64,000 nucleotides of DNA from Antedon bifida (Eukaryota > Echinodermata > Crinoidea > Comatulida > Antedonidae): assembly GCA_963402885.1 (NCBI GenBank), contig OY727097.1, positions 10,726,001 through 10,790,000 of the forward strand, in the 5' to 3' direction. Positions 1 through 64,000 of this stretch are shown here, one piece after another. Position 1 is the first letter of the stretch. Each line of letters starts with the position of its first letter. Below the pieces are notes generated by a model that ran no database searches, had not been told where the DNA came from, and was given only the letters and a program-made list of their open reading frames with translations. Made by a program: the position numbers and the translations under genes.

Positions 1-193
1 CAAATCCAGGAAATTGATGCAACACTTCTAACGTTGGTTGTGTTGATATTACAACGTTACGTAATGTCGTTTCTTTACTTATGAGTGATTTTACTCCGAG
101 GGTTAACGTACCATTAAAGAAAGTTAACATAAATAATGCCGTCATCACACATGAGTAACAGATTACAAGCAGAAATGGTATTGTTGAATGTTT
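1..193 (-). CDS. ST6GALNAC-like: ST6GalNAc-like sialyltransferase, TM/stem exon only (gene 0)
   Basis: This is the counterpart in copy A of the second exon of gene 2 (32,546-32,767). On the minus strand it starts after a CTACTAG acceptor at 194-200. It encodes a short basic lead, a hydrophobic segment (about residues 5-25, IPFLLVICYSCVMTALFML) and a stem ending FPG where the window begins. In this family that means a type II Golgi protein with a single N-terminal anchor. The catalytic exons would lie to the left, outside the window. The exon stays open, with a few codons missing relative to gene 2. I infer a fourth gene in the array; it could also be a lone duplicated exon. Confidence 0.75.
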
Positions 194-203
194 CTAGTAG
201 AAA

Positions 204-234
<31 letters not shown>

Positions 235-1490
235 ATAATAATACTAATCAGTTCTTCAAAAAAGATGAGTAAATATAATCAATATCGAATATTTATAACA
301 TTCTGTTTTTACTACTTCCATCTTCTTTCTACACAATAACATAATTATATTTTATTAGATGGTATGCTCGTCTCGCTCGCGTACCATCTGGGGGTCCCCA
401 CAGATGGCTCTCGAATACAATAGAACCCACGGGGATATTATTGGGACACAAAAACGGAAGTGTCCCTTTAATTGGGGTATTCGGAAATAAAGACAAAGTA
501 ACGAATACTGGATACCATCAAGAACAATTCATTGATGTGGACGATACTTGGAGAAATTGAGGAGAAATGGAAATTTAACTACGGGTATTGGGCGGCACGG
601 GGTGGTGGTGATAGAACCGCAGTAATAAAGTTGATTGTATTTATACAGTAATAAGAGCCACACTAAATAAATACAGTAAGACATTCAACGATCGAAACAT
701 GTTTATGTTATGTTGTGTTCCGTTATGTTTTCACTATTAACAGCCATTGGAGTGGAACTGTATCATGGAGGTTGGTGTTTGCCTTCCAACCCCAAGATAA
801 AGTTTATTTTGTATTCTTGTTAGTGTAATCATGTACACATCAGTAGGCCTTATAATTCACTGGTTGAATGGTGACCGAAAACGTGAAAAAATCTCGTAAG
901 TGACCAACTCTTTTAAAGGACCACCAACTCTTGTAAGGGATCGCTTTTCATAATCGACCATCTCTCGTAAGCGACCACCGCTCTTAACGATCACACTTCT
1001 CGTAAGTGACCACCTTTTTTAAGGGACCACAATCTCTCTCTCTCTCTTTCTTAAGGGGCCACTTATCATAAATCGACTACCTCCAGTAGCGACCACCTCT
1101 CGTAAATGACAAATTCTATTAAACGACCACCTCTCGTAAGTGATCACCTACTCTCATAAGGAACCGCTTCTCATAATCGATAACCTCTCGTAAGCCATCA
1201 CCTCTCTTAACGACCACACCTCTCGTAAGTGACCACCTTTTTTAAGAGGCCACAACCTCTGTGGTCTCAAATACTTAGTGTCTGGGCCCCCTATTTAAAA
1301 ATCCAGGATCCGCACCTGTTAATTAACCTGTAATATAGAGTGCATATTTTTTAGAGATTTTGAAAGAAATCAAACAATATTTGATCTTTTTTTGTTTAGA
1401 AATCACTACATTAAGAGAAAATGAATATCATGTGAATGAAGAATCAGCAAAAAGAAAATGGAATGTTCTATATGAATGTGTATTAGAGAA
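194..1490. other. Noncoding upstream region of gene 0, shared with copy B
   Basis: No coding frame is supported here. A (TAA)n microsatellite lies near 207-245. At about 360-420 a short inverted motif pairs AGATGGTA with TACCATCT around a CGCTCGCG-like core. The whole stretch matches 32,768-34,015 in copy B with small indels. It should contain the first exon and promoter of gene 0 (minus strand), but I cannot identify either. Confidence 0.6.
885..1265. repeat. Degenerate CTCGTAAGTGACCACC minisatellite
   Basis: Words such as CTCGTAAGTGACCACC, CTCTTAACGACCAC and TTTTTTAAGGGACCAC recur every 25-35 bp. The units are imperfect and interrupted by a CT microsatellite at about 1,032-1,050. The same array is at 33,466-33,788 in copy B, shorter at its 5' end by roughly one to two units. 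No coding role is apparent. Confidence 0.8.
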
Positions 1491-1580
1491 ATTATTACAG
1501 ATATATATATATATATATATATAAACAAATCAGGCAAAGAACATTAATTCTAAACCGCCCGGTGAGATATATATAACCGG

Positions 1581-1752
1581 CACTTGCACTGATGAAGGGC
1601 TAGTGTTGCCCGAAAGCTCTGCTAACTTTTCTGGCTGTTTACTTTATCGTTTTGATTTAGCTTTTCGCTTTTTTATTTGTATCTCCATTGAGATCCAGCC
1701 ACTGATACCCACAGCATTGTCATTTTTTTCAGTAATTTGCCTTTGGATTTAT
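1581..1752 (+). repeat. Dispersed 170-bp repeat with hammerhead-like core, copy 1
   Basis: It runs from CACTTGCACTGATGAAGG to TTTGCCTTTGGATTTA and is bordered by (TA)n on both sides. Other copies are at 6,833-6,860 plus 7,431-7,570, 7,640-7,810 (minus), 8,114-8,285, 11,946-12,094 (degraded), 34,021-34,188 (minus) and 34,203-34,346 (minus). Short open frames inside it are shared only because the DNA is repeated. The word CTGATGA, a GGGC/GCCC stem and GAAA resemble a hammerhead ribozyme core, as discussed in the findings. Confidence 0.85.
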
Positions 1753-1828
1753 ATATATATATATATATATATGAATTAATTAATTTGAAACGATAAAGAT
1801 GAGGAAATCTGTGAGAATGAGAAAAAGT

Positions 1829-1900
1829 CGCCCCAACCGAGACTCGAACTCGGACCGCCTGCTTGATATGCAGATGTCCTAACCATTAGACCACTGGGGC
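1829..1900 (-). tRNA. tRNA or tRNA-like gene, predicted Asp (anticodon ATC)
   Basis: The minus strand folds as a 72-nt cloverleaf. The acceptor GCCCCAG pairs with TTGGGGC (one G-T pair). The D arm contains GTCTAATGGTTAGGAC. The anticodon stem TCTGC/GCAGG holds loop ATATCAA, and the T arm is CCGAG-TTCGAGT-CTCGG. The discriminator base is G, as in tRNA-Asp, and a run of five T follows as a pol III terminator. A-box (TGGTCTAATGG) and B-box (GTTCGAGTC) are present. Anticodon ATC is unusual, since Asp tRNAs normally carry GTC. It may therefore be a variant or a tRNA-derived pseudogene. It lies in an A-only insertion next to a (TA)n tract. Confidence 0.7.
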
Positions 1901-2059
1901 TTTCATGGTATTGTTCGAACTCGATATATATATATTTCTCATGTGTAGTAGAGCGTTTCTTTGATTGAATAATTTTGTTCAGTAAATTACCAATGGTTTA
2001 TTCAAAGTCAACACTGTAGCTAATCCCTCACTATTCAATCAAAATATTATTATTATATT

Positions 2060-2830
2060 AAGTGGAACGCTACAAAAATAATCCTCCGCTTCATCACTAC
2101 ATTAATACCTATAATAACCAGACAAGAACATAACTATTAGACCGGAAGCCCAGAGACATTTGGTTAGATGAGCTAGGTACCAATATCTGACTATTTAAGT
2201 GTGTTGGGGGTCACTTGAAGTCAATAAAAATGGGAGTCTGCCGGGTACCCCCTGCTGCGTCTAGACCGGGGGGACTCCGAAAGGTGCTAAAAAATCGGCA
2301 CCGGTTAGATGAGAGAGATACCACCTAATTTTACCACCATGGGATGCCCATTGGCATCCTTATACCAGTATCACAAACGACAGACTTTTTGTCTGCTGCA
2401 ATAGGCCCGCCAGACCCCCTGATGGAGGGCCTAAAATGGGGCTATCATAGATGAGTGAGGTGCCACTCAATATTAATGCCAAATGAACAAGTTGTGTTCA
2501 TACAATACTAAATGGATAACAACAGACTAATTGTCTGCTGCACCGCAAGTACCAGACACCCTAAAGTTAGACTAGAGACCCCACCTTCCCCCAACTAGCC
2601 CAGCCAAGATATTGTAGATACCACCAGCAACCAATGTTATATGATTTAGCACATAGTAAGCAATACCAAATGACCGATTACAGACCATCTGTACACTGCC
2701 TTCAGGCCTGTAGCCAGGGGGGTGGGGTTTATGATTCGGGCGAACCCCCCTTTACAGCGAACCCCCACCCTCAATGTAAATTAATTATCAATTAATAATT
2801 TTAAAAAGTTATACAAAAAAATATGAAGCT
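2060..2830. repeat. Dispersed element, left copy (A-specific)
   Basis: Positions 2,145-2,830 are the reverse complement of about 13,790-14,545. Shared landmarks include GTGTTGGGGGTCACTTGAAG, the GGTACC-rich CTGCTGCGTCTAGACC block and the GACAGACTTTTTGTCTG palindrome. A third, partial relative is at 12,715-12,870. Nothing in it codes for protein. It looks like a non-autonomous DNA element about 0.7-0.9 kb long. Copy B has no counterpart. Confidence 0.7.
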
Positions 2831-3020
2831 GTTGCTATAAATAAATTTTGTTACAAAGAAATATTTTCATTGTGAAGGTCGTTAAATTCGTTGCCGCCAG
2901 CATTACTTCTTTTACCAATTTTACCAATTAAGCTAACATAAAAACATTCAACAATGATAAAATTCACTGCAACTCTGTAACTACTTTATGACTAAGTCTA
3001 TCAAGTTCCAGGTCCGCCCC
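2711..3020. mobile_element. Possible hAT-type MITE
   Basis: The stretch opens with CAGGGGGGTGGGG and closes with CCAGGTCCGCCCCTG, i.e. CAGGGG...CCCCTG ends as seen in many hAT MITEs. An 8-bp target duplication is not obvious, so this is tentative. The interior is AT-rich and noncoding. Confidence 0.3.
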
Positions 3021-4917
3021 TGTCAGCCTTTAGTTTATGGTGTTTTTTAATAGAATTTATTACTAAAGAATTACGTGTTAAAATTATAGTTTCTATTAAT
3101 ACTATTAGGCCTAATTATTATTCTCTAAAGCCATGTCTATTGTTAGTACTGTGTGGGTGTGTGGGTGTGTTAGGTATGAGACAGTCCGAGTAAGTCAGCA
3201 AAATTAAACAATTACATTACACAAAAATATCAATCAATGTACTGTTTAATATTAGAAAAGAATTAAAAAATTAACATACACAAATGATATACATTCTATA
3301 TTCTCGTGGGTCTAATCTTTCCATCTCATGTGTTCATATTCATCAAAGCTGAACGATTCATTCATAATGTAAATCAGCACAAACTTCGAGCCAGTCGATT
3401 ATTATTCAAAGTGATTTGGGGAGGCGTTTATTCAAATAAAAACCATCCTAATAATTAATACATTATTTAATTTAAACATCTTTTGAAACTAACTTCCGTG
3501 ACAGAGTGGGCCGATTCAGCCCAAGAAGGAAGACGTTTTAGACGGCTTGCAACATGGGCAGAGATCCCGGTCGATCCTATAATGGGACACAGATAGCCTA
3601 CAGTTATTCCTGCCAGCTTACTCAATAAAACTCGGCTATCGGGATTTCACTCGATTTTAAACAAAATGTATTATCATCAAATCTCCCTATGTAATTTTAT
3701 AATACTATTCCCCACAATTTATTCCGATGCTTTATGGCGTATATTTAATTTTATCTTTATTAATTTGCAGTATAGTTTTTATTTTTTAACTACTGTACCT
3801 TCACACGCGCGGTCCGTTCCTAAAATTAAAAAAATAAAATAAAATGGCTATATCCACTAACGGCCAACTTAGTTGAAACCAGATTGTTGCAAGGTGAACT
3901 CATCGTGAACCCGGAAATTACTTTGACCGCGGAGAATTAAAATTGAGTTGAAAATCTACCGTTGATGAAATTAAATAATTAATTAAATTTTCTTAAAAAA
4001 CTCTGTATAATATCTTCCTAAGATAGAAATATGGAACAATATCGTAATAGTGAAAACTAATGTTATCAAATTTACATTTCACGGTACATCTGAGATAGAT
4101 CAGGTAGGTATCCAAGGCAGAGATTTGTACCGAAGTTTTTCCATTGTGCTCGCCTATGTCAGAATTAACCATAATTTATATATAGATAAACAAAAGCCAA
4201 CGCGTCATTCATAAACAAAATCAAACTTAATATATGTACTAAATCTGGTCATCAAAGCTGAACCACGGAGGTATTATACCTCACACGCAGTAACAGCAGC
4301 CATTCTTCTTTTGAACGAACAGGCCGTGGAAGAGCGAGAGAGAGCTAGCTAAGGCCTAGGAGTAGTAGGCTATACATGCAGCGCAAGCGAGCGATATGGT
4401 GGTGGTTTGTGTGAAGAAGAGTGCGCGAAGACAATCACATGAATTGAACAATGATTATGTTTATTTTGTGACGTTTCGTGAGGGGTCCCCAACTTATGTA
4501 CGAAAAAAAAAATCGCGCCCCGGCCGTTCAAAACGTGGGCGCTAGATGATTACTATTGGTTGGCTGTAGATGGAATGATAGAAGCAACTAGTTTTAAGTT
4601 AATTATTCCTTATTTTTATAAAAAATGCTGTACGTGAATACGTAAAAGTGGCACGTGTCAGTTAATCGATTGAAATAGTAAAGATACACCACTACGGCAA
4701 TACTATATTTAAAGGTTTTAAGTTTATCCTCAAAGGTTCAATACATTTACCTACTTGTGTTAAACGAAATAATTATACTAGGAGAGACTGAGAAATTGGA
4801 ATGTTCCATTCATCTCAAATCAATACATTTGTATTAATGTGTATTAAATCTATCAAATACATAAAATATAATTATAATTAAAGGCAGGCAGCATTGCCTG
4901 GAATATGAATATATGAT
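3021..4917. other. Noncoding A-specific region
   Basis: AT-rich DNA with no supported frame. It holds short GT repeats (3,150-3,175) and a more GC-rich patch at about 4,290-4,560 with GAGAGAGAGC and GCGCAAGCGAGCG words. I see no gene. Confidence 0.5.
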
Positions 4918-6541
4918 TTAACTTCGTTAGAAATCGTAATACCAATCTGTAGAACAAAGTATAGTGTGGGACTAATGCATCATTTGATCGTGTTTGTGTA
5001 CAGCGCAATGATATTATTACTATTTTGCACATTCTGTTGTCTCTGAATGAAAACAAATCTATACCACTACTAAAAGAAATAACAATGACTCAAAGAACAT
5101 TTCCTTCAAAAATTATAATATATTAGGATTTTTGTGTTTTGAGAATTTGTATTTATTTATTTATTTATTTATTTAACAACATATTTATACAGGATAAAAC
5201 ACAATCAAGTAGAAATAAACTTGTTTTGCATTGTGGTCCTGTCGACAAAAACGGATACAATTTTATATCTTATACAATTACAATTAATAATAATAGCAAC
5301 AAAAAATAAAAACTGGAAGCTAAATGTTATGAAAAGAAGTGAGATCTTTATCTAGCTTTAAAGGACATAATAAACGAAATACACTTAAATCAGACGATAT
5401 TTCACAATTCTACAATAACTATACTGTATGGCATACGTATGATTAAAAGTCTGGCCTATAATATGTGCATGTGGATGTAAATGAAAATCCATTACACTTT
5501 TTCTTCATAATTTTGTCTTCACGGTTTTACTTTTCAATTTCAGGAGCTGCTCGCTCAAATAAATGTTGGTTTGCCAAATATTCATCATGTCAGTTATCCA
5601 TTTTAAATAGTATTATGGGTATGGCCGGTTGCCAATGACTTTAGGAAAAGAAAATTTGATTATTATTATAAAAAACTATTAAAAATGCATCCTCTATCAT
5701 AGTTTTCAAAACACTCTTAAAAACCTATCTTTTTTCTCTGTAATTTCTTTCTGTTTTTTCTCGCAGCGCTTTGGGACAAATTTTCCGATTGTATAAGTGC
5801 TTTATAAATCGAACAACAATAACATCAACGTTATGGCGTGATAAACTCTACATTCAATACACAGTATTATTCGTGGTAGCTTTTTCTCATTGTATACGCC
5901 TTGATTAGTAAGCCTACTATTTGTTGGAAATGCTATATTGATGTATTTTACAAAATACAAGTCATGGAAAATACTTTTGAATATTAGAAAACTAATAATG
6001 TAACATAGCACAATTTACCTTACGTCGAAATTTAGTTGTAGTTCAAACAAAAACTGTGCGTCATTTTTAATTCATAAATGAATTTTTAGCCTAAGCCTGC
6101 ATGATGAATGTTTAATTAGCATGTGAACGTACTTATGGGGGAACAAGACGGCATCAATAATCTTAATTCTTTTCTCTCTTTTATGTCTTATCAAAATGCA
6201 TATTTTTGTAAATAATACAGTATTTATCTTTATATGCAACATTTTCATTAATATTTGTTTCTCTACTCAATTAATACAGATGTTTATAATTTTTACTTAT
6301 ACATACATTAAGATATAATAATAATAATAATAATAAATATAAAACAAAATTATATTTTCATAAATATTTACAAGTATTTATTACTCAAATAGCCATAACA
6401 AAACAATTATAATTTTAATTAATACCAATTATTAATTACAATTATACTTTAAACATGTTCATAGCGTTTCTTTAACACCTTCTTTTTACACGAACATATT
6501 TATAATTTTCTTATGGTATTATATTTCATACACATTGAATT
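4918..6541 (-). repeat. Left arm of large inverted duplication in copy A
   Basis: This arm is the reverse complement of 8,286-9,492 and of the matching parts of 35,300-38,935 in copy B. It carries an extra (TTTA)n-led insert at about 5,150-5,385. It also retains about 5,820-6,060, which the right arm lacks but copy B keeps (38,000-38,240). At 5,770-5,815 the sequence GCAGCGCTTTGGGACAA followed by TGCTTTATAAATCGA looks like an L2/CR1-type LINE 3' tail. Confidence 0.85.
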
Positions 6542-6718
6542 TAAGTATAAATTGTTAATATACACATATAATTTTCTTTATGAATGTATATTTCTACTTT
6601 AATCATGCTTTGCTTCTTATGTAACATTATCTTCTACATAAATTCATATAATAATTCATAGTTTTATCTAGTATAGTTAGTTGTTTGCAACATTATTTTA
6701 TCTCATATATATATATAT

Positions 6719-6860
6719 TGTTTTCTACTCTTTTTCAGACTCCACCCTGCCTCCTTTTGTTGTATTTCTTTTATTCCTGTCCACCCAGGCAGCACTTGCC
6801 AGCTCTTATACTATGACGTTATCCAAATTCCTTCACTTGCACTGATGAAGGGCTAGTGTT
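6719..6860 (+). repeat. 170-bp repeat with its 5' flank, cut by an L1 fragment
   Basis: CCACCCAGGCAGCACTTGCC-type flank and the first 28 bp of the repeat (6,833-6,860) are followed directly by the L1-like fragment. The repeat resumes at 7,431 after a 10-bp target duplication GGCTAGTGTT. The same arrangement, inverted, is at 34,203-35,100. Confidence 0.8.
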
Positions 6861-7430
6861 TTTTTTATTTATTTTTTTTTATTTCATTTTAGCACATACA
6901 TAATAAAAAATTAATAGATAAAGGTAACGTAACTATTAAAACGAATAAAAAGAAACACGATATAATACTCTCTCAAAAATAAGAGAGTAATGAAATTAAA
7001 GGAAAAAAAATAACGTATCGCAAAAATACACTTTATAATAATCATTTTGTAAATAATATGGTTGCCTTGTATTTTATATGTACCACTTTGTAATTACAAT
7101 TAGAATGTTTGCATCACTGTGTGTTTTTCCAAAACCAAAACATATACTTTCTTTGGTGATAATTAAGTTATTGTCGATATTTCGATACATATATTGTTTT
7201 ACATTTTCCCATATTTTCTTTACTAGATCACATTCACAGAACATATGTAGCAGTGTTTCCTGCTTTTCCTTGAAAAAAAAAACACATTGGTGAATCGACC
7301 TTTGACATCTTAAAGAGCATTGTATTTGTATAAATTATACGATGAATAAATTTAAATTGAACATTTTTTAGCTTAGTGTCATTTGTACAGGCGTGTAAAT
7401 TTGAGAAAAGGTTTTTCCAATCAAGTCATG
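6861..7430 (-). mobile_element. L1/Tx1-like LINE 3' fragment (copy A)
   Basis: On the minus strand this encodes the C-terminal part of an L1-type ORF2, including a CxxC zinc-knuckle-like segment (MCFFCKEKQETLLHM in the B copy). It ends in an A-rich tail. It is flanked by the 10-bp duplication GGCTAGTGTT at 6,851-6,860 and 7,431-7,440, a mark of target-primed insertion. The B copy at 34,347-34,962 has the same insertion point in the opposite orientation. It is 5'-truncated and not functional. Confidence 0.85.
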
Positions 7431-7810
7431 GGCTAGTGTTGCCCGAAACTTGCTAACTTTTCTGGCTGTTTTTATTTAGCTTTTTGCTTTTTTTTTTGTA
7501 TCTCCATTGAGATCCACCCACTGATACCCACAGCATTGTCATTTTTTTCAGTAATTTGCCTTTGGATTTATATATATATAATGTTCTGTGCCTGATTTGT
7601 TTATATATATAAATATATATATATATATAAACAATTATATAAATCCAAAGGCAAATTACTGAAAAAAATGACAATGCTGTGGGTATCAGTGGCTGGATCT
7701 CAATGGAGATACAAATAAAAAAGCGAAAAGCTAAATCAAAACGATAAAGTAAACAGCCAGAAAAGTTAGCAGAGCTTTCGGGCAACACTAGCCCTTCATC
7801 AGTGCAAGTG
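7431..7810. repeat. Head-to-head pair of 170-bp repeats
   Basis: The forward copy 7,431-7,570 and reverse copy 7,640-7,810 face each other across a (TA)n-rich spacer, which makes a palindrome. The reverse copy is followed to about 7,945 by the same GTGAGGGAATTTGGATAA flank found at 34,990-35,100. Confidence 0.85.
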
Positions 7811-8113
7811 AGGGAATTTGGATAAAGTCATAGCATATGAGTTGGCAAGTGCTGCCTGGGTGGACAGGAATAAAAGAAATATAACAATAGAAACAGCGTG
7901 TTGAATAGTGGGTGGAGACTGAATAAGAGTAGAAAACAAAGAAGGTAGCTTGGTAGAGATATAAACAATTTTGGACTGGAACTAAAAAAAGCTAAAATGG
8001 TGGTTAATATTGAAACTTAAATTTTGGTAGTCAATGGAATAATTTTACCGATCTGGGAGTATGTTCCTAATGTTAAGTCCAAAAGGTTTTGTGGTTTTAA
8101 TATATATATATAT

Positions 8114-8285
8114 CACTTGCACTGATGAAGGGCTAGTGTTGCCCGAAAGCTCTGCTAACTTTTCTGGCTGTTTACTTTATCGTTTTGATTTAGCTTTTCG
8201 CTTTTTTATTTGTATCTCCATTGAGATCCAGCCACTGATACCCACAGCATTGTCATTTTTTTCAGTAATTTGCCTTTGGATTTAT
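8114..8285 (+). repeat. 170-bp repeat with best hammerhead-like core
   Basis: This is a full-length copy. CTGATGA is at 8,122-8,128, the GGGC/GCCC stem at 8,130-8,144, GAAA at 8,145-8,148 and a 3-bp closing stem AGC/GCT with loop TCT at 8,148-8,156. The repeat ends exactly where the right arm of the large inverted duplication begins. Confidence 0.8.
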
Positions 8286-8487
8286 AATTCAATGTGTATA
8301 AAATATAATACCATAAGAAAATTATAATTATGTTCGTGTAAAAAGAAGGTGTTAAAGAAACGCTATGAACATGTTTAAAGTATAATTGTAATTAATAATT
8401 GGTATTAACTAAAATTATAATTGTTTTGTTATGGCTATTTGAGTAATAAATACTTGTAAATATTTGTGAAAATATAATTTTGTTTTA

Positions 8488-8529
<42 letters not shown>

Positions 8530-9492
8530 CTTAATGCATGTATAAGTAAAAATTATAAACATCTGTATTAATTGAGTAGAGAAACAAATATTAATGAAAA
8601 TTTTGCATATAAAGATAAATACTGTATTATTTACAAAAATATGCATTTTTATAAGAAATAAATTAAAGAGAGAAAAGAATTAAGATTATTGATGCCGTCT
8701 TGTTCCCCCATAAGTACGTTCACATGCTAATTAAACATTCATCATGCAACTGGTTTAATTCCTTAGGCTAAAAATTCATTTTATCACGCCATAACGTTGA
8801 TGTTATTGTTGTTCGATTTATAAAGCACGTATACAATCGAAAAATGTGTCTCAAAGCGCTGAGAGAAAAAACAGAAAGAAATTACAGAGAAAAAAGATAG
8901 GTTTTTAAGAGTGTTTTGAAAACTATGATAGAGGATGCATTTTTAATAGCTTTTTGTAATAATAAAATAATTGATAATAATAATAATCAAATTTTCTTTT
9001 CTTAAAGTCATTGGCAACCGGCAATACCCATATTACTATTTAAAATGGATAACTGACATGATAAATATTTGGCAAACCAACATTTATTTGAGCGAGCAGC
9101 TCCTGAAATTGAAAAGCAAAACCGTGAAGACAAAATTATGAAGAAAAAGTGTAATGGATTTTCATTTACATCCACATGCACATATTATAGGCCAGACTTT
9201 TAACCATACGTATGCCATACAGTATAGTTATTGTAGAATTGTGAAATATCGTCTGATTTTAGTGTATTTCGTTTATTCTCAAAATACGAAAATCCTAATA
9301 TATTCTAATTTTCGAAGGAAATGTTGTTTGAGTCAATGTTATTACTTTACTAGTGGTATAGATTTGTTTTCATTCAGAGACAACAGAATCTACAAAATAG
9401 TAATAATATCCTTGCGCTGTACACAAACAGGATTAGTCCCATACTATGCTTTGTTCTACAGATTGGTATTACGATTTCTAACACGAAGTTAA
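8286..9492 (+). repeat. Right arm of large inverted duplication in copy A
   Basis: This arm is collinear with copy B 35,300-38,935 apart from the B-specific L1 insertion, and is the reverse complement of 4,918-6,541. It has a (TTA)n microsatellite at 8,490-8,527. A 112-codon open stretch at 9,154-9,492 has relatives at 38,566-38,934 and 4,853-5,056, but indels between copies shift the frame, so I do not call it a gene. Confidence 0.85.
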
Positions 9493-10802
9493 TTCATACA
9501 CTACAGTAATATAATAATAAATCATTTGCTTTATAAATAACATTGTGTAAGAATTAGGATTGTGGGTATAGGCCTAGTTTGATAAGCATACCAATGTCCA
9601 AGGACAACAAACTCTAGGCCCACCTAGGGCCTAGCTAGGCCAAGCCTAGCCTAGAAGGTAGGCATAGGCCTAAATTAAAGCAGAAGAAGCAGATAATGTT
9701 TCATTATGTTTAGGTAGAGTAAGCCTCTAGGCCTTATTTACAAACAAGTGAAAAAGTACATATGTATCTCTATAAATATGGTTTGAAAGTAAACAACAAT
9801 CATGGTAGGCCTAGCCTAGACCGGTTTTGGGAATAAACTACTCTCCTTGTGTACTCACATTTTAGGCATAACTAAGGTCTAGCCTAGGTAGGCCTAGCCT
9901 TTATTTAGGGCCTGGCCTACTAGGCCTAGTTTATAAGGCATATCAGCCTAATATTAAACCTTACGAACTAATATCCATAAAGAAAACAACAACTAATGTC
10001 TTAACACTTACTTTAGATTAATTTTGGTATGGTTTATTACGAAATAAACCATTAGTAAACCAAGTATTCATTTAAAAACTAGGAGATAACTTTCGTTGAG
10101 TTTTTTTTAATTTTTCCCGATTTTGGGTCAGGCTAAGCCAGACATACAAGACAAACGTGATGTGCCTACTCGTCATTCAATGACTCATCATTAATATGTA
10201 CATTACAATATAATACTCACATAGATATATTGAATTCTTGTAGGCCTACAATACACCGGCGCCATTGCAAAGTTACGTAAAGACTGTAGAAATAAACATT
10301 AGATATTTACAAAAATACAGACAACTCATCAACAAAATCAACGAATATAGGCCCCTATACGTTACCTATTTTGTATCATAGTATTATAACAATAAACTGT
10401 TACCTCTAAAACCAAAAATACAGTGGGCTACCTTTGTCTATCTTGATCTTGGTGTGTATTAACCATTAACTATTTTTATACCTCCATGTATTAACCATAC
10501 GTCAGTCGGAAAATTATTCACTGTGTTCGGAAGCTTATTGTCTTTGTGTAGTCATGTCTTTCAAATTAATTATACGGAGGCATGTTAGTGCCATATTCGT
10601 CAACACATTCTTCTTACTATATAATATTTTGTTAACTGTTGCAATTGCCATAATCAGTTAGTTTTTTTTAAATTCTAGGGTTAAAAACCGTCAGTACAGT
10701 ACTGTTTTTATTGTAGTATAGTAATTAATGTAAAGTCCTTGAATAGTTATTGTGTATTATATTATTGTGTAAATAACAACGCAGAATAATTACATTTATT
10801 AC
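9493..10802. other. Noncoding stretch with TAGGCCTA tract, shared with copy B
   Basis: This matches 38,935-40,208. Positions about 9,565-9,960 are dense in AGGCCTA and CTAGGCCTAG words. The rest is AT-rich. A GGAGGCATGTTAGTGCCATATTCGTC-like stretch at about 10,575-10,605 recurs at 14,750 in copy A and twice in B, so a short segment was duplicated before the block was. No gene is seen. Confidence 0.6.
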
Positions 10803-11230
10803 AGATTAATAATCTGTTCAAACGAATTAGGAATCCGTTCAAACGGATTAGTAATTTGTTTAAACGGATTACTAATTTGTTCAAACGAATTACTAATTCG
10901 TTCAAAAAGATTAGTAATCCGTTTAAACAAATTAATAATTTGTTTAAACAAATTAATAATTTGTCTAAACGGATTACTAATCTGTTTGAACAAATTAGTA
11001 ATTCGTTTGAACGAAATAGTAATTCGTTTGAACAAATATTATTAATCTGTTTAAACAAATTATTAATTCGTTTGAACGGATTAGTAATCCGTTCAAACAA
11101 ATTACAACATATACTTTAAATGGCACTTGTTGTATATGTTGCAATTCGTTTGAACGGATTACTAATTCGTTTAAACAGGTTATTAATCCGTTCAAACGAA
11201 TTACTAATTCGTATGAACGGATTACGTTCG
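10803..11230. repeat. Palindromic minisatellite (ATTAGTAAT / GTTTAAAC), copy A
   Basis: About 20-bp units alternate two dyads: ATTASTAAT and GTTTRAAC flanked by AATTCG or RATCCG. Every unit is therefore nearly its own reverse complement. The array is about 300 bp (10,803-11,105) plus a second block (11,143-11,230) separated by a TGGCACTTGTTGTATATG spacer. Long open frames appear on both strands in several frames, with NPFKRI- and NLFKQ-like repeats; these are artefacts of the unit. In copy B the first block is only about 70 bp. Confidence 0.95.
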
Positions 11231-11439
11231 AAAAACATATACTTAAAATGGCATTAATGGGCTTTCGTAGTTTAGTGTTTATAATTCAATATAGTTCACT
11301 ATAATATACCTCTATAGTAGCTTTGTTATGAAGTTATTGTATTCATATGTTGTATTCCTCCATGGTTGTATTGTAATTCAAGATATATCTGTTACTTTAG
11401 ATAACAACTACTGTACAGTGTATTGTTGATAATTACCTC

Positions 11440-11660
11440 TGCCAAGGAGGTTATGTTTTCACCCCTGTATGTTTGTGTGTGTGTGTGTTTGTGTGTGTGT
11501 TTGTGTGTGTGTTTGTGTGTGTGTCTGTGAACAGCCTGGAGGCCACAGTTTTTATCCGATTCTCACCAAATTTGACAACAATGATCTATGACCAAAAAGC
11601 TCGGAGGAGTTCGAATTTGAGGGGAAAAGGTCACGGTCAATTGTTAATAGTAGATTCCAT
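11440..11660 (+). repeat. Dispersed CCAAGGAGGTTATGTTTTCACC repeat with GT microsatellite
   Basis: It begins TACCTCTGCCAAGGAGGTTA, contains a (GT)n/GTTT tract at 11,470-11,527 and continues with ATCCGATTCTCACCAAATTT. From general knowledge this resembles a repeat widespread in marine invertebrate genomes. The short frame across it is not a gene. It lies in an A-specific insertion. Confidence 0.6.
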
Positions 11661-11664
11661 TATA

Positions 11665-12430
11665 AAAATATTAAATATACTATTTTAATCAGCATTGGGT
11701 TACAGTACTTTTATTGTAAAAGTTATTTATTTAATACACAAACTTTGTTCAAAATAATGATTAATATACTCTTCTAATAAGCATTGGGCTAGTTATGTAG
11801 TACTGATCTATTAAAAAGGTACACAAAATTAGTATAATCTTTTATAATAAGCATTGTGCTACAGTACTTGTTGAAAATATATTAATATACTCTTCTAATT
11901 GAGAATTTGGCTACAACTACTGTTTTTTACTTACAAATTGTATAATGTTGCCCGAGAGTAGCTCTGCTAACTTCTCTGGCTGTTTTACTTTCATCGTTTT
12001 GATTTAGCTTTTCGCGCTTTTTTTGTATCCATTGAGATCCAGCCACTGATACCCACAGTATTGTCACTTTTCAGTAATTTGCCTTTGGATTTATATATAT
12101 ATAAAACAAAGAAATATTTAAATAAAAAGAAAACTTTCATTGTAAAGGTTATTTATTTAATACTACTGGGTTTGGTCAGAATTATGTTTAAATGTTAATA
12201 GTACATAATAACCACATTATGTTACAAATTATTATTATACTCTTCTAAAAAGCATTGGGCAAAACTTTCATTGTAAAGGTTATTTATTTAATACTACTGG
12301 GTTTGGTCAGAATTATGTTTAATTAATGTTAATTATATAGTACATAATAACCACATTATGTTACAAATTATTATTATACTCTTCTAAAAAGCATTGGGCA
12401 ACAGATCGTTTTTTTACTTAAAATTGTACA
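11665..12430. repeat. Degenerate tandem repeat, 100-140 bp unit
   Basis: The phrase TACTCTTCTAAWAAGCATTGGGC recurs at about 11,690, 11,770, 11,850, 11,890, 12,240 and 12,380. The last two units (12,128-12,262 and 12,262-12,402) are nearly identical neighbours. A 170-bp repeat has inserted at 11,946-12,094. This is noncoding, A-specific DNA. Confidence 0.8.
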
Positions 12431-12714
12431 GTACTACACAGTAGGCCTATAAATAGTTCAGTATGTTGTACTGTCCCTAGAAAAAAGGTATTTAAAGTTA
12501 TTTCTGTAAAACTAGGCCTACAGCGTTTAGTCAGTAAAATATGTTTTAGGTAGATTCCAACAATCTCATGCTTTGAAAAGTATTTATTATTTGGCTTATA
12601 TAAGTTTTAAGTGAAACTCTTAAACTATTTTCCCTTTAGAATGGTAATGGTCATTTTATCGTCATTGATGGGATATATTTTCAATTGTTTGGTGTTAGTT
12701 CGTTGTTTTGTGGT

Positions 12715-14545
12715 TTTTTTTTGCTGCTGGTGGTATCTACACTATCTAAGATAGGCTATACTTGGGGTAAATGGGGTCTCTAGTCGAACTTTAGAGGGGT
12801 CTGCCAGGGCCAAGGCCAGGGCACATAACATTCATGATAAATGGCACCTCTAATTGGCCGGAAAAACACTCTCATGCAGCATGCTACCATTAAAAAAAAC
12901 GATCGTACTTTTTATCGTTGTTGAATGTTTTGATATTAGCCTAATTGTTAAAACGACCTTCACAACCAAAATATTTTTTTGTATTTTAAATGGAACGCTA
13001 TAAAAATAATCCTCTTCTTCATCAGAGCATGAATACTTAATAACCAGACAAGAACGTATCCATTTTCATATCACGCAATCCATTTTTCAACAATATAGTA
13101 GTATAACAATAACAATTTGATTGAATAGTGAGGGATTAGTTACAGTGTTGACTTTGAATAAACCATTTGTAATTTACTGAAAATCCAAAATGAACTTGTG
13201 TTAGGCTATAATACAAAAAAAATTATTCAATCAAAGAAACGCTCTACTACACATGAGAAATAGATGTCGGTCGATAAACTTCTGACGACGACTAAAACAA
13301 CGACAATCAGCTAAATGTTAGTGATTTTATTTTTCATGACACATTACCGGACTTCCCCCTCCTCTCGCAATGAACTACAGTACAGATCTTCCCTATCTAG
13401 GCTTGTGTATGTAGCATACTACGCTATTCACAAATTACCCACGCATAGCAGTGTTACTACTTACAGATTACCTCTAATGGATCAATCATTCACACATGAA
13501 TTCAAAAATTCATCGACAAACGAAATATAGCCTATATTCATTTCTTTTAAATATTAGGCATATTGCCAAGGCTAATAATCGATTTTTTAATCGATTCCGA
13601 AATTTGAACCGTGTTATACCGGTAGCAAATGTCCTATCATTATTTTCTTTGTTTTATTTGGAGTGTGGTTTAAAACAACACTTTTATAAAGTTTATAGTG
13701 GATAAATAAAAATGAATTTTTGGAAATTGTGGTTTTAACATCTGAATTCCAAATTATACAATTTAACCTTTTGCTCAATATATTTATAGCAACAGCTTCA
13801 TATTTTTTGTATAACTTTTTAAAATTATTAATTGATAATTAATTTACATTAATTGAGTACAGTTATTAGAATGTATTACCGTACCAAAAGTACCTTCATC
13901 GGGGACTTCCATGTGACGTTCGCTGTAAAGGGGGGTTCGTCCGAACCTTAAACACACCCCACCCCCCCTGACTACGGGCCTGAAGGCAGTGTACAGATAG
14001 TCTGTAATAGGTCATTTGGTATTGCTTACAATGTGCTAAATCATATAACATTGGTTGCTGGTGGTATCTACAATATCTAAGCTGGGCTAGTTGGGGGAAG
14101 GGGGGTCTCTAGTCTAACTTTAGGGTGTCTGGTACTTGCGGTGCAGCAGACAATTAGTCTGTTGTTATCCATTTAGTATTGTATGAACACAACTTGTTCA
14201 TTTGGCATTAATTTTGAGTGGTACCTCACTCATCTATGCTAGCCCCATTTTAGGCCCTCCCTCGGGGGGTCTGGCGGGCCTATTGCAGCAGACAAAAAGT
14301 CTGTCGTTTGTGATACTGGTATAAGGATGCCAATGGGCATCCCATGGTGGTAAAATTATGTGGTATCTCTCTCATCTAACCGGTGCCGATTTTTTAGCAC
14401 CTTTCGGAGTCCCCTCGGTCTAGACGCAGCAGGGGGTACCCGGCAGACTCCCATTTTCATTGACTTCAAGTGACCCCCAACACACTTAAATAGTCAGATA
14501 TTGGTACCTAGCTCATCTAACCAAATGTCTCTGGGCTGCCTGTCT
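12715..14545. repeat. Dispersed element, right copies, with mixed orientation
   Basis: Positions 13,790-14,545 are the reverse complement of 2,145-2,830, and 12,715-12,870 is a further partial copy. Within 12,960-13,270, one segment (12,985-13,070) is in the same orientation as 2,060-2,140, while 13,120-13,270 is inverted relative to 1,930-2,045. So the flanking DNA has been shuffled as well. No coding potential is supported. Confidence 0.7.
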
Positions 14546-15320
14546 ATTAAGTTTGGTTGGTGATCTTATGGGAGAAATACTTCCACTTCAGGTGAAGGTG
14601 CCGAGATACCTAAAGTTTGAATAAAAGTTATATATTTGTGTTATATAAATTTGTGTTACATGTCTTGTATGTTGAGTCTACAAAGATATAGGAGGTAACA
14701 CCACAAAGCTTATTGACTTTGTGTAGCCATGCCTTTCAAATAATTTATACGGAGGCCTGTTAGTGCCATATTCGTCTACACAATCTTTATACTATACTAT
14801 TATGTTAACTGTTGCAATTGCCATAATCAGTTATTTTTTTCAAATTCTAGGGCTATAGTTAAAAATTAACATTATTGACTCTACATAAAATGTCGATAGT
14901 CATTACATTATCACATCTGACTGAGTACAGTAAGACAATGTTTACACTGTAGTATAGTCATTACTGTAGGTCCATGAATAGTTATTGTGTAAATAACAAC
15001 GCATAATTACATTTACAGATTTGGCATTTTCCAAAAAAAAATTCAAAAAATAGTATAAAATGATCTGTCCCTGCACTAATTACAATATAAAACGGAACAA
15101 ATAGTTTAAAAAGCTTTATTCAGATACTACAGTATAATAAATAGTGCATAGAAAAACTAGAATGTGAATAAGAAAGACAAGTTGATAATGTTATTTCTTC
15201 TTTCGAATCAACATGTTGATAAATAGGGACAGTAACACAATTACATTACATATTATTATACTACTGTACTAAAATATACTTGTTTCCCCAATCTCGAAAG
15301 GCTTTTCCGAACTTAAAAGG
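14546..15320. other. Noncoding stretch shared with copy B
   Basis: This matches 40,670-41,445 closely. It is AT-rich and holds a duplicated segment (TATACGGAGGCCTGTTAGTG) also seen at about 10,575. I see no gene or RNA. Confidence 0.6.
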
Positions 15321-15540
15321 TCCAGTGTACTGTCCATGTGGCTCGTGTTAACCCAGTTCATCTAAGGGGTTACGCTAGACGGTGTATTGGTCCATCTCAG
15401 CCCATGTCGTTGTGGACAGCAGAAGAACGAGCGCCGTTTGGTGGAAACAAATTCGTCTTGTGGAAAATCGACTTTAAGGAGAAGAAAGTTGTTGTATGTG
15501 TCGTCCACACCTGTGCGCAAGTCGTTGCTAAAAACACGTA
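15321..15540 (+). repeat. SINE-like dispersed repeat, copy A
   Basis: It aligns with 41,446-41,667 (copy B) and, more distantly, with 56,590-56,822 in reverse. Shared words include TGTGGCTCGTGT, TATTGGTCCAT/TACTGGTCCAT, TCGTTGTGGACAG and TGTCGTCCACAC. The 67-codon frame across it is a repeat artefact. It lies about 300 bp downstream of gene 1. Confidence 0.65.
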
Positions 15541-15841
15541 GTCTTGTTTAACTTGGTATGTTCTCATTTGCCAATACAGATACCATTATTATTAAACATG
15601 GATATTCTATTATGAAGTTCAGACGTAATCACATAGTTAAATTTTAAATTAGGCTAAGTATTTCTTAAATTACCATTTCTCTTCAGTCTTTTCTTTTTAC
15701 GTTTTTTCTTTACTTTATTATTTACCGAAACATTATGCTGCTGTTTAGATAGTAGGACATTGCTTTGTAGATTATTACTTTGTTTATATTCATTCAAAGC
15801 AGGCCAATGTTCAAGACTTAAATTTTCTTCGGTAATATTGC

Positions 15842-18800
15842 TTAACGGCTTATGTCCTTTAACTCTAGTTTTATTCTTTTTATCTTTTTTTTTATTGATA
15901 TTTGAAGATTTACACCATGTTGATCTGTTTCCTTTTTCCGATGTTGACTAAACTCTTTTCTTTTGGAGTTAAACTTGTCCAAAAACGGAGTATGTAAAGT
16001 TCCATTTTCCTTCTTATTTTTCTTTGGCCACACAGGATGTCTAAAAGTAATGTTTTTGTAGGTTGACCACCGACGAAAAATTGCCTTCTCAGTGATGAAA
16101 AGATGGCCACCCCGTTGTTTATTTTCACTCTTGTTATAATAGGTACATTCTGATATTGTCTTATCGTAATAGTGATATGGGACCCGAGTATTCGTAGAAC
16201 TATAAGATATCAAAAAAATTATTATTATTAACATTGAGTTTCTAAGCGTGTTTTGAAGCGGTGAAGTGCTTTAAGGCAGTTTGGGCAACCGCCGTATCCG
16301 TATACGTATGGGTAAAATTCGTGTACTACGTCACACATTCTATGTAGCTTGACATCATATACCGTACATGATACCGATTTTCGATGCCTTCGACGTGCGG
16401 ATTGCATTCCACACGTTTATTCGTTGAACATTTATTTGTTAAACGTGGCACAGTATGATTACATTTTTTACCAGCAGATATCTGTGAATGGATGGAAAGA
16501 AAATTGCTCTATTAGGACTTTCGTCTTCGAAGCAACACAGCTAATATTGGAACGTAATACATCAACACTATTTATTATAGTTCATAATCTTATTGTGTCA
16601 ACATTGTTGAATAGTGATTAGAAGTATAATGGACAAGTGTTAAAACACTTCTAGATTATGGACTTATCAGTCTCGGTAGTGTGTTACCTGCACAAATCTT
16701 CATATGCCATCCCGTATACAGTTATACTAGGGCAGAATTCCATAGCATGCACCATTGTATACCACCCGGTTGTCAACATTGTGCTTACCTCTTTTCTGTT
16801 AAATTATAATACATATTATTATCTATAACATTAATCATTTTGATGGTTGATTGTAAGCAACCTTTGAAATTCAAGCGAGATAGGTTTTAGAATTTTTTTA
16901 TAAATAAATAAAGCAGTAACATGAATACGTATGATCGATAATAGATTATCTTACTACACGATTAATTAGAAATAATTTAAAATAAGCCGATACCACACAA
17001 CAATAACAACAGGCCTATACCGAAAATGCACTGGTAAGACATTACATATAACCTGTTATATTAACCTGCGATTTTAACCCCAATAATAACAATCCCGGTA
17101 GTACTGGGCAAATTATTACTAAAATCTACCAAAAACATAAAATTATGACGTGGTCATTAGAATTCGATAATATAAGATCTACTGTATATATTAAAACAAT
17201 TTTATTCCGATTATGAACCACTAACACGGTCCTGAAAACAAAACAAACACACAACACATATACCCACAAACCCCCAAATTCAAAGGAGTTTTTGGAGTTA
17301 CAGGCCAACACCAATTAAATTAGTTTTGTTTTTTAGAAGCCTAATGTTTGTATTAAAGTATTGAAGTAAACGTTATTATGTTACCTTGTATAACCAGTTT
17401 GGTTTTTAAAGAGGTCCTCAGCTAACACCATTCGGTCTGGTAGAGATGAGTATATTGAAACATCTTTGTAAATGTTTGCTAGAAGAAAGGCGTAGCGGTA
17501 TTCTTCATTGGTTAGCTTAGGAACCTGTTTGATTATATTCATCCAACTGATAATAATCATTTCTGTCCGTGTTTTTTTGTTTACAAGTACCTCTCGTAGC
17601 ACACTCCTTTTGCTTAGACCTTTGTTAATGTTCCGATGGCCAACGACTCGTATAGTCGTGCGAGTGCCAACATCATGTTCAAAGCCAACCACAGAGGCTA
17701 GATTCATTCGTATGACACAGTGGTGTTGATCAATCTCTCTTCCAGCGTTTGATCCTAATAAATGACCAGAGCTTGCCACAACAGCACAGTCATTGCACGT
17801 AAGATGGAGTTTCTTAAAAAATTATTATTTATAATAAATTATTTAAAAAAAGAAAATGCATTTATGTTTTTAATACATTATTTCAGATGAAATAACAAGC
17901 ACAGTAGAACCCCAACAAATTGTCCCCTTAATATGGGTTTTCATTTTCATTTCATTTTCATTTATTTATTCGACACAAGCGGTCCAGGGGTTGCGACAGC
18001 AACAGAGCGCCATAACACATTTGTGTCCGCAACCCCTGTAACATACAACTTAAAACAAGTTAAAAATGAATAAAAAATATACAGATTATATTACACAATT
18101 TAAAATACACCTAAACAATTAAAATAAAGTTATCGATTATCAAGCAGATATTTTTTCAATTTTGACAGAAAATTTTTCAAAGGAAGAGTAACTGCTTGAT
18201 CTTTGATTATGGGGGGTAGTGATGACCATATAACAGGAAAATTGTTGATAGACGAATATTTTAAAGTATCGGTACGTGCAAAAGGGTGGACAAATGTGAG
18301 TAATTCAGGATGGCGTTGATTGATATGAATATTATTGTTTACAGTACTACAAAAAGTTAAATTATAAAAACAACGAAATATAAAGGAAATTAAAATCATT
18401 AGACGTCTATCACGTAAGGATAACCAACCCAAAGTTATTAAACGTTCGTCGTATGATATAGGTCCGCAGTGGGGTCCCAGAATACGTCTAGAGGCCCGTC
18501 GCTGAACCTGTTCGAGGCGTTCTATGTGTCCTCCATTTCTGGGGCCCCACGCCGGCAAACCATACTCAAGAATAGGTAGCACCAAAGTTTTGTACAGACA
18601 CGAAATCGCGTCTGGAGAACAATTTCCGGCTACAGAAAAAATAAAGCCTAACATTCGATTAGCTTTAGATATCAGATTATCGATATGAACGTTCCAATTC
18701 AGTTTAGAATCGATATGTACTCCTAAATGTTTATGGCTATCCACCACCGCAATTGTCTCACCATTAAGAAAGTACAACGGCTTAACAAAGTTACGCTTTC

Positions 18801-19911
18801 TGGTGATATGCATTAATTTAGTTTTGTTGACATTGAATTTCATTTGATTCTTATCAGCCCAATTAGATAAAATATTTATATCATTTTGCAAATTAACAAT
18901 ATCGTTGGCATTTTGTCTGTGTCTATAGATTATTATATCATCTGCAAAAAGAAAACATTCAGAAGAAACATTATGATTAACATCGTTCACAAACATATTG
19001 AATAAAATTGGGCCAAGACAACTGCCCTGAGGTATACCCGATGTGACTGGAAGTACGGAAGAAGTAGCCCCCCTGAAACACACTTTCTGATTCCTATCAG
19101 TCAAGTATGAAGATATCCATTTCCAGATATTACCTTGAATATTGAAATTTACAGCAATTTTTGTTAATAAGATGTCGAAAGGCATTTTATCAAATGCTTT
19201 GCTCATGTCGTGGGAAACATAGGCCTATACCCTATACCAAAATAAACAATTTCAGAAATTGAGAAGTTTTTCATTAATAATATAAATGTATATAATTATT
19301 TTGTATTTTATGTTGTTTTTAAGTTAAAATAAATAATTATTTTTTTGATTTGATTGAATCAACCAATTGGCACACTCAAACTTGTCCTTGTCCCGTTAAT
19401 ATGGGTGTCCCCTGAGTAGGGAGTTTATTTTAGATTAGATTAGATTGATGTATTGCCCCTCGTTTCACATGAAAGTGCCCCTTTAAAGGGGTGCCCGCTA
19501 AACAGGGGTGTCCCAAAAGAGGGATTCTACTGTATTTATTATTATTTATTTGCTAACGGCATTGATTTTTTCTATGCAATTAAAATGTGAAATTGTGAAT
19601 GCTTTTAATTTTCCTTTCCTTCCTTTGTGGGTTCATTCTTATAATCTGTAAAAGATTGATATTGTTACATAAAATAATAATACCTTGTTGGTTGCCAGGC
19701 TAACGTATCCTGGAAATAGACCAACGTCGTCATCATCATCCGCCCTGAATGTGATTGGTTGTCTTGATGTTGGATTCAAAACGCCACGTTTTGGTATTGG
19801 CGTTGTATTTCTAATTGTTCGTTTGATAGTGGTGTTACCAAATTTGAAGATGAGCACGAAAGTTAACACGCAGGAGTAAATAATTGTCAGCCAGAATGCC
19901 TTTGAAATATT
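15842..19911 (-). CDS. ST6GALNAC-like: ST6GalNAc-like sialyltransferase, gene 1 (copy A)
   Basis: A GT29 Golgi enzyme expected to transfer sialic acid from CMP-sialic acid in alpha-2,6 linkage to GalNAc-type acceptors. Exons in transcript order: 19,684-19,911 (TM anchor [18 protein letters not shown] and stem), 17,385-17,812 (sialylmotif [17 protein letters not shown], then [20 protein letters not shown]), 16,688-16,795 (sialylmotif [21 protein letters not shown]) and 15,842-16,199 (motif III VPYHYY, motif [12 protein letters not shown]). All junctions have GT/AG and agreeing phase (0, 2, 2). The disulfide cysteines and the motif VS His and Glu are present. The best match is the ST6GalNAc III-VI subfamily. 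The start codon lies in an unseen upstream exon. The C-terminus has an extra basic tail after HPVWPKK that ends in a different frame from gene 3. A LINE sits in the first visible intron. Confidence 0.92.
16277..16474. mobile_element. Truncated inverted-repeat element in gene 1 intron
   Basis: This holds the left half of the element at 42,407-42,826 in gene 3. It begins AGTTTGGGCAACCGCCGTAT. About 250 bp, including the right terminal repeat, are missing, with GCA shared at the junction. It lies in the intron between the S-motif exon and the last exon. Confidence 0.75.
17943..19209 (-). mobile_element. 5'-truncated CR1/Jockey-type LINE in gene 1 intron
   Basis: A 358-codon open frame (18,130-19,206) begins inside the reverse transcriptase ([13 protein letters not shown]). 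It contains [19 protein letters not shown] and the catalytic FADD, and continues through the thumb to [19 protein letters not shown] near the C-terminus. The 3' end on the minus strand is an (AATGAAATGA)-like tail at 17,943-17,970. Copy B has an uninterrupted TTTTCGTGGGAAAC at this point (44,361-44,374), so the insertion came after the duplication. Only TC is repeated at the ends. The lack of internal stops agrees with youth. It is in the antisense frame for no host gene and lies in sense orientation within gene 1. Confidence 0.93.
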
Positions 19912-20070
19912 CTAGTAGTAAAATAGTGATACAACTATATTTACGATTTTGTTTGACCTATTTGTTTGTTTGTTTGTTTTATTCGGTACTCAAGAAATAC
20001 AACAAAAATACCAGGATATATAACATATATAACAACATTAACTGTCCCTATATTAGTAATAGTAGTATTA

Positions 20071-20580
20071 AGGGAGGTTTCGCAATCTTACGAATACAAT
20101 AACGAAAACGGATACGTCAAGCACACGTATTCGTTTTTCGTAAGCCAGTAAAAATATGTTTCGCATGGCAACGAAATATTGAGGGCGCCGTCCAAAATAT
20201 GACTGCGGTAAATTTGAGCGAAGCGCAGGTACGTGTTGCTTGGTGCTTGGCTGCCTAGGCCTAGCGTAACATCAAAGCGAGTGAGGACTTTAAAAACTGC
20301 TATTTATCAAAATTGACCTGGCATTTTAGTAAATTACTTTAGTAAATTACTTTCAATAAAAGTGTAATTATATTATAATCATGAATCATTCCTGAATCAA
20401 ATGCAAAATGTGCAAAATAGATCAAAAACTATACTCGTTTTGTAGTTACGAATATGACTGGTGATATTCGTCAACATGAATACGCTTTACGAATATGAAA
20501 TGGGGATCAGCTCAAAAGTTTCACAAATGTGTGACGTATCCGTTTTCGTTATCGTATTCGTAAGGTTGCGAAACCTCCCT
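20071..20580. mobile_element. MITE with 49-bp terminal inverted repeats
   Basis: The left end 20,071-20,119 (AGGGAGGTTTCGCAATCTTA...) is the reverse complement of 20,532-20,580 with very few mismatches. The interior is noncoding. It sits upstream of the TM exon of gene 1. Copy B keeps the left end at 45,136 but has lost the outer part of the right end, so the element predates the block duplication. Confidence 0.85.
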
Positions 20581-21523
20581 AATAACAACTGGTGGAGATA
20601 CGTTTTACATATGGTAACGGTATCGATAAAAAAGAAAAACATATTTCCACGAGCTTTAACTCGTTTAAATAACGTAAAGCCTACAGTTTTCCATATAATC
20701 GCCACGATTTCACAAATTGCTCTACAATTGTTAGCGTCGCCGACGCCGATTTGCCGCAGACAAACAAAATCAACAAAGCTGTATGGTAAATAGATACACA
20801 ATTATATCTGTGCATTGAAATTTATAATATCATACAATCTAAAGATATTTCCAACTATAGCAATCTGAAATTGTTGATATATAATAAATCCAATAGTTCG
20901 AATGTCGATCATGTAGGCCAAAATTGTAAATATTTACAACTCATTAGCTCTCATTTATTCTAAGGAGTATTATCCTTGTTTTTTGTTGTTTTACACATAT
21001 TATTAATTTTTACAATATGAGCTCAATATTTTTAATTTGCAGTGAATAGAATTTATTGCATAGGGTATTAAAAAATAACACCGAAATTACACTGAGCTGT
21101 TGTACAGTTCTGTAGTCCATAATTGTTTTTTTTGCAACATTTAAAAATTATAGTTGCATAGGACAACTCCGTCAGTATGTCTGATAATAGTCCTCCCAAT
21201 GAGGTGGTTCACTACTTGGGGGCTAAAGCAAACATACTTAATTGTATTTATCAGCATACGTTGTGTGCCAGATAACATTATTTAATTCCACATTATCAGC
21301 ACTTATAAGAGTTAGTAAATAGACGAATAACACGAGCTAATAGCATGGTACTGTAATTCAGATGGTAAGTAAGTTCTAAGGCATATTTTAATTAAAAATT
21401 AATTCAAAAGACATTTATTTACGCCCTGAAGACACAAATTAAATAAAAACAGTATTGAGATTATTGGAAAAATGGGCGAAGGCAGGATCCCCCCAAAAAA
21501 TGAAAATCTTCAAATTAATAATT
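20581..21523. other. Noncoding upstream flank of gene 1, shared with copy B
   Basis: This matches about 45,625-46,616. It is AT-rich without a supported frame. The first exon and promoter of gene 1 may be here or a little to the left, but cannot be recognised. The alignment ends at CAAATTAATAATT near 21,523. Confidence 0.55.
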
Positions 21524-24500
21524 AACTAGCTGGTTATCTAGTGCTACTCTGAGAGCTGTCTTCGCGCTCCTCATCGCTCTCTCCCATATTCCTCCAAAGT
21601 GAGGAGCGTTAGGAGGATTGTAAAGGAATTCTACTTGAAACGGTCGTAGTTTGTCTCGAAGATCAGCTGTCATCAGGTCGAAGGCTGACTTGAGTTCTTT
21701 GTCTCCCCCTTTGAAGTTAGTTCCACAATCACTGAGAATCTTAGCTGGTTGGCCCTTTCGCGCAACAAATCTGCGGAACGACAACCGGAATGCTTCCGTA
21801 TTCATGCTCTCCAAAAGCTCTAAATGGATGGCGCCAAGTGTCATACACTTGTAGACTATTCCCCATCTCTTTTCTGTTCTCCGTCCAACTTTCACAGACA
21901 TGGGTCCGAAGCAGTCGATCCCGGTGCAATGGAAAACGGGTTTGAATATTTGTAATCTTGCGGCCGGAAGGTCTCTCATCCGAGGAATGGTAGGATTTGC
22001 TCACCACCGCTGACATTCTTGACATAGTCGTCGTTGTCCTTTAACAGCTTCTCTGCCTCTGAGAATCCAGTATCTCCTTCTCAGGTCCGATAGAACACGT
22101 TCTGGTCCAGGATGTAGCAACTTAGCGTCGGTATGTCGGATAATAAGTTTTGTGATGCAGTGCTTTGGATCGAGAATGATTGGGTGCTTCATTTGCTCTT
22201 GTATAGCATTTGCTTCACTCAATCGTCCACCTACTCTTATAAGACCAGCGTCATTGTCCCATTCTGGACTTAATTGCTTCAGTCTACTACCTGTAGGTAG
22301 TGAGGTTCCAGTGTTCAGTGCTGTAACGTCTTCTGGGAAATCGTTGTACTATTCTCCAGGCTTCATTCTCAATTTGTTGAGGGGCCGCCCCGTCAAACTT
22401 CCGGCCGAGGTGGAGCAACAGTGCATAAAAGTCCTTTAGGTGGCTGATCTCATCTGTAGCATCAACATTGATTAGCCCACAGAAAACACTTTCTTGACTT
22501 CTGTATCACCAGGTTGATCTTGGAGTTTGGGCATCACTGGCCAGTGGTCTGTAGCCTGAGTTAGAAATGACGGTCCATATTTCCACCTGTGGTCGCTTGC
22601 GACTTCCTATAAGGACAAAACTCTCGTGGTATCATCTGCCACATTCTGCTTTGTGGGCACATAGTGCCAGGTCATGTCTTTGGTTAAGTCGTTTATTTCT
22701 GTTACTCGAGTTCCGACGAAGACCTTGAATCTACAGGTTTCTGAAGTGAGCCACGTCAGTACCGTTGTGGAATCGCTCCACAGGTGTCTCGTACTAATAG
22801 GAATATTTAAGGTTTGTTCCATGAAGTCGATCAGTCTCGCACCAACCAGTGCGGCGCAGAGTTCCAATCTTGGCATACTTAATTTGACCCAGGAGGCTCG
22901 AAGCTCGGAGTTAGTTATTTCTCTGTCCCAATCGATGTTATCCATGTTCCACAAATCTTGGACTATAAGCTTACCCCTAATAAGGAATGGAACCAGGAAG
23001 CTAATGGGGTCGTAGTGTCCGGTAAATATATCGCATTGTTACAACATCTCGATGGTCATGATTCTGGCGGTATGTAAGTGAGTCAGATCAAGTATCCAAG
23101 CGCATACCCAACATAGGTTCTGCTTCATTAGTGTCTTGTTGGAACTCTAATATAGTGCAGGGTGCAGATTGCTTCCTCAGGCAATCCCTTAAAAACCTCC
23201 GGTTTATTGCTAGCCCACTGTCTAACGTTGAAGCCAGCCATGCTCAGTACAGTCCTGATGTCATGCACAAGGATTTCAGATTCATCTGTAGATTTCGAGC
23301 TATCCAAACAGTTGTCTACATAAAAGGCCTCCATGATGGATCTTTTCACTTCTGGATATTGTTCACCATGCTCTATAGCTAGTTTCTGGAGTGGATAAGT
23401 AGCGCAGCACGGGCTGCAGGTAGATCCAAATAACAGAGATAACCATTGGTAGATGGTGGGTTGTTTAGTTTCATCACAATCCCTCCAGATGAAGCGGAAC
23501 AGGGATTGGTCTTCTGGTTTTAGTCGTACCAGATATCACTACTTCATGTTGGCGAAACCTCAGGATTACTCCGATGAGAGATGAACCCAAATTAGGTCCG
23601 GCTAGCAGATGCTTATTCAAGTTCAGACCCTGGAATTCGTGGGATCAATTGAACACTAATCTGTGTTTACCTTTCTGTTCAATAACATAGTGAGGGACGA
23701 ACCAAGATTCCTCAGACTTCTCGGCTTCTTCTGATGTAATAATCTTCACTAGTTTATCGTCGACTAGCTTCTGGATTAATTGGTTGTGTTTCTCACGTCT
23801 TTCAGGCTTCTGGTTGTAGCACCTCTCCGTTCTCCTCATGTGTGGAATCACCGACTCTACACCAGCTCGGAATCGTGTACCGCTGTTATCACGCAACAGG
23901 GGAACCTCATAACGGTTCACTCCATCTACTTGAATCAGGTGTGTGGAATGTTCGAGATTATTCACTGCCATTTGGTCGAGTCGAGAACGAGTCGCTGCCT
24001 TACTAGGAGGAAGTTCTTCCACCTGCCAACGCCTTCTAACATCAGATTTCAGTCGTGATGATTCGCATAGGGTGAAGGTTGTTACAGTGACTGGTGGCTA
24101 GGTCAAAGGCATAGGAACTGGGCCATGCAATTTCCATCCAAACACTGTATGTACTGCTGCTGGAGAGTTAATGCCTAGCTGTATCATTGGGCTTCTATGC
24201 GTAAGCAAATGTACGTTGTCAGCTCCTATCATGACTAAAAGAAGTGCGTCAGTTATTTCTGGTAAAAGGACATCTTTCAGGTAATTGTAGATCTCTTTGA
24301 TCTCTCTTGTGGGGTACGAGTAGCTCCCCAGTGTTAACAAGGTCGAAGAAAACGCATCGTCAAGGTTATATCTGTTGTGAGTCTCACTTCTTGCCGATAT
24401 TTGTACGTTTACACTCCGTCCAGGAACAGTGGTTGTTCCGTGTTCCACGGTTTTCAAAACAATGCTGTCTTCGTGGCCCTTTATGTGTAGTTGATTCATT

Positions 24501-25750
24501 CCATCGACCCATCATCTAAAACAGCGTAGGTATCAACTTGGCTGGTGGGACTGTATAATGTTACCGGGACGATTTTCAGTATTACGTCTCTGGGCTTGTA
24601 CTGTTGACACAGACTGTAGAGTTGGTTGGTTGTTGCTGCTTGATTGGAAGGAGTGGACTGTTGAGATACCGGTGTCAGGGTGTCGTGCAAAACTGTAAGA
24701 TGCAGTTCAGAGCACATCTTACAACCCTTCCGAAGAGTACATTCGGTGGTAACATGTTTTCTAGCGCAATGTTTACAGCGATTGTTATTAGTGATCCAAT
24801 CCTTCATCTGAGATTTGCTTAGTTCTCTAAAGCTTTTGCAGCCCCCAAGGAAATGCTCGTTTTCGTTACAGTAAGGACAAAACATCCGAGGTAGTTTCTT
24901 GCTGTCTTTCGTATCTGTAAGGGTCATAGTTGTTGGTGGTCGGTGATTTCTTTGGTGATCCCTTTGGATAAGTTTATCCTTTTCTGGTTTCTTAGCGGTT
25001 AGCACCCTTCTAAATACTGGATCTTCCTCTTTGTCCCTAGCCTTCTGGACGAATTCAAGTAGATGCTTGAGTGTAGCGGTGGTATGGTTCTCTTTCAACT
25101 TGAAATTGGAATATCGGTAAAATCTGCACAACTTTGGATAATCCCTCCATGGTATCCAGTTCCGAGAGTTTCCCCAAAGCTTCTAGGGTTCCGTAGCAGT
25201 TTCCTAGGTCATCTGCAAAATCTCCGAGTGTATCGAGGGTGACTATCATTATATCACTATCAGGCAGGATCACTTAAATTAACATCACTAACATCATCAT
25301 CATGGATATCATTTTGATTACTTGAAATTTAATCATTAATAACATTACTATTATTCACATTACTGTCATCTACTAAAACAACAGTCTCATTTAGTTTCTT
25401 TTCTAAAGATTTAATACTGTTTCTTGTCTGTTCTTTTTCAATCAAGAACTGGTCCTGGCAATCCTACATCCATTTCTCTTCTGTGTTGTAGTCTTCCTCG
25501 CCCTCCACATGTTCGACTAATTCGTTATGCTTTAGTTCTACTGCGGCAAAGAGGTCCTCTAATAAATCTGCCTTCCTTTTAATCTCTTCCAAATCTGGGT
25601 TCTCCAATGCAAGTATCCTCTTCAGTGCATTGCCTTGTCTGGTTAGATTTCCTTTAGCATTACGTCTGTTGATTTTCAGTTGTTTCAATTCCTCGGCCAT
25701 TTTTATCCGGCTCGAAGGACCATGTAGAAATGTATGTAAGTACTAGTATG
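21524..25750 (-). mobile_element. BEL/Pao LTR-retrotransposon relic, coding part
   Basis: Fossil element on the minus strand. Recognisable parts in 5'-3' order are: a charged gag-like start (25.5-25.7 kb), a gag zinc-knuckle and protease-like region (24.1-25.3 kb), reverse transcriptase (about 23.2-24.0 kb), RNase H (22.6-23.0 kb), and integrase zinc-binding and core regions (21.5-22.2 kb). The leader carries the word GGTCCTTCGAGCCGGAT. The family call rests on the integrase and RNase H sequence. It is broken in several places and cannot be active. It begins at the edge of duplication copy A and is absent from copy B, so it is either younger than the duplication or marks its junction. No paired LTRs are seen. 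Confidence 0.9.
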
Positions 25751-26256
25751 TTAAGGTGCATATTTTAGGCAAATCCTTCAAATTGTGATAATATTTTGAA
25801 ACTTTGCACAGTTATTTATTAGGGTGTCAAAAACATGAAATGGAAGGGTTGCACAAAATTTGGTAAGGGGAAAGCCGCCATTTTGGATTTCAAAATGGCG
25901 GACCCCAAATATTCACTTTTCAGGTATATCTCTGCTAAAAAGGCACCTAGAGTTCTGATTTTAGGTGCATATTATATGGTAGTGGGGTCACCAAACATAT
26001 TGGTATAACTAACATTTTGATTGCATGGCGGCCATGTTGGATTTCAAAATGGCGGACTTCAAATTTTCACTTTTCAGGTATATCTCTGCTAAAAAGGCAC
26101 CTAGAGTTCTGATTTTAGGTGCAAATTATATGGTAATGAGGTCACCAAGCATATTGGTATAACTAACATTTTGATTGCATGGTGGCCATTTTGGATTTCA
26201 AAATGGCGGACCCCAAATGTTCAATTTTCAGGTATATCTCTGCTAAGAGGTACCTA

Positions 26257-26357
26257 AACATGAACAAACATATGTTCATCTGCCTCTTCTATGTTACATG
26301 GCATCAGCGTATGAATGTAACATAGAAGAGGCAGATGAACGTATGTTTGTTCATGTT
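26257..26357. repeat. 43-bp near-perfect hairpin
   Basis: Arms 26,257-26,299 and 26,315-26,357 are reverse complements with one mismatch and a 15-bp loop. The right arm is the start of the nuclease-like frame (IEEADERMFVHV). The left arm is an inverted copy of that coding sequence, placed next to the left arm of the element. Confidence 0.95.
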
Positions 26358-26639
26358 AAACATGCCGCTGACAATTTTCCGCGCATTCTTGTCAAGACTG
26401 TAGACAGTGATGTTGTTGTTTGCATTGCATTGTCAGCTTCCTACAGAATACCTAGCATCCACGAGTTTTGGATCAAGTTTGGAGTGGGGAAGCACTTGAA
26501 GTACATCCCAATACACGAGATTGCTTCTTCTCTTGTACCACAAGCATCAGCCGCTTACTTGTTCTTTGATTCCTTTTGCGGTTGTGATACAACTTCATCT
26601 GTTCAAGGAAAAGGTAAAGCTACATTTAACGAGACTTGA
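26298..26639 (+). CDS. FEN/PIN-like nuclease domain fragment inside the TTAA element
   Basis: This 113-codon frame contains IEEADERMFVHVKHA, then VKTVDSDVVVCIAL, and later HEIASSLVPQASAAYLFFDS and FCGCDTTSSVQGKGK. The acidic spacing EEAD / DSD / GCD is that of FEN1/XPG-type PIN-fold nucleases, where these residues bind metal. From general knowledge, similar EEADTRM...GCDT proteins occur in many copies in cnidarian and fish genomes, which fits a transposon gene. The frame stops after KATFNET. A second open segment at 26,674-26,856 may continue the same ancestral protein. There is no evidence of expression. The first ATG lies within the hairpin at 26,257-26,357, so the true start is unclear. 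This is a fragment, not a complete gene. Confidence 0.55.
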   Translation: MASAYECNIEEADERMFVHVKHAADNFPRILVKTVDSDVVVCIALSASYRIPSIHEFWIKFGVGKHLKYIPIHEIASSLVPQASAAYLFFDSFCGCDTTSSVQGKGKATFNET

Positions 26640-27400
26640 TGCCATGTACAGTACGACTCCAGTTTTCTAGAGGATGTCATTGTCTGTAGGGGATGTTAGT
26701 GAAACAGACACAGATTATCTAGAACAGTTTGTTGTAACTATGTACTGCAGAACATTTAATGGAAAGAAGGTAAATAATGCAAGACGATATCTTTTTACAA
26801 CAAGAGGAAAGCCAGTACGGTTTGAGCTACATTCAAAATGGCCGCCACGCAATTAAAGACGTTATACCAATATGTTTGTTGACCTCAATACATTATACTT
26901 TGTACCTAAAATTATAAGTGTAAGTACCATACTGAAACATTTTGAGTCCGCCATTTTGAAATCCAACATGGCCGCCATGCAATCAAAATGTTAGTTATAC
27001 CAATATGTTTGATGACCCCATTACCATATAATTTGCACCTAAAATCAGAACTCTAGGTGCCTTTTTAGCAGAGATATACCTGAAAAGTGAAAATTTGAAG
27101 TCCGCCATTTTGAAATCTAAAATGGCCGCCATGCAATCAAAATGTTAGTTAAATACCAATATGTTTGGTGACCCCATTACCATATAATTTGCACCTAAAA
27201 TCAGAACTCTAGGTGCCTCTTTAGCAGAGATATACATGGAAAGTTAACATATTTGGGGTCGGCCATTTTGAAATCCAAAATGGCGGCTTTCCCCTGACCA
27301 AATTTTGTGCAACCCTTCCATTTCATATTTTTGACACCCTAATGAATAACTGTGCAAAGTTTCAGAATGTTATCACAATTTGAAGGATTGGTTCACTTAA

Positions 27401-28062
27401 CAGGCCTACTATACTGTTATATCTGGTTCGGTAGTAGTTAGGTAGAATGACAGACGGAATGAAACAAGTAGTCAGCATGTACAACTCAAGGTAACTTTTA
27501 ATAGGTGATCCTCTACAGTATTGGTGTTGAGGTTGCAAAGTGGCAAGGTGTCAATGTGGCAATTTGGCAATGTGTGTGTGTTCATTTATCACTACAAATA
27601 CAAAATTATTAGAAACGGATAATTAGCAATAGTACCGGTAATATTAGCATACGGGTCACGTGACCCAACCTGTCCGAGCGAGAGAGGCTCTCGCTGAATA
27701 CAAAACAATGGAAACAGCGTGCGACGGCCTAGAGTAGACGTCACCTAAACTGACTAAATTGTAACTTTTAAATCTTCTTATCAACAATTACAGCCTATTA
27801 CCAGGATTCCTGGTTTATATAAAAACAGGTAATAAGGTTAATAATATTTCAGAACTCATCAAAACACTATAATTTTCATAATAATATATGGTGATTGGAA
27901 CGCTTCAGGCATGTTTATATGACATTAACTGCGAACGAGTGCGCGCTCAACATCGTCCGATACTCGAAGCATATTATGATATGCACCCTCAACGGACGAC
28001 AGAAATCTTTACAACAACATATATGTTTAATGTAACCTACATGGATTCCTAAACATTTAACA
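27401..28062 (-). mobile_element. Candidate 5' LTR/leader of the BEL/Pao relic
   Basis: Sequence on the far side of the nested DNA element joins smoothly to the leader at 25,700-25,750. It could run from TGTTATATC (27,415) to about TTTAACA (28,062) as an LTR in minus orientation. No second copy is present in the window to prove it. The ends are guesses. Confidence 0.35.
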
Positions 28063-28239
28063 GGTTTACTAGTCTACGTAATATCTAATTGTTTACACTA
28101 ATCCACATAACATTTGTCTTTTTTCTATCTAATTTTAACCCTGAAACATTACAGAAAGACTCAATCTCATTAAAGAAATATTTTAAACAACAATTTGATT
28201 TAACTCTCATTTACTAATTTTTCCAAATGTCGGTATTGA

Positions 28240-28515
28240 TCAACTGATTATAACGATAGTTTATTTATCGAATGTCAAAGAGCTGTTGACGCTTTAGTTG
28301 GTCTATCGCACGCTAATTTAGACAATAATTTATCTGACGATAATATCCAAGATGTTGGATTACTGGAAGATGGTGTTTTTGGCGATCTGGACTTTGATTT
28401 AAAAGTCAAAGTCTTTCTGAAACCGGTAGCCTTTCTCTTATGGATATTTGTGATATTAAATGCCATAGAGATTGTACAAAAACTGTCTGAAAGTTTACCA
28501 CTTGATCATGTAGAA
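28240..28515 (+). other. Unassigned open stretch with a splice-donor-like end
   Basis: The plus strand is open from 28,240 to the GAAGTAAGT at about 28,511-28,519. It reads LVGLSHANLDNNLSDD, then DGVFGDLDFDLKVK and a hydrophobic segment PVAFLLWIFVILNAI. There is no initiating ATG near its start. It could be an internal exon of an unknown gene, part of a decayed element, or chance. I do not recognise the family. Confidence 0.25.
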
Positions 28516-28519
28516 GTAA

Positions 28520-30112
28520 GTGTTTGTTTAATGTATTTTTTAACGTAATATTTTTTTTTTCATTTCATTTTTTTAAATTTGATTATCTTTTTGTAGTATA
28601 AGCAAAATATCTTTTTTCAATTTTAATTCTTAAGTCGATACCGTTTCTCTGACTAGAAGTTGTAGAAAGATTCGTCCGTGTATTTATTATGCAGTAACCA
28701 CTTTGGTGCAGATAGATTATTACATACCGCAATGAATTATAATTTGTTTTTTACTATGATGACATCTTTAAAAATATAAAAAAATGATGCACTGTCAAAC
28801 TATATACTTTTAAACTTAATATATGAACATTTTAAGAAGGAAAGTTATTGTTAAGTTTGTTATTTCGGCCTAAGAAAATGTCATAATTTGTTTGATTGTC
28901 AAAATTGTTTTTAATATGCAATTAAAGATTAAGCTAATCAACTTGTGTTCTCTTAATTTTATAGTAAATCATACATATGATACATTTTAAGAAAATGAAA
29001 TGCAAAATAAGTGTTCCCGAGCATTCTGACGATCTACAATAATTTTAAAATTTAGCATAATTATTTTCACCATTTTCTTAACTTACACGTGCGTAGCCTC
29101 GTATAACGTAATTTCGAGTTGAAAAGTGAATCAAATATGATGATAATATTGAAGAAAGGTTGTAAAAATTCTGCGCACTCATGGCAATTTTTTAAACGCT
29201 TAAAATTGCCTGAAACGTACTCTCGCGTACGCATGCGTTATATGCGCTACGCACGTAATTGTATTTCAATATGATGAAATATGACCTGAAATTTATGAGT
29301 ACCAAATTGTATTTAATTGTGATTCATGCTTGTGAAGATATGATTACAAACGTGATTTCGTTAAATCGTGCGTAGACCGCGTAATTTTTGATTGCGCAAC
29401 ATGAAAACATAACCACATCGATTCTTGGCCATAAGGAATATACTCTGAAAAATTGACTTCGCTAGATGAAACTGATATCAAGACAAGGCCATAATTATAT
29501 ACAAGTTAGTGTTTACCAACCGACCGACCGACCGACCGATCAACCGACCGACCGGCATAGTGAGCTGTAGAGTCGGTAACACACACGCACACACAAAATA
29601 AAATCACCCTTCTCCTAAAAACCCACCAAATTCAAATGAATGTTGAGTCTATTTAGATTCTGACACCAATTAAATTAGTTTTAATTTGAAGCCAATGTGT
29701 GTATTCAAGTATTAAAGTATCGATTCTATGTTCAGATAGAAAAAAACTCAGTTAGCAGATTAATGTTTTGACATTTAACTCTTTCTTAACTCTTTCTTAA
29801 GTTTTAAACATTTCGTTTTGATTGAAATCGGCCTAAAAATGTGTAGTCTTTTATTCAATGATCAATAATATACAAATATAATAATGCGACATTGATATCG
29901 CGCTATTTCGTAAATATCAGAGCGCTTTGAGTATTAGTTGCTTATTAAAATTATCTAGACTCTCTACAGGAAATAGCCCAACCAAAGAAAACCCCTTAAT
30001 GACAATAACACATTATTTAATATTCTAACGAAATAAGAACATTGCATCCCGCAGAGATCTGGTTTAACATCAGAAATTATTCAATACTATGTAATATATT
30101 TATTAGTATTGT
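28520..30112. other. Noncoding downstream flank of gene 2
   Basis: AT-rich with no frame. An (ACCG)n microsatellite lies at 29,518-29,556, directly followed by CATAGTGAGCTGTAGAGTCG. At about 29,610-29,715, CACCAATTAAATTAGTTTT and neighbouring words resemble the gene 1 intron at 17,300-17,360. It may be a relic of another gene copy, but no exon is recognisable. Confidence 0.5.
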
Positions 30113-32767
30113 TTACAATCTATGCTTGGTTACTGGTGCCTTTCCTTGTCTTGTTCCTGTTATGTTCGATGTTCGATTAGTATCATGTTGTTTTCTGCGC
30201 CGCCGCTTAGATCCCTGACGACGTTGAATCATTTTATTCAAAAATTTTGTATGTACTGTTCCATTTTCTTTTATTTTTTCTGGCCATGTGGGGTATCTAA
30301 AAGTAATGTTTCTGGAGGTTGACCACCGACGGAAAATAGCCTTTTCAGTAATAAAGAGATGACCACTACGTGTTTTGTATTCACTCTTGTTATAATAGCT
30401 GCATTCTAGCTTACTATCCTCATAATAGTGATATGGCACACTAGTGTTTGTAGAACTAAATTAGAAAATATGTATACGATTTTAGAATTTGTATATTTTA
30501 ACACAATTCAGTACAACAAACCACTTTAAAGGTTATCTGTAACACAACTCATAAGAATGGGTATGTAAAATGTATTAAAGAAGAGAATAAAAATGAATGA
30601 TGCTTATGATAGACACAATGTTATTTACGGTGCTATTATTTATGTGCTGATTGATATTTATGTATTGTCTGTATGTATTATTATTATTATTGTCATTGTT
30701 GTTGCTGCTGCTGCTGTTGCTTTTGGTGTTGTTATTGTTATTGCTATTGTTATTGCTATTGCTATTGTTATTGTCTATTGTTATTATTGCTGTTGTTGTT
30801 TAACATATAATTATTTCAGAGCTTCTGCTCTTTGCACATTACTAAGACGATAATACGATGGTATTAAATAATGAAAACGCACAGTTCCTAATGAAATAGT
30901 TGTTATATTGCGTTACCTGCACAAATTCTCATATGCCATCCCGTATACAGTCATACTAGGGCAGAATTCCATAGCAAACACCATTGTATACCATCCGGTT
31001 GTCAGCATAGTTTTAGTTTCTTCTCTGTTGTAACAATAATATTATTGATGATTAATAATATTGATGATTAATAAAATAATAATAAAATGATAAGGTAGAA
31101 AAATAACAAGAACTGGCTTTTGAAATCAAGAGAATCAATAGAGCAAAAGTTAGAGTGGTCTTGGAACAATTTTAAAAAATGCAAAAACATGGCATGCAAA
31201 GTTAAATGTACCGGAAATTGTAGGGAGAGCTCAAATGTCGGCCATCCTGGGAACAGCACACATATTGAGGAAGGTGTTTTGTCTCTAAGCTGCGCGAAGC
31301 AGCAGCAACAACAACAACAACAGCAGCAGCAGCAGCAGCAACAACAACAACAAAACACTAGGCATACACAAAATCAAATTAAAATGTCTAAAACAATAGT
31401 CATACAAACATACATAACATTCATTAATTGTTTTATAAATCTCTTAGGCCTAATGTTCTAAAGTAAACTTGATTAATCCGTTGCTTCCATATTGAATCGA
31501 TAACCATAATTATCAAAGTGCTTACCAAAAGCTGAACGTGTAATAGAACCATTTAATATAAAAATTAAACGTTTGTCATGCAGTAGAACTAATACTTCAC
31601 TTACATGATACAAACTTAACCACATAGTAAGGACACATTATGTAGAAGTAATAGTAATAATAATTTTGCCATTTTTTTGCCAGTAATAATGTAGTACCTT
31701 GTAAATCCCGTTTCTTGTTTAAAGAGGTCTTCAGCTAAAACCATTCTGTCGGGTAGAGCAGAGTATATTTGAACATCTTGGTAAAGGTTGGCTAGAAGAA
31801 AGGCGTAGCGGTATTCTTTGTTTGTGAGCTTCGGGACTTCTTCAGTTATACTCATCCAACTAATGATAATCATCTGAGTTCGAGTTGTTTTGTTTACTAA
31901 GATCTCTCGCAGTACGGTCTCACTGCTCAGACCCTGGTTAAAGTTACGGTGGCCCACAACTCTGATGGTCGTGCGAGTGCCCGCATCATGTTCAAAGCCA
32001 ACCACAGAGGCTAGATTCATTCGTATGACACAGTGGTGTTGATCAATCTCTCTTCCAGCGTTTGATCCTAATAAATGACCAGAGCTTGTCACAACAGCAC
32101 ATTCATTGCAAATAAGGCGAAGACTCTAAGAATAATGGTCAATAATTAATATTAAATTTAATTTATTATGTTTAATTATTTCGGGTTTTAATCTTGAAAA
32201 CTTCAATTTCAATTAAATTTATTTCCACAATATAATAACATATATACAGGATAATAAATGCAATGAAGTAATGTTTTGAAATGTTTTATATCCGGAAGTA
32301 TGTTAATTGACATGAATCACATGAGAAAAGTAGGTTAGTATGAAATCAAACTCTGCCTACAAACAGAGAACATGATCTGTTATAAGATGTAGTTTAAAGG
32401 TGTTCATGGCGAAATCAACATGTTGAGATAAAGTTTGCGGTACACCACGTAAATTTAGTTCTGAAAAGAACTGTTGAGTTTCTGAAATTTAATATATTTC
32501 CTTATAAGTAACCAGATAACATCATATACAATTACCAATTAATACCTTATTAGCAGCTAGACTGACATATCCAGGAAATTGATGCAACACTTCTGTTTCT
32601 AACGTTGGTTGTGTTGATATTACATTAACGTTACGTAATGTCGTTTCTTCACTTATGAGTGATTTTACTCCGAGGGTTAACGTACCATTTAAGAAAGTTA
32701 ACGTAAATAATGCCGTAATCACACATGAGTAACAGATTAGAAGCAGAAATGGTATTGTTGAATGTTT
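30113..32767 (-). CDS. ST6GALNAC-like: ST6GalNAc-like sialyltransferase, gene 2
   Basis: Same four-exon layout as gene 1: 32,546-32,767 (TM anchor IPFLLLICYSCVITALF, stem, [11 protein letters not shown]), 31,698-32,125 (sialylmotif [21 protein letters not shown]), 30,917-31,024 (sialylmotif S: TTGW... and ITVYGM-type end) and 30,113-30,455 (motif [21 protein letters not shown]). Exon lengths of the two middle exons (428 and 108 bp) equal those of genes 1 and 3, and phases are the same. The predicted function is Golgi alpha-2,6-sialylation of GalNAc-bearing glycans. The protein is clearly diverged from gene 1 except over motif L. The C-tail after FRYPTWPEK is basic (RRQGSKRRRRKQ) and longer than in vertebrate relatives. 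No ATG is seen before the TM segment; the start must be in an upstream exon. Confidence 0.93.
30676..30800. repeat. TTR/TGY trinucleotide tract in gene 2 intron
   Basis: Imperfect (TTATTG), (GTTGCTGCTGCT) runs create an artificial Val/Ile/Ala-rich frame on the plus strand. It lies between the S-motif exon and the last exon of gene 2. Confidence 0.9.
31297..31356. repeat. CAG/CAA microsatellite in gene 2 intron
   Basis: About twenty CAR triplets (CAGCAGCAACAACAAC...) give a spurious poly-Gln frame on the plus strand and poly-Cys on the minus. It sits in the intron between the L- and S-motif exons. Confidence 0.95.
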
Positions 32768-32776
32768 CTAGTAGAA

Positions 32777-32813
<37 letters not shown>

Positions 32814-34020
32814 CAGTTCTTCAAAAAAGATGAGTAAATATAATCAATATCGAATATTTATAACATTCTGTTTCTACTACTTCCATCTTCTTTCTACACA
32901 ATAACATACTTAGGTCTATATATTATTAGATAGTATGCTCGCCTCGCTCGCGTACCATCTAGGGGTCCCCACAGATGGCTCTCGAATACAATAGAACCCA
33001 TGGGGATATTATTGGGACACAAAAACGGAAGTGTCCCTTTAATTGGGGTATTCGAAAATAAAGACAAAATAACGAATACTGGATACCATAAAGAACAATT
33101 CATTGATGTGGACGAAACTTGGAGAAATTGAGGAGAAATGGAAATTTAACTACGGGGATTGGGCGGCACGGGGTGGTGGTGATAGAACCGCAGTAATAAA
33201 GTTAATTGTATTTATACAGTAATAAGAACCACACTAAATAAATACAGTAAGACATTCAACGATCGAAACATGTTTATGTTATGTTGTGTTCCGTTATGTT
33301 TTCACTATTAACAGCCATTGGAGTGGAGCTGTATCATGGAGGTTGGTGTTTGCCTTCCAACCCCAAGATAAAGTTTATTTTGTATTCTTGTTAGTGTAAT
33401 CATGTACACATCAGTAGACCTTATAATTCGCTGGTTGAATGGTGACCGAAAACGTGAAAAAATCTCGTAAGGGCTCGCTTTTCATAATCGATCATCTCTC
33501 GTAAGCGACCACCGCTCTTAACATCACACTTCTCGTAAGTGACCACCTTTTTTAAGGGACCACAATCTCTCTCTCTCTCTTTCTTAAGGGGCCACTTATC
33601 ATAAATCGACTACCTCCAGTAGCGACCACCTCTCGTAAATGACCAATTCTATTAAACGACCACCTCTCGTAAGTGATCACCTACTCTCATAAGGAACCGC
33701 TTCTCATAATCGATAACCTCTCGTAAGCGACCACCTCTCTTAACGACCACACCTCTCGTAAGTGATCACCTTTTTTAAGAGGCCACAACCTCTGTGGTCT
33801 CAAATACTTAGTGTCTGGGCCCCCTATTTAAAAATCCAGGATCCGCACCTGTTTTAATATAGAGTGCATATTTTTTAGAGATTTGGAAAGAAATCAAACA
33901 ATATTTGATCTTTTTTTGTTTAGAATTCACTACATTAAGAGAAAATGAATATCATCAATATCAGCAAAAAGAAAATGGAATGTTCTATATGAATGTGTAT
34001 TAGAGAATTTATTATTATAT
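32768..34020. other. Noncoding upstream region of gene 2
   Basis: Counterpart of 194-1,490, with (AAT)n at 32,778-32,812 and the CTCGTAAG minisatellite at 33,466-33,788. It should include the first exon and promoter of gene 2; neither is identifiable. Confidence 0.6.
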
Positions 34021-34346
34021 ATAAATCCAAAGGCAAATTACTGAAAAAATGACAATGCTGTGGGTATCAGTGGCTGGATCTCAATGGAGATACAAAAAAA
34101 AAGCGAAAAGCTAAATCAAAACGATAAAGTAAACAGCCAGAAAAGTTAGCAGAGCTTTCGGGCAACACTAGCCCTTCATCAGTGCAAGATATATATATAT
34201 ATAAGGCAAATTACTGAAAAAATGACAATGCTGTGGGTATCAGTGGCTGGATCTCAATGGAGATACAAAAAAAAAGCGAAAAGCTAAATCAAAACGATAA
34301 GTAAAACAGCCAGAAAAGTTATCAGAGCTTCCGGGCAACACTAGCC
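34021..34346 (-). repeat. Two 170-bp repeats in tandem (minus), second cut by L1
   Basis: Copies at 34,021-34,188 and 34,203-34,346 are separated by (TA)n. The first keeps the CTGATGA/GAAA core. The second is interrupted at CTAGCC and resumes at 34,963 after the L1 fragment. Confidence 0.85.
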
Positions 34347-34962
34347 ATATTGACTTGATTGAAAAACCTTTTCTCAAATTTACACCCCTGTACAAATGAC
34401 ACTAAGCTAAAAAATGTTCAATTTAAATTTATTCATCGTATAATTTATACAAATACAATGCTCTTTAAGATGTCAAAGGTCGATTCACCAATGTGTTTTT
34501 TTTGCAAGGAGAAGCAGGAAACACTGCTACATATGTCCTTTGAATGTGATCTAGTAAAGAAAATTTGGGAAAATGTAAAACAATATATGTATCGAAATAT
34601 CAACAATAACTTATATATCACCAAAGAAAGTATATGTTTTGGTTTTGGAAAAACACACAGTGATGCAAACATTCTAATTTTAATTACAAAGTGGTACATA
34701 TTTAGTTGCAAAATCAAAAAACAATTACTTAATTATAATCACTTATTTCACATTTACCAAAAATACAAGGCAACCATATTATTTACAAAATGATTATTAT
34801 AAAGTGTATTTTTGCGATACGTTATTTTTTTTTCTTTAATTTCATTACTCTCTTATTTTTGAGAGAGTATTATATCGTGTTTCTTTTTATTCGTTTTAAT
34901 AGTTACGTTACCTTTATCAATTAATTTTGTATTATGTATGTGCTAAAATGAAATGAAAAAAA
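34347..34962 (+). mobile_element. L1/Tx1-like LINE 3' fragment (copy B)
   Basis: The open frame at 34,359-34,793 holds the end of ORF2 with MCFFCKEKQETLLHM and MSFECDLVKKIW, a CCHC-type knuckle, then an A-rich tail. The 10-bp target duplication AACACTAGCC is at 34,337-34,346 and 34,963-34,972. It is the same insertion as 6,861-7,430 in copy A, so it predates the block duplication. Confidence 0.88.
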
Positions 34963-35099
34963 AACACTAGCCCTTCATCAGTGCAAGTGAAGGAATTTGG
35001 ATAACGTCATAGTATAAGAGCTGGCAAGTGCTGCCTGGGTGGACAGGAATAAAAGAAATACAACAAAAGGAGGCAGGGTGGAGTCTGAATAAGAGTAGA

Positions 35100-35102
35100 A
35101 AA

Positions 35103-35140
<38 letters not shown>

Positions 35141-35545
35141 TAAAACAAAGTTGCAAACAACTAACTACACTAGATAAAACTATGAATTATTATATGAATT
35201 TATGTAGAAGATAATGTTACATAAGAAGCAAAGCATGATTAAAGTAGAAATATACATTCATAAAGAAAATTATATGTGTATATTAACAATTTATACTTAA
35301 ATTCAATGTGTATAAAATATAATACCATAAGAAAATTATAAATATGTTCGTGTAAAAAGAAGGTGTTAAAGAAACGCTATGAACATGTTTAAAGTATAAT
35401 TGTAATTAATAATTGGTATTAATTAAAATTATAATTGTTTTGTTATGGCTATTTGAGTAATAATAATAATAATAATAGTAATTATAATTATTATTATTAT
35501 ATATTAATGTATGTATAAGTAAAAATTATAAACATCTGTATTAAT
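35100..35545. other. AT-rich noncoding segment of copy B
   Basis: (TA)n at 35,106-35,135, then DNA matching, in reverse, A 6,340-6,700. A (TAA)n/(TTA)n tract at 35,458-35,500. No gene is seen. Confidence 0.6.
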
Positions 35546-37779
35546 CCTAGCTACGAAAATAAGAACATGTGATATGGTCAAAGGCCTAATTGTTCCTGCA
35601 GGCAATGGTATATTTAAAGATATTAAGATTGCACAGCTAGCAGATGACACAGTACTTTTTCTAAAAGATATAAACAGTATAGATAACAGCATAAATATTA
35701 TTGAAAAGTTTGGAGAGGTGTCTGGTTTACAATTAAATAAGAATAAAACAAATGCTTTTTGGCTTGGCAGTTTAAGAGACTGTAAGGACACACATGGTAA
35801 CATTTCTTGGACATCCACACCAATTCGGATATTAGGTATCTATGTTGGACATGATAAGGAATATTGTTATCAAAAGAATTGGAAAGAAAAAGTTGATGCA
35901 TTAGAAAATACCCTAAAAACATGGGAGAAAAGACACCTCACTTTACTATTGTAAAAACATTAGCGCTCTCAAAAATTATATACAATTCCAGCATTTTGCT
36001 AGTACCAGAAAAAGTAATAAAAGAGGTGGACAAATTAATTTTAAAATTCATTTGGGAAACTAAGAAAGAAAAAATAAAAAGAAAAACCATGTGTGCAAAT
36101 TACAGTCAAGGTGGTCTAAAAATGGTACATTTCAGATCTCAGGTTATATCTTTCCAAGTTAAATGGTACAGGAGACTGTATGAAAATGATTACGCCAAAT
36201 GGAAATATTTACCAACATTTTATATGGAAAATATAGGCCCAAAATCATTAACCTCAAATATATCAAAAGTTCCATGTAACATATCCGTACCACCATTTTA
36301 TCTCTCGGTTATTAAATCTATCTCTGTAGCTAATGCTTGCAATAATAGATTAAATAAGAAACCAATAAGCTATGATGATATTATTAATCAATCATTATGG
36401 GGTAATGCATTTATCTGTATTAAAAAGAAGTCGTTATATAACTGTAACTGGATTAGATCAGGGTTCTTAAAAATAAGTGATGTTATAAATAATAATGTGT
36501 TTAAGCCTGCAATAGAGATAAAAAGAGGGTTAAGATGTACACAAAATTGGATCAGTGAATACTCTTGTATATTGAAAGCCATTCCAAAAGAATGGAAATG
36601 TATTCTAAAATCAACATGTGACATTAATCTAAATGATGATATACCCATTAAAAACAATAAGGTCTTAAATATGACGTCTAGACAATTATATAGACTCATA
36701 ATAGATGCTCAATATTTTACTCCAACGGCACAGATTATGTGGGAATCCATATTTGGTAATCTGCCATGGAACAAAATATGGTTAAGAAAGTTTCTGAACT
36801 TAAAGAAAAAAAACTGGCACATTTTAATTTTAAATTGTTGCACAGAATATTGCCAACAAATGAAAGATTACATAAGTGGAGCCTTGTAAATTCTCCAAAT
36901 TGTCACACATGCAATGTTATTGAGAATGATGAACATATGTTAGCAGAGTGTATAACAGTAAATTGTCTATGGAGAGAGATAAACAGAATAACTAGAGAAG
37001 TAAGCATACATATTCCTGTTTTTTCTTTCAAAAGGCTTTTATTTGAAACTGACAACAATTACGTAAATAAATTATACACTTTAGGAGCATTCTGTATTTA
37101 TAAAGTAAAGATAATAAGTTTAATGGAAAAAGAAAAAAAAAATCAATCTCCTACAATTGTTTAAATCTGAAAAAGAGATAAGAAATATGTAAATCTGCAG
37201 GTAGGCCTATACATGTGTATGTTCAATCAGATTACATGTAAGAGAAAATGTTAATGAGATTCAATGAATTATCTATTATATTTTTTTGTTTGTTTGTTTG
37301 TTTTTTTTTGCTTATATATTGTATGTTTTGTAAATATGTCTTAAAACTGGATGATTTGAAAAAAAAAAAAAAAGACAAAATGTAAGAAGCGTTTTATGGA
37401 TTGATGATAAAAAAACAATGATGAAGGATGAGAAGGTTTATGTATAAGTTGTGAAATGTGTATTGTGATCAAAGCTTTTATGTATGTACAGTATATATAT
37501 ATTCCTAATGCATGTGAAATTTAAAATGACAAAATTGTGGAAAAAAAAAATATGTCTAAGTTTATAAATAGATTATTAAACATAAATTCGGTTAAATGAT
37601 AATGTATGTGTAAACATAAGAATATATTGAAATATATTAAAAGAAAAAAAAGTAAAAAAAAAAAGATATACATATAATAATATGTATAGTGTATTTAAAT
37701 GAAAATGAAAACTATATGTAAAGAGAACATTATATATGGAAATAAAAGTGGGATGAACCCACATAAGATAAAAAAAAAA
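35546..37779 (+). mobile_element. 5'-truncated L1/Tx1-like LINE, B-specific
   Basis: It starts inside the reverse transcriptase with the catalytic LADDTVLFL and continues with LQLNKNKTNAFWLGS, TWEKRHLTLL, IVKTLALSKIIYNSSIL and the C-terminal CHTCNVIENDEHMLAEC knuckle. Two frame changes are apparent, near 35,945 and near 36,800 at an A-run. The 3' UTR (37,165-37,768) ends in poly-A. A perfect 16-bp target duplication AAACATCTGTATTAAT is at 35,530-35,545 and 37,780-37,795. Copy A has the empty site (about 8,555-8,570), so the insertion is younger than the block duplication. Confidence 0.95.
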
Positions 37780-37795
37780 AAACATCTGTATTAAT

Positions 37796-40208
37796 TGAGT
37801 AGAGTAGAGAAACAAATATTAATGAAAATTTTGCATATAAAGATAAATATTATTTACAAAAATATGCATTTTTATAAGAAATAAAAGAGAGAAAGAAATT
37901 AAGATTATGGATGCCGTCTTGTTCCCCCATAAGTACGTTCACATTCTAATTGAAAATTCATCATGCAACTGGTTTAATTCCTTAGGCTAAAAATTCATTT
38001 ATGAATTGAAAATGACGCACAGTTTTTGTTTGAACTACAACTAAACTTCGACGTAAGGTTAATTGTGCTATGTTACATTATTAGTTTTCTTATATTCAAA
38101 AGTATTTTCCATGACTTGTCTTTTGTAAAATACAACAATAGAGCATTTTCAACAAATAGTAGGCTTACTAAACAAACAGGCGATGAGAGAACGCCACTAC
38201 GAATAATACTGTGTCTTAAAGTAGAGTTGATCACGCCATAACGTTGATGTTATTGTTGTTCGATTTATAAAGCACTTATACAATCGAAAAATTTGTCCCA
38301 AACCGCTGCGAGAAAAGACAGAAAGAAATTACACAGAAAAAAGATAGGTTTTTAAGAGTGTTTTGAAAACTATGATAGAGGATGCATTTTTAATAGTTTT
38401 TTATAATAATAATCAAATTTTATTTTCCTAAAGTCATTGGCAACCGGCCATACCCATAATACTATTTAAAATGGATAACTGACATGATGAATATTTGGCA
38501 AACCCAACATTTTATTTGAGCGAGCAGCTCCTGAAATTGAAAAGCAAAACCGTGAAGACAAAATTATGAAGAAAAAGTGTAGTGGATTTTCATTTACACA
38601 TCCACATGCACATATTATAGGCCAGACTTTTAACCATACGTATGCCATACAGTATAGTTATTGTAAAACTGTGAAATATCGTCTGATTTTAGTGTATTTC
38701 GTTTATTCTCAAAATACGAAAATCCAAATATATTATAATTTTCGAAGGAAATGTTGTTTGAGTCAATGTTATTACTTTAATAGTGGTATAGATTTGTTTT
38801 CATTCAGAGACAACAGAATCTACAAAATAGTAATAATATCCTTGCGCTGTACACAAACACGATCAAATGATGCATTAGTCCCACACTATACTTTGTTCTA
38901 CAGATTGGTATTACGATTTCTAACACGAAGTTAATTCATACACTACAGTAATATAATAATAAATCATTTGCTTTATAAATAACATTGTGTAAGAATTAGG
39001 ATTGTGGGTATAGGCCTAGTTTGATAAGCATACCAATGTCCAAGGACAAACTCTAGGCCCACCTAGGGCCTAGCTAGGCCAAGCCTAGCCTAGAAGGTAG
39101 GCATAGGCCTAAATTAAAGCAGAAGAAGCAGATAATTTTTCATTATGTTTAGGTAGAGTAAGCCTCTAGGCCTTATTTACAAACAAGTGAAAAAGTACAT
39201 ATGTATCTCTATAATATGGTTTGAAAGTAAACAACAATCATGGTAGGCCTAGCCTAGACCGGTTTTGGGAATAAACTACTCTCCTTGTGTACTCACATTT
39301 TAGGCATAACTAAGGTCTACCCTAGGTAGGCCTAGCCTTTATTTAGGGCCTGGCCTACTAGGCCTAGTTTATAAGGCCTATCAGCCTAATATTAAACCTT
39401 ACGAACTAATATCCATAAAGAAAACAACACTTAACACTTACTTTAGATTAATTTTGGTAAGGTTTATTACGAAATAAACCATTAGTAAACCAAGTATTCA
39501 TTTAAAAACTAGGAGATAACTTTCGTTGAGTTTTTTTTTTATTTTTTCCGATTTTGGGTCAGGCTAAGCCAGACATACAAGACAAACGTGATGTGCCTAC
39601 TCGTCATTCAATGACTCATCATTAATAATGTACATTACAATATAATACTCACATAGCTATATTGAATTCTTGTACAATACACCGGCGCCATTGCAAAGTT
39701 ACGTAAAGACTGTAGAAATAAATATTAGATATTTACGAAAATACAGACAACTCATCAACAAAATCAACGAATATAGGCCCCTATACGTTACCTATTTTGT
39801 ATCATAGTATTATAACAATAAACTGTTACCTCTAAAACCAAAAATACAGTGGGCTACCTTTGTCTATCTTGATCTTGGTGTGTATTAACCATACGTCATA
39901 AGACGTTTCGTCAGTCGGAAAATTATTCACTATGTTTGGCTTTATTGACTTTGTGTAGTCATGTCTTTCAAATAAATTATACGGAGGCATGTTAGTGCCA
40001 TATTCGTCAACACATTCTTCATACTATATAATATTTTGTTAACTGTTGCAATTGCCATAATCAGTTATTTTTTTTTAAATTCTAGGATTAAAAACCGTCA
40101 GTACAGTACTGTTTTTATTGTAGTATAGTAATTAATGTAAGGTCCTTGAATAGATTGTGTATTATATTATTGTGTAAATAACAACGCAGAAAAATTACAT
40201 TTATTACA
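37796..40208. other. Noncoding part of copy B
   Basis: Matches A 8,571-10,802. It holds an L2/CR1-type LINE 3' tail in reverse at 38,245-38,400, a TAGGCCTA-rich tract at about 39,010-39,390, and the 122-codon open stretch at 38,566-38,934 that is not conserved in frame. No gene is supported. Confidence 0.6.
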
Positions 40209-40388
40209 GATTAGTAATCTGTTCAAACGAATTAGGAATCCATTCAAACGGATTAGTAATTTGTTTAAACGGATTATAAATGGCACTTGTTGTATATGTT
40301 GCAATTCGTTTGAACGGATTACTAATTCGTTTAAACAGGTTATTAATCCGTTCAAACGAATTACTAATTCGTTACAACGGATTACGTT
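40209..40388. repeat. Palindromic minisatellite, copy B (contracted)
   Basis: Same dyad units as 10,803-11,230, but the first block is only about 70 bp (40,209-40,276). The second block (40,303-40,388) is similar in size to that in A. So the first block has expanded in A or contracted in B since the duplication. Confidence 0.93.
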
Positions 40389-41445
40389 CGAAAAACATAT
40401 ACTTAAAATGGCATTAATGGGCTTTCGTAGTATTCATATGTTGTATTCCTCCATGGTTGTATTGTAATTCAAGATGTATGTCATCTTCACACAGTTCACA
40501 TATTCATAACAACTACAGTGTATTGTTGATAATTGTTACTTTGATTGGCACGGTCCATGTACAGAATGTTTTGCTAGTGCTAAGTGGTTGCTGATAAAAC
40601 AGGATGATTTGATTGGTTGTATTGACATGAACATGTATTTGATATTGGAGATAGTTTAAGATGTAGTTAAGTTTGGTTGGTGATCTTATGGGAGAAATAC
40701 TTCCACTTCCGGTGAAGGTGCCGAGATACCTTAAGTTTGAATAAAAGTTATATATTTGTGTTATATAAATTGGTGTTACATGTCTTGTATGTTGAGTCTA
40801 CAAAGATATAGGAGGTAACATCACAACAAGCTTATTGACTTTGTGTAGTCATGCCTTTCAAATAATTTATACGGAGGCCTGTTAGTGCCATATTCGTCTA
40901 CACAATCTTTATACTATACTATTTTGTTAACTGTTGCAATTGCCATAATCAGTTATTTTTTTTCAAATTCTAGGGCTATAGTTAAAAATTAACATTATTG
41001 ACTCTACATAAAATGTCGATAGTCATTACATTATCACATCTGACTGAGTACAGTAAGACAATGTTTATACTGTAGTATAGTCATTACTGTAGGTCCATGA
41101 ATAGTTATTGTGTAAATAACAACGCAGAGTAATTACATTTACAGATTTGGCATTTTCCAAAAAAAATTCAAAAAATAGTATAAATTGATCTGTCCCTGCA
41201 CTAATTACAATATAAAACGGAACAAATAGTTTAAAAAGCTTTATTCAGATACTACAGTATAATAAATAGTGCATAGAAAAACTAGAATGTGAATAAGAAA
41301 GACATGTTGATAATGTTCGTTCTTCTTTCGTATCAACATGTTGATAAATAGGGACAGTAACACAATTACATTACATATTATTATACTACTGTACTAAAAT
41401 ATACTTGTTTCCCCAATCTCGAAAGGCTTTTCCGAACTTAAAAGG
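40389..41445. other. Noncoding part of copy B
   Basis: Continues the A alignment at 11,230-11,430 and then, after a 190-bp B-only segment, at 14,546-15,320. The B-only segment (40,490-40,670) is probably the ancestral state before the 3.1-kb A insertion. No gene is seen. Confidence 0.55.
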
Positions 41446-41667
41446 TCCAGTGTACTGTCCATGTGGCTCGTGTTAACCCAGTTCATCTAGGGGTTACGCT
41501 AGACGGTGTATTGGTCCATCTCAGCCCATGTCGTTGTGGACAGCAGAAGAACGATCGCCGTTTGGTGGAAACAAATTCGTCTTGTGGAAAATCGACTTTA
41601 GGGAGAAGAAAGTTGTTGTATGTGTCGTCCACACCTGTGCGCAAGTCGTTGCTAAAAACGCGTAGTC
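41446..41667 (+). repeat. SINE-like dispersed repeat, copy B
   Basis: Near-identical to 15,321-15,540. One base lost in the AAGGGG run shifts the short open frame relative to A, which confirms it is not under coding constraint. Confidence 0.65.
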
Positions 41668-41777
41668 TTGTTTGACTTGGTATGTTCTCATTTGCCAATA
41701 CAGATACCATTATTATTAAACATGGATATTCTATTATGAAGTTCAGACGTAATTACATAGTTAAATTTTAAATTAGG

Positions 41778-44700
41778 CTAAGTATTTCTTAAATTACCCT
41801 TTCTCTTCAGTCTTTTCTTTTTACGTTTTTTCTTTACTTTATTATTTAACGAAACATTATACTGCTGTTTAGATAGTAGGACATTGCTTTGTAGATTATT
41901 ACTTTGTTTATATTCATTCAAAGCAGGCCAATGTTCAAGACTTAAATTTTCTTCGGTAATATTGCTTAACGGCTTATGTCCTTTAACTCTAGTTTTATTC
42001 TTTTTATCTTTTTTTATTGATATTTGAAGATTTACACCATGTTGATCTGTTTCCTTTTTCCGATGTTGACTAAACTCTTTTCTTTTGGAGTTAAACTTGT
42101 CCAAAAACGGAGTATGTAAAGTTCCATTTTCCTTCTTAACTTTCTTCGGCCACACAGGATGTCTAAAAGTAATGTTTTTGTAGGTTGACCACCGACGAAA
42201 TATTGCCTTCTCAGTGATGAAGAGATGGCCACCCCGTTGTTTATTTTCACTCTTGTTATAATAGGTACATTCTGATATTGTCTTATCGTAATAATGATAT
42301 GGGACCCGAGTATTCGTAGAACTATAAGATATCAAAATAAATAATAAATATTATTATTAACATTGAGTTTCTAAGCGTGTTTTAAAGCGGTGAAGTGCTT
42401 TAAGGCAGTTTGGGCAACCGCCGTATCCGTATACGTATGGGTAAAATTCGTGTACTACGTCACACATTCTATGTAGCTTGACATCATATACCGTACATGA
42501 TACCGATTTTCGATGCCTTCGACGTGCGGATTGCATTCCACACGTTTATTCGTTGAACATTTATTTGTTAAACGTGGCACAGTATGATTACATTTTTTAC
42601 CAGCAACACTTAAGCATAAATTATTCAAGAAATTCAGAGTTTTGATTTTAAAATGTTCCAAGAAAACGAAAACAAAAAATGTTGGCTAGGCTTACATACC
42701 TTTAGCCTTGTAACGATACGTAAAATGATTTTGTCCAAATGAAAAAAAGCTATAAATTATATATTTATTTATTATTTACGTGTTGTGACACTGATAGGTA
42801 TTCGTATACGTGCGTTTGCCCAAACTCTCTAGCAATAATATTATTGGGTAAGTATGCAGATATCTGTGAATGGATGGAAAGAAAATTGCCCTATTAGGAC
42901 TTTCGTCTTCGAAGCAACACAGCTAATATTGGAACGTAATACATCAACACTATTTACTATAGTTCATAATCTTATTGTGTCAACATTGTTGAATAGTGAT
43001 TAGAAGTATAATGGACAAGTGTTAAAACACTTCTAGATTATGGACTTATCAGTCTCGGTAGTGTGTTACCTGCACAAATCTTCATATGCCATCCCGTATA
43101 CAGTTATACTAGGGCAGAATTCCATAGCATGCACCATTGTATACCACCCGGTTGTCAACATTGTGCTTACTTCTTTTCTGTTAAATTATAATACATATTA
43201 TTATCTATAACATTAATCATTTTGATGGTTGATTGTAAGCAACCTTTGAAATTCAAACGAGATAGGTTTTAGAAATTTTTTTAAAAATAAATAAAGCAGT
43301 AACATGAATACGTATGATCGATAATAGATTATCTTACTACACGATTAATTAGAAATAATTTAAAATAAGCCGATACCACACAACAATAACAACAGGCCTA
43401 TACCGAAAATGCACTGGTAAGACATTACATATAACCTGTTATATTAACCTGCGATTTTAACCCCAATAATAACAATCCCGGTAGTACTGGGCAAATTATT
43501 ACTAAAATCTACCAAAAACATAAAATTATGACGTGGTCATTAGAATTCGATAATATAAGATCTACTGTATATATTAAAACAATTTTTTTCCGATTATGAA
43601 CCACTAACACGGTCCTGAAAACAAAACAAACACACAACACATATACCCACAAACCCCCAAATTCAAAGGAGTTTTTGGAGTTACAGGCCAACACCAATTA
43701 AATTAGTTTTGTTTTTTAGAAGCCTAATGTTTGTATTAAAGTATTGAAGTAAACGTACACATAAAATATGTTATTATGTTACCTTGTATAACCAGTTTGG
43801 TTTTTAAAGAGGTCCTCAGCTAACACCATTCGGTCTGGTAGAGATGAGTATATTGGAACATCTTTGTAAATGTTTGCTAGAAGAAAGGCGTAGCGGTATT
43901 CTTCATTGGTTAGCTTAGGAACCTGTTTGATTATATTCATCCAACTGATAATAATCATTTCTGTCCGTGTTTTTTTGTTTACAAGTACCTCTCGTAGCAC
44001 ACTCCTTTTGCTTAGACCTTTGTTAATGTTCCGATGGCCAACGACTCGTATAGTCGTGCGAGTGCCAACATCATGTTCAAAGCCAACCACAGAGGCTAGA
44101 TTCATTCGTATGACACAGTGGTGTTGATCAATTTCTCTTCCAGCGTTTGATCCTAATAAATGACCAGAGCTTGCCACAACAGCACAGTCATTGCACGTAA
44201 GATGGAGTTTCTTAAGAAATTATTATTTTTAATAAATTATTTATAAAAAGAAAATGCATTTATGTTTTTAATACATTATTTCAGATGAAATAACAAGCAC
44301 AGTAGAACCACTATTAAGAAGACACATTCGGGACACAACAAATTGTCCCCTTAATATGGGTTTTCGTGGGAAACATAGGCCTATATACCAAAATAAACAA
44401 TTTCAGAAATTGAGAAGTTTTTTATTAATAATATAAATGTATATAATTATTTTGTATTTCATTTTGTTTTTGAGTTAAAATAAATAATTATTTTGATTTG
44501 ATTTGATTGAATCAACCAATTGGCACACTCAAACTTGTCCTTGTCCCGTTAATATGGGTGTCCCCTGAGTAGGGAGTTTATTTTAGATTAGATTAGATTG
44601 ATGTATTGCCCCTCGTTTCACATGAAAGTGCCCTTTTAAAGGGTTGCCCGCTAAACAGGGGTGTCCCAAAAGAGGGATTCTACTGTATTTTATTTACTAA

Positions 44701-45044
44701 CGGCATTAATTTTTTCTATGCAATTAAAATGTGAAATTGTGAATGCTTTTAGTTTTCCTTTCCTTCCTTTTTTATAATCTGTAAAAGATTGATATTGTTA
44801 CATAAAACAATAATACCTTGTTGGTTGCCAGGCTAACGTATCCGGGAAATAGACCAACGTCGTCATCATCATCAGCCCTGAATGTGATTGGTTGTCTTGA
44901 TGTTGGATTCAAAACGCCACGTTTTGGTATTGGGGTTGTATTTCTAATTGTTCGTTTGATAGTGGTGTTACCAAATTTGAAGATGAGCACGAAAGTTAAC
45001 ACGCAGGAGTAAATAATTGTCAGCCAGAATGCCTTTGAAATATT
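41778..45044 (-). CDS. ST6GALNAC-like: ST6GalNAc-like sialyltransferase, gene 3 (copy B)
   Basis: Recent duplicate of gene 1. Exons: 44,817-45,044 (TM and stem, with the acidic ADDDDDVG stretch), 43,783-44,210 (sialylmotif L), 43,070-43,177 (sialylmotif S) and 41,778-42,321 (motifs III and VS plus tail). Junctions and phases are as in gene 1. Visible coding differences are few: in motif-L exon one amino-acid change (VSIYSSL to VPIYSSL) and one silent change. The tail is far longer than in gene 1, about 90 residues past HPVWPKK and very Lys/Asn-rich, ending [14 protein letters not shown]. This is because a T-run in the plus strand is 7 long here and 9 in gene 1. The start codon is again in an unseen exon. 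Both predicted enzymes look catalytically intact. Confidence 0.93.
42407..42826. mobile_element. MITE with TTTGGGCAA terminal inverted repeats in gene 3 intron
   Basis: The left end AGTTTGGGCAACCGC...TATACGTAT and the right end ATACGTGCGTTTGCCCAAACT are inverted relatives over roughly 40 bp. The interior is noncoding. Gene 1 has only the left part (16,277-16,474). Confidence 0.75.
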
Positions 45045-45135
45045 CTAGTAGTAAAATAGAGATACAACTTTATTTACGATTTTGTTTGACCTATAACAAC
45101 ATTAACTGTCCCTATATTAGTAATAGTAGTATTAA

Positions 45136-45629
45136 GGGAGGTTTCGCAATCGTACGAATACAATAACGAAAACGGATACGTCACGCACACGTATTCGTTT
45201 TTCGTAAGCCAGTAAAAATCTGTTTCGCATGGCAACGAAATATTGAGGGCGCCGTCCAAAATATGACTGCGGTAAATTTGAGCGAAGCGCAGGTACGTGT
45301 TGCTTGGTGCTTGGCTGCCTAGGCCTAGCGTAACATCAAAGCGAGTGAGGACTTTAAAAACTGCTATTTATCAAAATTGACCTGGCATTTTAGTAAATTA
45401 CTTTAGTAAATTACTTTCAATAAAAGTATAATTATATTAAATCATGAATCATTCCTGAATCAAATGCAAAATGTGCAAAATAGATCAAAAACTATACTCG
45501 TTTTGTAGTTACGAATATGACTGGTGATATTCGTCAACATGAATACGCTTTACGAATATGAAATGGGGATCAGCTCAAAAGTTTCACAAATGTGTGACGT
45601 ATCCGTTTTCGTTATTGTATTACATATGG
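45136..45629. mobile_element. MITE, copy B of 20,071-20,580, right end lost
   Basis: The left terminal repeat AGGGAGGTTTCGCAATCGTA is intact. The right one stops after GACGTATCCGTTTTCGTTAT, and the outer 20-odd bases plus adjacent DNA are missing. Confidence 0.8.
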
Positions 45630-46616
45630 TAACGGTATCGATAAAAAAGAAAAACATATTTCAACGAGCTTTAACTCGTTTAAATAACGTAAAGCCTACA
45701 GTTTTCCATATAATCGCCACGATTTCACAAATTGCTCTACAATTGTTAGCGTCGCCGACGCCGATTTGCCGCAGGCAAAAAAAATCAACAAAGCTGTATG
45801 GTAATTAGATACACAATGGTATCTGTGCATTGAAATTTATAAAATCATACAATCTAAAGTTTTCGTAAAAGATATTTCCAACTATAGCAATCTGAAATTG
45901 TTGATATATAATAAATCCAATAGTTCGAATGTCGATCATGTAGGCCAACATTGTAAATATTTACAACTCATTAGCTCTCATTTATTCTAAGGAGTATTAT
46001 CCTTGTTTTTTGTTGTTTTACACATATTATTAATTTTTACAATATGAGCTCAATATTTTAAATTTGCAGTGAATAGAATTTATTGCATAGGGTATTAAAA
46101 AATCACACCGAAATTACACTGAGCTGTTGTACAGTTCTGTAGTCCATAATTGTTTTCCATAAGAGATTTCCTTACAGTTCTTTTTTTTTCTTACAACATT
46201 AAAAAATTATAGTTGCATAGGACAACTCCGTCAGTATGTCTGATAATAGTCCTCCCAATGAGGTGGTTCACTACTTGGGGGTCAAAGCAAACATACTTTG
46301 TTTGTTTGTATTTTAATGTCAGCATACGTTGTGTGCCAGATAACATGATTTAATTCCACATTATCAGCACTTATAAGAGTTAGTAAATAGACGAATAACA
46401 CGAGCTAATAGCATGGTACTGTAATTCAGATGGAAGTAAGTTCTAAGGCATATTTTAATTAAAAATTAATTCAAAAGACATTTATTACGTCCTAAAGACA
46501 CAAATTAAAAAAAAACAGTATTGACAAATTAAGATTATTGGAAAAATGGGCGAAGGCAGGATCCCCCAAAAAAATGAAAATCTTGTGGCGGGATTTCCTT
46601 GACAAATTAATAATTG

Positions 46617-48720
46617 ATAACATGAAAAATATAAATAATAAATAAATAAATTAAAAATAATGATATTTAAAAATAAAAAATGTTATACCAGTAGATAAAA
46701 GTTGAAAAAATAAAGTAAATCTGATGAGCTGATAGGAGAGCATAGTAACGAATAAGATGACGAAATTAATAAATTATTCTAGCAAGTCACGGAACAAGAA
46801 ACAACGAACACATCGATTTAGTAACGAGACCAACAGTGATTTTTTAATTTTCTTGGAGAATGAGTAGCGGGTGGTAGTACAAGAAATTGAGGGGGTAATT
46901 TGTTATACATGATTGGCCCAGAATATCTAATACTATGTTGAAAATAGTTGGTGTTGTGGATGAGAATAATGTTATTTATTTTTTTTAGTGTCATATTTAT
47001 GAACGGTATTATTGGGAGCGAATAGGTAGTTAGGATGGCATGGGAGAATGGACTAAGTAGCCGAAAAACAAAAACTCCTTTCCCGGGATAGGTGAATGTC
47101 CGTGAGTCTGGAAAATAAATGGGAGGAATGTGACAGTGGATGAGCGCCAGTTATAGTCCTGATAGCTTTTTTTGTAGAATAGAAAGTTTATTGATGTTTG
47201 TTAGGTAAGTATTGGCCCAGACAATATTACCATAGCTCATTTAAGGAAGGATGAGAGTTCAATATAGGGTTCTGAGAATACTAGTTGGATTCTTGGACAC
47301 TTTGTTGTCAGTTTCTTAGATATGGGGTGTCAATGGTAACGCCAAGAAATGTAATAGTCTTTACAGAGGGATTTCATGATTATCAATAAAGATAAAGAAG
47401 TGGGGACACATCAATACCTCTAGTCAACTGTGGGGTTCCAATGATGTAGCTACATTTTTTTGATTGAGGGAGAGCTAGTTTGTCAGCAGCAAAGTACTGG
47501 GACAAGGGGATACCGTTGGTATTAAAGGTGTCAAAAAGAGTTTGAATATTTTTGATAGCATGCAAAACTGTAGTGTCATCAGCATAATGAAAAAAAATTA
47601 GAAAGTTTGAGGTACGGTGGACAACATTAATGTAAAGGGTGAACAGGAGAGGGCCAAGAAAGGAGCCCTGGGAGACGCCAACAATTGGAAATAGAGTTAA
47701 AATACTTAGTGCATTGGGAGCGGTAAGTGAGATAGCTTTTTAAAACGTTTAATGCGGGCCCTCGGATTCCATAATGAGACAATTTAAGCAGTATAATAAT
47801 TATTATGGTCAATGGTTTTGAAAGCCTTGGAAAAGTCCGATTCCAAATTGACGAAATTCGAATGCGTGAATAATTTTGTTAGTAAGATTGGTCAGAGCAA
47901 TGAATGTGTTATGTCCTTTTCTAATATATCCATATTGCCTCTTAAAAAGAATGTTTGTTGATTAATGAAAATGTATCATGAATCTATCACAAATAACTCT
48001 TTCCAAGGCGTTCGAGAATATTGACAGGATAGAAATATGACCATGGGGCCATATTTGTAAATACGGGTAACGCGCGCCATCTTCAACTTATTTGAAAAAA
48101 CATCTTTGCAGAGGAAAAGATTAAAAATGTGACACAAGGAAAGGGTTGATAACATGTTTAATGGGATTAGTATGGAAATCATTTGTACCAGGAGCTTTAG
48201 GACGGGCGTTAAGAACATTGCTTTTCGATTTGATTGAGGAAGAAAGTCATTGCTGAGGGGATTTTTTTTTTAATCAAGAGTTAATTGTATTCCAGGTAGA
48301 TTTAATATAATTTTTTTGCTTGGTGAACGTATTATGAGAGTTGATTCTTTCGGCATATTTGATAGCGAAGTTAAGTTTATTACGGTATTGCTTATATTTA
48401 ATTTCATTGGCAGGAGATGGGCGGTGAAGAAATTGATTTGAATTGGGTGGAAAGATAATTAAAACACGTCGAATCAATTCAGAAAATAGCATTATTAATG
48501 CTGTCGACAAATCGTGATGTATTGAATACAAAACAACCTCAAAGTCTTTCTTATAGAGTTATTGTGGTCTATCGGATTTACATTGTGGTTTTGCTTTGGA
48601 CGCAGAACAAAGACGGAATCGATATGTTTTGAACAGATTTTGAGAAGGACCAATAATGACTTACAAAGACACAAGAAACTCTGTCGAACAAGTACACACT
48701 TCACATAATTTGAACTTTCC
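46617..48720 (-). mobile_element. Decayed CR1/Jockey-type LINE
   Basis: Scattered minus-strand frames hold pieces of one LINE. There is an endonuclease-RT linker (YKQYRNKLNFAIKYAERINS, 48,274-48,531). There are RT pieces (LKLSHYGIRGPALNVLKSYL, 47,627-47,812, and FFHYADDTTVLHAIKNIQTL-like text near 47,565-47,620). A C-terminal part reaches about 46,850, followed by an AT-rich 3' tail. Many stops and frame changes show it is old. It begins at the right edge of copy B. Confidence 0.8.
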
Positions 48721-50252
48721 TGTACATAAATGATATTCAGTGTAGGCCTGCTACTATTAATTTTAATTATGTAAACTTCTAACTATAATCTTTGTAGACA
48801 ACATATTATAAAGATTATGACGTTATTTTGAAATCTTAAAAGCATATTGTATGACCAATTCATTCACAATAATAATGATAACATTTAATAAGTAGTCTAA
48901 ATGATATGTAGTTTTTCGGAACTTTTATTTAAACCGACAACCACGATTTATTTCAATGCAATTGTTTAACATTACTCTGCCCTCCATACCCAATATTTGG
49001 TAATACATAATTTCATATGTATCACATGTGGTGCCTGTATCATGTAAAGTTTAGGTTATGGTATATAATAACTGGAAATACACATTACTATGATATTGGA
49101 CAAATCTAAATACAGTACCGATAATCAGGTGCACTTCATGTAAACAGTCGATTAATGTTGTAATGAGGCCAATGTTGCCTTGTGGTACGTACGCCTGAGC
49201 TTGTATTTCAAACCTTAGATAAATCTCCGTGTTTAAACATAACATTGGTATACTTCCTGTAGGCTAGGCCTATTATAGTTCATTAATAACTTAAGTCTTA
49301 TTATACTTACGGAATATAAACGCCCATAGCAACTCATTTAGGATATTTCGTATTATTGTGTTAGACGGCGGCAATGCAGTATATGATGCTTCTTACTTTC
49401 GCCGGTAGCATAAAAGGCCATATAGAAAAAGAAGTATGGTCTTACTTCAGTCAAGTTATATATTACTATACGTTGAAGAACACAGACGTACTTACACAAT
49501 GTTGAATTGAACTATACGAAGTCATCATTCGTGCTGTGCCGTATCATTATGTAAACAGATAAAGTTATAGATAAGATGGGGATGTATATCGGTATGTTAT
49601 CACACCCTTGAATTGCCAACGAGTCTGTGAAACAATATTAATCATTTACTAACAAAATTACTCAGTTACTACACGGTGCGTCAAGAATTCCAAATAAATC
49701 TGTTTAACAGATTCAGCCAAATTAACCGAGTCGCCCGATAAGTTGACCAAGATCAACAACACTGTTCTACTGTGTAATTCCCTCGGGGTTAAATTAACCA
49801 ATTTGTAATAATCTGTATATTTTGTGAACTTCTTGGTGTGTCTAGGAAATTAGGACGGGCTAACAATATAAAACACAACATTCCATTGACACGTATAGCT
49901 TTTAACTCCCAAACCTCCCAACACTCCCGAAAAAGGAAATCTCAATAGAGCCTAGTATATAAATAAATAAATTTATAGATTTCTTTTAATAGCGCCCTCC
50001 TAGTTTAATGTGTTTTTGTATAGCACCCTCTTTAGTTTGGATAAGCTTTTGTACAAAACCTCTCGATATTTCAATTTTCCGATTTGGTCTGTTACGTTTA
50101 AATTTTGGTAAAACGTTTGTAAAACCTAAATTGTTCATGTGCGAGCAATCGTAAAATTTAACAATTACCGGGGGTTACTTTGGTAAAATGTACTTGAACT
50201 AAACACAGATTAATGCATGAAAAAGGAAAGTAAAAATAAAAGTAAAGTTTAA
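48721..50252. other. Noncoding AT-rich region
   Basis: No frame, RNA or repeat family recognised. This is the first stretch to the right of the duplicated block. A weak CGCCGGTAGCATAAAAGG word at about 49,400 is TATA-like but unsupported. Confidence 0.5.
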
Positions 50253-50256
50253 TTAA

Positions 50257-50778
50257 AGATGTATTGTCCCTTGAAACACAAAAAATGAAGGTCAAAATAT
50301 TCTAAATTTAAATTGGTCAAAGTAATATTAAAGTTATTCACTTTAAGTCGAAAATTCAAGCCAAAAACAACAAGTTTACGTAATTAACAGGTAAATTAAT
50401 TTGATTACATTTCATCTGGAAAATCGTCGCGAGAGAAAGTAAACAAAGATTTCAAACCACGAGTATGCATTATACATGATGCTAATTAGGATTGTTTACA
50501 ACTCGTCACGGTTGAGAAGGTGTTTTCACACAGATCGCGAGGAAGTTTTATGATTAATATGCATACAGAGTAGCCAAACAAACACGTTGCATTATGAAAT
50601 ATGTTTTGATCGATTGATTTTTTAAACAAAAAACGTCTGTATTTCAGTTAAATGATTTTTTTTTCGACTAATTTTTGGGTAAAGTTAACAACTATTATGA
50701 TACTTCAAAGTGACCGACTTTTTTTCGAAATTTTTTATTTTTTATTTTTTTTTAATTAGTCAAATGGACAATACATCT
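50257..50778. mobile_element. TTAA-flanked MITE, copy 1
   Basis: Ends AGATGTATTGTCCCTTGAAA and its inverse TCAAATGGACAATACATCT are flanked by TTAA at 50,253-50,256 and 50,779-50,782. The interior is AT-rich and noncoding, with GGAAAATCGTCGCGAG near 50,420. TTAA sites point to the piggyBac or Kolobok superfamily. Confidence 0.92.
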
Positions 50779-50782
50779 TTAA

Positions 50783-51326
50783 GTTAGATTGGTATACACT
50801 GTTGTGCTATTGCTAAATAATATTTTCGAAAAAGAAATTATATGTATAGAATTAAGATACACGTTAAGAAATGTTAAGCTATTAATTTTCATGATATTAG
50901 GTTTTTTTAAAAAAACTAAAAAAGGTGATTAATAAATAATAATACACCTGAAGAGTAAGCAATGAATTTATAATAATAATGAACTATTATGTAGGGATAG
51001 ATTTTTGAAACAAAAAACAAATAAAATTGAAGATAATTATTGAGTAATGTTGTAAGAATAGAAACGAGAAAATAAAAATAAGAAAATGTATTAAGAGTTA
51101 TAGCTAGATGCTAGTAGTTTACTAACCGGATTTCATATATTATAACAGAATTTTACACTTAACTAAATATTTACCATTTTAATGCTGTTTTCTTCCTTAA
51201 TATTTTATTTATTGTGCCAGTTAAAACAGCACACTGCAATTAAAAAAAAACTTCAAAATATTTATTCACATTGAGTTTTAATAATAAAAAAATGCTTTAC
51301 TTAATAATAACTATACATAGATTTAA
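50783..51326. other. AT-rich spacer between two MITEs
   Basis: No coding frame or known repeat is seen. It is strongly AT-rich with many A- and T-runs. Confidence 0.5.
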
Positions 51327-51330
51327 TTAA

Positions 51331-51878
51331 AGATGTATTGTCCCTTGAAACACAAAAAAATGAAGGTCAAAATATTCTAAATTTAAATTGGCCATATCAA
51401 AGTAATATTAAAGTTATTCACTTTAAGTCGAAAATTCAAGCCAAAAGCAACAAGTTTACGTAATTAACAGGTAAATTAGTTTGATTACATTTCGTCTGGA
51501 AAATCGTCGCGAGCGAAAGTAAACAAAGATTTCAAACCACGAGTACGCATTATGCATGATGCTAATTAGGATTGTTTACAACTCGTCACGGTTGAGAAGG
51601 TATTTTCACACAAATCGTGAGGAAGTTTTTTGATTATGCATACAGAGTAGCCAAACAAGCGCGTTTCATTATGGGATATGTTTTGATCGAAAACTTTGAC
51701 TGGAAGTCAAAGTTATTTTTTTAACAAAAAAACGTCTGTATTTCAGTTAAATGATTTTTTTTTCGACAAATTTTTGGTGATAGTTAATAACTATTATGAT
51801 AACTTCAAAATGACCCACCTTTTTTCGAAATCTGTTATTTTTTTTTTTTTTGGAATTAGTCAAAGGGACAATACATCT
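51331..51878. mobile_element. TTAA-flanked MITE, copy 2
   Basis: Direct relative of 50,257-50,778 with the same ends and TTAA at 51,327-51,330 and 51,879-51,882. It has a small extra insert AACTTTGACTGGAAGTCAAAGTT (a hairpin) near 51,690-51,712. The two copies differ at many positions, so they look like separate insertions rather than a recent local duplication. Confidence 0.92.
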
Positions 51879-51882
51879 TTAA

Positions 51883-53335
51883 GATTTTAAATAATAATGT
51901 ACACCAAGAATGATTTGTCAACTTCCCACATGTTTGAAATCTAAGCATATTATTGGTTTCGCCCTATCACAGTCAAATACTATTTGTCTTGATTTCACTG
52001 CACTGCGACCAGGGAAGAGTGAAATCTCTTCCCTGGTATATTACACAGTGAGCAAATAATATAAATATTGAGGCAGTCCAAGCTTTTTTTTAAACGTTTA
52101 ACAACTAAACTTGTTTTTAATTAATTAATTGATTAATTAATTAATTAATTGTTATTAATTTTTAAAAAGTCTAAAATACCAAGTAGGCACATTACATTAT
52201 TTTCAATGACTAAAGTGTTTAAACTTATTTTTACAAACTTGAGCCTGATGATTTGGAGTAAGTTAAGTCGAATTGGTTAATTTTCTATGTGAGGGAGACA
52301 CTGTGTTACACCAGGTCATACAATTTATTACTAATCAGGAAAATTTATATCTTTGCACCCCTGACCAAAGGGTGCCTCGCTGTCAGACTTGCTTGTGGAG
52401 CATTTAAGACGACAACCACCAAGTACATAGGAAACAAATGCAAATTCACAATTTATAATACGCTCCAAAGGAAGCAGGTCACTTACATTAAACATCCAGG
52501 CCAGAAAATAAAGAGAGTCACATCTTAACATTTTTATCAAATATTCAGTCCCGGATTTGCCCTTTTCTTGTGGGACCTCTCCCCCACCTCTCATGTCTAG
52601 ATCCGCCCCAGACATGCAGAAGAAGGTGGGACACGATAAAAAACAATTTCGTCAAACTTGAATAATGGTAATACTTTGGTAATATAAAGCCTAATGTAAC
52701 GTTTTATTTTAATCATGATCTTCCCGTCGTAAAATTACGTGCGTTACGTGTACGTCTTTTAGCTGCGCCCAGTTGAAATCGTGTCGCAAATGATCAAATC
52801 GCGACGATGAGGTATCGGTATTATTTCTTTCGATATGTATCCATCTATTCATTAATCCATGAACAAATAAAAGAATTTTTGAGACTATGCAAAACAGTAT
52901 TTAACGGATACCGGAATTCAACAGTAAGACGTATTGTGTTAAAAATCGGATTCTCCGCCTTGATGTCGATACTTAAAAAATGAAATATTAAGGCTCACTT
53001 ATGAAAATCCCCACCCACCCGAAAAACCCACGTTGTTTTGCTTTAAATTACAATTTTGTTCAAGTACAAACAATTTTTTTTAATTCAAATTTGTGGTCAA
53101 AGTGACATTAGTCAGTTTCCTTAATACCTACCGGAATTTAATAAAAATTCATTATCTACCACCATAAAAGTCTTTCAAAATATAACAGAAAAACAACAAA
53201 ATTGTCCATTTGTCTTACATTGTTTTAGTTTATAAGAGTGGATGTACTGTGAGTCCACAATTATTAGACCTCTCCTTTCAAAATGGTCCACAAACATATA
53301 ACTATTCTAGACCTACTTTAATATTTATTTATTTA
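51883..53335. other. Noncoding region
   Basis: Contains an inverted GGGAAGAGTGAAATCTCTTCCC hairpin near 52,012-52,036 and an (ATTA)n tract at 52,117-52,152. The open stretches at 52,289-52,615 on both strands are short, unconserved and not supported as genes. Confidence 0.5.
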
Positions 53336-54667
53336 TTACCGGCGTACCAATCTGCCTATCGGAAAGGTTTTAGCACAGAGACGGCTTTGGTTAAGTTAAC
53401 CAATGACGTACTCTGGAATATGGAGTTGCAAAGGGTGACTGCGCTGGTATGTATAGACTTGTCAGCCGCCTTCGACACAGTGGACCACGAAGTACTCCTC
53501 AACGTTTTGCATAACAAATTCGGAGTGGCCAATGCGGCATTGAACTGGTTTGATACTTACCTTCGTCCTCGATTTGCCAACGTAACAATCGGCGAAACTA
53601 ACTCGGAGACAGCCAATTTGTCCTTCTCTGTACCTCAGGGTAGTATATGCGGTCCAGTTCTATACACCATATATGCCAGCACTTTACAAGATCACATCAG
53701 TAAGTTTGATATTTCTGTGATGGGATATGCCGATGATCACTCAGTGTATGATTCATTTAATCCAAATTCTAGTTCTAGTATGGTAAATACAATCACCAAA
53801 TTACAAGAGTGCCTCATATCCATCAACGACTGGATGAAGTCCAACAGACTAAAAATGAACAGTGAAAAAACAGAGTTCATACTATTGGGAAGCAGAGCTC
53901 AACTCCTGAAATGCGAGAAAGATCATATCATCGTATGTCAGGACAGAATACCACGTGGTTCATCTGTAAAATACCTTGGTGTTAATATCGACGACCAGCT
54001 ATCTTTCAAGAACCATATACGCGATAAATGCAGAACGATAGCTGTTAATTTATACTATATTCGTCAAATTCGCAAATTTCTCTCCAAGGCCCTTTGCCAA
54101 CAACTAGTTCAATCGCTCGTGCTGTCACATATTGATTACGCCAATGCATTGTATTATGGTCTACCTGCTAATACCCTTGCTCCAATGAAGAGGTTACTGC
54201 ACCAAGCTGCGAAAATAATTGTCAGGAAAGGTCGGTATGACAGTGCAACTAACGCCATGCGATCCTTGCACTGGCTTCCGATGTCTCATAGATGTCAATT
54301 CAAAATAGCGTGTCTTGTATGGCGTTCGCTTAACGGTTCCGCTCCAAGTTACCTGAGAGATATTCTTACTGTGCGGAATGTTTCTCGCAGTACTCGTTCA
54401 AGCACCAGCAATTATAACCTGACAATCCCACGAACTAAACGAAAGACATTTGCTGACCGTTCGTTCGCCGTAGCAGGACCCAAAATTTGGAACAGTTTAC
54501 CAAGTCACATTAAACACTTAGACGACTATAATCAGTTTAAAAAACATTTAAAAGCACTATATTTCAAACAATGTTACGATACTAATTGATGTGAAGCGCC
54601 GCTGATTATAATTAAATGTTGTATAAATGTGCGCTATACAAGTAATAATAATAATAATAATAATATT
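53336..54667 (+). mobile_element. 5'-truncated L2/CR1-type LINE with open reverse transcriptase
   Basis: An uninterrupted frame to 54,589 starts in the element at LPAYQSAYRKGFSTETALVK. It has the RT motifs CIDLSAAFDTVDHEVLL, SVPQGSICGPVLYTIY and catalytic GYADDHSVY, then KYLGVNIDDQLSFKNHI. The conserved C-terminal AGPKIWNSLPSHIKHL closes it. The 3' UTR is short, with a GCGCTATACAAG stem typical of L2-type tails, and ends in (TAA)n at 54,643-54,667. The region upstream of the RT, including the endonuclease, is missing. The lack of stops indicates a young insertion. Confidence 0.93.
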
Positions 54668-55254
54668 AAAGAAATAATGTAAGCAATTTCTATAAAACAT
54701 GATCTAACATGGCATTCACTCGCACATCCGTTCTTTATAAAGAACAATGCCAACAGCCATAAGTCGCGTGCTCTCAGAAAAAAATGAACTTTCAAAAAGT
54801 AATTTACTTTAAAACTTTTCTGTACATCAAAAAGTACAGAAAAGCGATAAAACGCATAGTGATACTGGACCGACAGACAGACCGACAGACAGACCGACAG
54901 ACCGACTGACCGACCGACATAGTGAACTATAGAGTCGCGTCCACGCGACTAAAAACTGCAATTATATAGTTTTAATAACATCAATTTCATTTAAATACTT
55001 TAACTTAGAATATTTACATTTTGGAAATATATATAAGCCTCTTGGATTATTAAGTCGACTATCGCTACTTTGCTTTGATGACAATGGTAAAACATTAATC
55101 TAAGAGAAGCAATTCCGTTTTCGATTTTGTTTTTCTTTGATTACTATATTTCAATCTTTTAAAATAAACCAAATCGCTTAACATACTTGATGATTAAAAC
55201 AAGAATAAATAATATGCATTATGGACAAGATAATATTTTAACATTACAATTAAC
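54668..55254. repeat. Noncoding stretch with ACCG/ACAG microsatellite
   Basis: (GACC/GACAGACC)n lies at 54,868-54,922, directly followed by CATAGTGAACTATAGAGTCG, as at 29,557. The rest is AT-rich and noncoding. Confidence 0.7.
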
Positions 55255-56280
55255 ATTGTCATTTATATAGCGCCATTACATTAATCAAAGACCTTTACAA
55301 TAACTGATCAACTGGTGAATATTGCTTATTGGAAAAAGGCTTTTAAATTTGTTTTAAAATGTGTCACTGTGTCACTGCGTATTGTTTTAGTATTTTTCAC
55401 ATGGTAGGAGGTAGATTTGGAAAAAAAACATAAAGTTTAGTAACAGACCTAAGACCAGTACGTTTACAATATTGCACTTACTGACTAGCTCACACATTAG
55501 ACAGGCGCAATGCCATTTACACAATGATAAATTAAATCAAAAGTTTACTCTTTGCTCAACTGGCGGACTAATGTTGTAGGAGTACCCCATGGTACACCGA
55601 ATACTAATCTTGCAGAACTATTTTGAAGTTTTTTAATCGACTGATATTTTCTTTGGACACTCTGGCAATGAGTGAATTGCAGTTAATAGAAAAGAACAGC
55701 TCATGAAGGCACACTGAGTTCCGTAATATTAAAACGTTCCTCAAAAAGTTTCCGAGCAGATTTGGTAGAATTTAAAGGAAACCCACCCAAATATCAATGT
55801 TTGCCTGGTCAAATTTACACCTCGGTGGTTATAAAATAAGTAATTTCAGTTTTAGAGTCGTTTAATTTTAACTTATTAAGGCACATCCATTTGCTAACGT
55901 CGTCGATACCATTATTCAGCCTACTAAAAGCTTCGTTAAGATCACATAGTTTTCTAGGATCACGTATGTGTATCATCCGCATACAAATAATATAAGAGAC
56001 ATTTACAAAAATATATTATGTCTGAAATTGGTTTGGTGTATGCAGTAAATAATGATGGACTTAAGGTTGATCCTTGAGTCACACCGTGCTCTTACATAAT
56101 ACATTTATACTCCGATCTCAGAATTCTTTATAATATCGTTTAACAACATATGCTTTGAACTATTTGAGGGCTTTGTCGAAAATTGTTTCTTATTCTATTT
56201 ACAATGGGTTATGATCTACAGGTTCAAACGCTGTTGTATAATAAAACTCAACACCAAACATACTTTTCTTCGGTGCAGTT
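55255..56280 (-). mobile_element. Old L2/CR1-type LINE relic
   Basis: In minus orientation the 3' end carries GGCGCTATATAAAT (55,261-55,274). Upstream pieces translate to GVTQGSTLSPSLFTAYTKPI and YADDTH around 55,970-56,090. Many stops interrupt it. It is older than the LINE at 53.3 kb. Confidence 0.7.
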
Positions 56281-56589
56281 TAAATATTGATTATCGATAT
56301 TAAAATTACATTCACAATGTTACATTAGTTTGTCTAGTGGTAACAATAATAATAATAAGTAGTGCATAATAACAAAATTGAAGTTGTGGATGGGTGCTAG
56401 TGAAATATCAATGAATAGATCCTCGACACGTATCCACCGACAACAATCACACGTGGCCTGTTATAAACGTCGTTTGGCGATCAGACAACGCAGCGGTACT
56501 GCGAATCACATTTTCTTCCTGTAAGCAACACATGCATTTATTTATATATTTTAAATTATGTAAATGTAAAATGGGGGAATAACATCTGA

Positions 56590-56822
56590 CTTGCAGCCTA
56601 ATTGGCTGAATTGCGCACATGTGTGGACGACATATACTACAAATCTCTTTTTCCCTAAGGGTCCCTTCGTGTCGGGTTCTGCCATCAATCGGCGCCCGTT
56701 CGTCTGTCCACAACGACAGGGGCTGCATGGACCAGTACACCGGGGTACCCCCTACTCTTTCGAAAGAAGTACTGGGTTCTTTAAAGTGCACACGAGCCAT
56801 ATGTGTACACTCGGTCTCCAGG
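56590..56822 (-). repeat. SINE-like dispersed repeat, third copy
   Basis: Reverse-oriented relative of 15,321-15,540 with GTGTGCACTTTAAAGAACCC, GAGTAGGGGGTACCCCGGTG, ACTGGTCCATGCAGCC and GTCGTTGTGGACAGACGAA. It appears to hold the last codons and 3' UTR of the neighbouring GPCR. Confidence 0.7.
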
Positions 56823-59800
56823 TTTAAGTCCTTTATTGTGTGGTGGATTATTTATTTTTGTACATTCTTTTAACCAATACATACAACGCAGATACAATTG
56901 TATAGTATTTACTTGATTACTCATGTTTACTCGATTCTTGCCTGGAGTGTGTTTTGCAATCAGCTTCTTTAGTGGATCCATAATCTAAAAAAAGATTAGA
57001 TGTATTATATTTATAAGGCCCATTTAGTAGAACATAATAAATAGATAAATATAAAAAATGAGAACAGTTTTAATTCTAGAACTATAATGATAACCATATA
57101 CGCCTTCGACGATAATGATACTTTCACAAATTCGCCATAAGAACAATAAAGTCGGTTTTTGGGCTACATACATTTTCAGTAAAATAACTACGAATTCTAA
57201 AATACCTGGTTATCCAGTAGACAGCAAACCACAAACAGAAATATCCCCTGTAACGAGTTGAGTATATTGAAGAGATATACCATCACACTGGTTGTTGAGT
57301 CGATGTTCAAAACTCCGATTATCCATGTAACACCAAGGATTGGAAGAAGAACAAAACTTCCTCTAACGGCATTTCTAAAATAAAAAAATCGCAAATAAAA
57401 AAGATGTTCAGGCTTATTTATCTAGGTAAGTTGGTTCCTAGCCACCAAAGCGATAAATGTGCCGAAAACAAACAACTCTTAATCTTTAAAGTTATCTCAT
57501 CTTACAATGTGATTTTATTCATTTTATTACATTTATTCCAATGACTTTATTTTTACCAACCAAACAAACTCCCTTTTTGCTATAACTTAGGTTGTAATAG
57601 TTCGTAATGTTCATAAGCAATATAAATATTTGGCTTACCTTAATTGTTTGTACTCGTTTTGCTTTTTAGGAGGCTTAGTCACAATTGATCCAGATCTTTT
57701 ATAAATCACATGTACCAATTTACCCAACACTACTATGTTTATCTAAAATTAGGAAATATGATTTATTTTAAATAATTATTCTTTATACTTTGAACATAAA
57801 ATTGTTTTTCTACATTACAAAGAAGTCAACCTTTTATCCTATTTGTTTGTAAATTTTCTATTCTTGGTAACTTACTATCTTTATCGTTTTATCTATATTT
57901 GAGTTTTGTGTTTGTTTTTTTTCTTTTACTTTTGGACTCTAAGTATGCAACGCTTTATAGTATATAGGTGTACATACCCCAATAATCAAGCAAGCTGGGA
58001 TAACAACAACCAAGCGACACGACACTTTAAGCCAGCATCTTTATAAAGATAAGTTATCGTTAACACGGCCATCTGAAGTTGCTCATCTTCTTAACAATAA
58101 CATGGCCTACTCTAAACCTATCTATTTTAGGGCCTAAATAATAATAATAATTATTATTGTTTCTTTGATTACGCAATATTTCATTCGTTGATAGATTAAA
58201 TCCTCTATTCAATGGCTCCACCTAATTAATAACAGCAGTTAATATTGTAACTCATGAAAATGTATACATACAAGGTATCAGTGACGTAGCATTCATGATT
58301 AAAAGTTATAACCATGGCAACAATGAACGCAGGCGTCACGTAGCAGAACAACATGTAATGCACTAGCTTGAATCTTTTAGACTTGTTGTATACTACTTTT
58401 AAAACCAAGAAAATAGCTTCTGCCACCATCCACATAAACATGCACAGAACAAGATAATGCAGTAGGATTGAAACTGTCTTACATAACACCTAAAAGAAAA
58501 AAAATAATGTTCAAGTGTATTGTAAATGTAAATAAATATTATATCTAAATGGTCATGAATTCCTAATAAAATTTAAGATATATAATATAATATTATGTGA
58601 CAATAAATTTAATCTTGAACCTTGAATCATTATTGTATTAATGAAACGGAAACATTCTTTTAAAGATAATTTCAAATCGGATTAATATCACATCATAGAA
58701 TGACAATTCATATTTTTATCTTACAATGAATACAAACATCGTCTACCTTTAAAAGAATATCGTATTTTTTATTATTCAATTTAAACTAATTAAAAGTTGA
58801 CCAAATGTATTCACAAGAATATATCATCTATTTTAATTCAATGCCTTTTAATTGATACACAATTAGTTTGAACGAATTAATATTTTGTAAAGGATTAAAA
58901 AGAAACGATCCCTACCTTACGGTTTATTTTGTTGAGAACTGATAAAAATAGTATATCAACTCCTAATGTGCAAATGATGAGGTTGATATGGATTTTGTAA
59001 CGCATGTTTAACTTGTTCCTATTTATGAAGAATAGCAACATGCAAACAAAATTGATTTCTTTCATATAAAACATCTTATGAGTTCAACCTATACCTAAAA
59101 TGTGGATGGCTTACAAAGGTGAAATTTCGAGTAAAAAAGTCTTTAAAGGGAGAATAATGTCAACTTAAATCGCAAACCTCAGTAATAGGTAGATTAGTAG
59201 ATTGATAGACAGCGTCACAATCGACAAGCTCAGTCCGATTATTGTAATCCATGTGTTTATAACTTCATCATCTTTCCGTAACTGAAAAACAACATAAACA
59301 CTAATAAGCAATACCAATAACAATTTCTAAACATACATCAATCACCAATAAGAATGGTGTTTAAAATAGGATTTTTAAAAGAAAAAACAAATGAGATTAT
59401 CCAGTACAACATACTTGAATTAACATTAAAATCCTACGAAATTTTCTAAATAAAGAATGAAAAAAAAACCTTTAAGCATATCATATTTACCTCATTTTTT
59501 GAAATCTGCATTAACACTGAAAAACTCGTCAGATGAGAACAGAAACAACGAACAAACCTCTCTGTGAAATTTCGTACATGACAACCTCTTGTTGACCATT
59601 TGCTAATAATTTTAATTAAATAATAGATACGTCGATACCACTAAAGTGCAAAATGTATGTTATTCTTTTTGTGGAATGATTAATGGTGACTAATTATGAC
59701 AATTGAATATTACTACATCACAAAGCTCCAATGCATGAAAATAAATTTGGCAACCTGAATTGAATGAAAGCACAAATACTTTACCTCGGTAGAAAATCAA

Positions 59801-60133
59801 AGAATACGCAATCATACTTCGCTTCATATTCTGAGGAATCCTATAATAAATAAAGAGTAACAATAATAATTATATCCGACATTTAAACAAGGTTTTTATG
59901 GCACTCATAAACTACAGATATTTTTTAAGGCTGATACATTGATATTACTTATCGATCCTTTGTGTAATGGTTTAAAAATGGTCAGGACATTGGATTCTTA
60001 TCTTACGTTTAGTGGAACAATTGGAAGAGAGTACATCACTTGGGCATCTACTTTGTCATTTTCTCTATAAATACTTATGGAGAGCACACCACTGACTAGG
60101 TATGAATGAAGAACGTTCCCTGATGCTAATCCT
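56781..60133 (-). CDS. Adhesion G-protein-coupled receptor, 3' part (10 exons)
   Basis: Plasma-membrane family B2 receptor. Exons in order: 60,007-60,133 (end of GAIN), 59,785-59,840 and 59,491-59,602 (GPS), 59,178-59,281 (TM1), 58,916-59,018 (TM2), 58,272-58,489 (TM3-4), 57,978-58,038 (ECL2/TM5), 57,639-57,742 (TM5/ICL3), 57,206-57,374 (TM6-7), 56,781-56,984 (tail). Every junction is GT/AG and the phases agree throughout. The GPS reads DCVFFDF, WSTRGC and CFCSHLTSFSVLM. The HLT cleavage triad is intact, and TSFSVLM is the expected tethered agonist. Hallmarks include MWMVAEAIFL in TM3, LLPILGVTWIIGVL in TM6 and FNILNSLQGIFLF in TM7. About 419 residues are visible; N-terminal exons and ligand-binding domains were not found. 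A possible AATAAA lies at 56,537-56,542. The subfamily cannot be told. Confidence 0.93.
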
Positions 60134-60419
60134 CTAAAATTCCGTACAAAATAAAAACAAAAACATTATGATGTGCATATAATATGACAGTGAAAGTTAA
60201 CAAAAAGAGCATTCTACAACGGAAAAATAGGTGAAATCACTATAAAAATATTGTTTAATGCAGAAGGTGTGTTAAATAGATAATGAGCATTCCCGAGAAG
60301 TCAATGTCTACAGAAAAAGAAATTGTAATTTATATGGATAAAGTTGTAGTAAAAAAGGAAGAACATTCTAGATCTTCTTACTGGAGTGTATGGCAAGCCT
60401 CAGCTGTCTGAAGTATTCA
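60134..60419. other. Intron or upstream DNA of the GPCR gene
   Basis: No further exon can be supported. A 26-bp piece near 60,385-60,410 has AG and GT on either side on the minus strand, but is too short to judge. Confidence 0.4.
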
Positions 60420-60745
60420 AAATATTATATTATTATATCATTTTTTTATTATATTATATATTGTATTGTAATGAATTATACGTTTTGCATTATATTACTT
60501 GGTTTTAGCATTATATTATATCTATTTCTAATATATTATGTGAAAAATGTAACAAATTATTGACTTTCTGTATTATATTATTCGGTTTTGGCATTATATT
60601 ATGAACATTTACTATTATATTATTAATAAAATACATTATATTATAATATAATTGTATTATATTAAACCCATTTACCTTACTTTATAACATACAACATTAT
60701 TATATTATACGGATTCGTTAGTTATATTATTATTTTGTATGATGT
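60420..60745. repeat. TATTATATTA-rich quasi-repeat
   Basis: Nearly pure A/T, with TTATATTAT every 10-20 bp and a longer phrase GCATTATATTA...GGTTTTRGCATTATATTAT seen about twice (60,487-60,521 and 60,571-60,603). It is noncoding. Confidence 0.75.
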
Positions 60746-60859
60746 TTATTATACGTCACGGCTCATTTCAGTTCTTCTAACTCTTTCTCTCCCTCCCCCT
60801 GTTCACTAGCAATCAGCGGCAGAATCTGAATTGTGTGACTGTTGAAGAATAACTATACT

Positions 60860-61350
60860 ACGTACTAGGCCTAGCCTAGGCCTACTAGGGGATCTAGCCT
60901 AGACGTAGCTAGTTAGACAAGTGACCAAGGACCACCGGACAGCTACAACTAATACTACAATACAATAATACTACTAATGCAATAACTACTACTGCTAATA
61001 CTTAGGCCTAGCTAGTAGAGTACTAGGTAGGTTAGCTACTACTAGGCTCTAGGGGGGTTAGGGCGTATGTATGATGTTAACTACTAGGCCTAGGCCTACT
61101 AGTACTAGCCTAGGCTAGGCTAGGCCAGGCCTAGACTTAAGTTGTAGTAGGCTAGGGCCGGGCCTGCTGCCTTAGGCTAGGCTAGGCTACTACTACTACT
61201 ACTACTACTAGGCAGCCAGCCCATGATGGTTACGAGTAAGCCAAAATTTTGGATATAAGTAAACCAAAATTTGGGTACGAGCGAGTTGGCATGGGTACGG
61301 GTTGACCTGTATCCTTCTTTCTAGCTAATCGTACTAGGCCTAGGCCTCAA
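60860..61350. repeat. TAGGCCTA/CTAGGCTAGG-rich tract
   Basis: Dense overlapping palindromic words (CTAGGCCTAG, TAGGCTAGGC) and a (CTA)n run at 61,180-61,210, followed by a GTAAGCCAAAATTTTGG / GTAAACCAAAATTTGGG pair. The same words form tracts at 9,565-9,960 and 39,010-39,390. They are scattered genome-wide style motifs, not genes. Confidence 0.75.
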
Positions 61351-61765
61351 GTAAGTCTACGCTACCCAGTCCGGCTACAATATGGTCTATTTTGTTTTAT
61401 AGCTTTATTGATAGCTGGGTTCAAATCTGGGTTGGGACGGCTTTTTCTCATTCTAAAACAGAGTTCCTTATCATAATAAAATAATATATGAATTTATTTG
61501 TAATAGTACCTAGGCCCTAATTGCCATTGCATTTATTATTATTAATTATATATTATACGGTTACCCCTTAATTATACTATAGTATAATTTCCTTGTTATA
61601 TTTTACAATATTTTCTTTATAATTCTACAATTTTGTCTTTCACAGCACAAATTTATCATACTGTATTTGTCCAAGCTACTCCAGCTACATGGTATTGCCT
61701 TGAGGCTAAACTACACGGTATACTGGCACTACCATCATTCCTGGCTCGTCAACCTGGACCACATA
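61351..61765. other. Noncoding region
   Basis: No supported gene. Short overlapping frames at 61,633-61,879 are unconserved. Confidence 0.45.
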
Positions 61766-61990
61766 AGCACAGTTTCAGTTTCAGTTTATTTACCATTTCA
61801 ATTTCTGAACATAAGAGATGAACAACTTATATGGATGGATAACCATAAGAGCGAAGCTCGTTTACCGGTCACCCGTTAGTGCAGTGACATTACGGACAAC
61901 ATAAAGACAGGACAAAGGTGCAATACATAACAAGACATGTGAACACTTGTGTTTGCAACCCCTTGGATAAAATAATATATTTATATAAAG
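61766..61990 (-). mobile_element. Possible LINE 3' tail relic
   Basis: CAGTTTCAGTTTCAGTTTAT, then text ending CACTTGTGTTTGCAACCCC, resembles the 3' UTR of the LINE at 17,943-18,050 (TTTCATTTCATTTT... and TTTGTGTCCGCAACCCC). If so, only the tail inserted. Confidence 0.4.
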
Positions 61991-63616
61991 GAGAAAGATA
62001 GATATTATAATATTTCTTTTTTATCATACAATACATAGTACCTATTGGTATTATATCTAAAAATACAAAGGCGGCTAACACAGATAGTTCCATATATACA
62101 GTACTCTCTTATAAATAGATGTATCTCTCCAATCTACCTAATCTAATAATAGTACTATTAGCATACTACTTACACTTTGTAGACAAGAAGTAAGTTGTAT
62201 ACACCTAGAGGACTTATGGTAGTACAGTCGAACGCCCCCTCACTGGCCCGGTCAACATAATCTATACCTAGATTATTACAGTAATTAAAGTACATTATTA
62301 CAGAGATTTTTTTTTTTTTTTTGCAGAAATCAAAGTTATGTGTATAGAAAGCAGTACTCGTATTAAAAACTAAGCAGGTTGTACTCTTGAACGCAAACTG
62401 GCAGGATATTTTGAATATTTTTTATTGTTGAAATGAATGGAATCCTAACTTCTTTGCAACAACTGGAGACGAAGACATATTATGACCCTTTTATTTAAAT
62501 TTATTTGAATAGACCTTCATGTAAATTCATTAAAGGCTATATGTTTGTTTTATATTTTAATATGTGATAGTAGAAAATCATTGTGTATAATGAGGACTAA
62601 GAATCTGATATTCACTTGCATTCTCATCTTTTAAAAATTTTATTTATAATGCTGGTAATGAGTTTAAAATTTAATTATATTGACTAGTTTTGATAATCAT
62701 TATTTCTTTTGTGTAATATAGTTCATATATTATGTATTGAATAAATTGGTAAGGCCCTATACTGTTATTATTTAAGGAAAGTTTATATACACTTATTTTA
62801 TGCCTACTTAGTATTAATTGTTTATATAAATATTTTGTCTAATTGCCTTGATTTTTTGTATAGGCCAATGGCATCAATGTTTTTGTCAACGCAAATTAGC
62901 CTAATAATGCCACATTTAAACACATGATTCATTGATTTCTGATATTCTGTACTTGAGTATGCATTACTAAAATAACCAAGTAGTTAATATATTTCATTTG
63001 TAATGTATGTATAAACATTAAGTTTTTTTTCACATTTTTAAATTTAAAAATTATTACAATACCTACCTTTCTGATATTGTTACTATTGTATAATATATTT
63101 TGAGGCAGCAATAAAAAAAAATTAAAACAATTAATTTGACTTATACTGTACTATGTTAGTTCAGGATATGAAATGTGTGTGGGCATCTGGTGTGTTGGAG
63201 GTTGGTGGTGTGAGGTGTATATTTGTCACTTTAAGACCTAAATTAGATGTTTTCTGAAGAAAAGAAGTAAGAGGATACGCTTTCAAACAATTCCAAGAAG
63301 ATTCACACAAAAATAATTACTTTCCAATAAAATAGTATAACAGTGTATATTACAGTACATTGAATAAACTCGAGCGGAAAAATAACGCACATAAAAAAAC
63401 ACTCATATTCTTGTCGAAAAGTGCCCTCTATAGTTTTCTATTAATTTATTAATAATTATTATTAATTAATGAGTAATATGAACATATTTTTAACATTCAA
63501 TGCTGGAAACTGGTTCTACTCCTAACAAAGTTTCATACCTCCAAATTTCATCAACGTATTCAAAGCACTTCAATATTAAATATCACATTTAACATAACAA
63601 ATTCGGGTTTTGGATA
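61991..63616. other. Noncoding AT-rich region
   Basis: Poly-T at 62,305-62,323 and general AT richness. I see no gene, RNA or repeat family. Confidence 0.45.
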
Positions 63617-64000
63617 GAATTTTGCTTAAAAACATATACAAAAAACATCGATAAAAAATACTTTTCGTATTCAAAAACAGATGATACTTGGTATAAATGT
63701 TCACTATAGGTTGCTCTATTCACAGAAACAAAATTGCATTCATGAACGTTTTTTGTTGGTTGTTTTTTCAAAATAGTTATTAGCTTGAAAAAAATGAGTT
63801 GGAATTGTATAGTCTTTCATAAGTGTACATTTTGTAAAAACGTAAATTTAAAAAATCAGTGATATGGCTTGATAGTTATTTTTTTTTTGCAATATGGATG
63901 GAGCAACCTATATTGAACATTTATACCAAGTATCAAATGTTTTTGAATACGAAAAGTATTTTTTATCGATGTTTTTTGTATATGTTTTTAAGCAAAATTC
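63617..64000. mobile_element. Large inverted repeat at the right edge, probably a MITE
   Basis: Arm 63,617-63,716 (GAATTTTGCTTAAAAACATA...) is the reverse complement of 63,901-64,000 with about three mismatches. The 184-bp loop is noncoding. The right arm reaches the window edge, so the ends and any target duplication cannot be seen. Short minus-strand frames inside it are artefacts. Confidence 0.85.

Follow-up and report, generated by a model that had tools for sequence, protein, structure and literature searches.

Tandem array of ST6GalNAc III-VI-like sialyltransferase genes in the crinoid Antedon bifida: probable duplication of a two-gene unit with one conserved and one fast-changing gene pair

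Introduction

Among described systems, vertebrate ST6GalNAc III, V and VI, the ganglioside-type alpha-2,6-sialyltransferases of glycosyltransferase family GT29, and the ST8Sia genes of early deuterostomes are closest to the genes analysed in this study. According to PMC5811610, human has 20 sialyltransferase genes, and the tree mentioned there groups ST6GalNAc 3/4/5/6 with ST6Gal. The histidine of the VS motif is described as catalytic in PMC10225777. Tandem ST8Sia genes are described for amphioxus and early deuterostomes in PMC2564942. A literature search at the level of abstract openings, covering few subscription journals, found no paper on GT29 expansion in crinoids.

The crinoid array described here resembles vertebrate ST6GalNAc III/V/VI in the motif order L, S, III, VS, in the histidine of HxxxxE and in its N-terminal TM/stem exon. 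It differs in the Lys/Arg-rich C-terminal tails of its proteins and in its tandem copies, and gene 0 of the array differs further in its motif III (HYFY) and in carrying two inserted residues in the motif III-VS loop. As with the ST8Sia genes, the sialyltransferase repertoire of an invertebrate deuterostome has grown through tandem duplication; the ST8Sia genes, however, belong to another GT29 family and their duplication is ancient, whereas the array is about 2% diverged and is built from a two-gene unit.

Results and Discussion

Organization of the array

The window, meaning the whole stretch of 64,000 nucleotides that was analysed, corresponds to C10:10726001-10790000 in a genome of 315.6 Mb and 27 contigs. 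Analysis by tblastn of 120 kb around the window revealed four GT29 (sialyltransferase) genes on the minus strand, numbered 0 to 3, and four exons (TM/stem, L-motif, S-motif and VS) were found for each (Table 1). Self-BLAST of the 120 kb, with blocks of at least 200 bases defining the unit boundaries, showed that unit A recurs as unit B, gene 0 pairing with gene 2 and gene 1 with gene 3. These blocks agree with an earlier note on this DNA, made from the letters alone, which had matched a gene 0 exon plus gene 1 in copy A to a gene 2 exon plus gene 3 in copy B. The note had placed the array at 1..46616. A 12-base match beyond a 20-base gap would shift the right ends of the units to about 21522 (A) and 46614 (B), the latter close to the right end given in the note; the start given there needs correction, as the array begins left of the window. 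The remaining exons of gene 0 (L, S and VS) were found within 2.2 kb to the left of position 1, where the note had expected them, and the absence of gene 0 exons on that side, which it had named as evidence against the array, is thus ruled out. The L exon among them was matched by PF00777 (E 4.3e-20) at C10:10725376-10725549 in the genome search.

Table 1. Features of the sialyltransferase array. Positions are those of the window; negative positions lie to its left.
Feature	Position	Strand	Evidence
Unit A, genes 0 and 1	1..21510 in window, start outside at about -6375	-	self-BLAST blocks vs unit B
Gene 0 exon 2 (TM/stem)	193..1, running on to -19	-	tblastn, splice sites
Gene 0 L exon	-448..-872, left of window	-	splice sites; PF00777 genome search
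Gene 0 S exon	-1399..-1506, left of window	-	tblastn, splice sites
Gene 0 VS exon	-1859..-2132, left of window	-	tblastn, splice sites
Gene 1 exon 2 (TM/stem)	19684..19911	-	tblastn, splice sites
Gene 1 exon 3 (sialylmotif L)	17385..17812	-	PF00777 E 2.1e-22, splice sites
Gene 1 exon 4 (sialylmotif S)	16688..16795	-	tblastn, splice sites
Gene 1 exon 5 (HYYD motif III, VS motif HLFITE, stop)	15842..16199	-	
Reverse-transcriptase fragment, gene 1 intron between exons 2 and 3	17943..19207	-	gap between self-BLAST blocks
Junction between units A and B	21511..27411	.	self-BLAST, flank comparison
Unit B, genes 2 and 3	27412..46584	-	self-BLAST blocks
Gene 2 exon 2 (TM/stem)	32546..32767	-	tblastn, splice sites
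Gene 2 exon 3 (sialylmotif L)	31698..32125	-	PF00777 E 1.6e-20, splice sites
Gene 2 exon 4 (sialylmotif S)	30917..31024	-	tblastn, splice sites
Gene 2 exon 5 (HYYE, VS motif, stop)	30113..30455	-	tblastn, splice sites
Gene 3 exon 2 (TM/stem)	44817..45044	-	tblastn, splice sites
Gene 3 exon 3 (sialylmotif L)	43783..44210	-	PF00777 E 2e-22, splice sites
Gene 3 exon 4 (sialylmotif S)	43070..43177	-	tblastn, splice sites
Gene 3 exon 5 (HYYD, VS motif, long Lys-rich tail, stop)	41778..42321	-	tblastn, splice sites

The match between the units is interrupted by insertions found in A only and in B only, and pieces at 5.4-7.6 kb and 34.2-38.7 kb are inverted between them. One A-only insertion, in the gene 1 intron, carries a reverse-transcriptase fragment (RVT_1, E 4.5e-23 at 18133-19224) that we judge to be LINE-type; it is flanked by the alignment blocks 16474-17942/42856-44365 and 19208-19961/44364-45094, and the matching site in the gene 3 intron is without it. 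Homology between A and B ends at both unit boundaries. The junction contains a fragment of a BEL/Pao element, with open frames within 21518-25182 on the minus strand and the domains Peptidase_A17 (22610-23038) and Integrase_H2C2 (22004-22348), followed by fold-back repeats at 25772-27389; the frames at 21518-22000 and 24499-25182 matched no family. Comparison of the 5.9-kb junction with the flanks of the array (29.6 kb left, 37.4 kb right; blastn, E up to 1e-3) gave no match. The 120 kb sequence contains no N, and tRNA and Rfam scans of the window gave one tRNA-like element only. Matching copies of both gene pairs, similar divergence in the flanking sequence, bounded homology and an unmatched junction support the two-gene-unit duplication that the earlier note had proposed.

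Gene models, motifs and family assignment

A fifth member with all four exons (g5) was found at C10:10.610 Mb, about 115 kb from the array, its L exon being 83% identical to that of gene 1. No start-codon exon could be placed convincingly, and the models therefore begin at exon 2; when the upstream regions of the five genes were scanned for exon 1, gene 3 gave no candidate and each of the other four weak ones only. Without exon 1, the models of genes 0, 1, 2 and 3 comprise 339, 373, 366 and 435 residues, respectively. The Lys-rich tail of gene 1 is shorter than that of gene 3 because a difference in A-run length changes the frame, and the tail of gene 0 ends before that of gene 2.

Sialylmotif L was identified in genes 1, 2 and 3 by PF00777 (E 2e-22 to 2e-20). 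Sialylmotif S (TGWxTMV..MEFCPS.TVYGM), a label taken from PDB alignments, occurs in exon 4 of genes 0-3 and shows small changes in g5. The VS motif HLFITE is intact in all four genes. Motif III reads HYYD in gene 1 as in gene 3 and HYYE in gene 2; in gene 0 it is altered to HYFY.

A search of PDB sequences with gene 2 placed ST6GAL1 (E 7e-12) at the top, ahead of ST3GAL1, an alpha-2,8-sialyltransferase (5bo6) and ST6GALNAC2; the eight distinct sequences matched included no ST6GalNAc III-VI structure. The five proteins aligned to provisional sequences of human ST6GALNAC5 and ST6GALNAC3 with 158-171 bits and 34.6-41.2% identity over 238-247 residues; the PDB scores (up to 48.6 bits, gene 2 only) come from another program and another score scale. 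The motif order, the best PDB match of gene 2 and the identity to these provisional human sequences are the grounds on which we assign the array genes as ST6GalNAc III-VI-like. The four ST6GalNAc-like loci of the earlier note are thus upheld as four GT29 loci with L, S and VS motifs, their likeness to ST6GalNAc III-VI being suggested by motif order and identity. Most likely, their products would be type-II membrane enzymes of ST6GalNAc III-VI type, presumably located in the Golgi, that would move sialic acid from CMP-sialic acid to GalNAc or a similar acceptor in alpha-2,6 linkage. Enzyme activity, acceptor and expression of the array genes are predictions at this stage.

Divergence within the array

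Genes 1 and 3 are 99.4% identical over the 359 residues compared. Gene 2 shares 67% of its residues with gene 1 and 89% with gene 0, which makes it the partner of gene 0 in copy B. Both results agree with the earlier note, in which genes 1 and 3 were near-identical and gene 2 an older paralogue of them. Substitution divergence between A and B is about 2% and uneven along the units. In aligned 200-column windows the gene 0/2 stretch ranges from 1.5 to 5.1% outside intron 4 and the beginning of exon 5, and the gene 1/3 stretch from 0 to 6.3%, mostly 0.5-2.5%, after windows misaligned across the insertion or lying past the end of homology were left out. Between genes 0 and 2, introns 2 and 3 diverge by 1.9% and 2.3%, intron 4 by 7.8% and exon 5 by 8.6%; between genes 1 and 3, divergence is 0.5% in intron 3 and 1.0% in intron 4, and the raw value of 6.0% for the insertion-bearing intron is inflated by misaligned windows. 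The pattern is compatible with a single event about 2% old, from which some regions depart locally.

Sialyltransferase loci across the genome

The genome search with PF00777 gave at least 149 matches at exon level, with 142 of 235 candidates scored. Use of the gene 1 L exon as protein query gave 75 loci genome-wide (80 of 80 candidates scored); these are matches to one exon, and the functional genes behind them are putative. An identity ranking of the 75 loci was used in place of a GT29 tree. Almost the whole exon is aligned in 17 of them: the five array genes (83-100% identity) and 12 others (37-45%), ten on C11 and two on C10. When gaps of up to 60 kb were allowed within a cluster, a rule that puts g5 outside the cluster of the array, 52 of the 75 loci fell into 14 clusters; random placement gave a mean of 2.1 and a maximum of 10 clustered loci (2000 draws).

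Two further clusters contain duplicates. The C16 cluster repeats a two-gene unit: the copies lie at 18.153-18.164 and 18.165-18.175 Mb, and substitutions in five aligned segments range from 0.3 to 6.3%. Of the two L-frame pairs of this unit, one shows 7 replacement and 3 silent changes and the other 15.5 and 3.5, counts that sequence lying upstream of the exon has probably raised. In the C15 cluster the members of one gene pair are 2.2% apart (63 differences in 2,820 aligned bases), their 186-residue L frames being identical in reading, and a second pair is matched by equal scores only. Judged from these alignments, the C16 cluster reads as a similar two-gene duplication and the C15 cluster partly so.

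Contig C27 of the same assembly is mitochondrial (15,844 bases). In its COX1 and COX3 genes, compared by eye, AAA occurs at Asn sites and AGA/AGG at Ser sites that we take to be conserved; as AGA/AGG suit Ser there and not Gly, a tunicate origin was rejected. ND1 and ND2 are inverted, and an ND4L-like open frame lies between tRNA-Arg and ND5; crinoids reportedly have a rearranged nad4L. In 14,700 bases of the COX1 strand, T makes up 47.1%, G 15.5% and C 11.1%. Values of 44.9% T, 16.1% G and 12% C in 15,792 bases are given for Florometra (PMC7748595) and of 47.8% T, 15.4% C and 11.0% G in 15,878 bases for Stephanometra (PMC7687491), the C/G bias of the latter being reversed relative to C27. The inversion of ND1 and ND2 had raised the option of an ophiuroid origin, but the one ophiuroid genome consulted measures 1.27 Gb with 19 chromosomes, and the T-rich bias and the length of C27 fit those of crinoids, the group whose values were compared. 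A feather star is thus the best reading.

Substitution patterns in the two gene pairs

Codon counts on the aligned models, with the frame-shifted tail of the gene 1/3 pair cut off beforehand, gave 3 replacement and 9 silent changes for genes 1/3 (dN 0.0036, dS 0.037) and 44 replacement and 4 silent changes for genes 0/2 (dN 0.059, dS 0.017; binomial P 0.0065 for at most 4 silent of 48). The two pairs differ (Fisher p=8.5e-6). Codon-model likelihood gave omega 0.097 (p=0.00017) for genes 1/3 and omega 3.33 (p=0.0095) for genes 0/2, each p-value of the omega tests being that of a single test. After duplication, genes 1 and 3 were held almost unchanged by purifying selection.

Analysis of genes 0/2 by parts revealed omega 3.8 (p=0.036) for exons 2-4 and 4.6 (p=0.013) without the motif III-VS loop, and 11 replacement codons with no silent one in the stem and tail (p=0.012). 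Leaving out multi-base codons weakened the result for the pair to omega 2.5 (p=0.064) and gave p=0.055 for exons 2-4. For exon 5 by itself p was 0.16, and the catalytic part had omega 2.3 (p=0.089), or p=0.17 without the loop. The loop holds 12 of 38 replacement codons in 32 of 337 codons (P=0.00014). The replacement rate of genes 0/2 is higher than the divergence seen in introns 2 and 3 (odds 2.8, p=0.00016) and, by a smaller margin, higher than the intron rate once intron 4 is counted too (odds 1.6, p=0.035). The fastest patch of the pair runs into intron 4, which is fast as well and for which selection on the protein does not account. Assignment of codons by comparison with g5, gene 1 and gene 3 gave gene 0 19 replacement and all four silent codons and gene 2 seven replacement codons and no silent one, with 12 assigned to neither.

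Alternative explanations

An A/B divergence of about 2% equals a plausible echinoderm heterozygosity (2.21% in a brittle star, PMC11959729), and the insertion and inversion differences between the units could be polymorphisms; units A and B might then be two haplotypes of one locus that the assembler put in series. The C15 and C16 clusters speak on the same side, as duplicates of comparable divergence are what a systematic artefact would give. However, haplotypes would be expected to match onward into the flanks, whereas homology here stops at both unit ends and the junction is unlike either flank, in a sequence free of N throughout its 120 kb; a ratio of 44 replacement to 4 silent changes would also be exceptional between alleles. 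On this indirect evidence a haplotype misjoin, which the earlier note had named as the other refuting outcome, is unlikely, and we would be rather surprised to see it borne out. We hold with good confidence that the array is a real tandem duplication of an ST6GalNAc III-VI-type gene pair within a largely clustered GT29 repertoire, genes 1/3 being conserved and genes 0/2 carrying mostly replacement changes.

The data for genes 0/2 allow either positive selection or a relaxation of constraint on gene 0. Gene 0 may be a decaying duplicate in which relaxed constraint, not positive selection, lies behind the fast pair, a reading to which we give a little less than an even chance. Eleven of its 19 replacement codons sit where g5, gene 1 and gene 3 all agree; its motif III is altered, its tail stops earlier than that of gene 2, its branch takes all four silent changes at a ratio (19:4) near neutral by count, and omega in the catalytic part is not significantly above 1. 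Decay sits less well with 337 aligned codons of genes 0/2 free of internal stops and frameshifts, with intact splice sites and VS motif in gene 0, with omega above 1 for the whole pair, with a replacement rate above intron divergence on either count, and with the seven replacement codons, none silent, on the branch of gene 2 itself. We regard it as doubtful, although conceivable, that the gene 0/2 pair is under positive, diversifying selection centred on loop, stem and tail and forms part of a sialyltransferase expansion across the species, driven by an arms race or by gamete or self recognition over sialylated glycans. Gene conversion, which would have brought the intron 4-exon 5 patch of genes 0/2 from another paralogue and kept the stretch of genes 1/3 at about 17.9-16.2 kb near-identical by mutual exchange, is likewise improbable overall. 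It would suit the high divergence of intron 4 beside introns 2 and 3 in genes 0/2 and the low divergence of introns 3 and 4 in genes 1/3 (p=0.012 against introns 2-3 of genes 0/2), but when the gene 0 patch (591 bases) was searched against the assembly, nothing came closer than gene 2 (90% over 496 bases), the other array genes matching at 72-75% over the exon and the remainder of 14 matches being short pieces at 75-87%. Conversion of the fast patch from a present-day donor is rejected, as that search gave no donor.

Most likely, redundancy after the duplication frees gene 0, and gene 2 to a lesser degree. In genes freed in this way, acceptor preference or membrane anchoring would drift or be selected to differ.

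Conclusions

A young two-gene duplication with one pair frozen and the other fast would offer a natural experiment on how acceptor specificity changes in a glycosyltransferase. Four or five close enzymes could be expressed side by side, and the array may raise glycan diversity in the animal. The locus would also supply a point of comparison from crinoids for how sialylation grew among deuterostomes.

Repeats and other features of the window

Analysis of the window revealed, at 10801-11104 within unit A (the copy of the duplicated two-gene unit that holds genes 0 and 1), a 21/63-base unit in a tandem array, in which several frames are open. A shorter relative is present in unit B, the copy holding genes 2 and 3, near 40.2-40.4 kb. 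A very large inverted repeat occupies positions 60389-64000 and extends to ~67418 in the right flank. Self-comparison of the window and its flanks found an inverted match of 60389-62032 to 67418-65783 (90.6%) and a match of 89.9% between 62029-65625 and its own reverse complement. For the tRNA-like sequence listed in the table, either a tRNA gene or a SINE of tRNA origin is possible.

tRNA-like and reverse-transcriptase sequences in the window
Feature	Position	Strand	Score
tRNA-like sequence, tRNA-Asp, anticodon ATC	1829-1900	-	Rfam 57.9 bits
Reverse-transcriptase open frame, 467 residues, stop-free	53186-54586	+	RVT_1 E 1.6e-25

Other GT29 clusters

A further cluster of GT29 (sialyltransferase) genes, at 18133372-18176494 on contig C16, resembles the window array in architecture. 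It contains a tandem-duplicated unit holding two diverged GT29 genes, and the exon carrying sialylmotif L is 8 codons shorter in one copy than in its partner. On contig C15, seven GT29 loci occur at 12.484-12.524 Mb, with equal-score pairs in alternation; in one gene pair the L frames (186 residues each) read identically and the surrounding DNA is 2.2% different.
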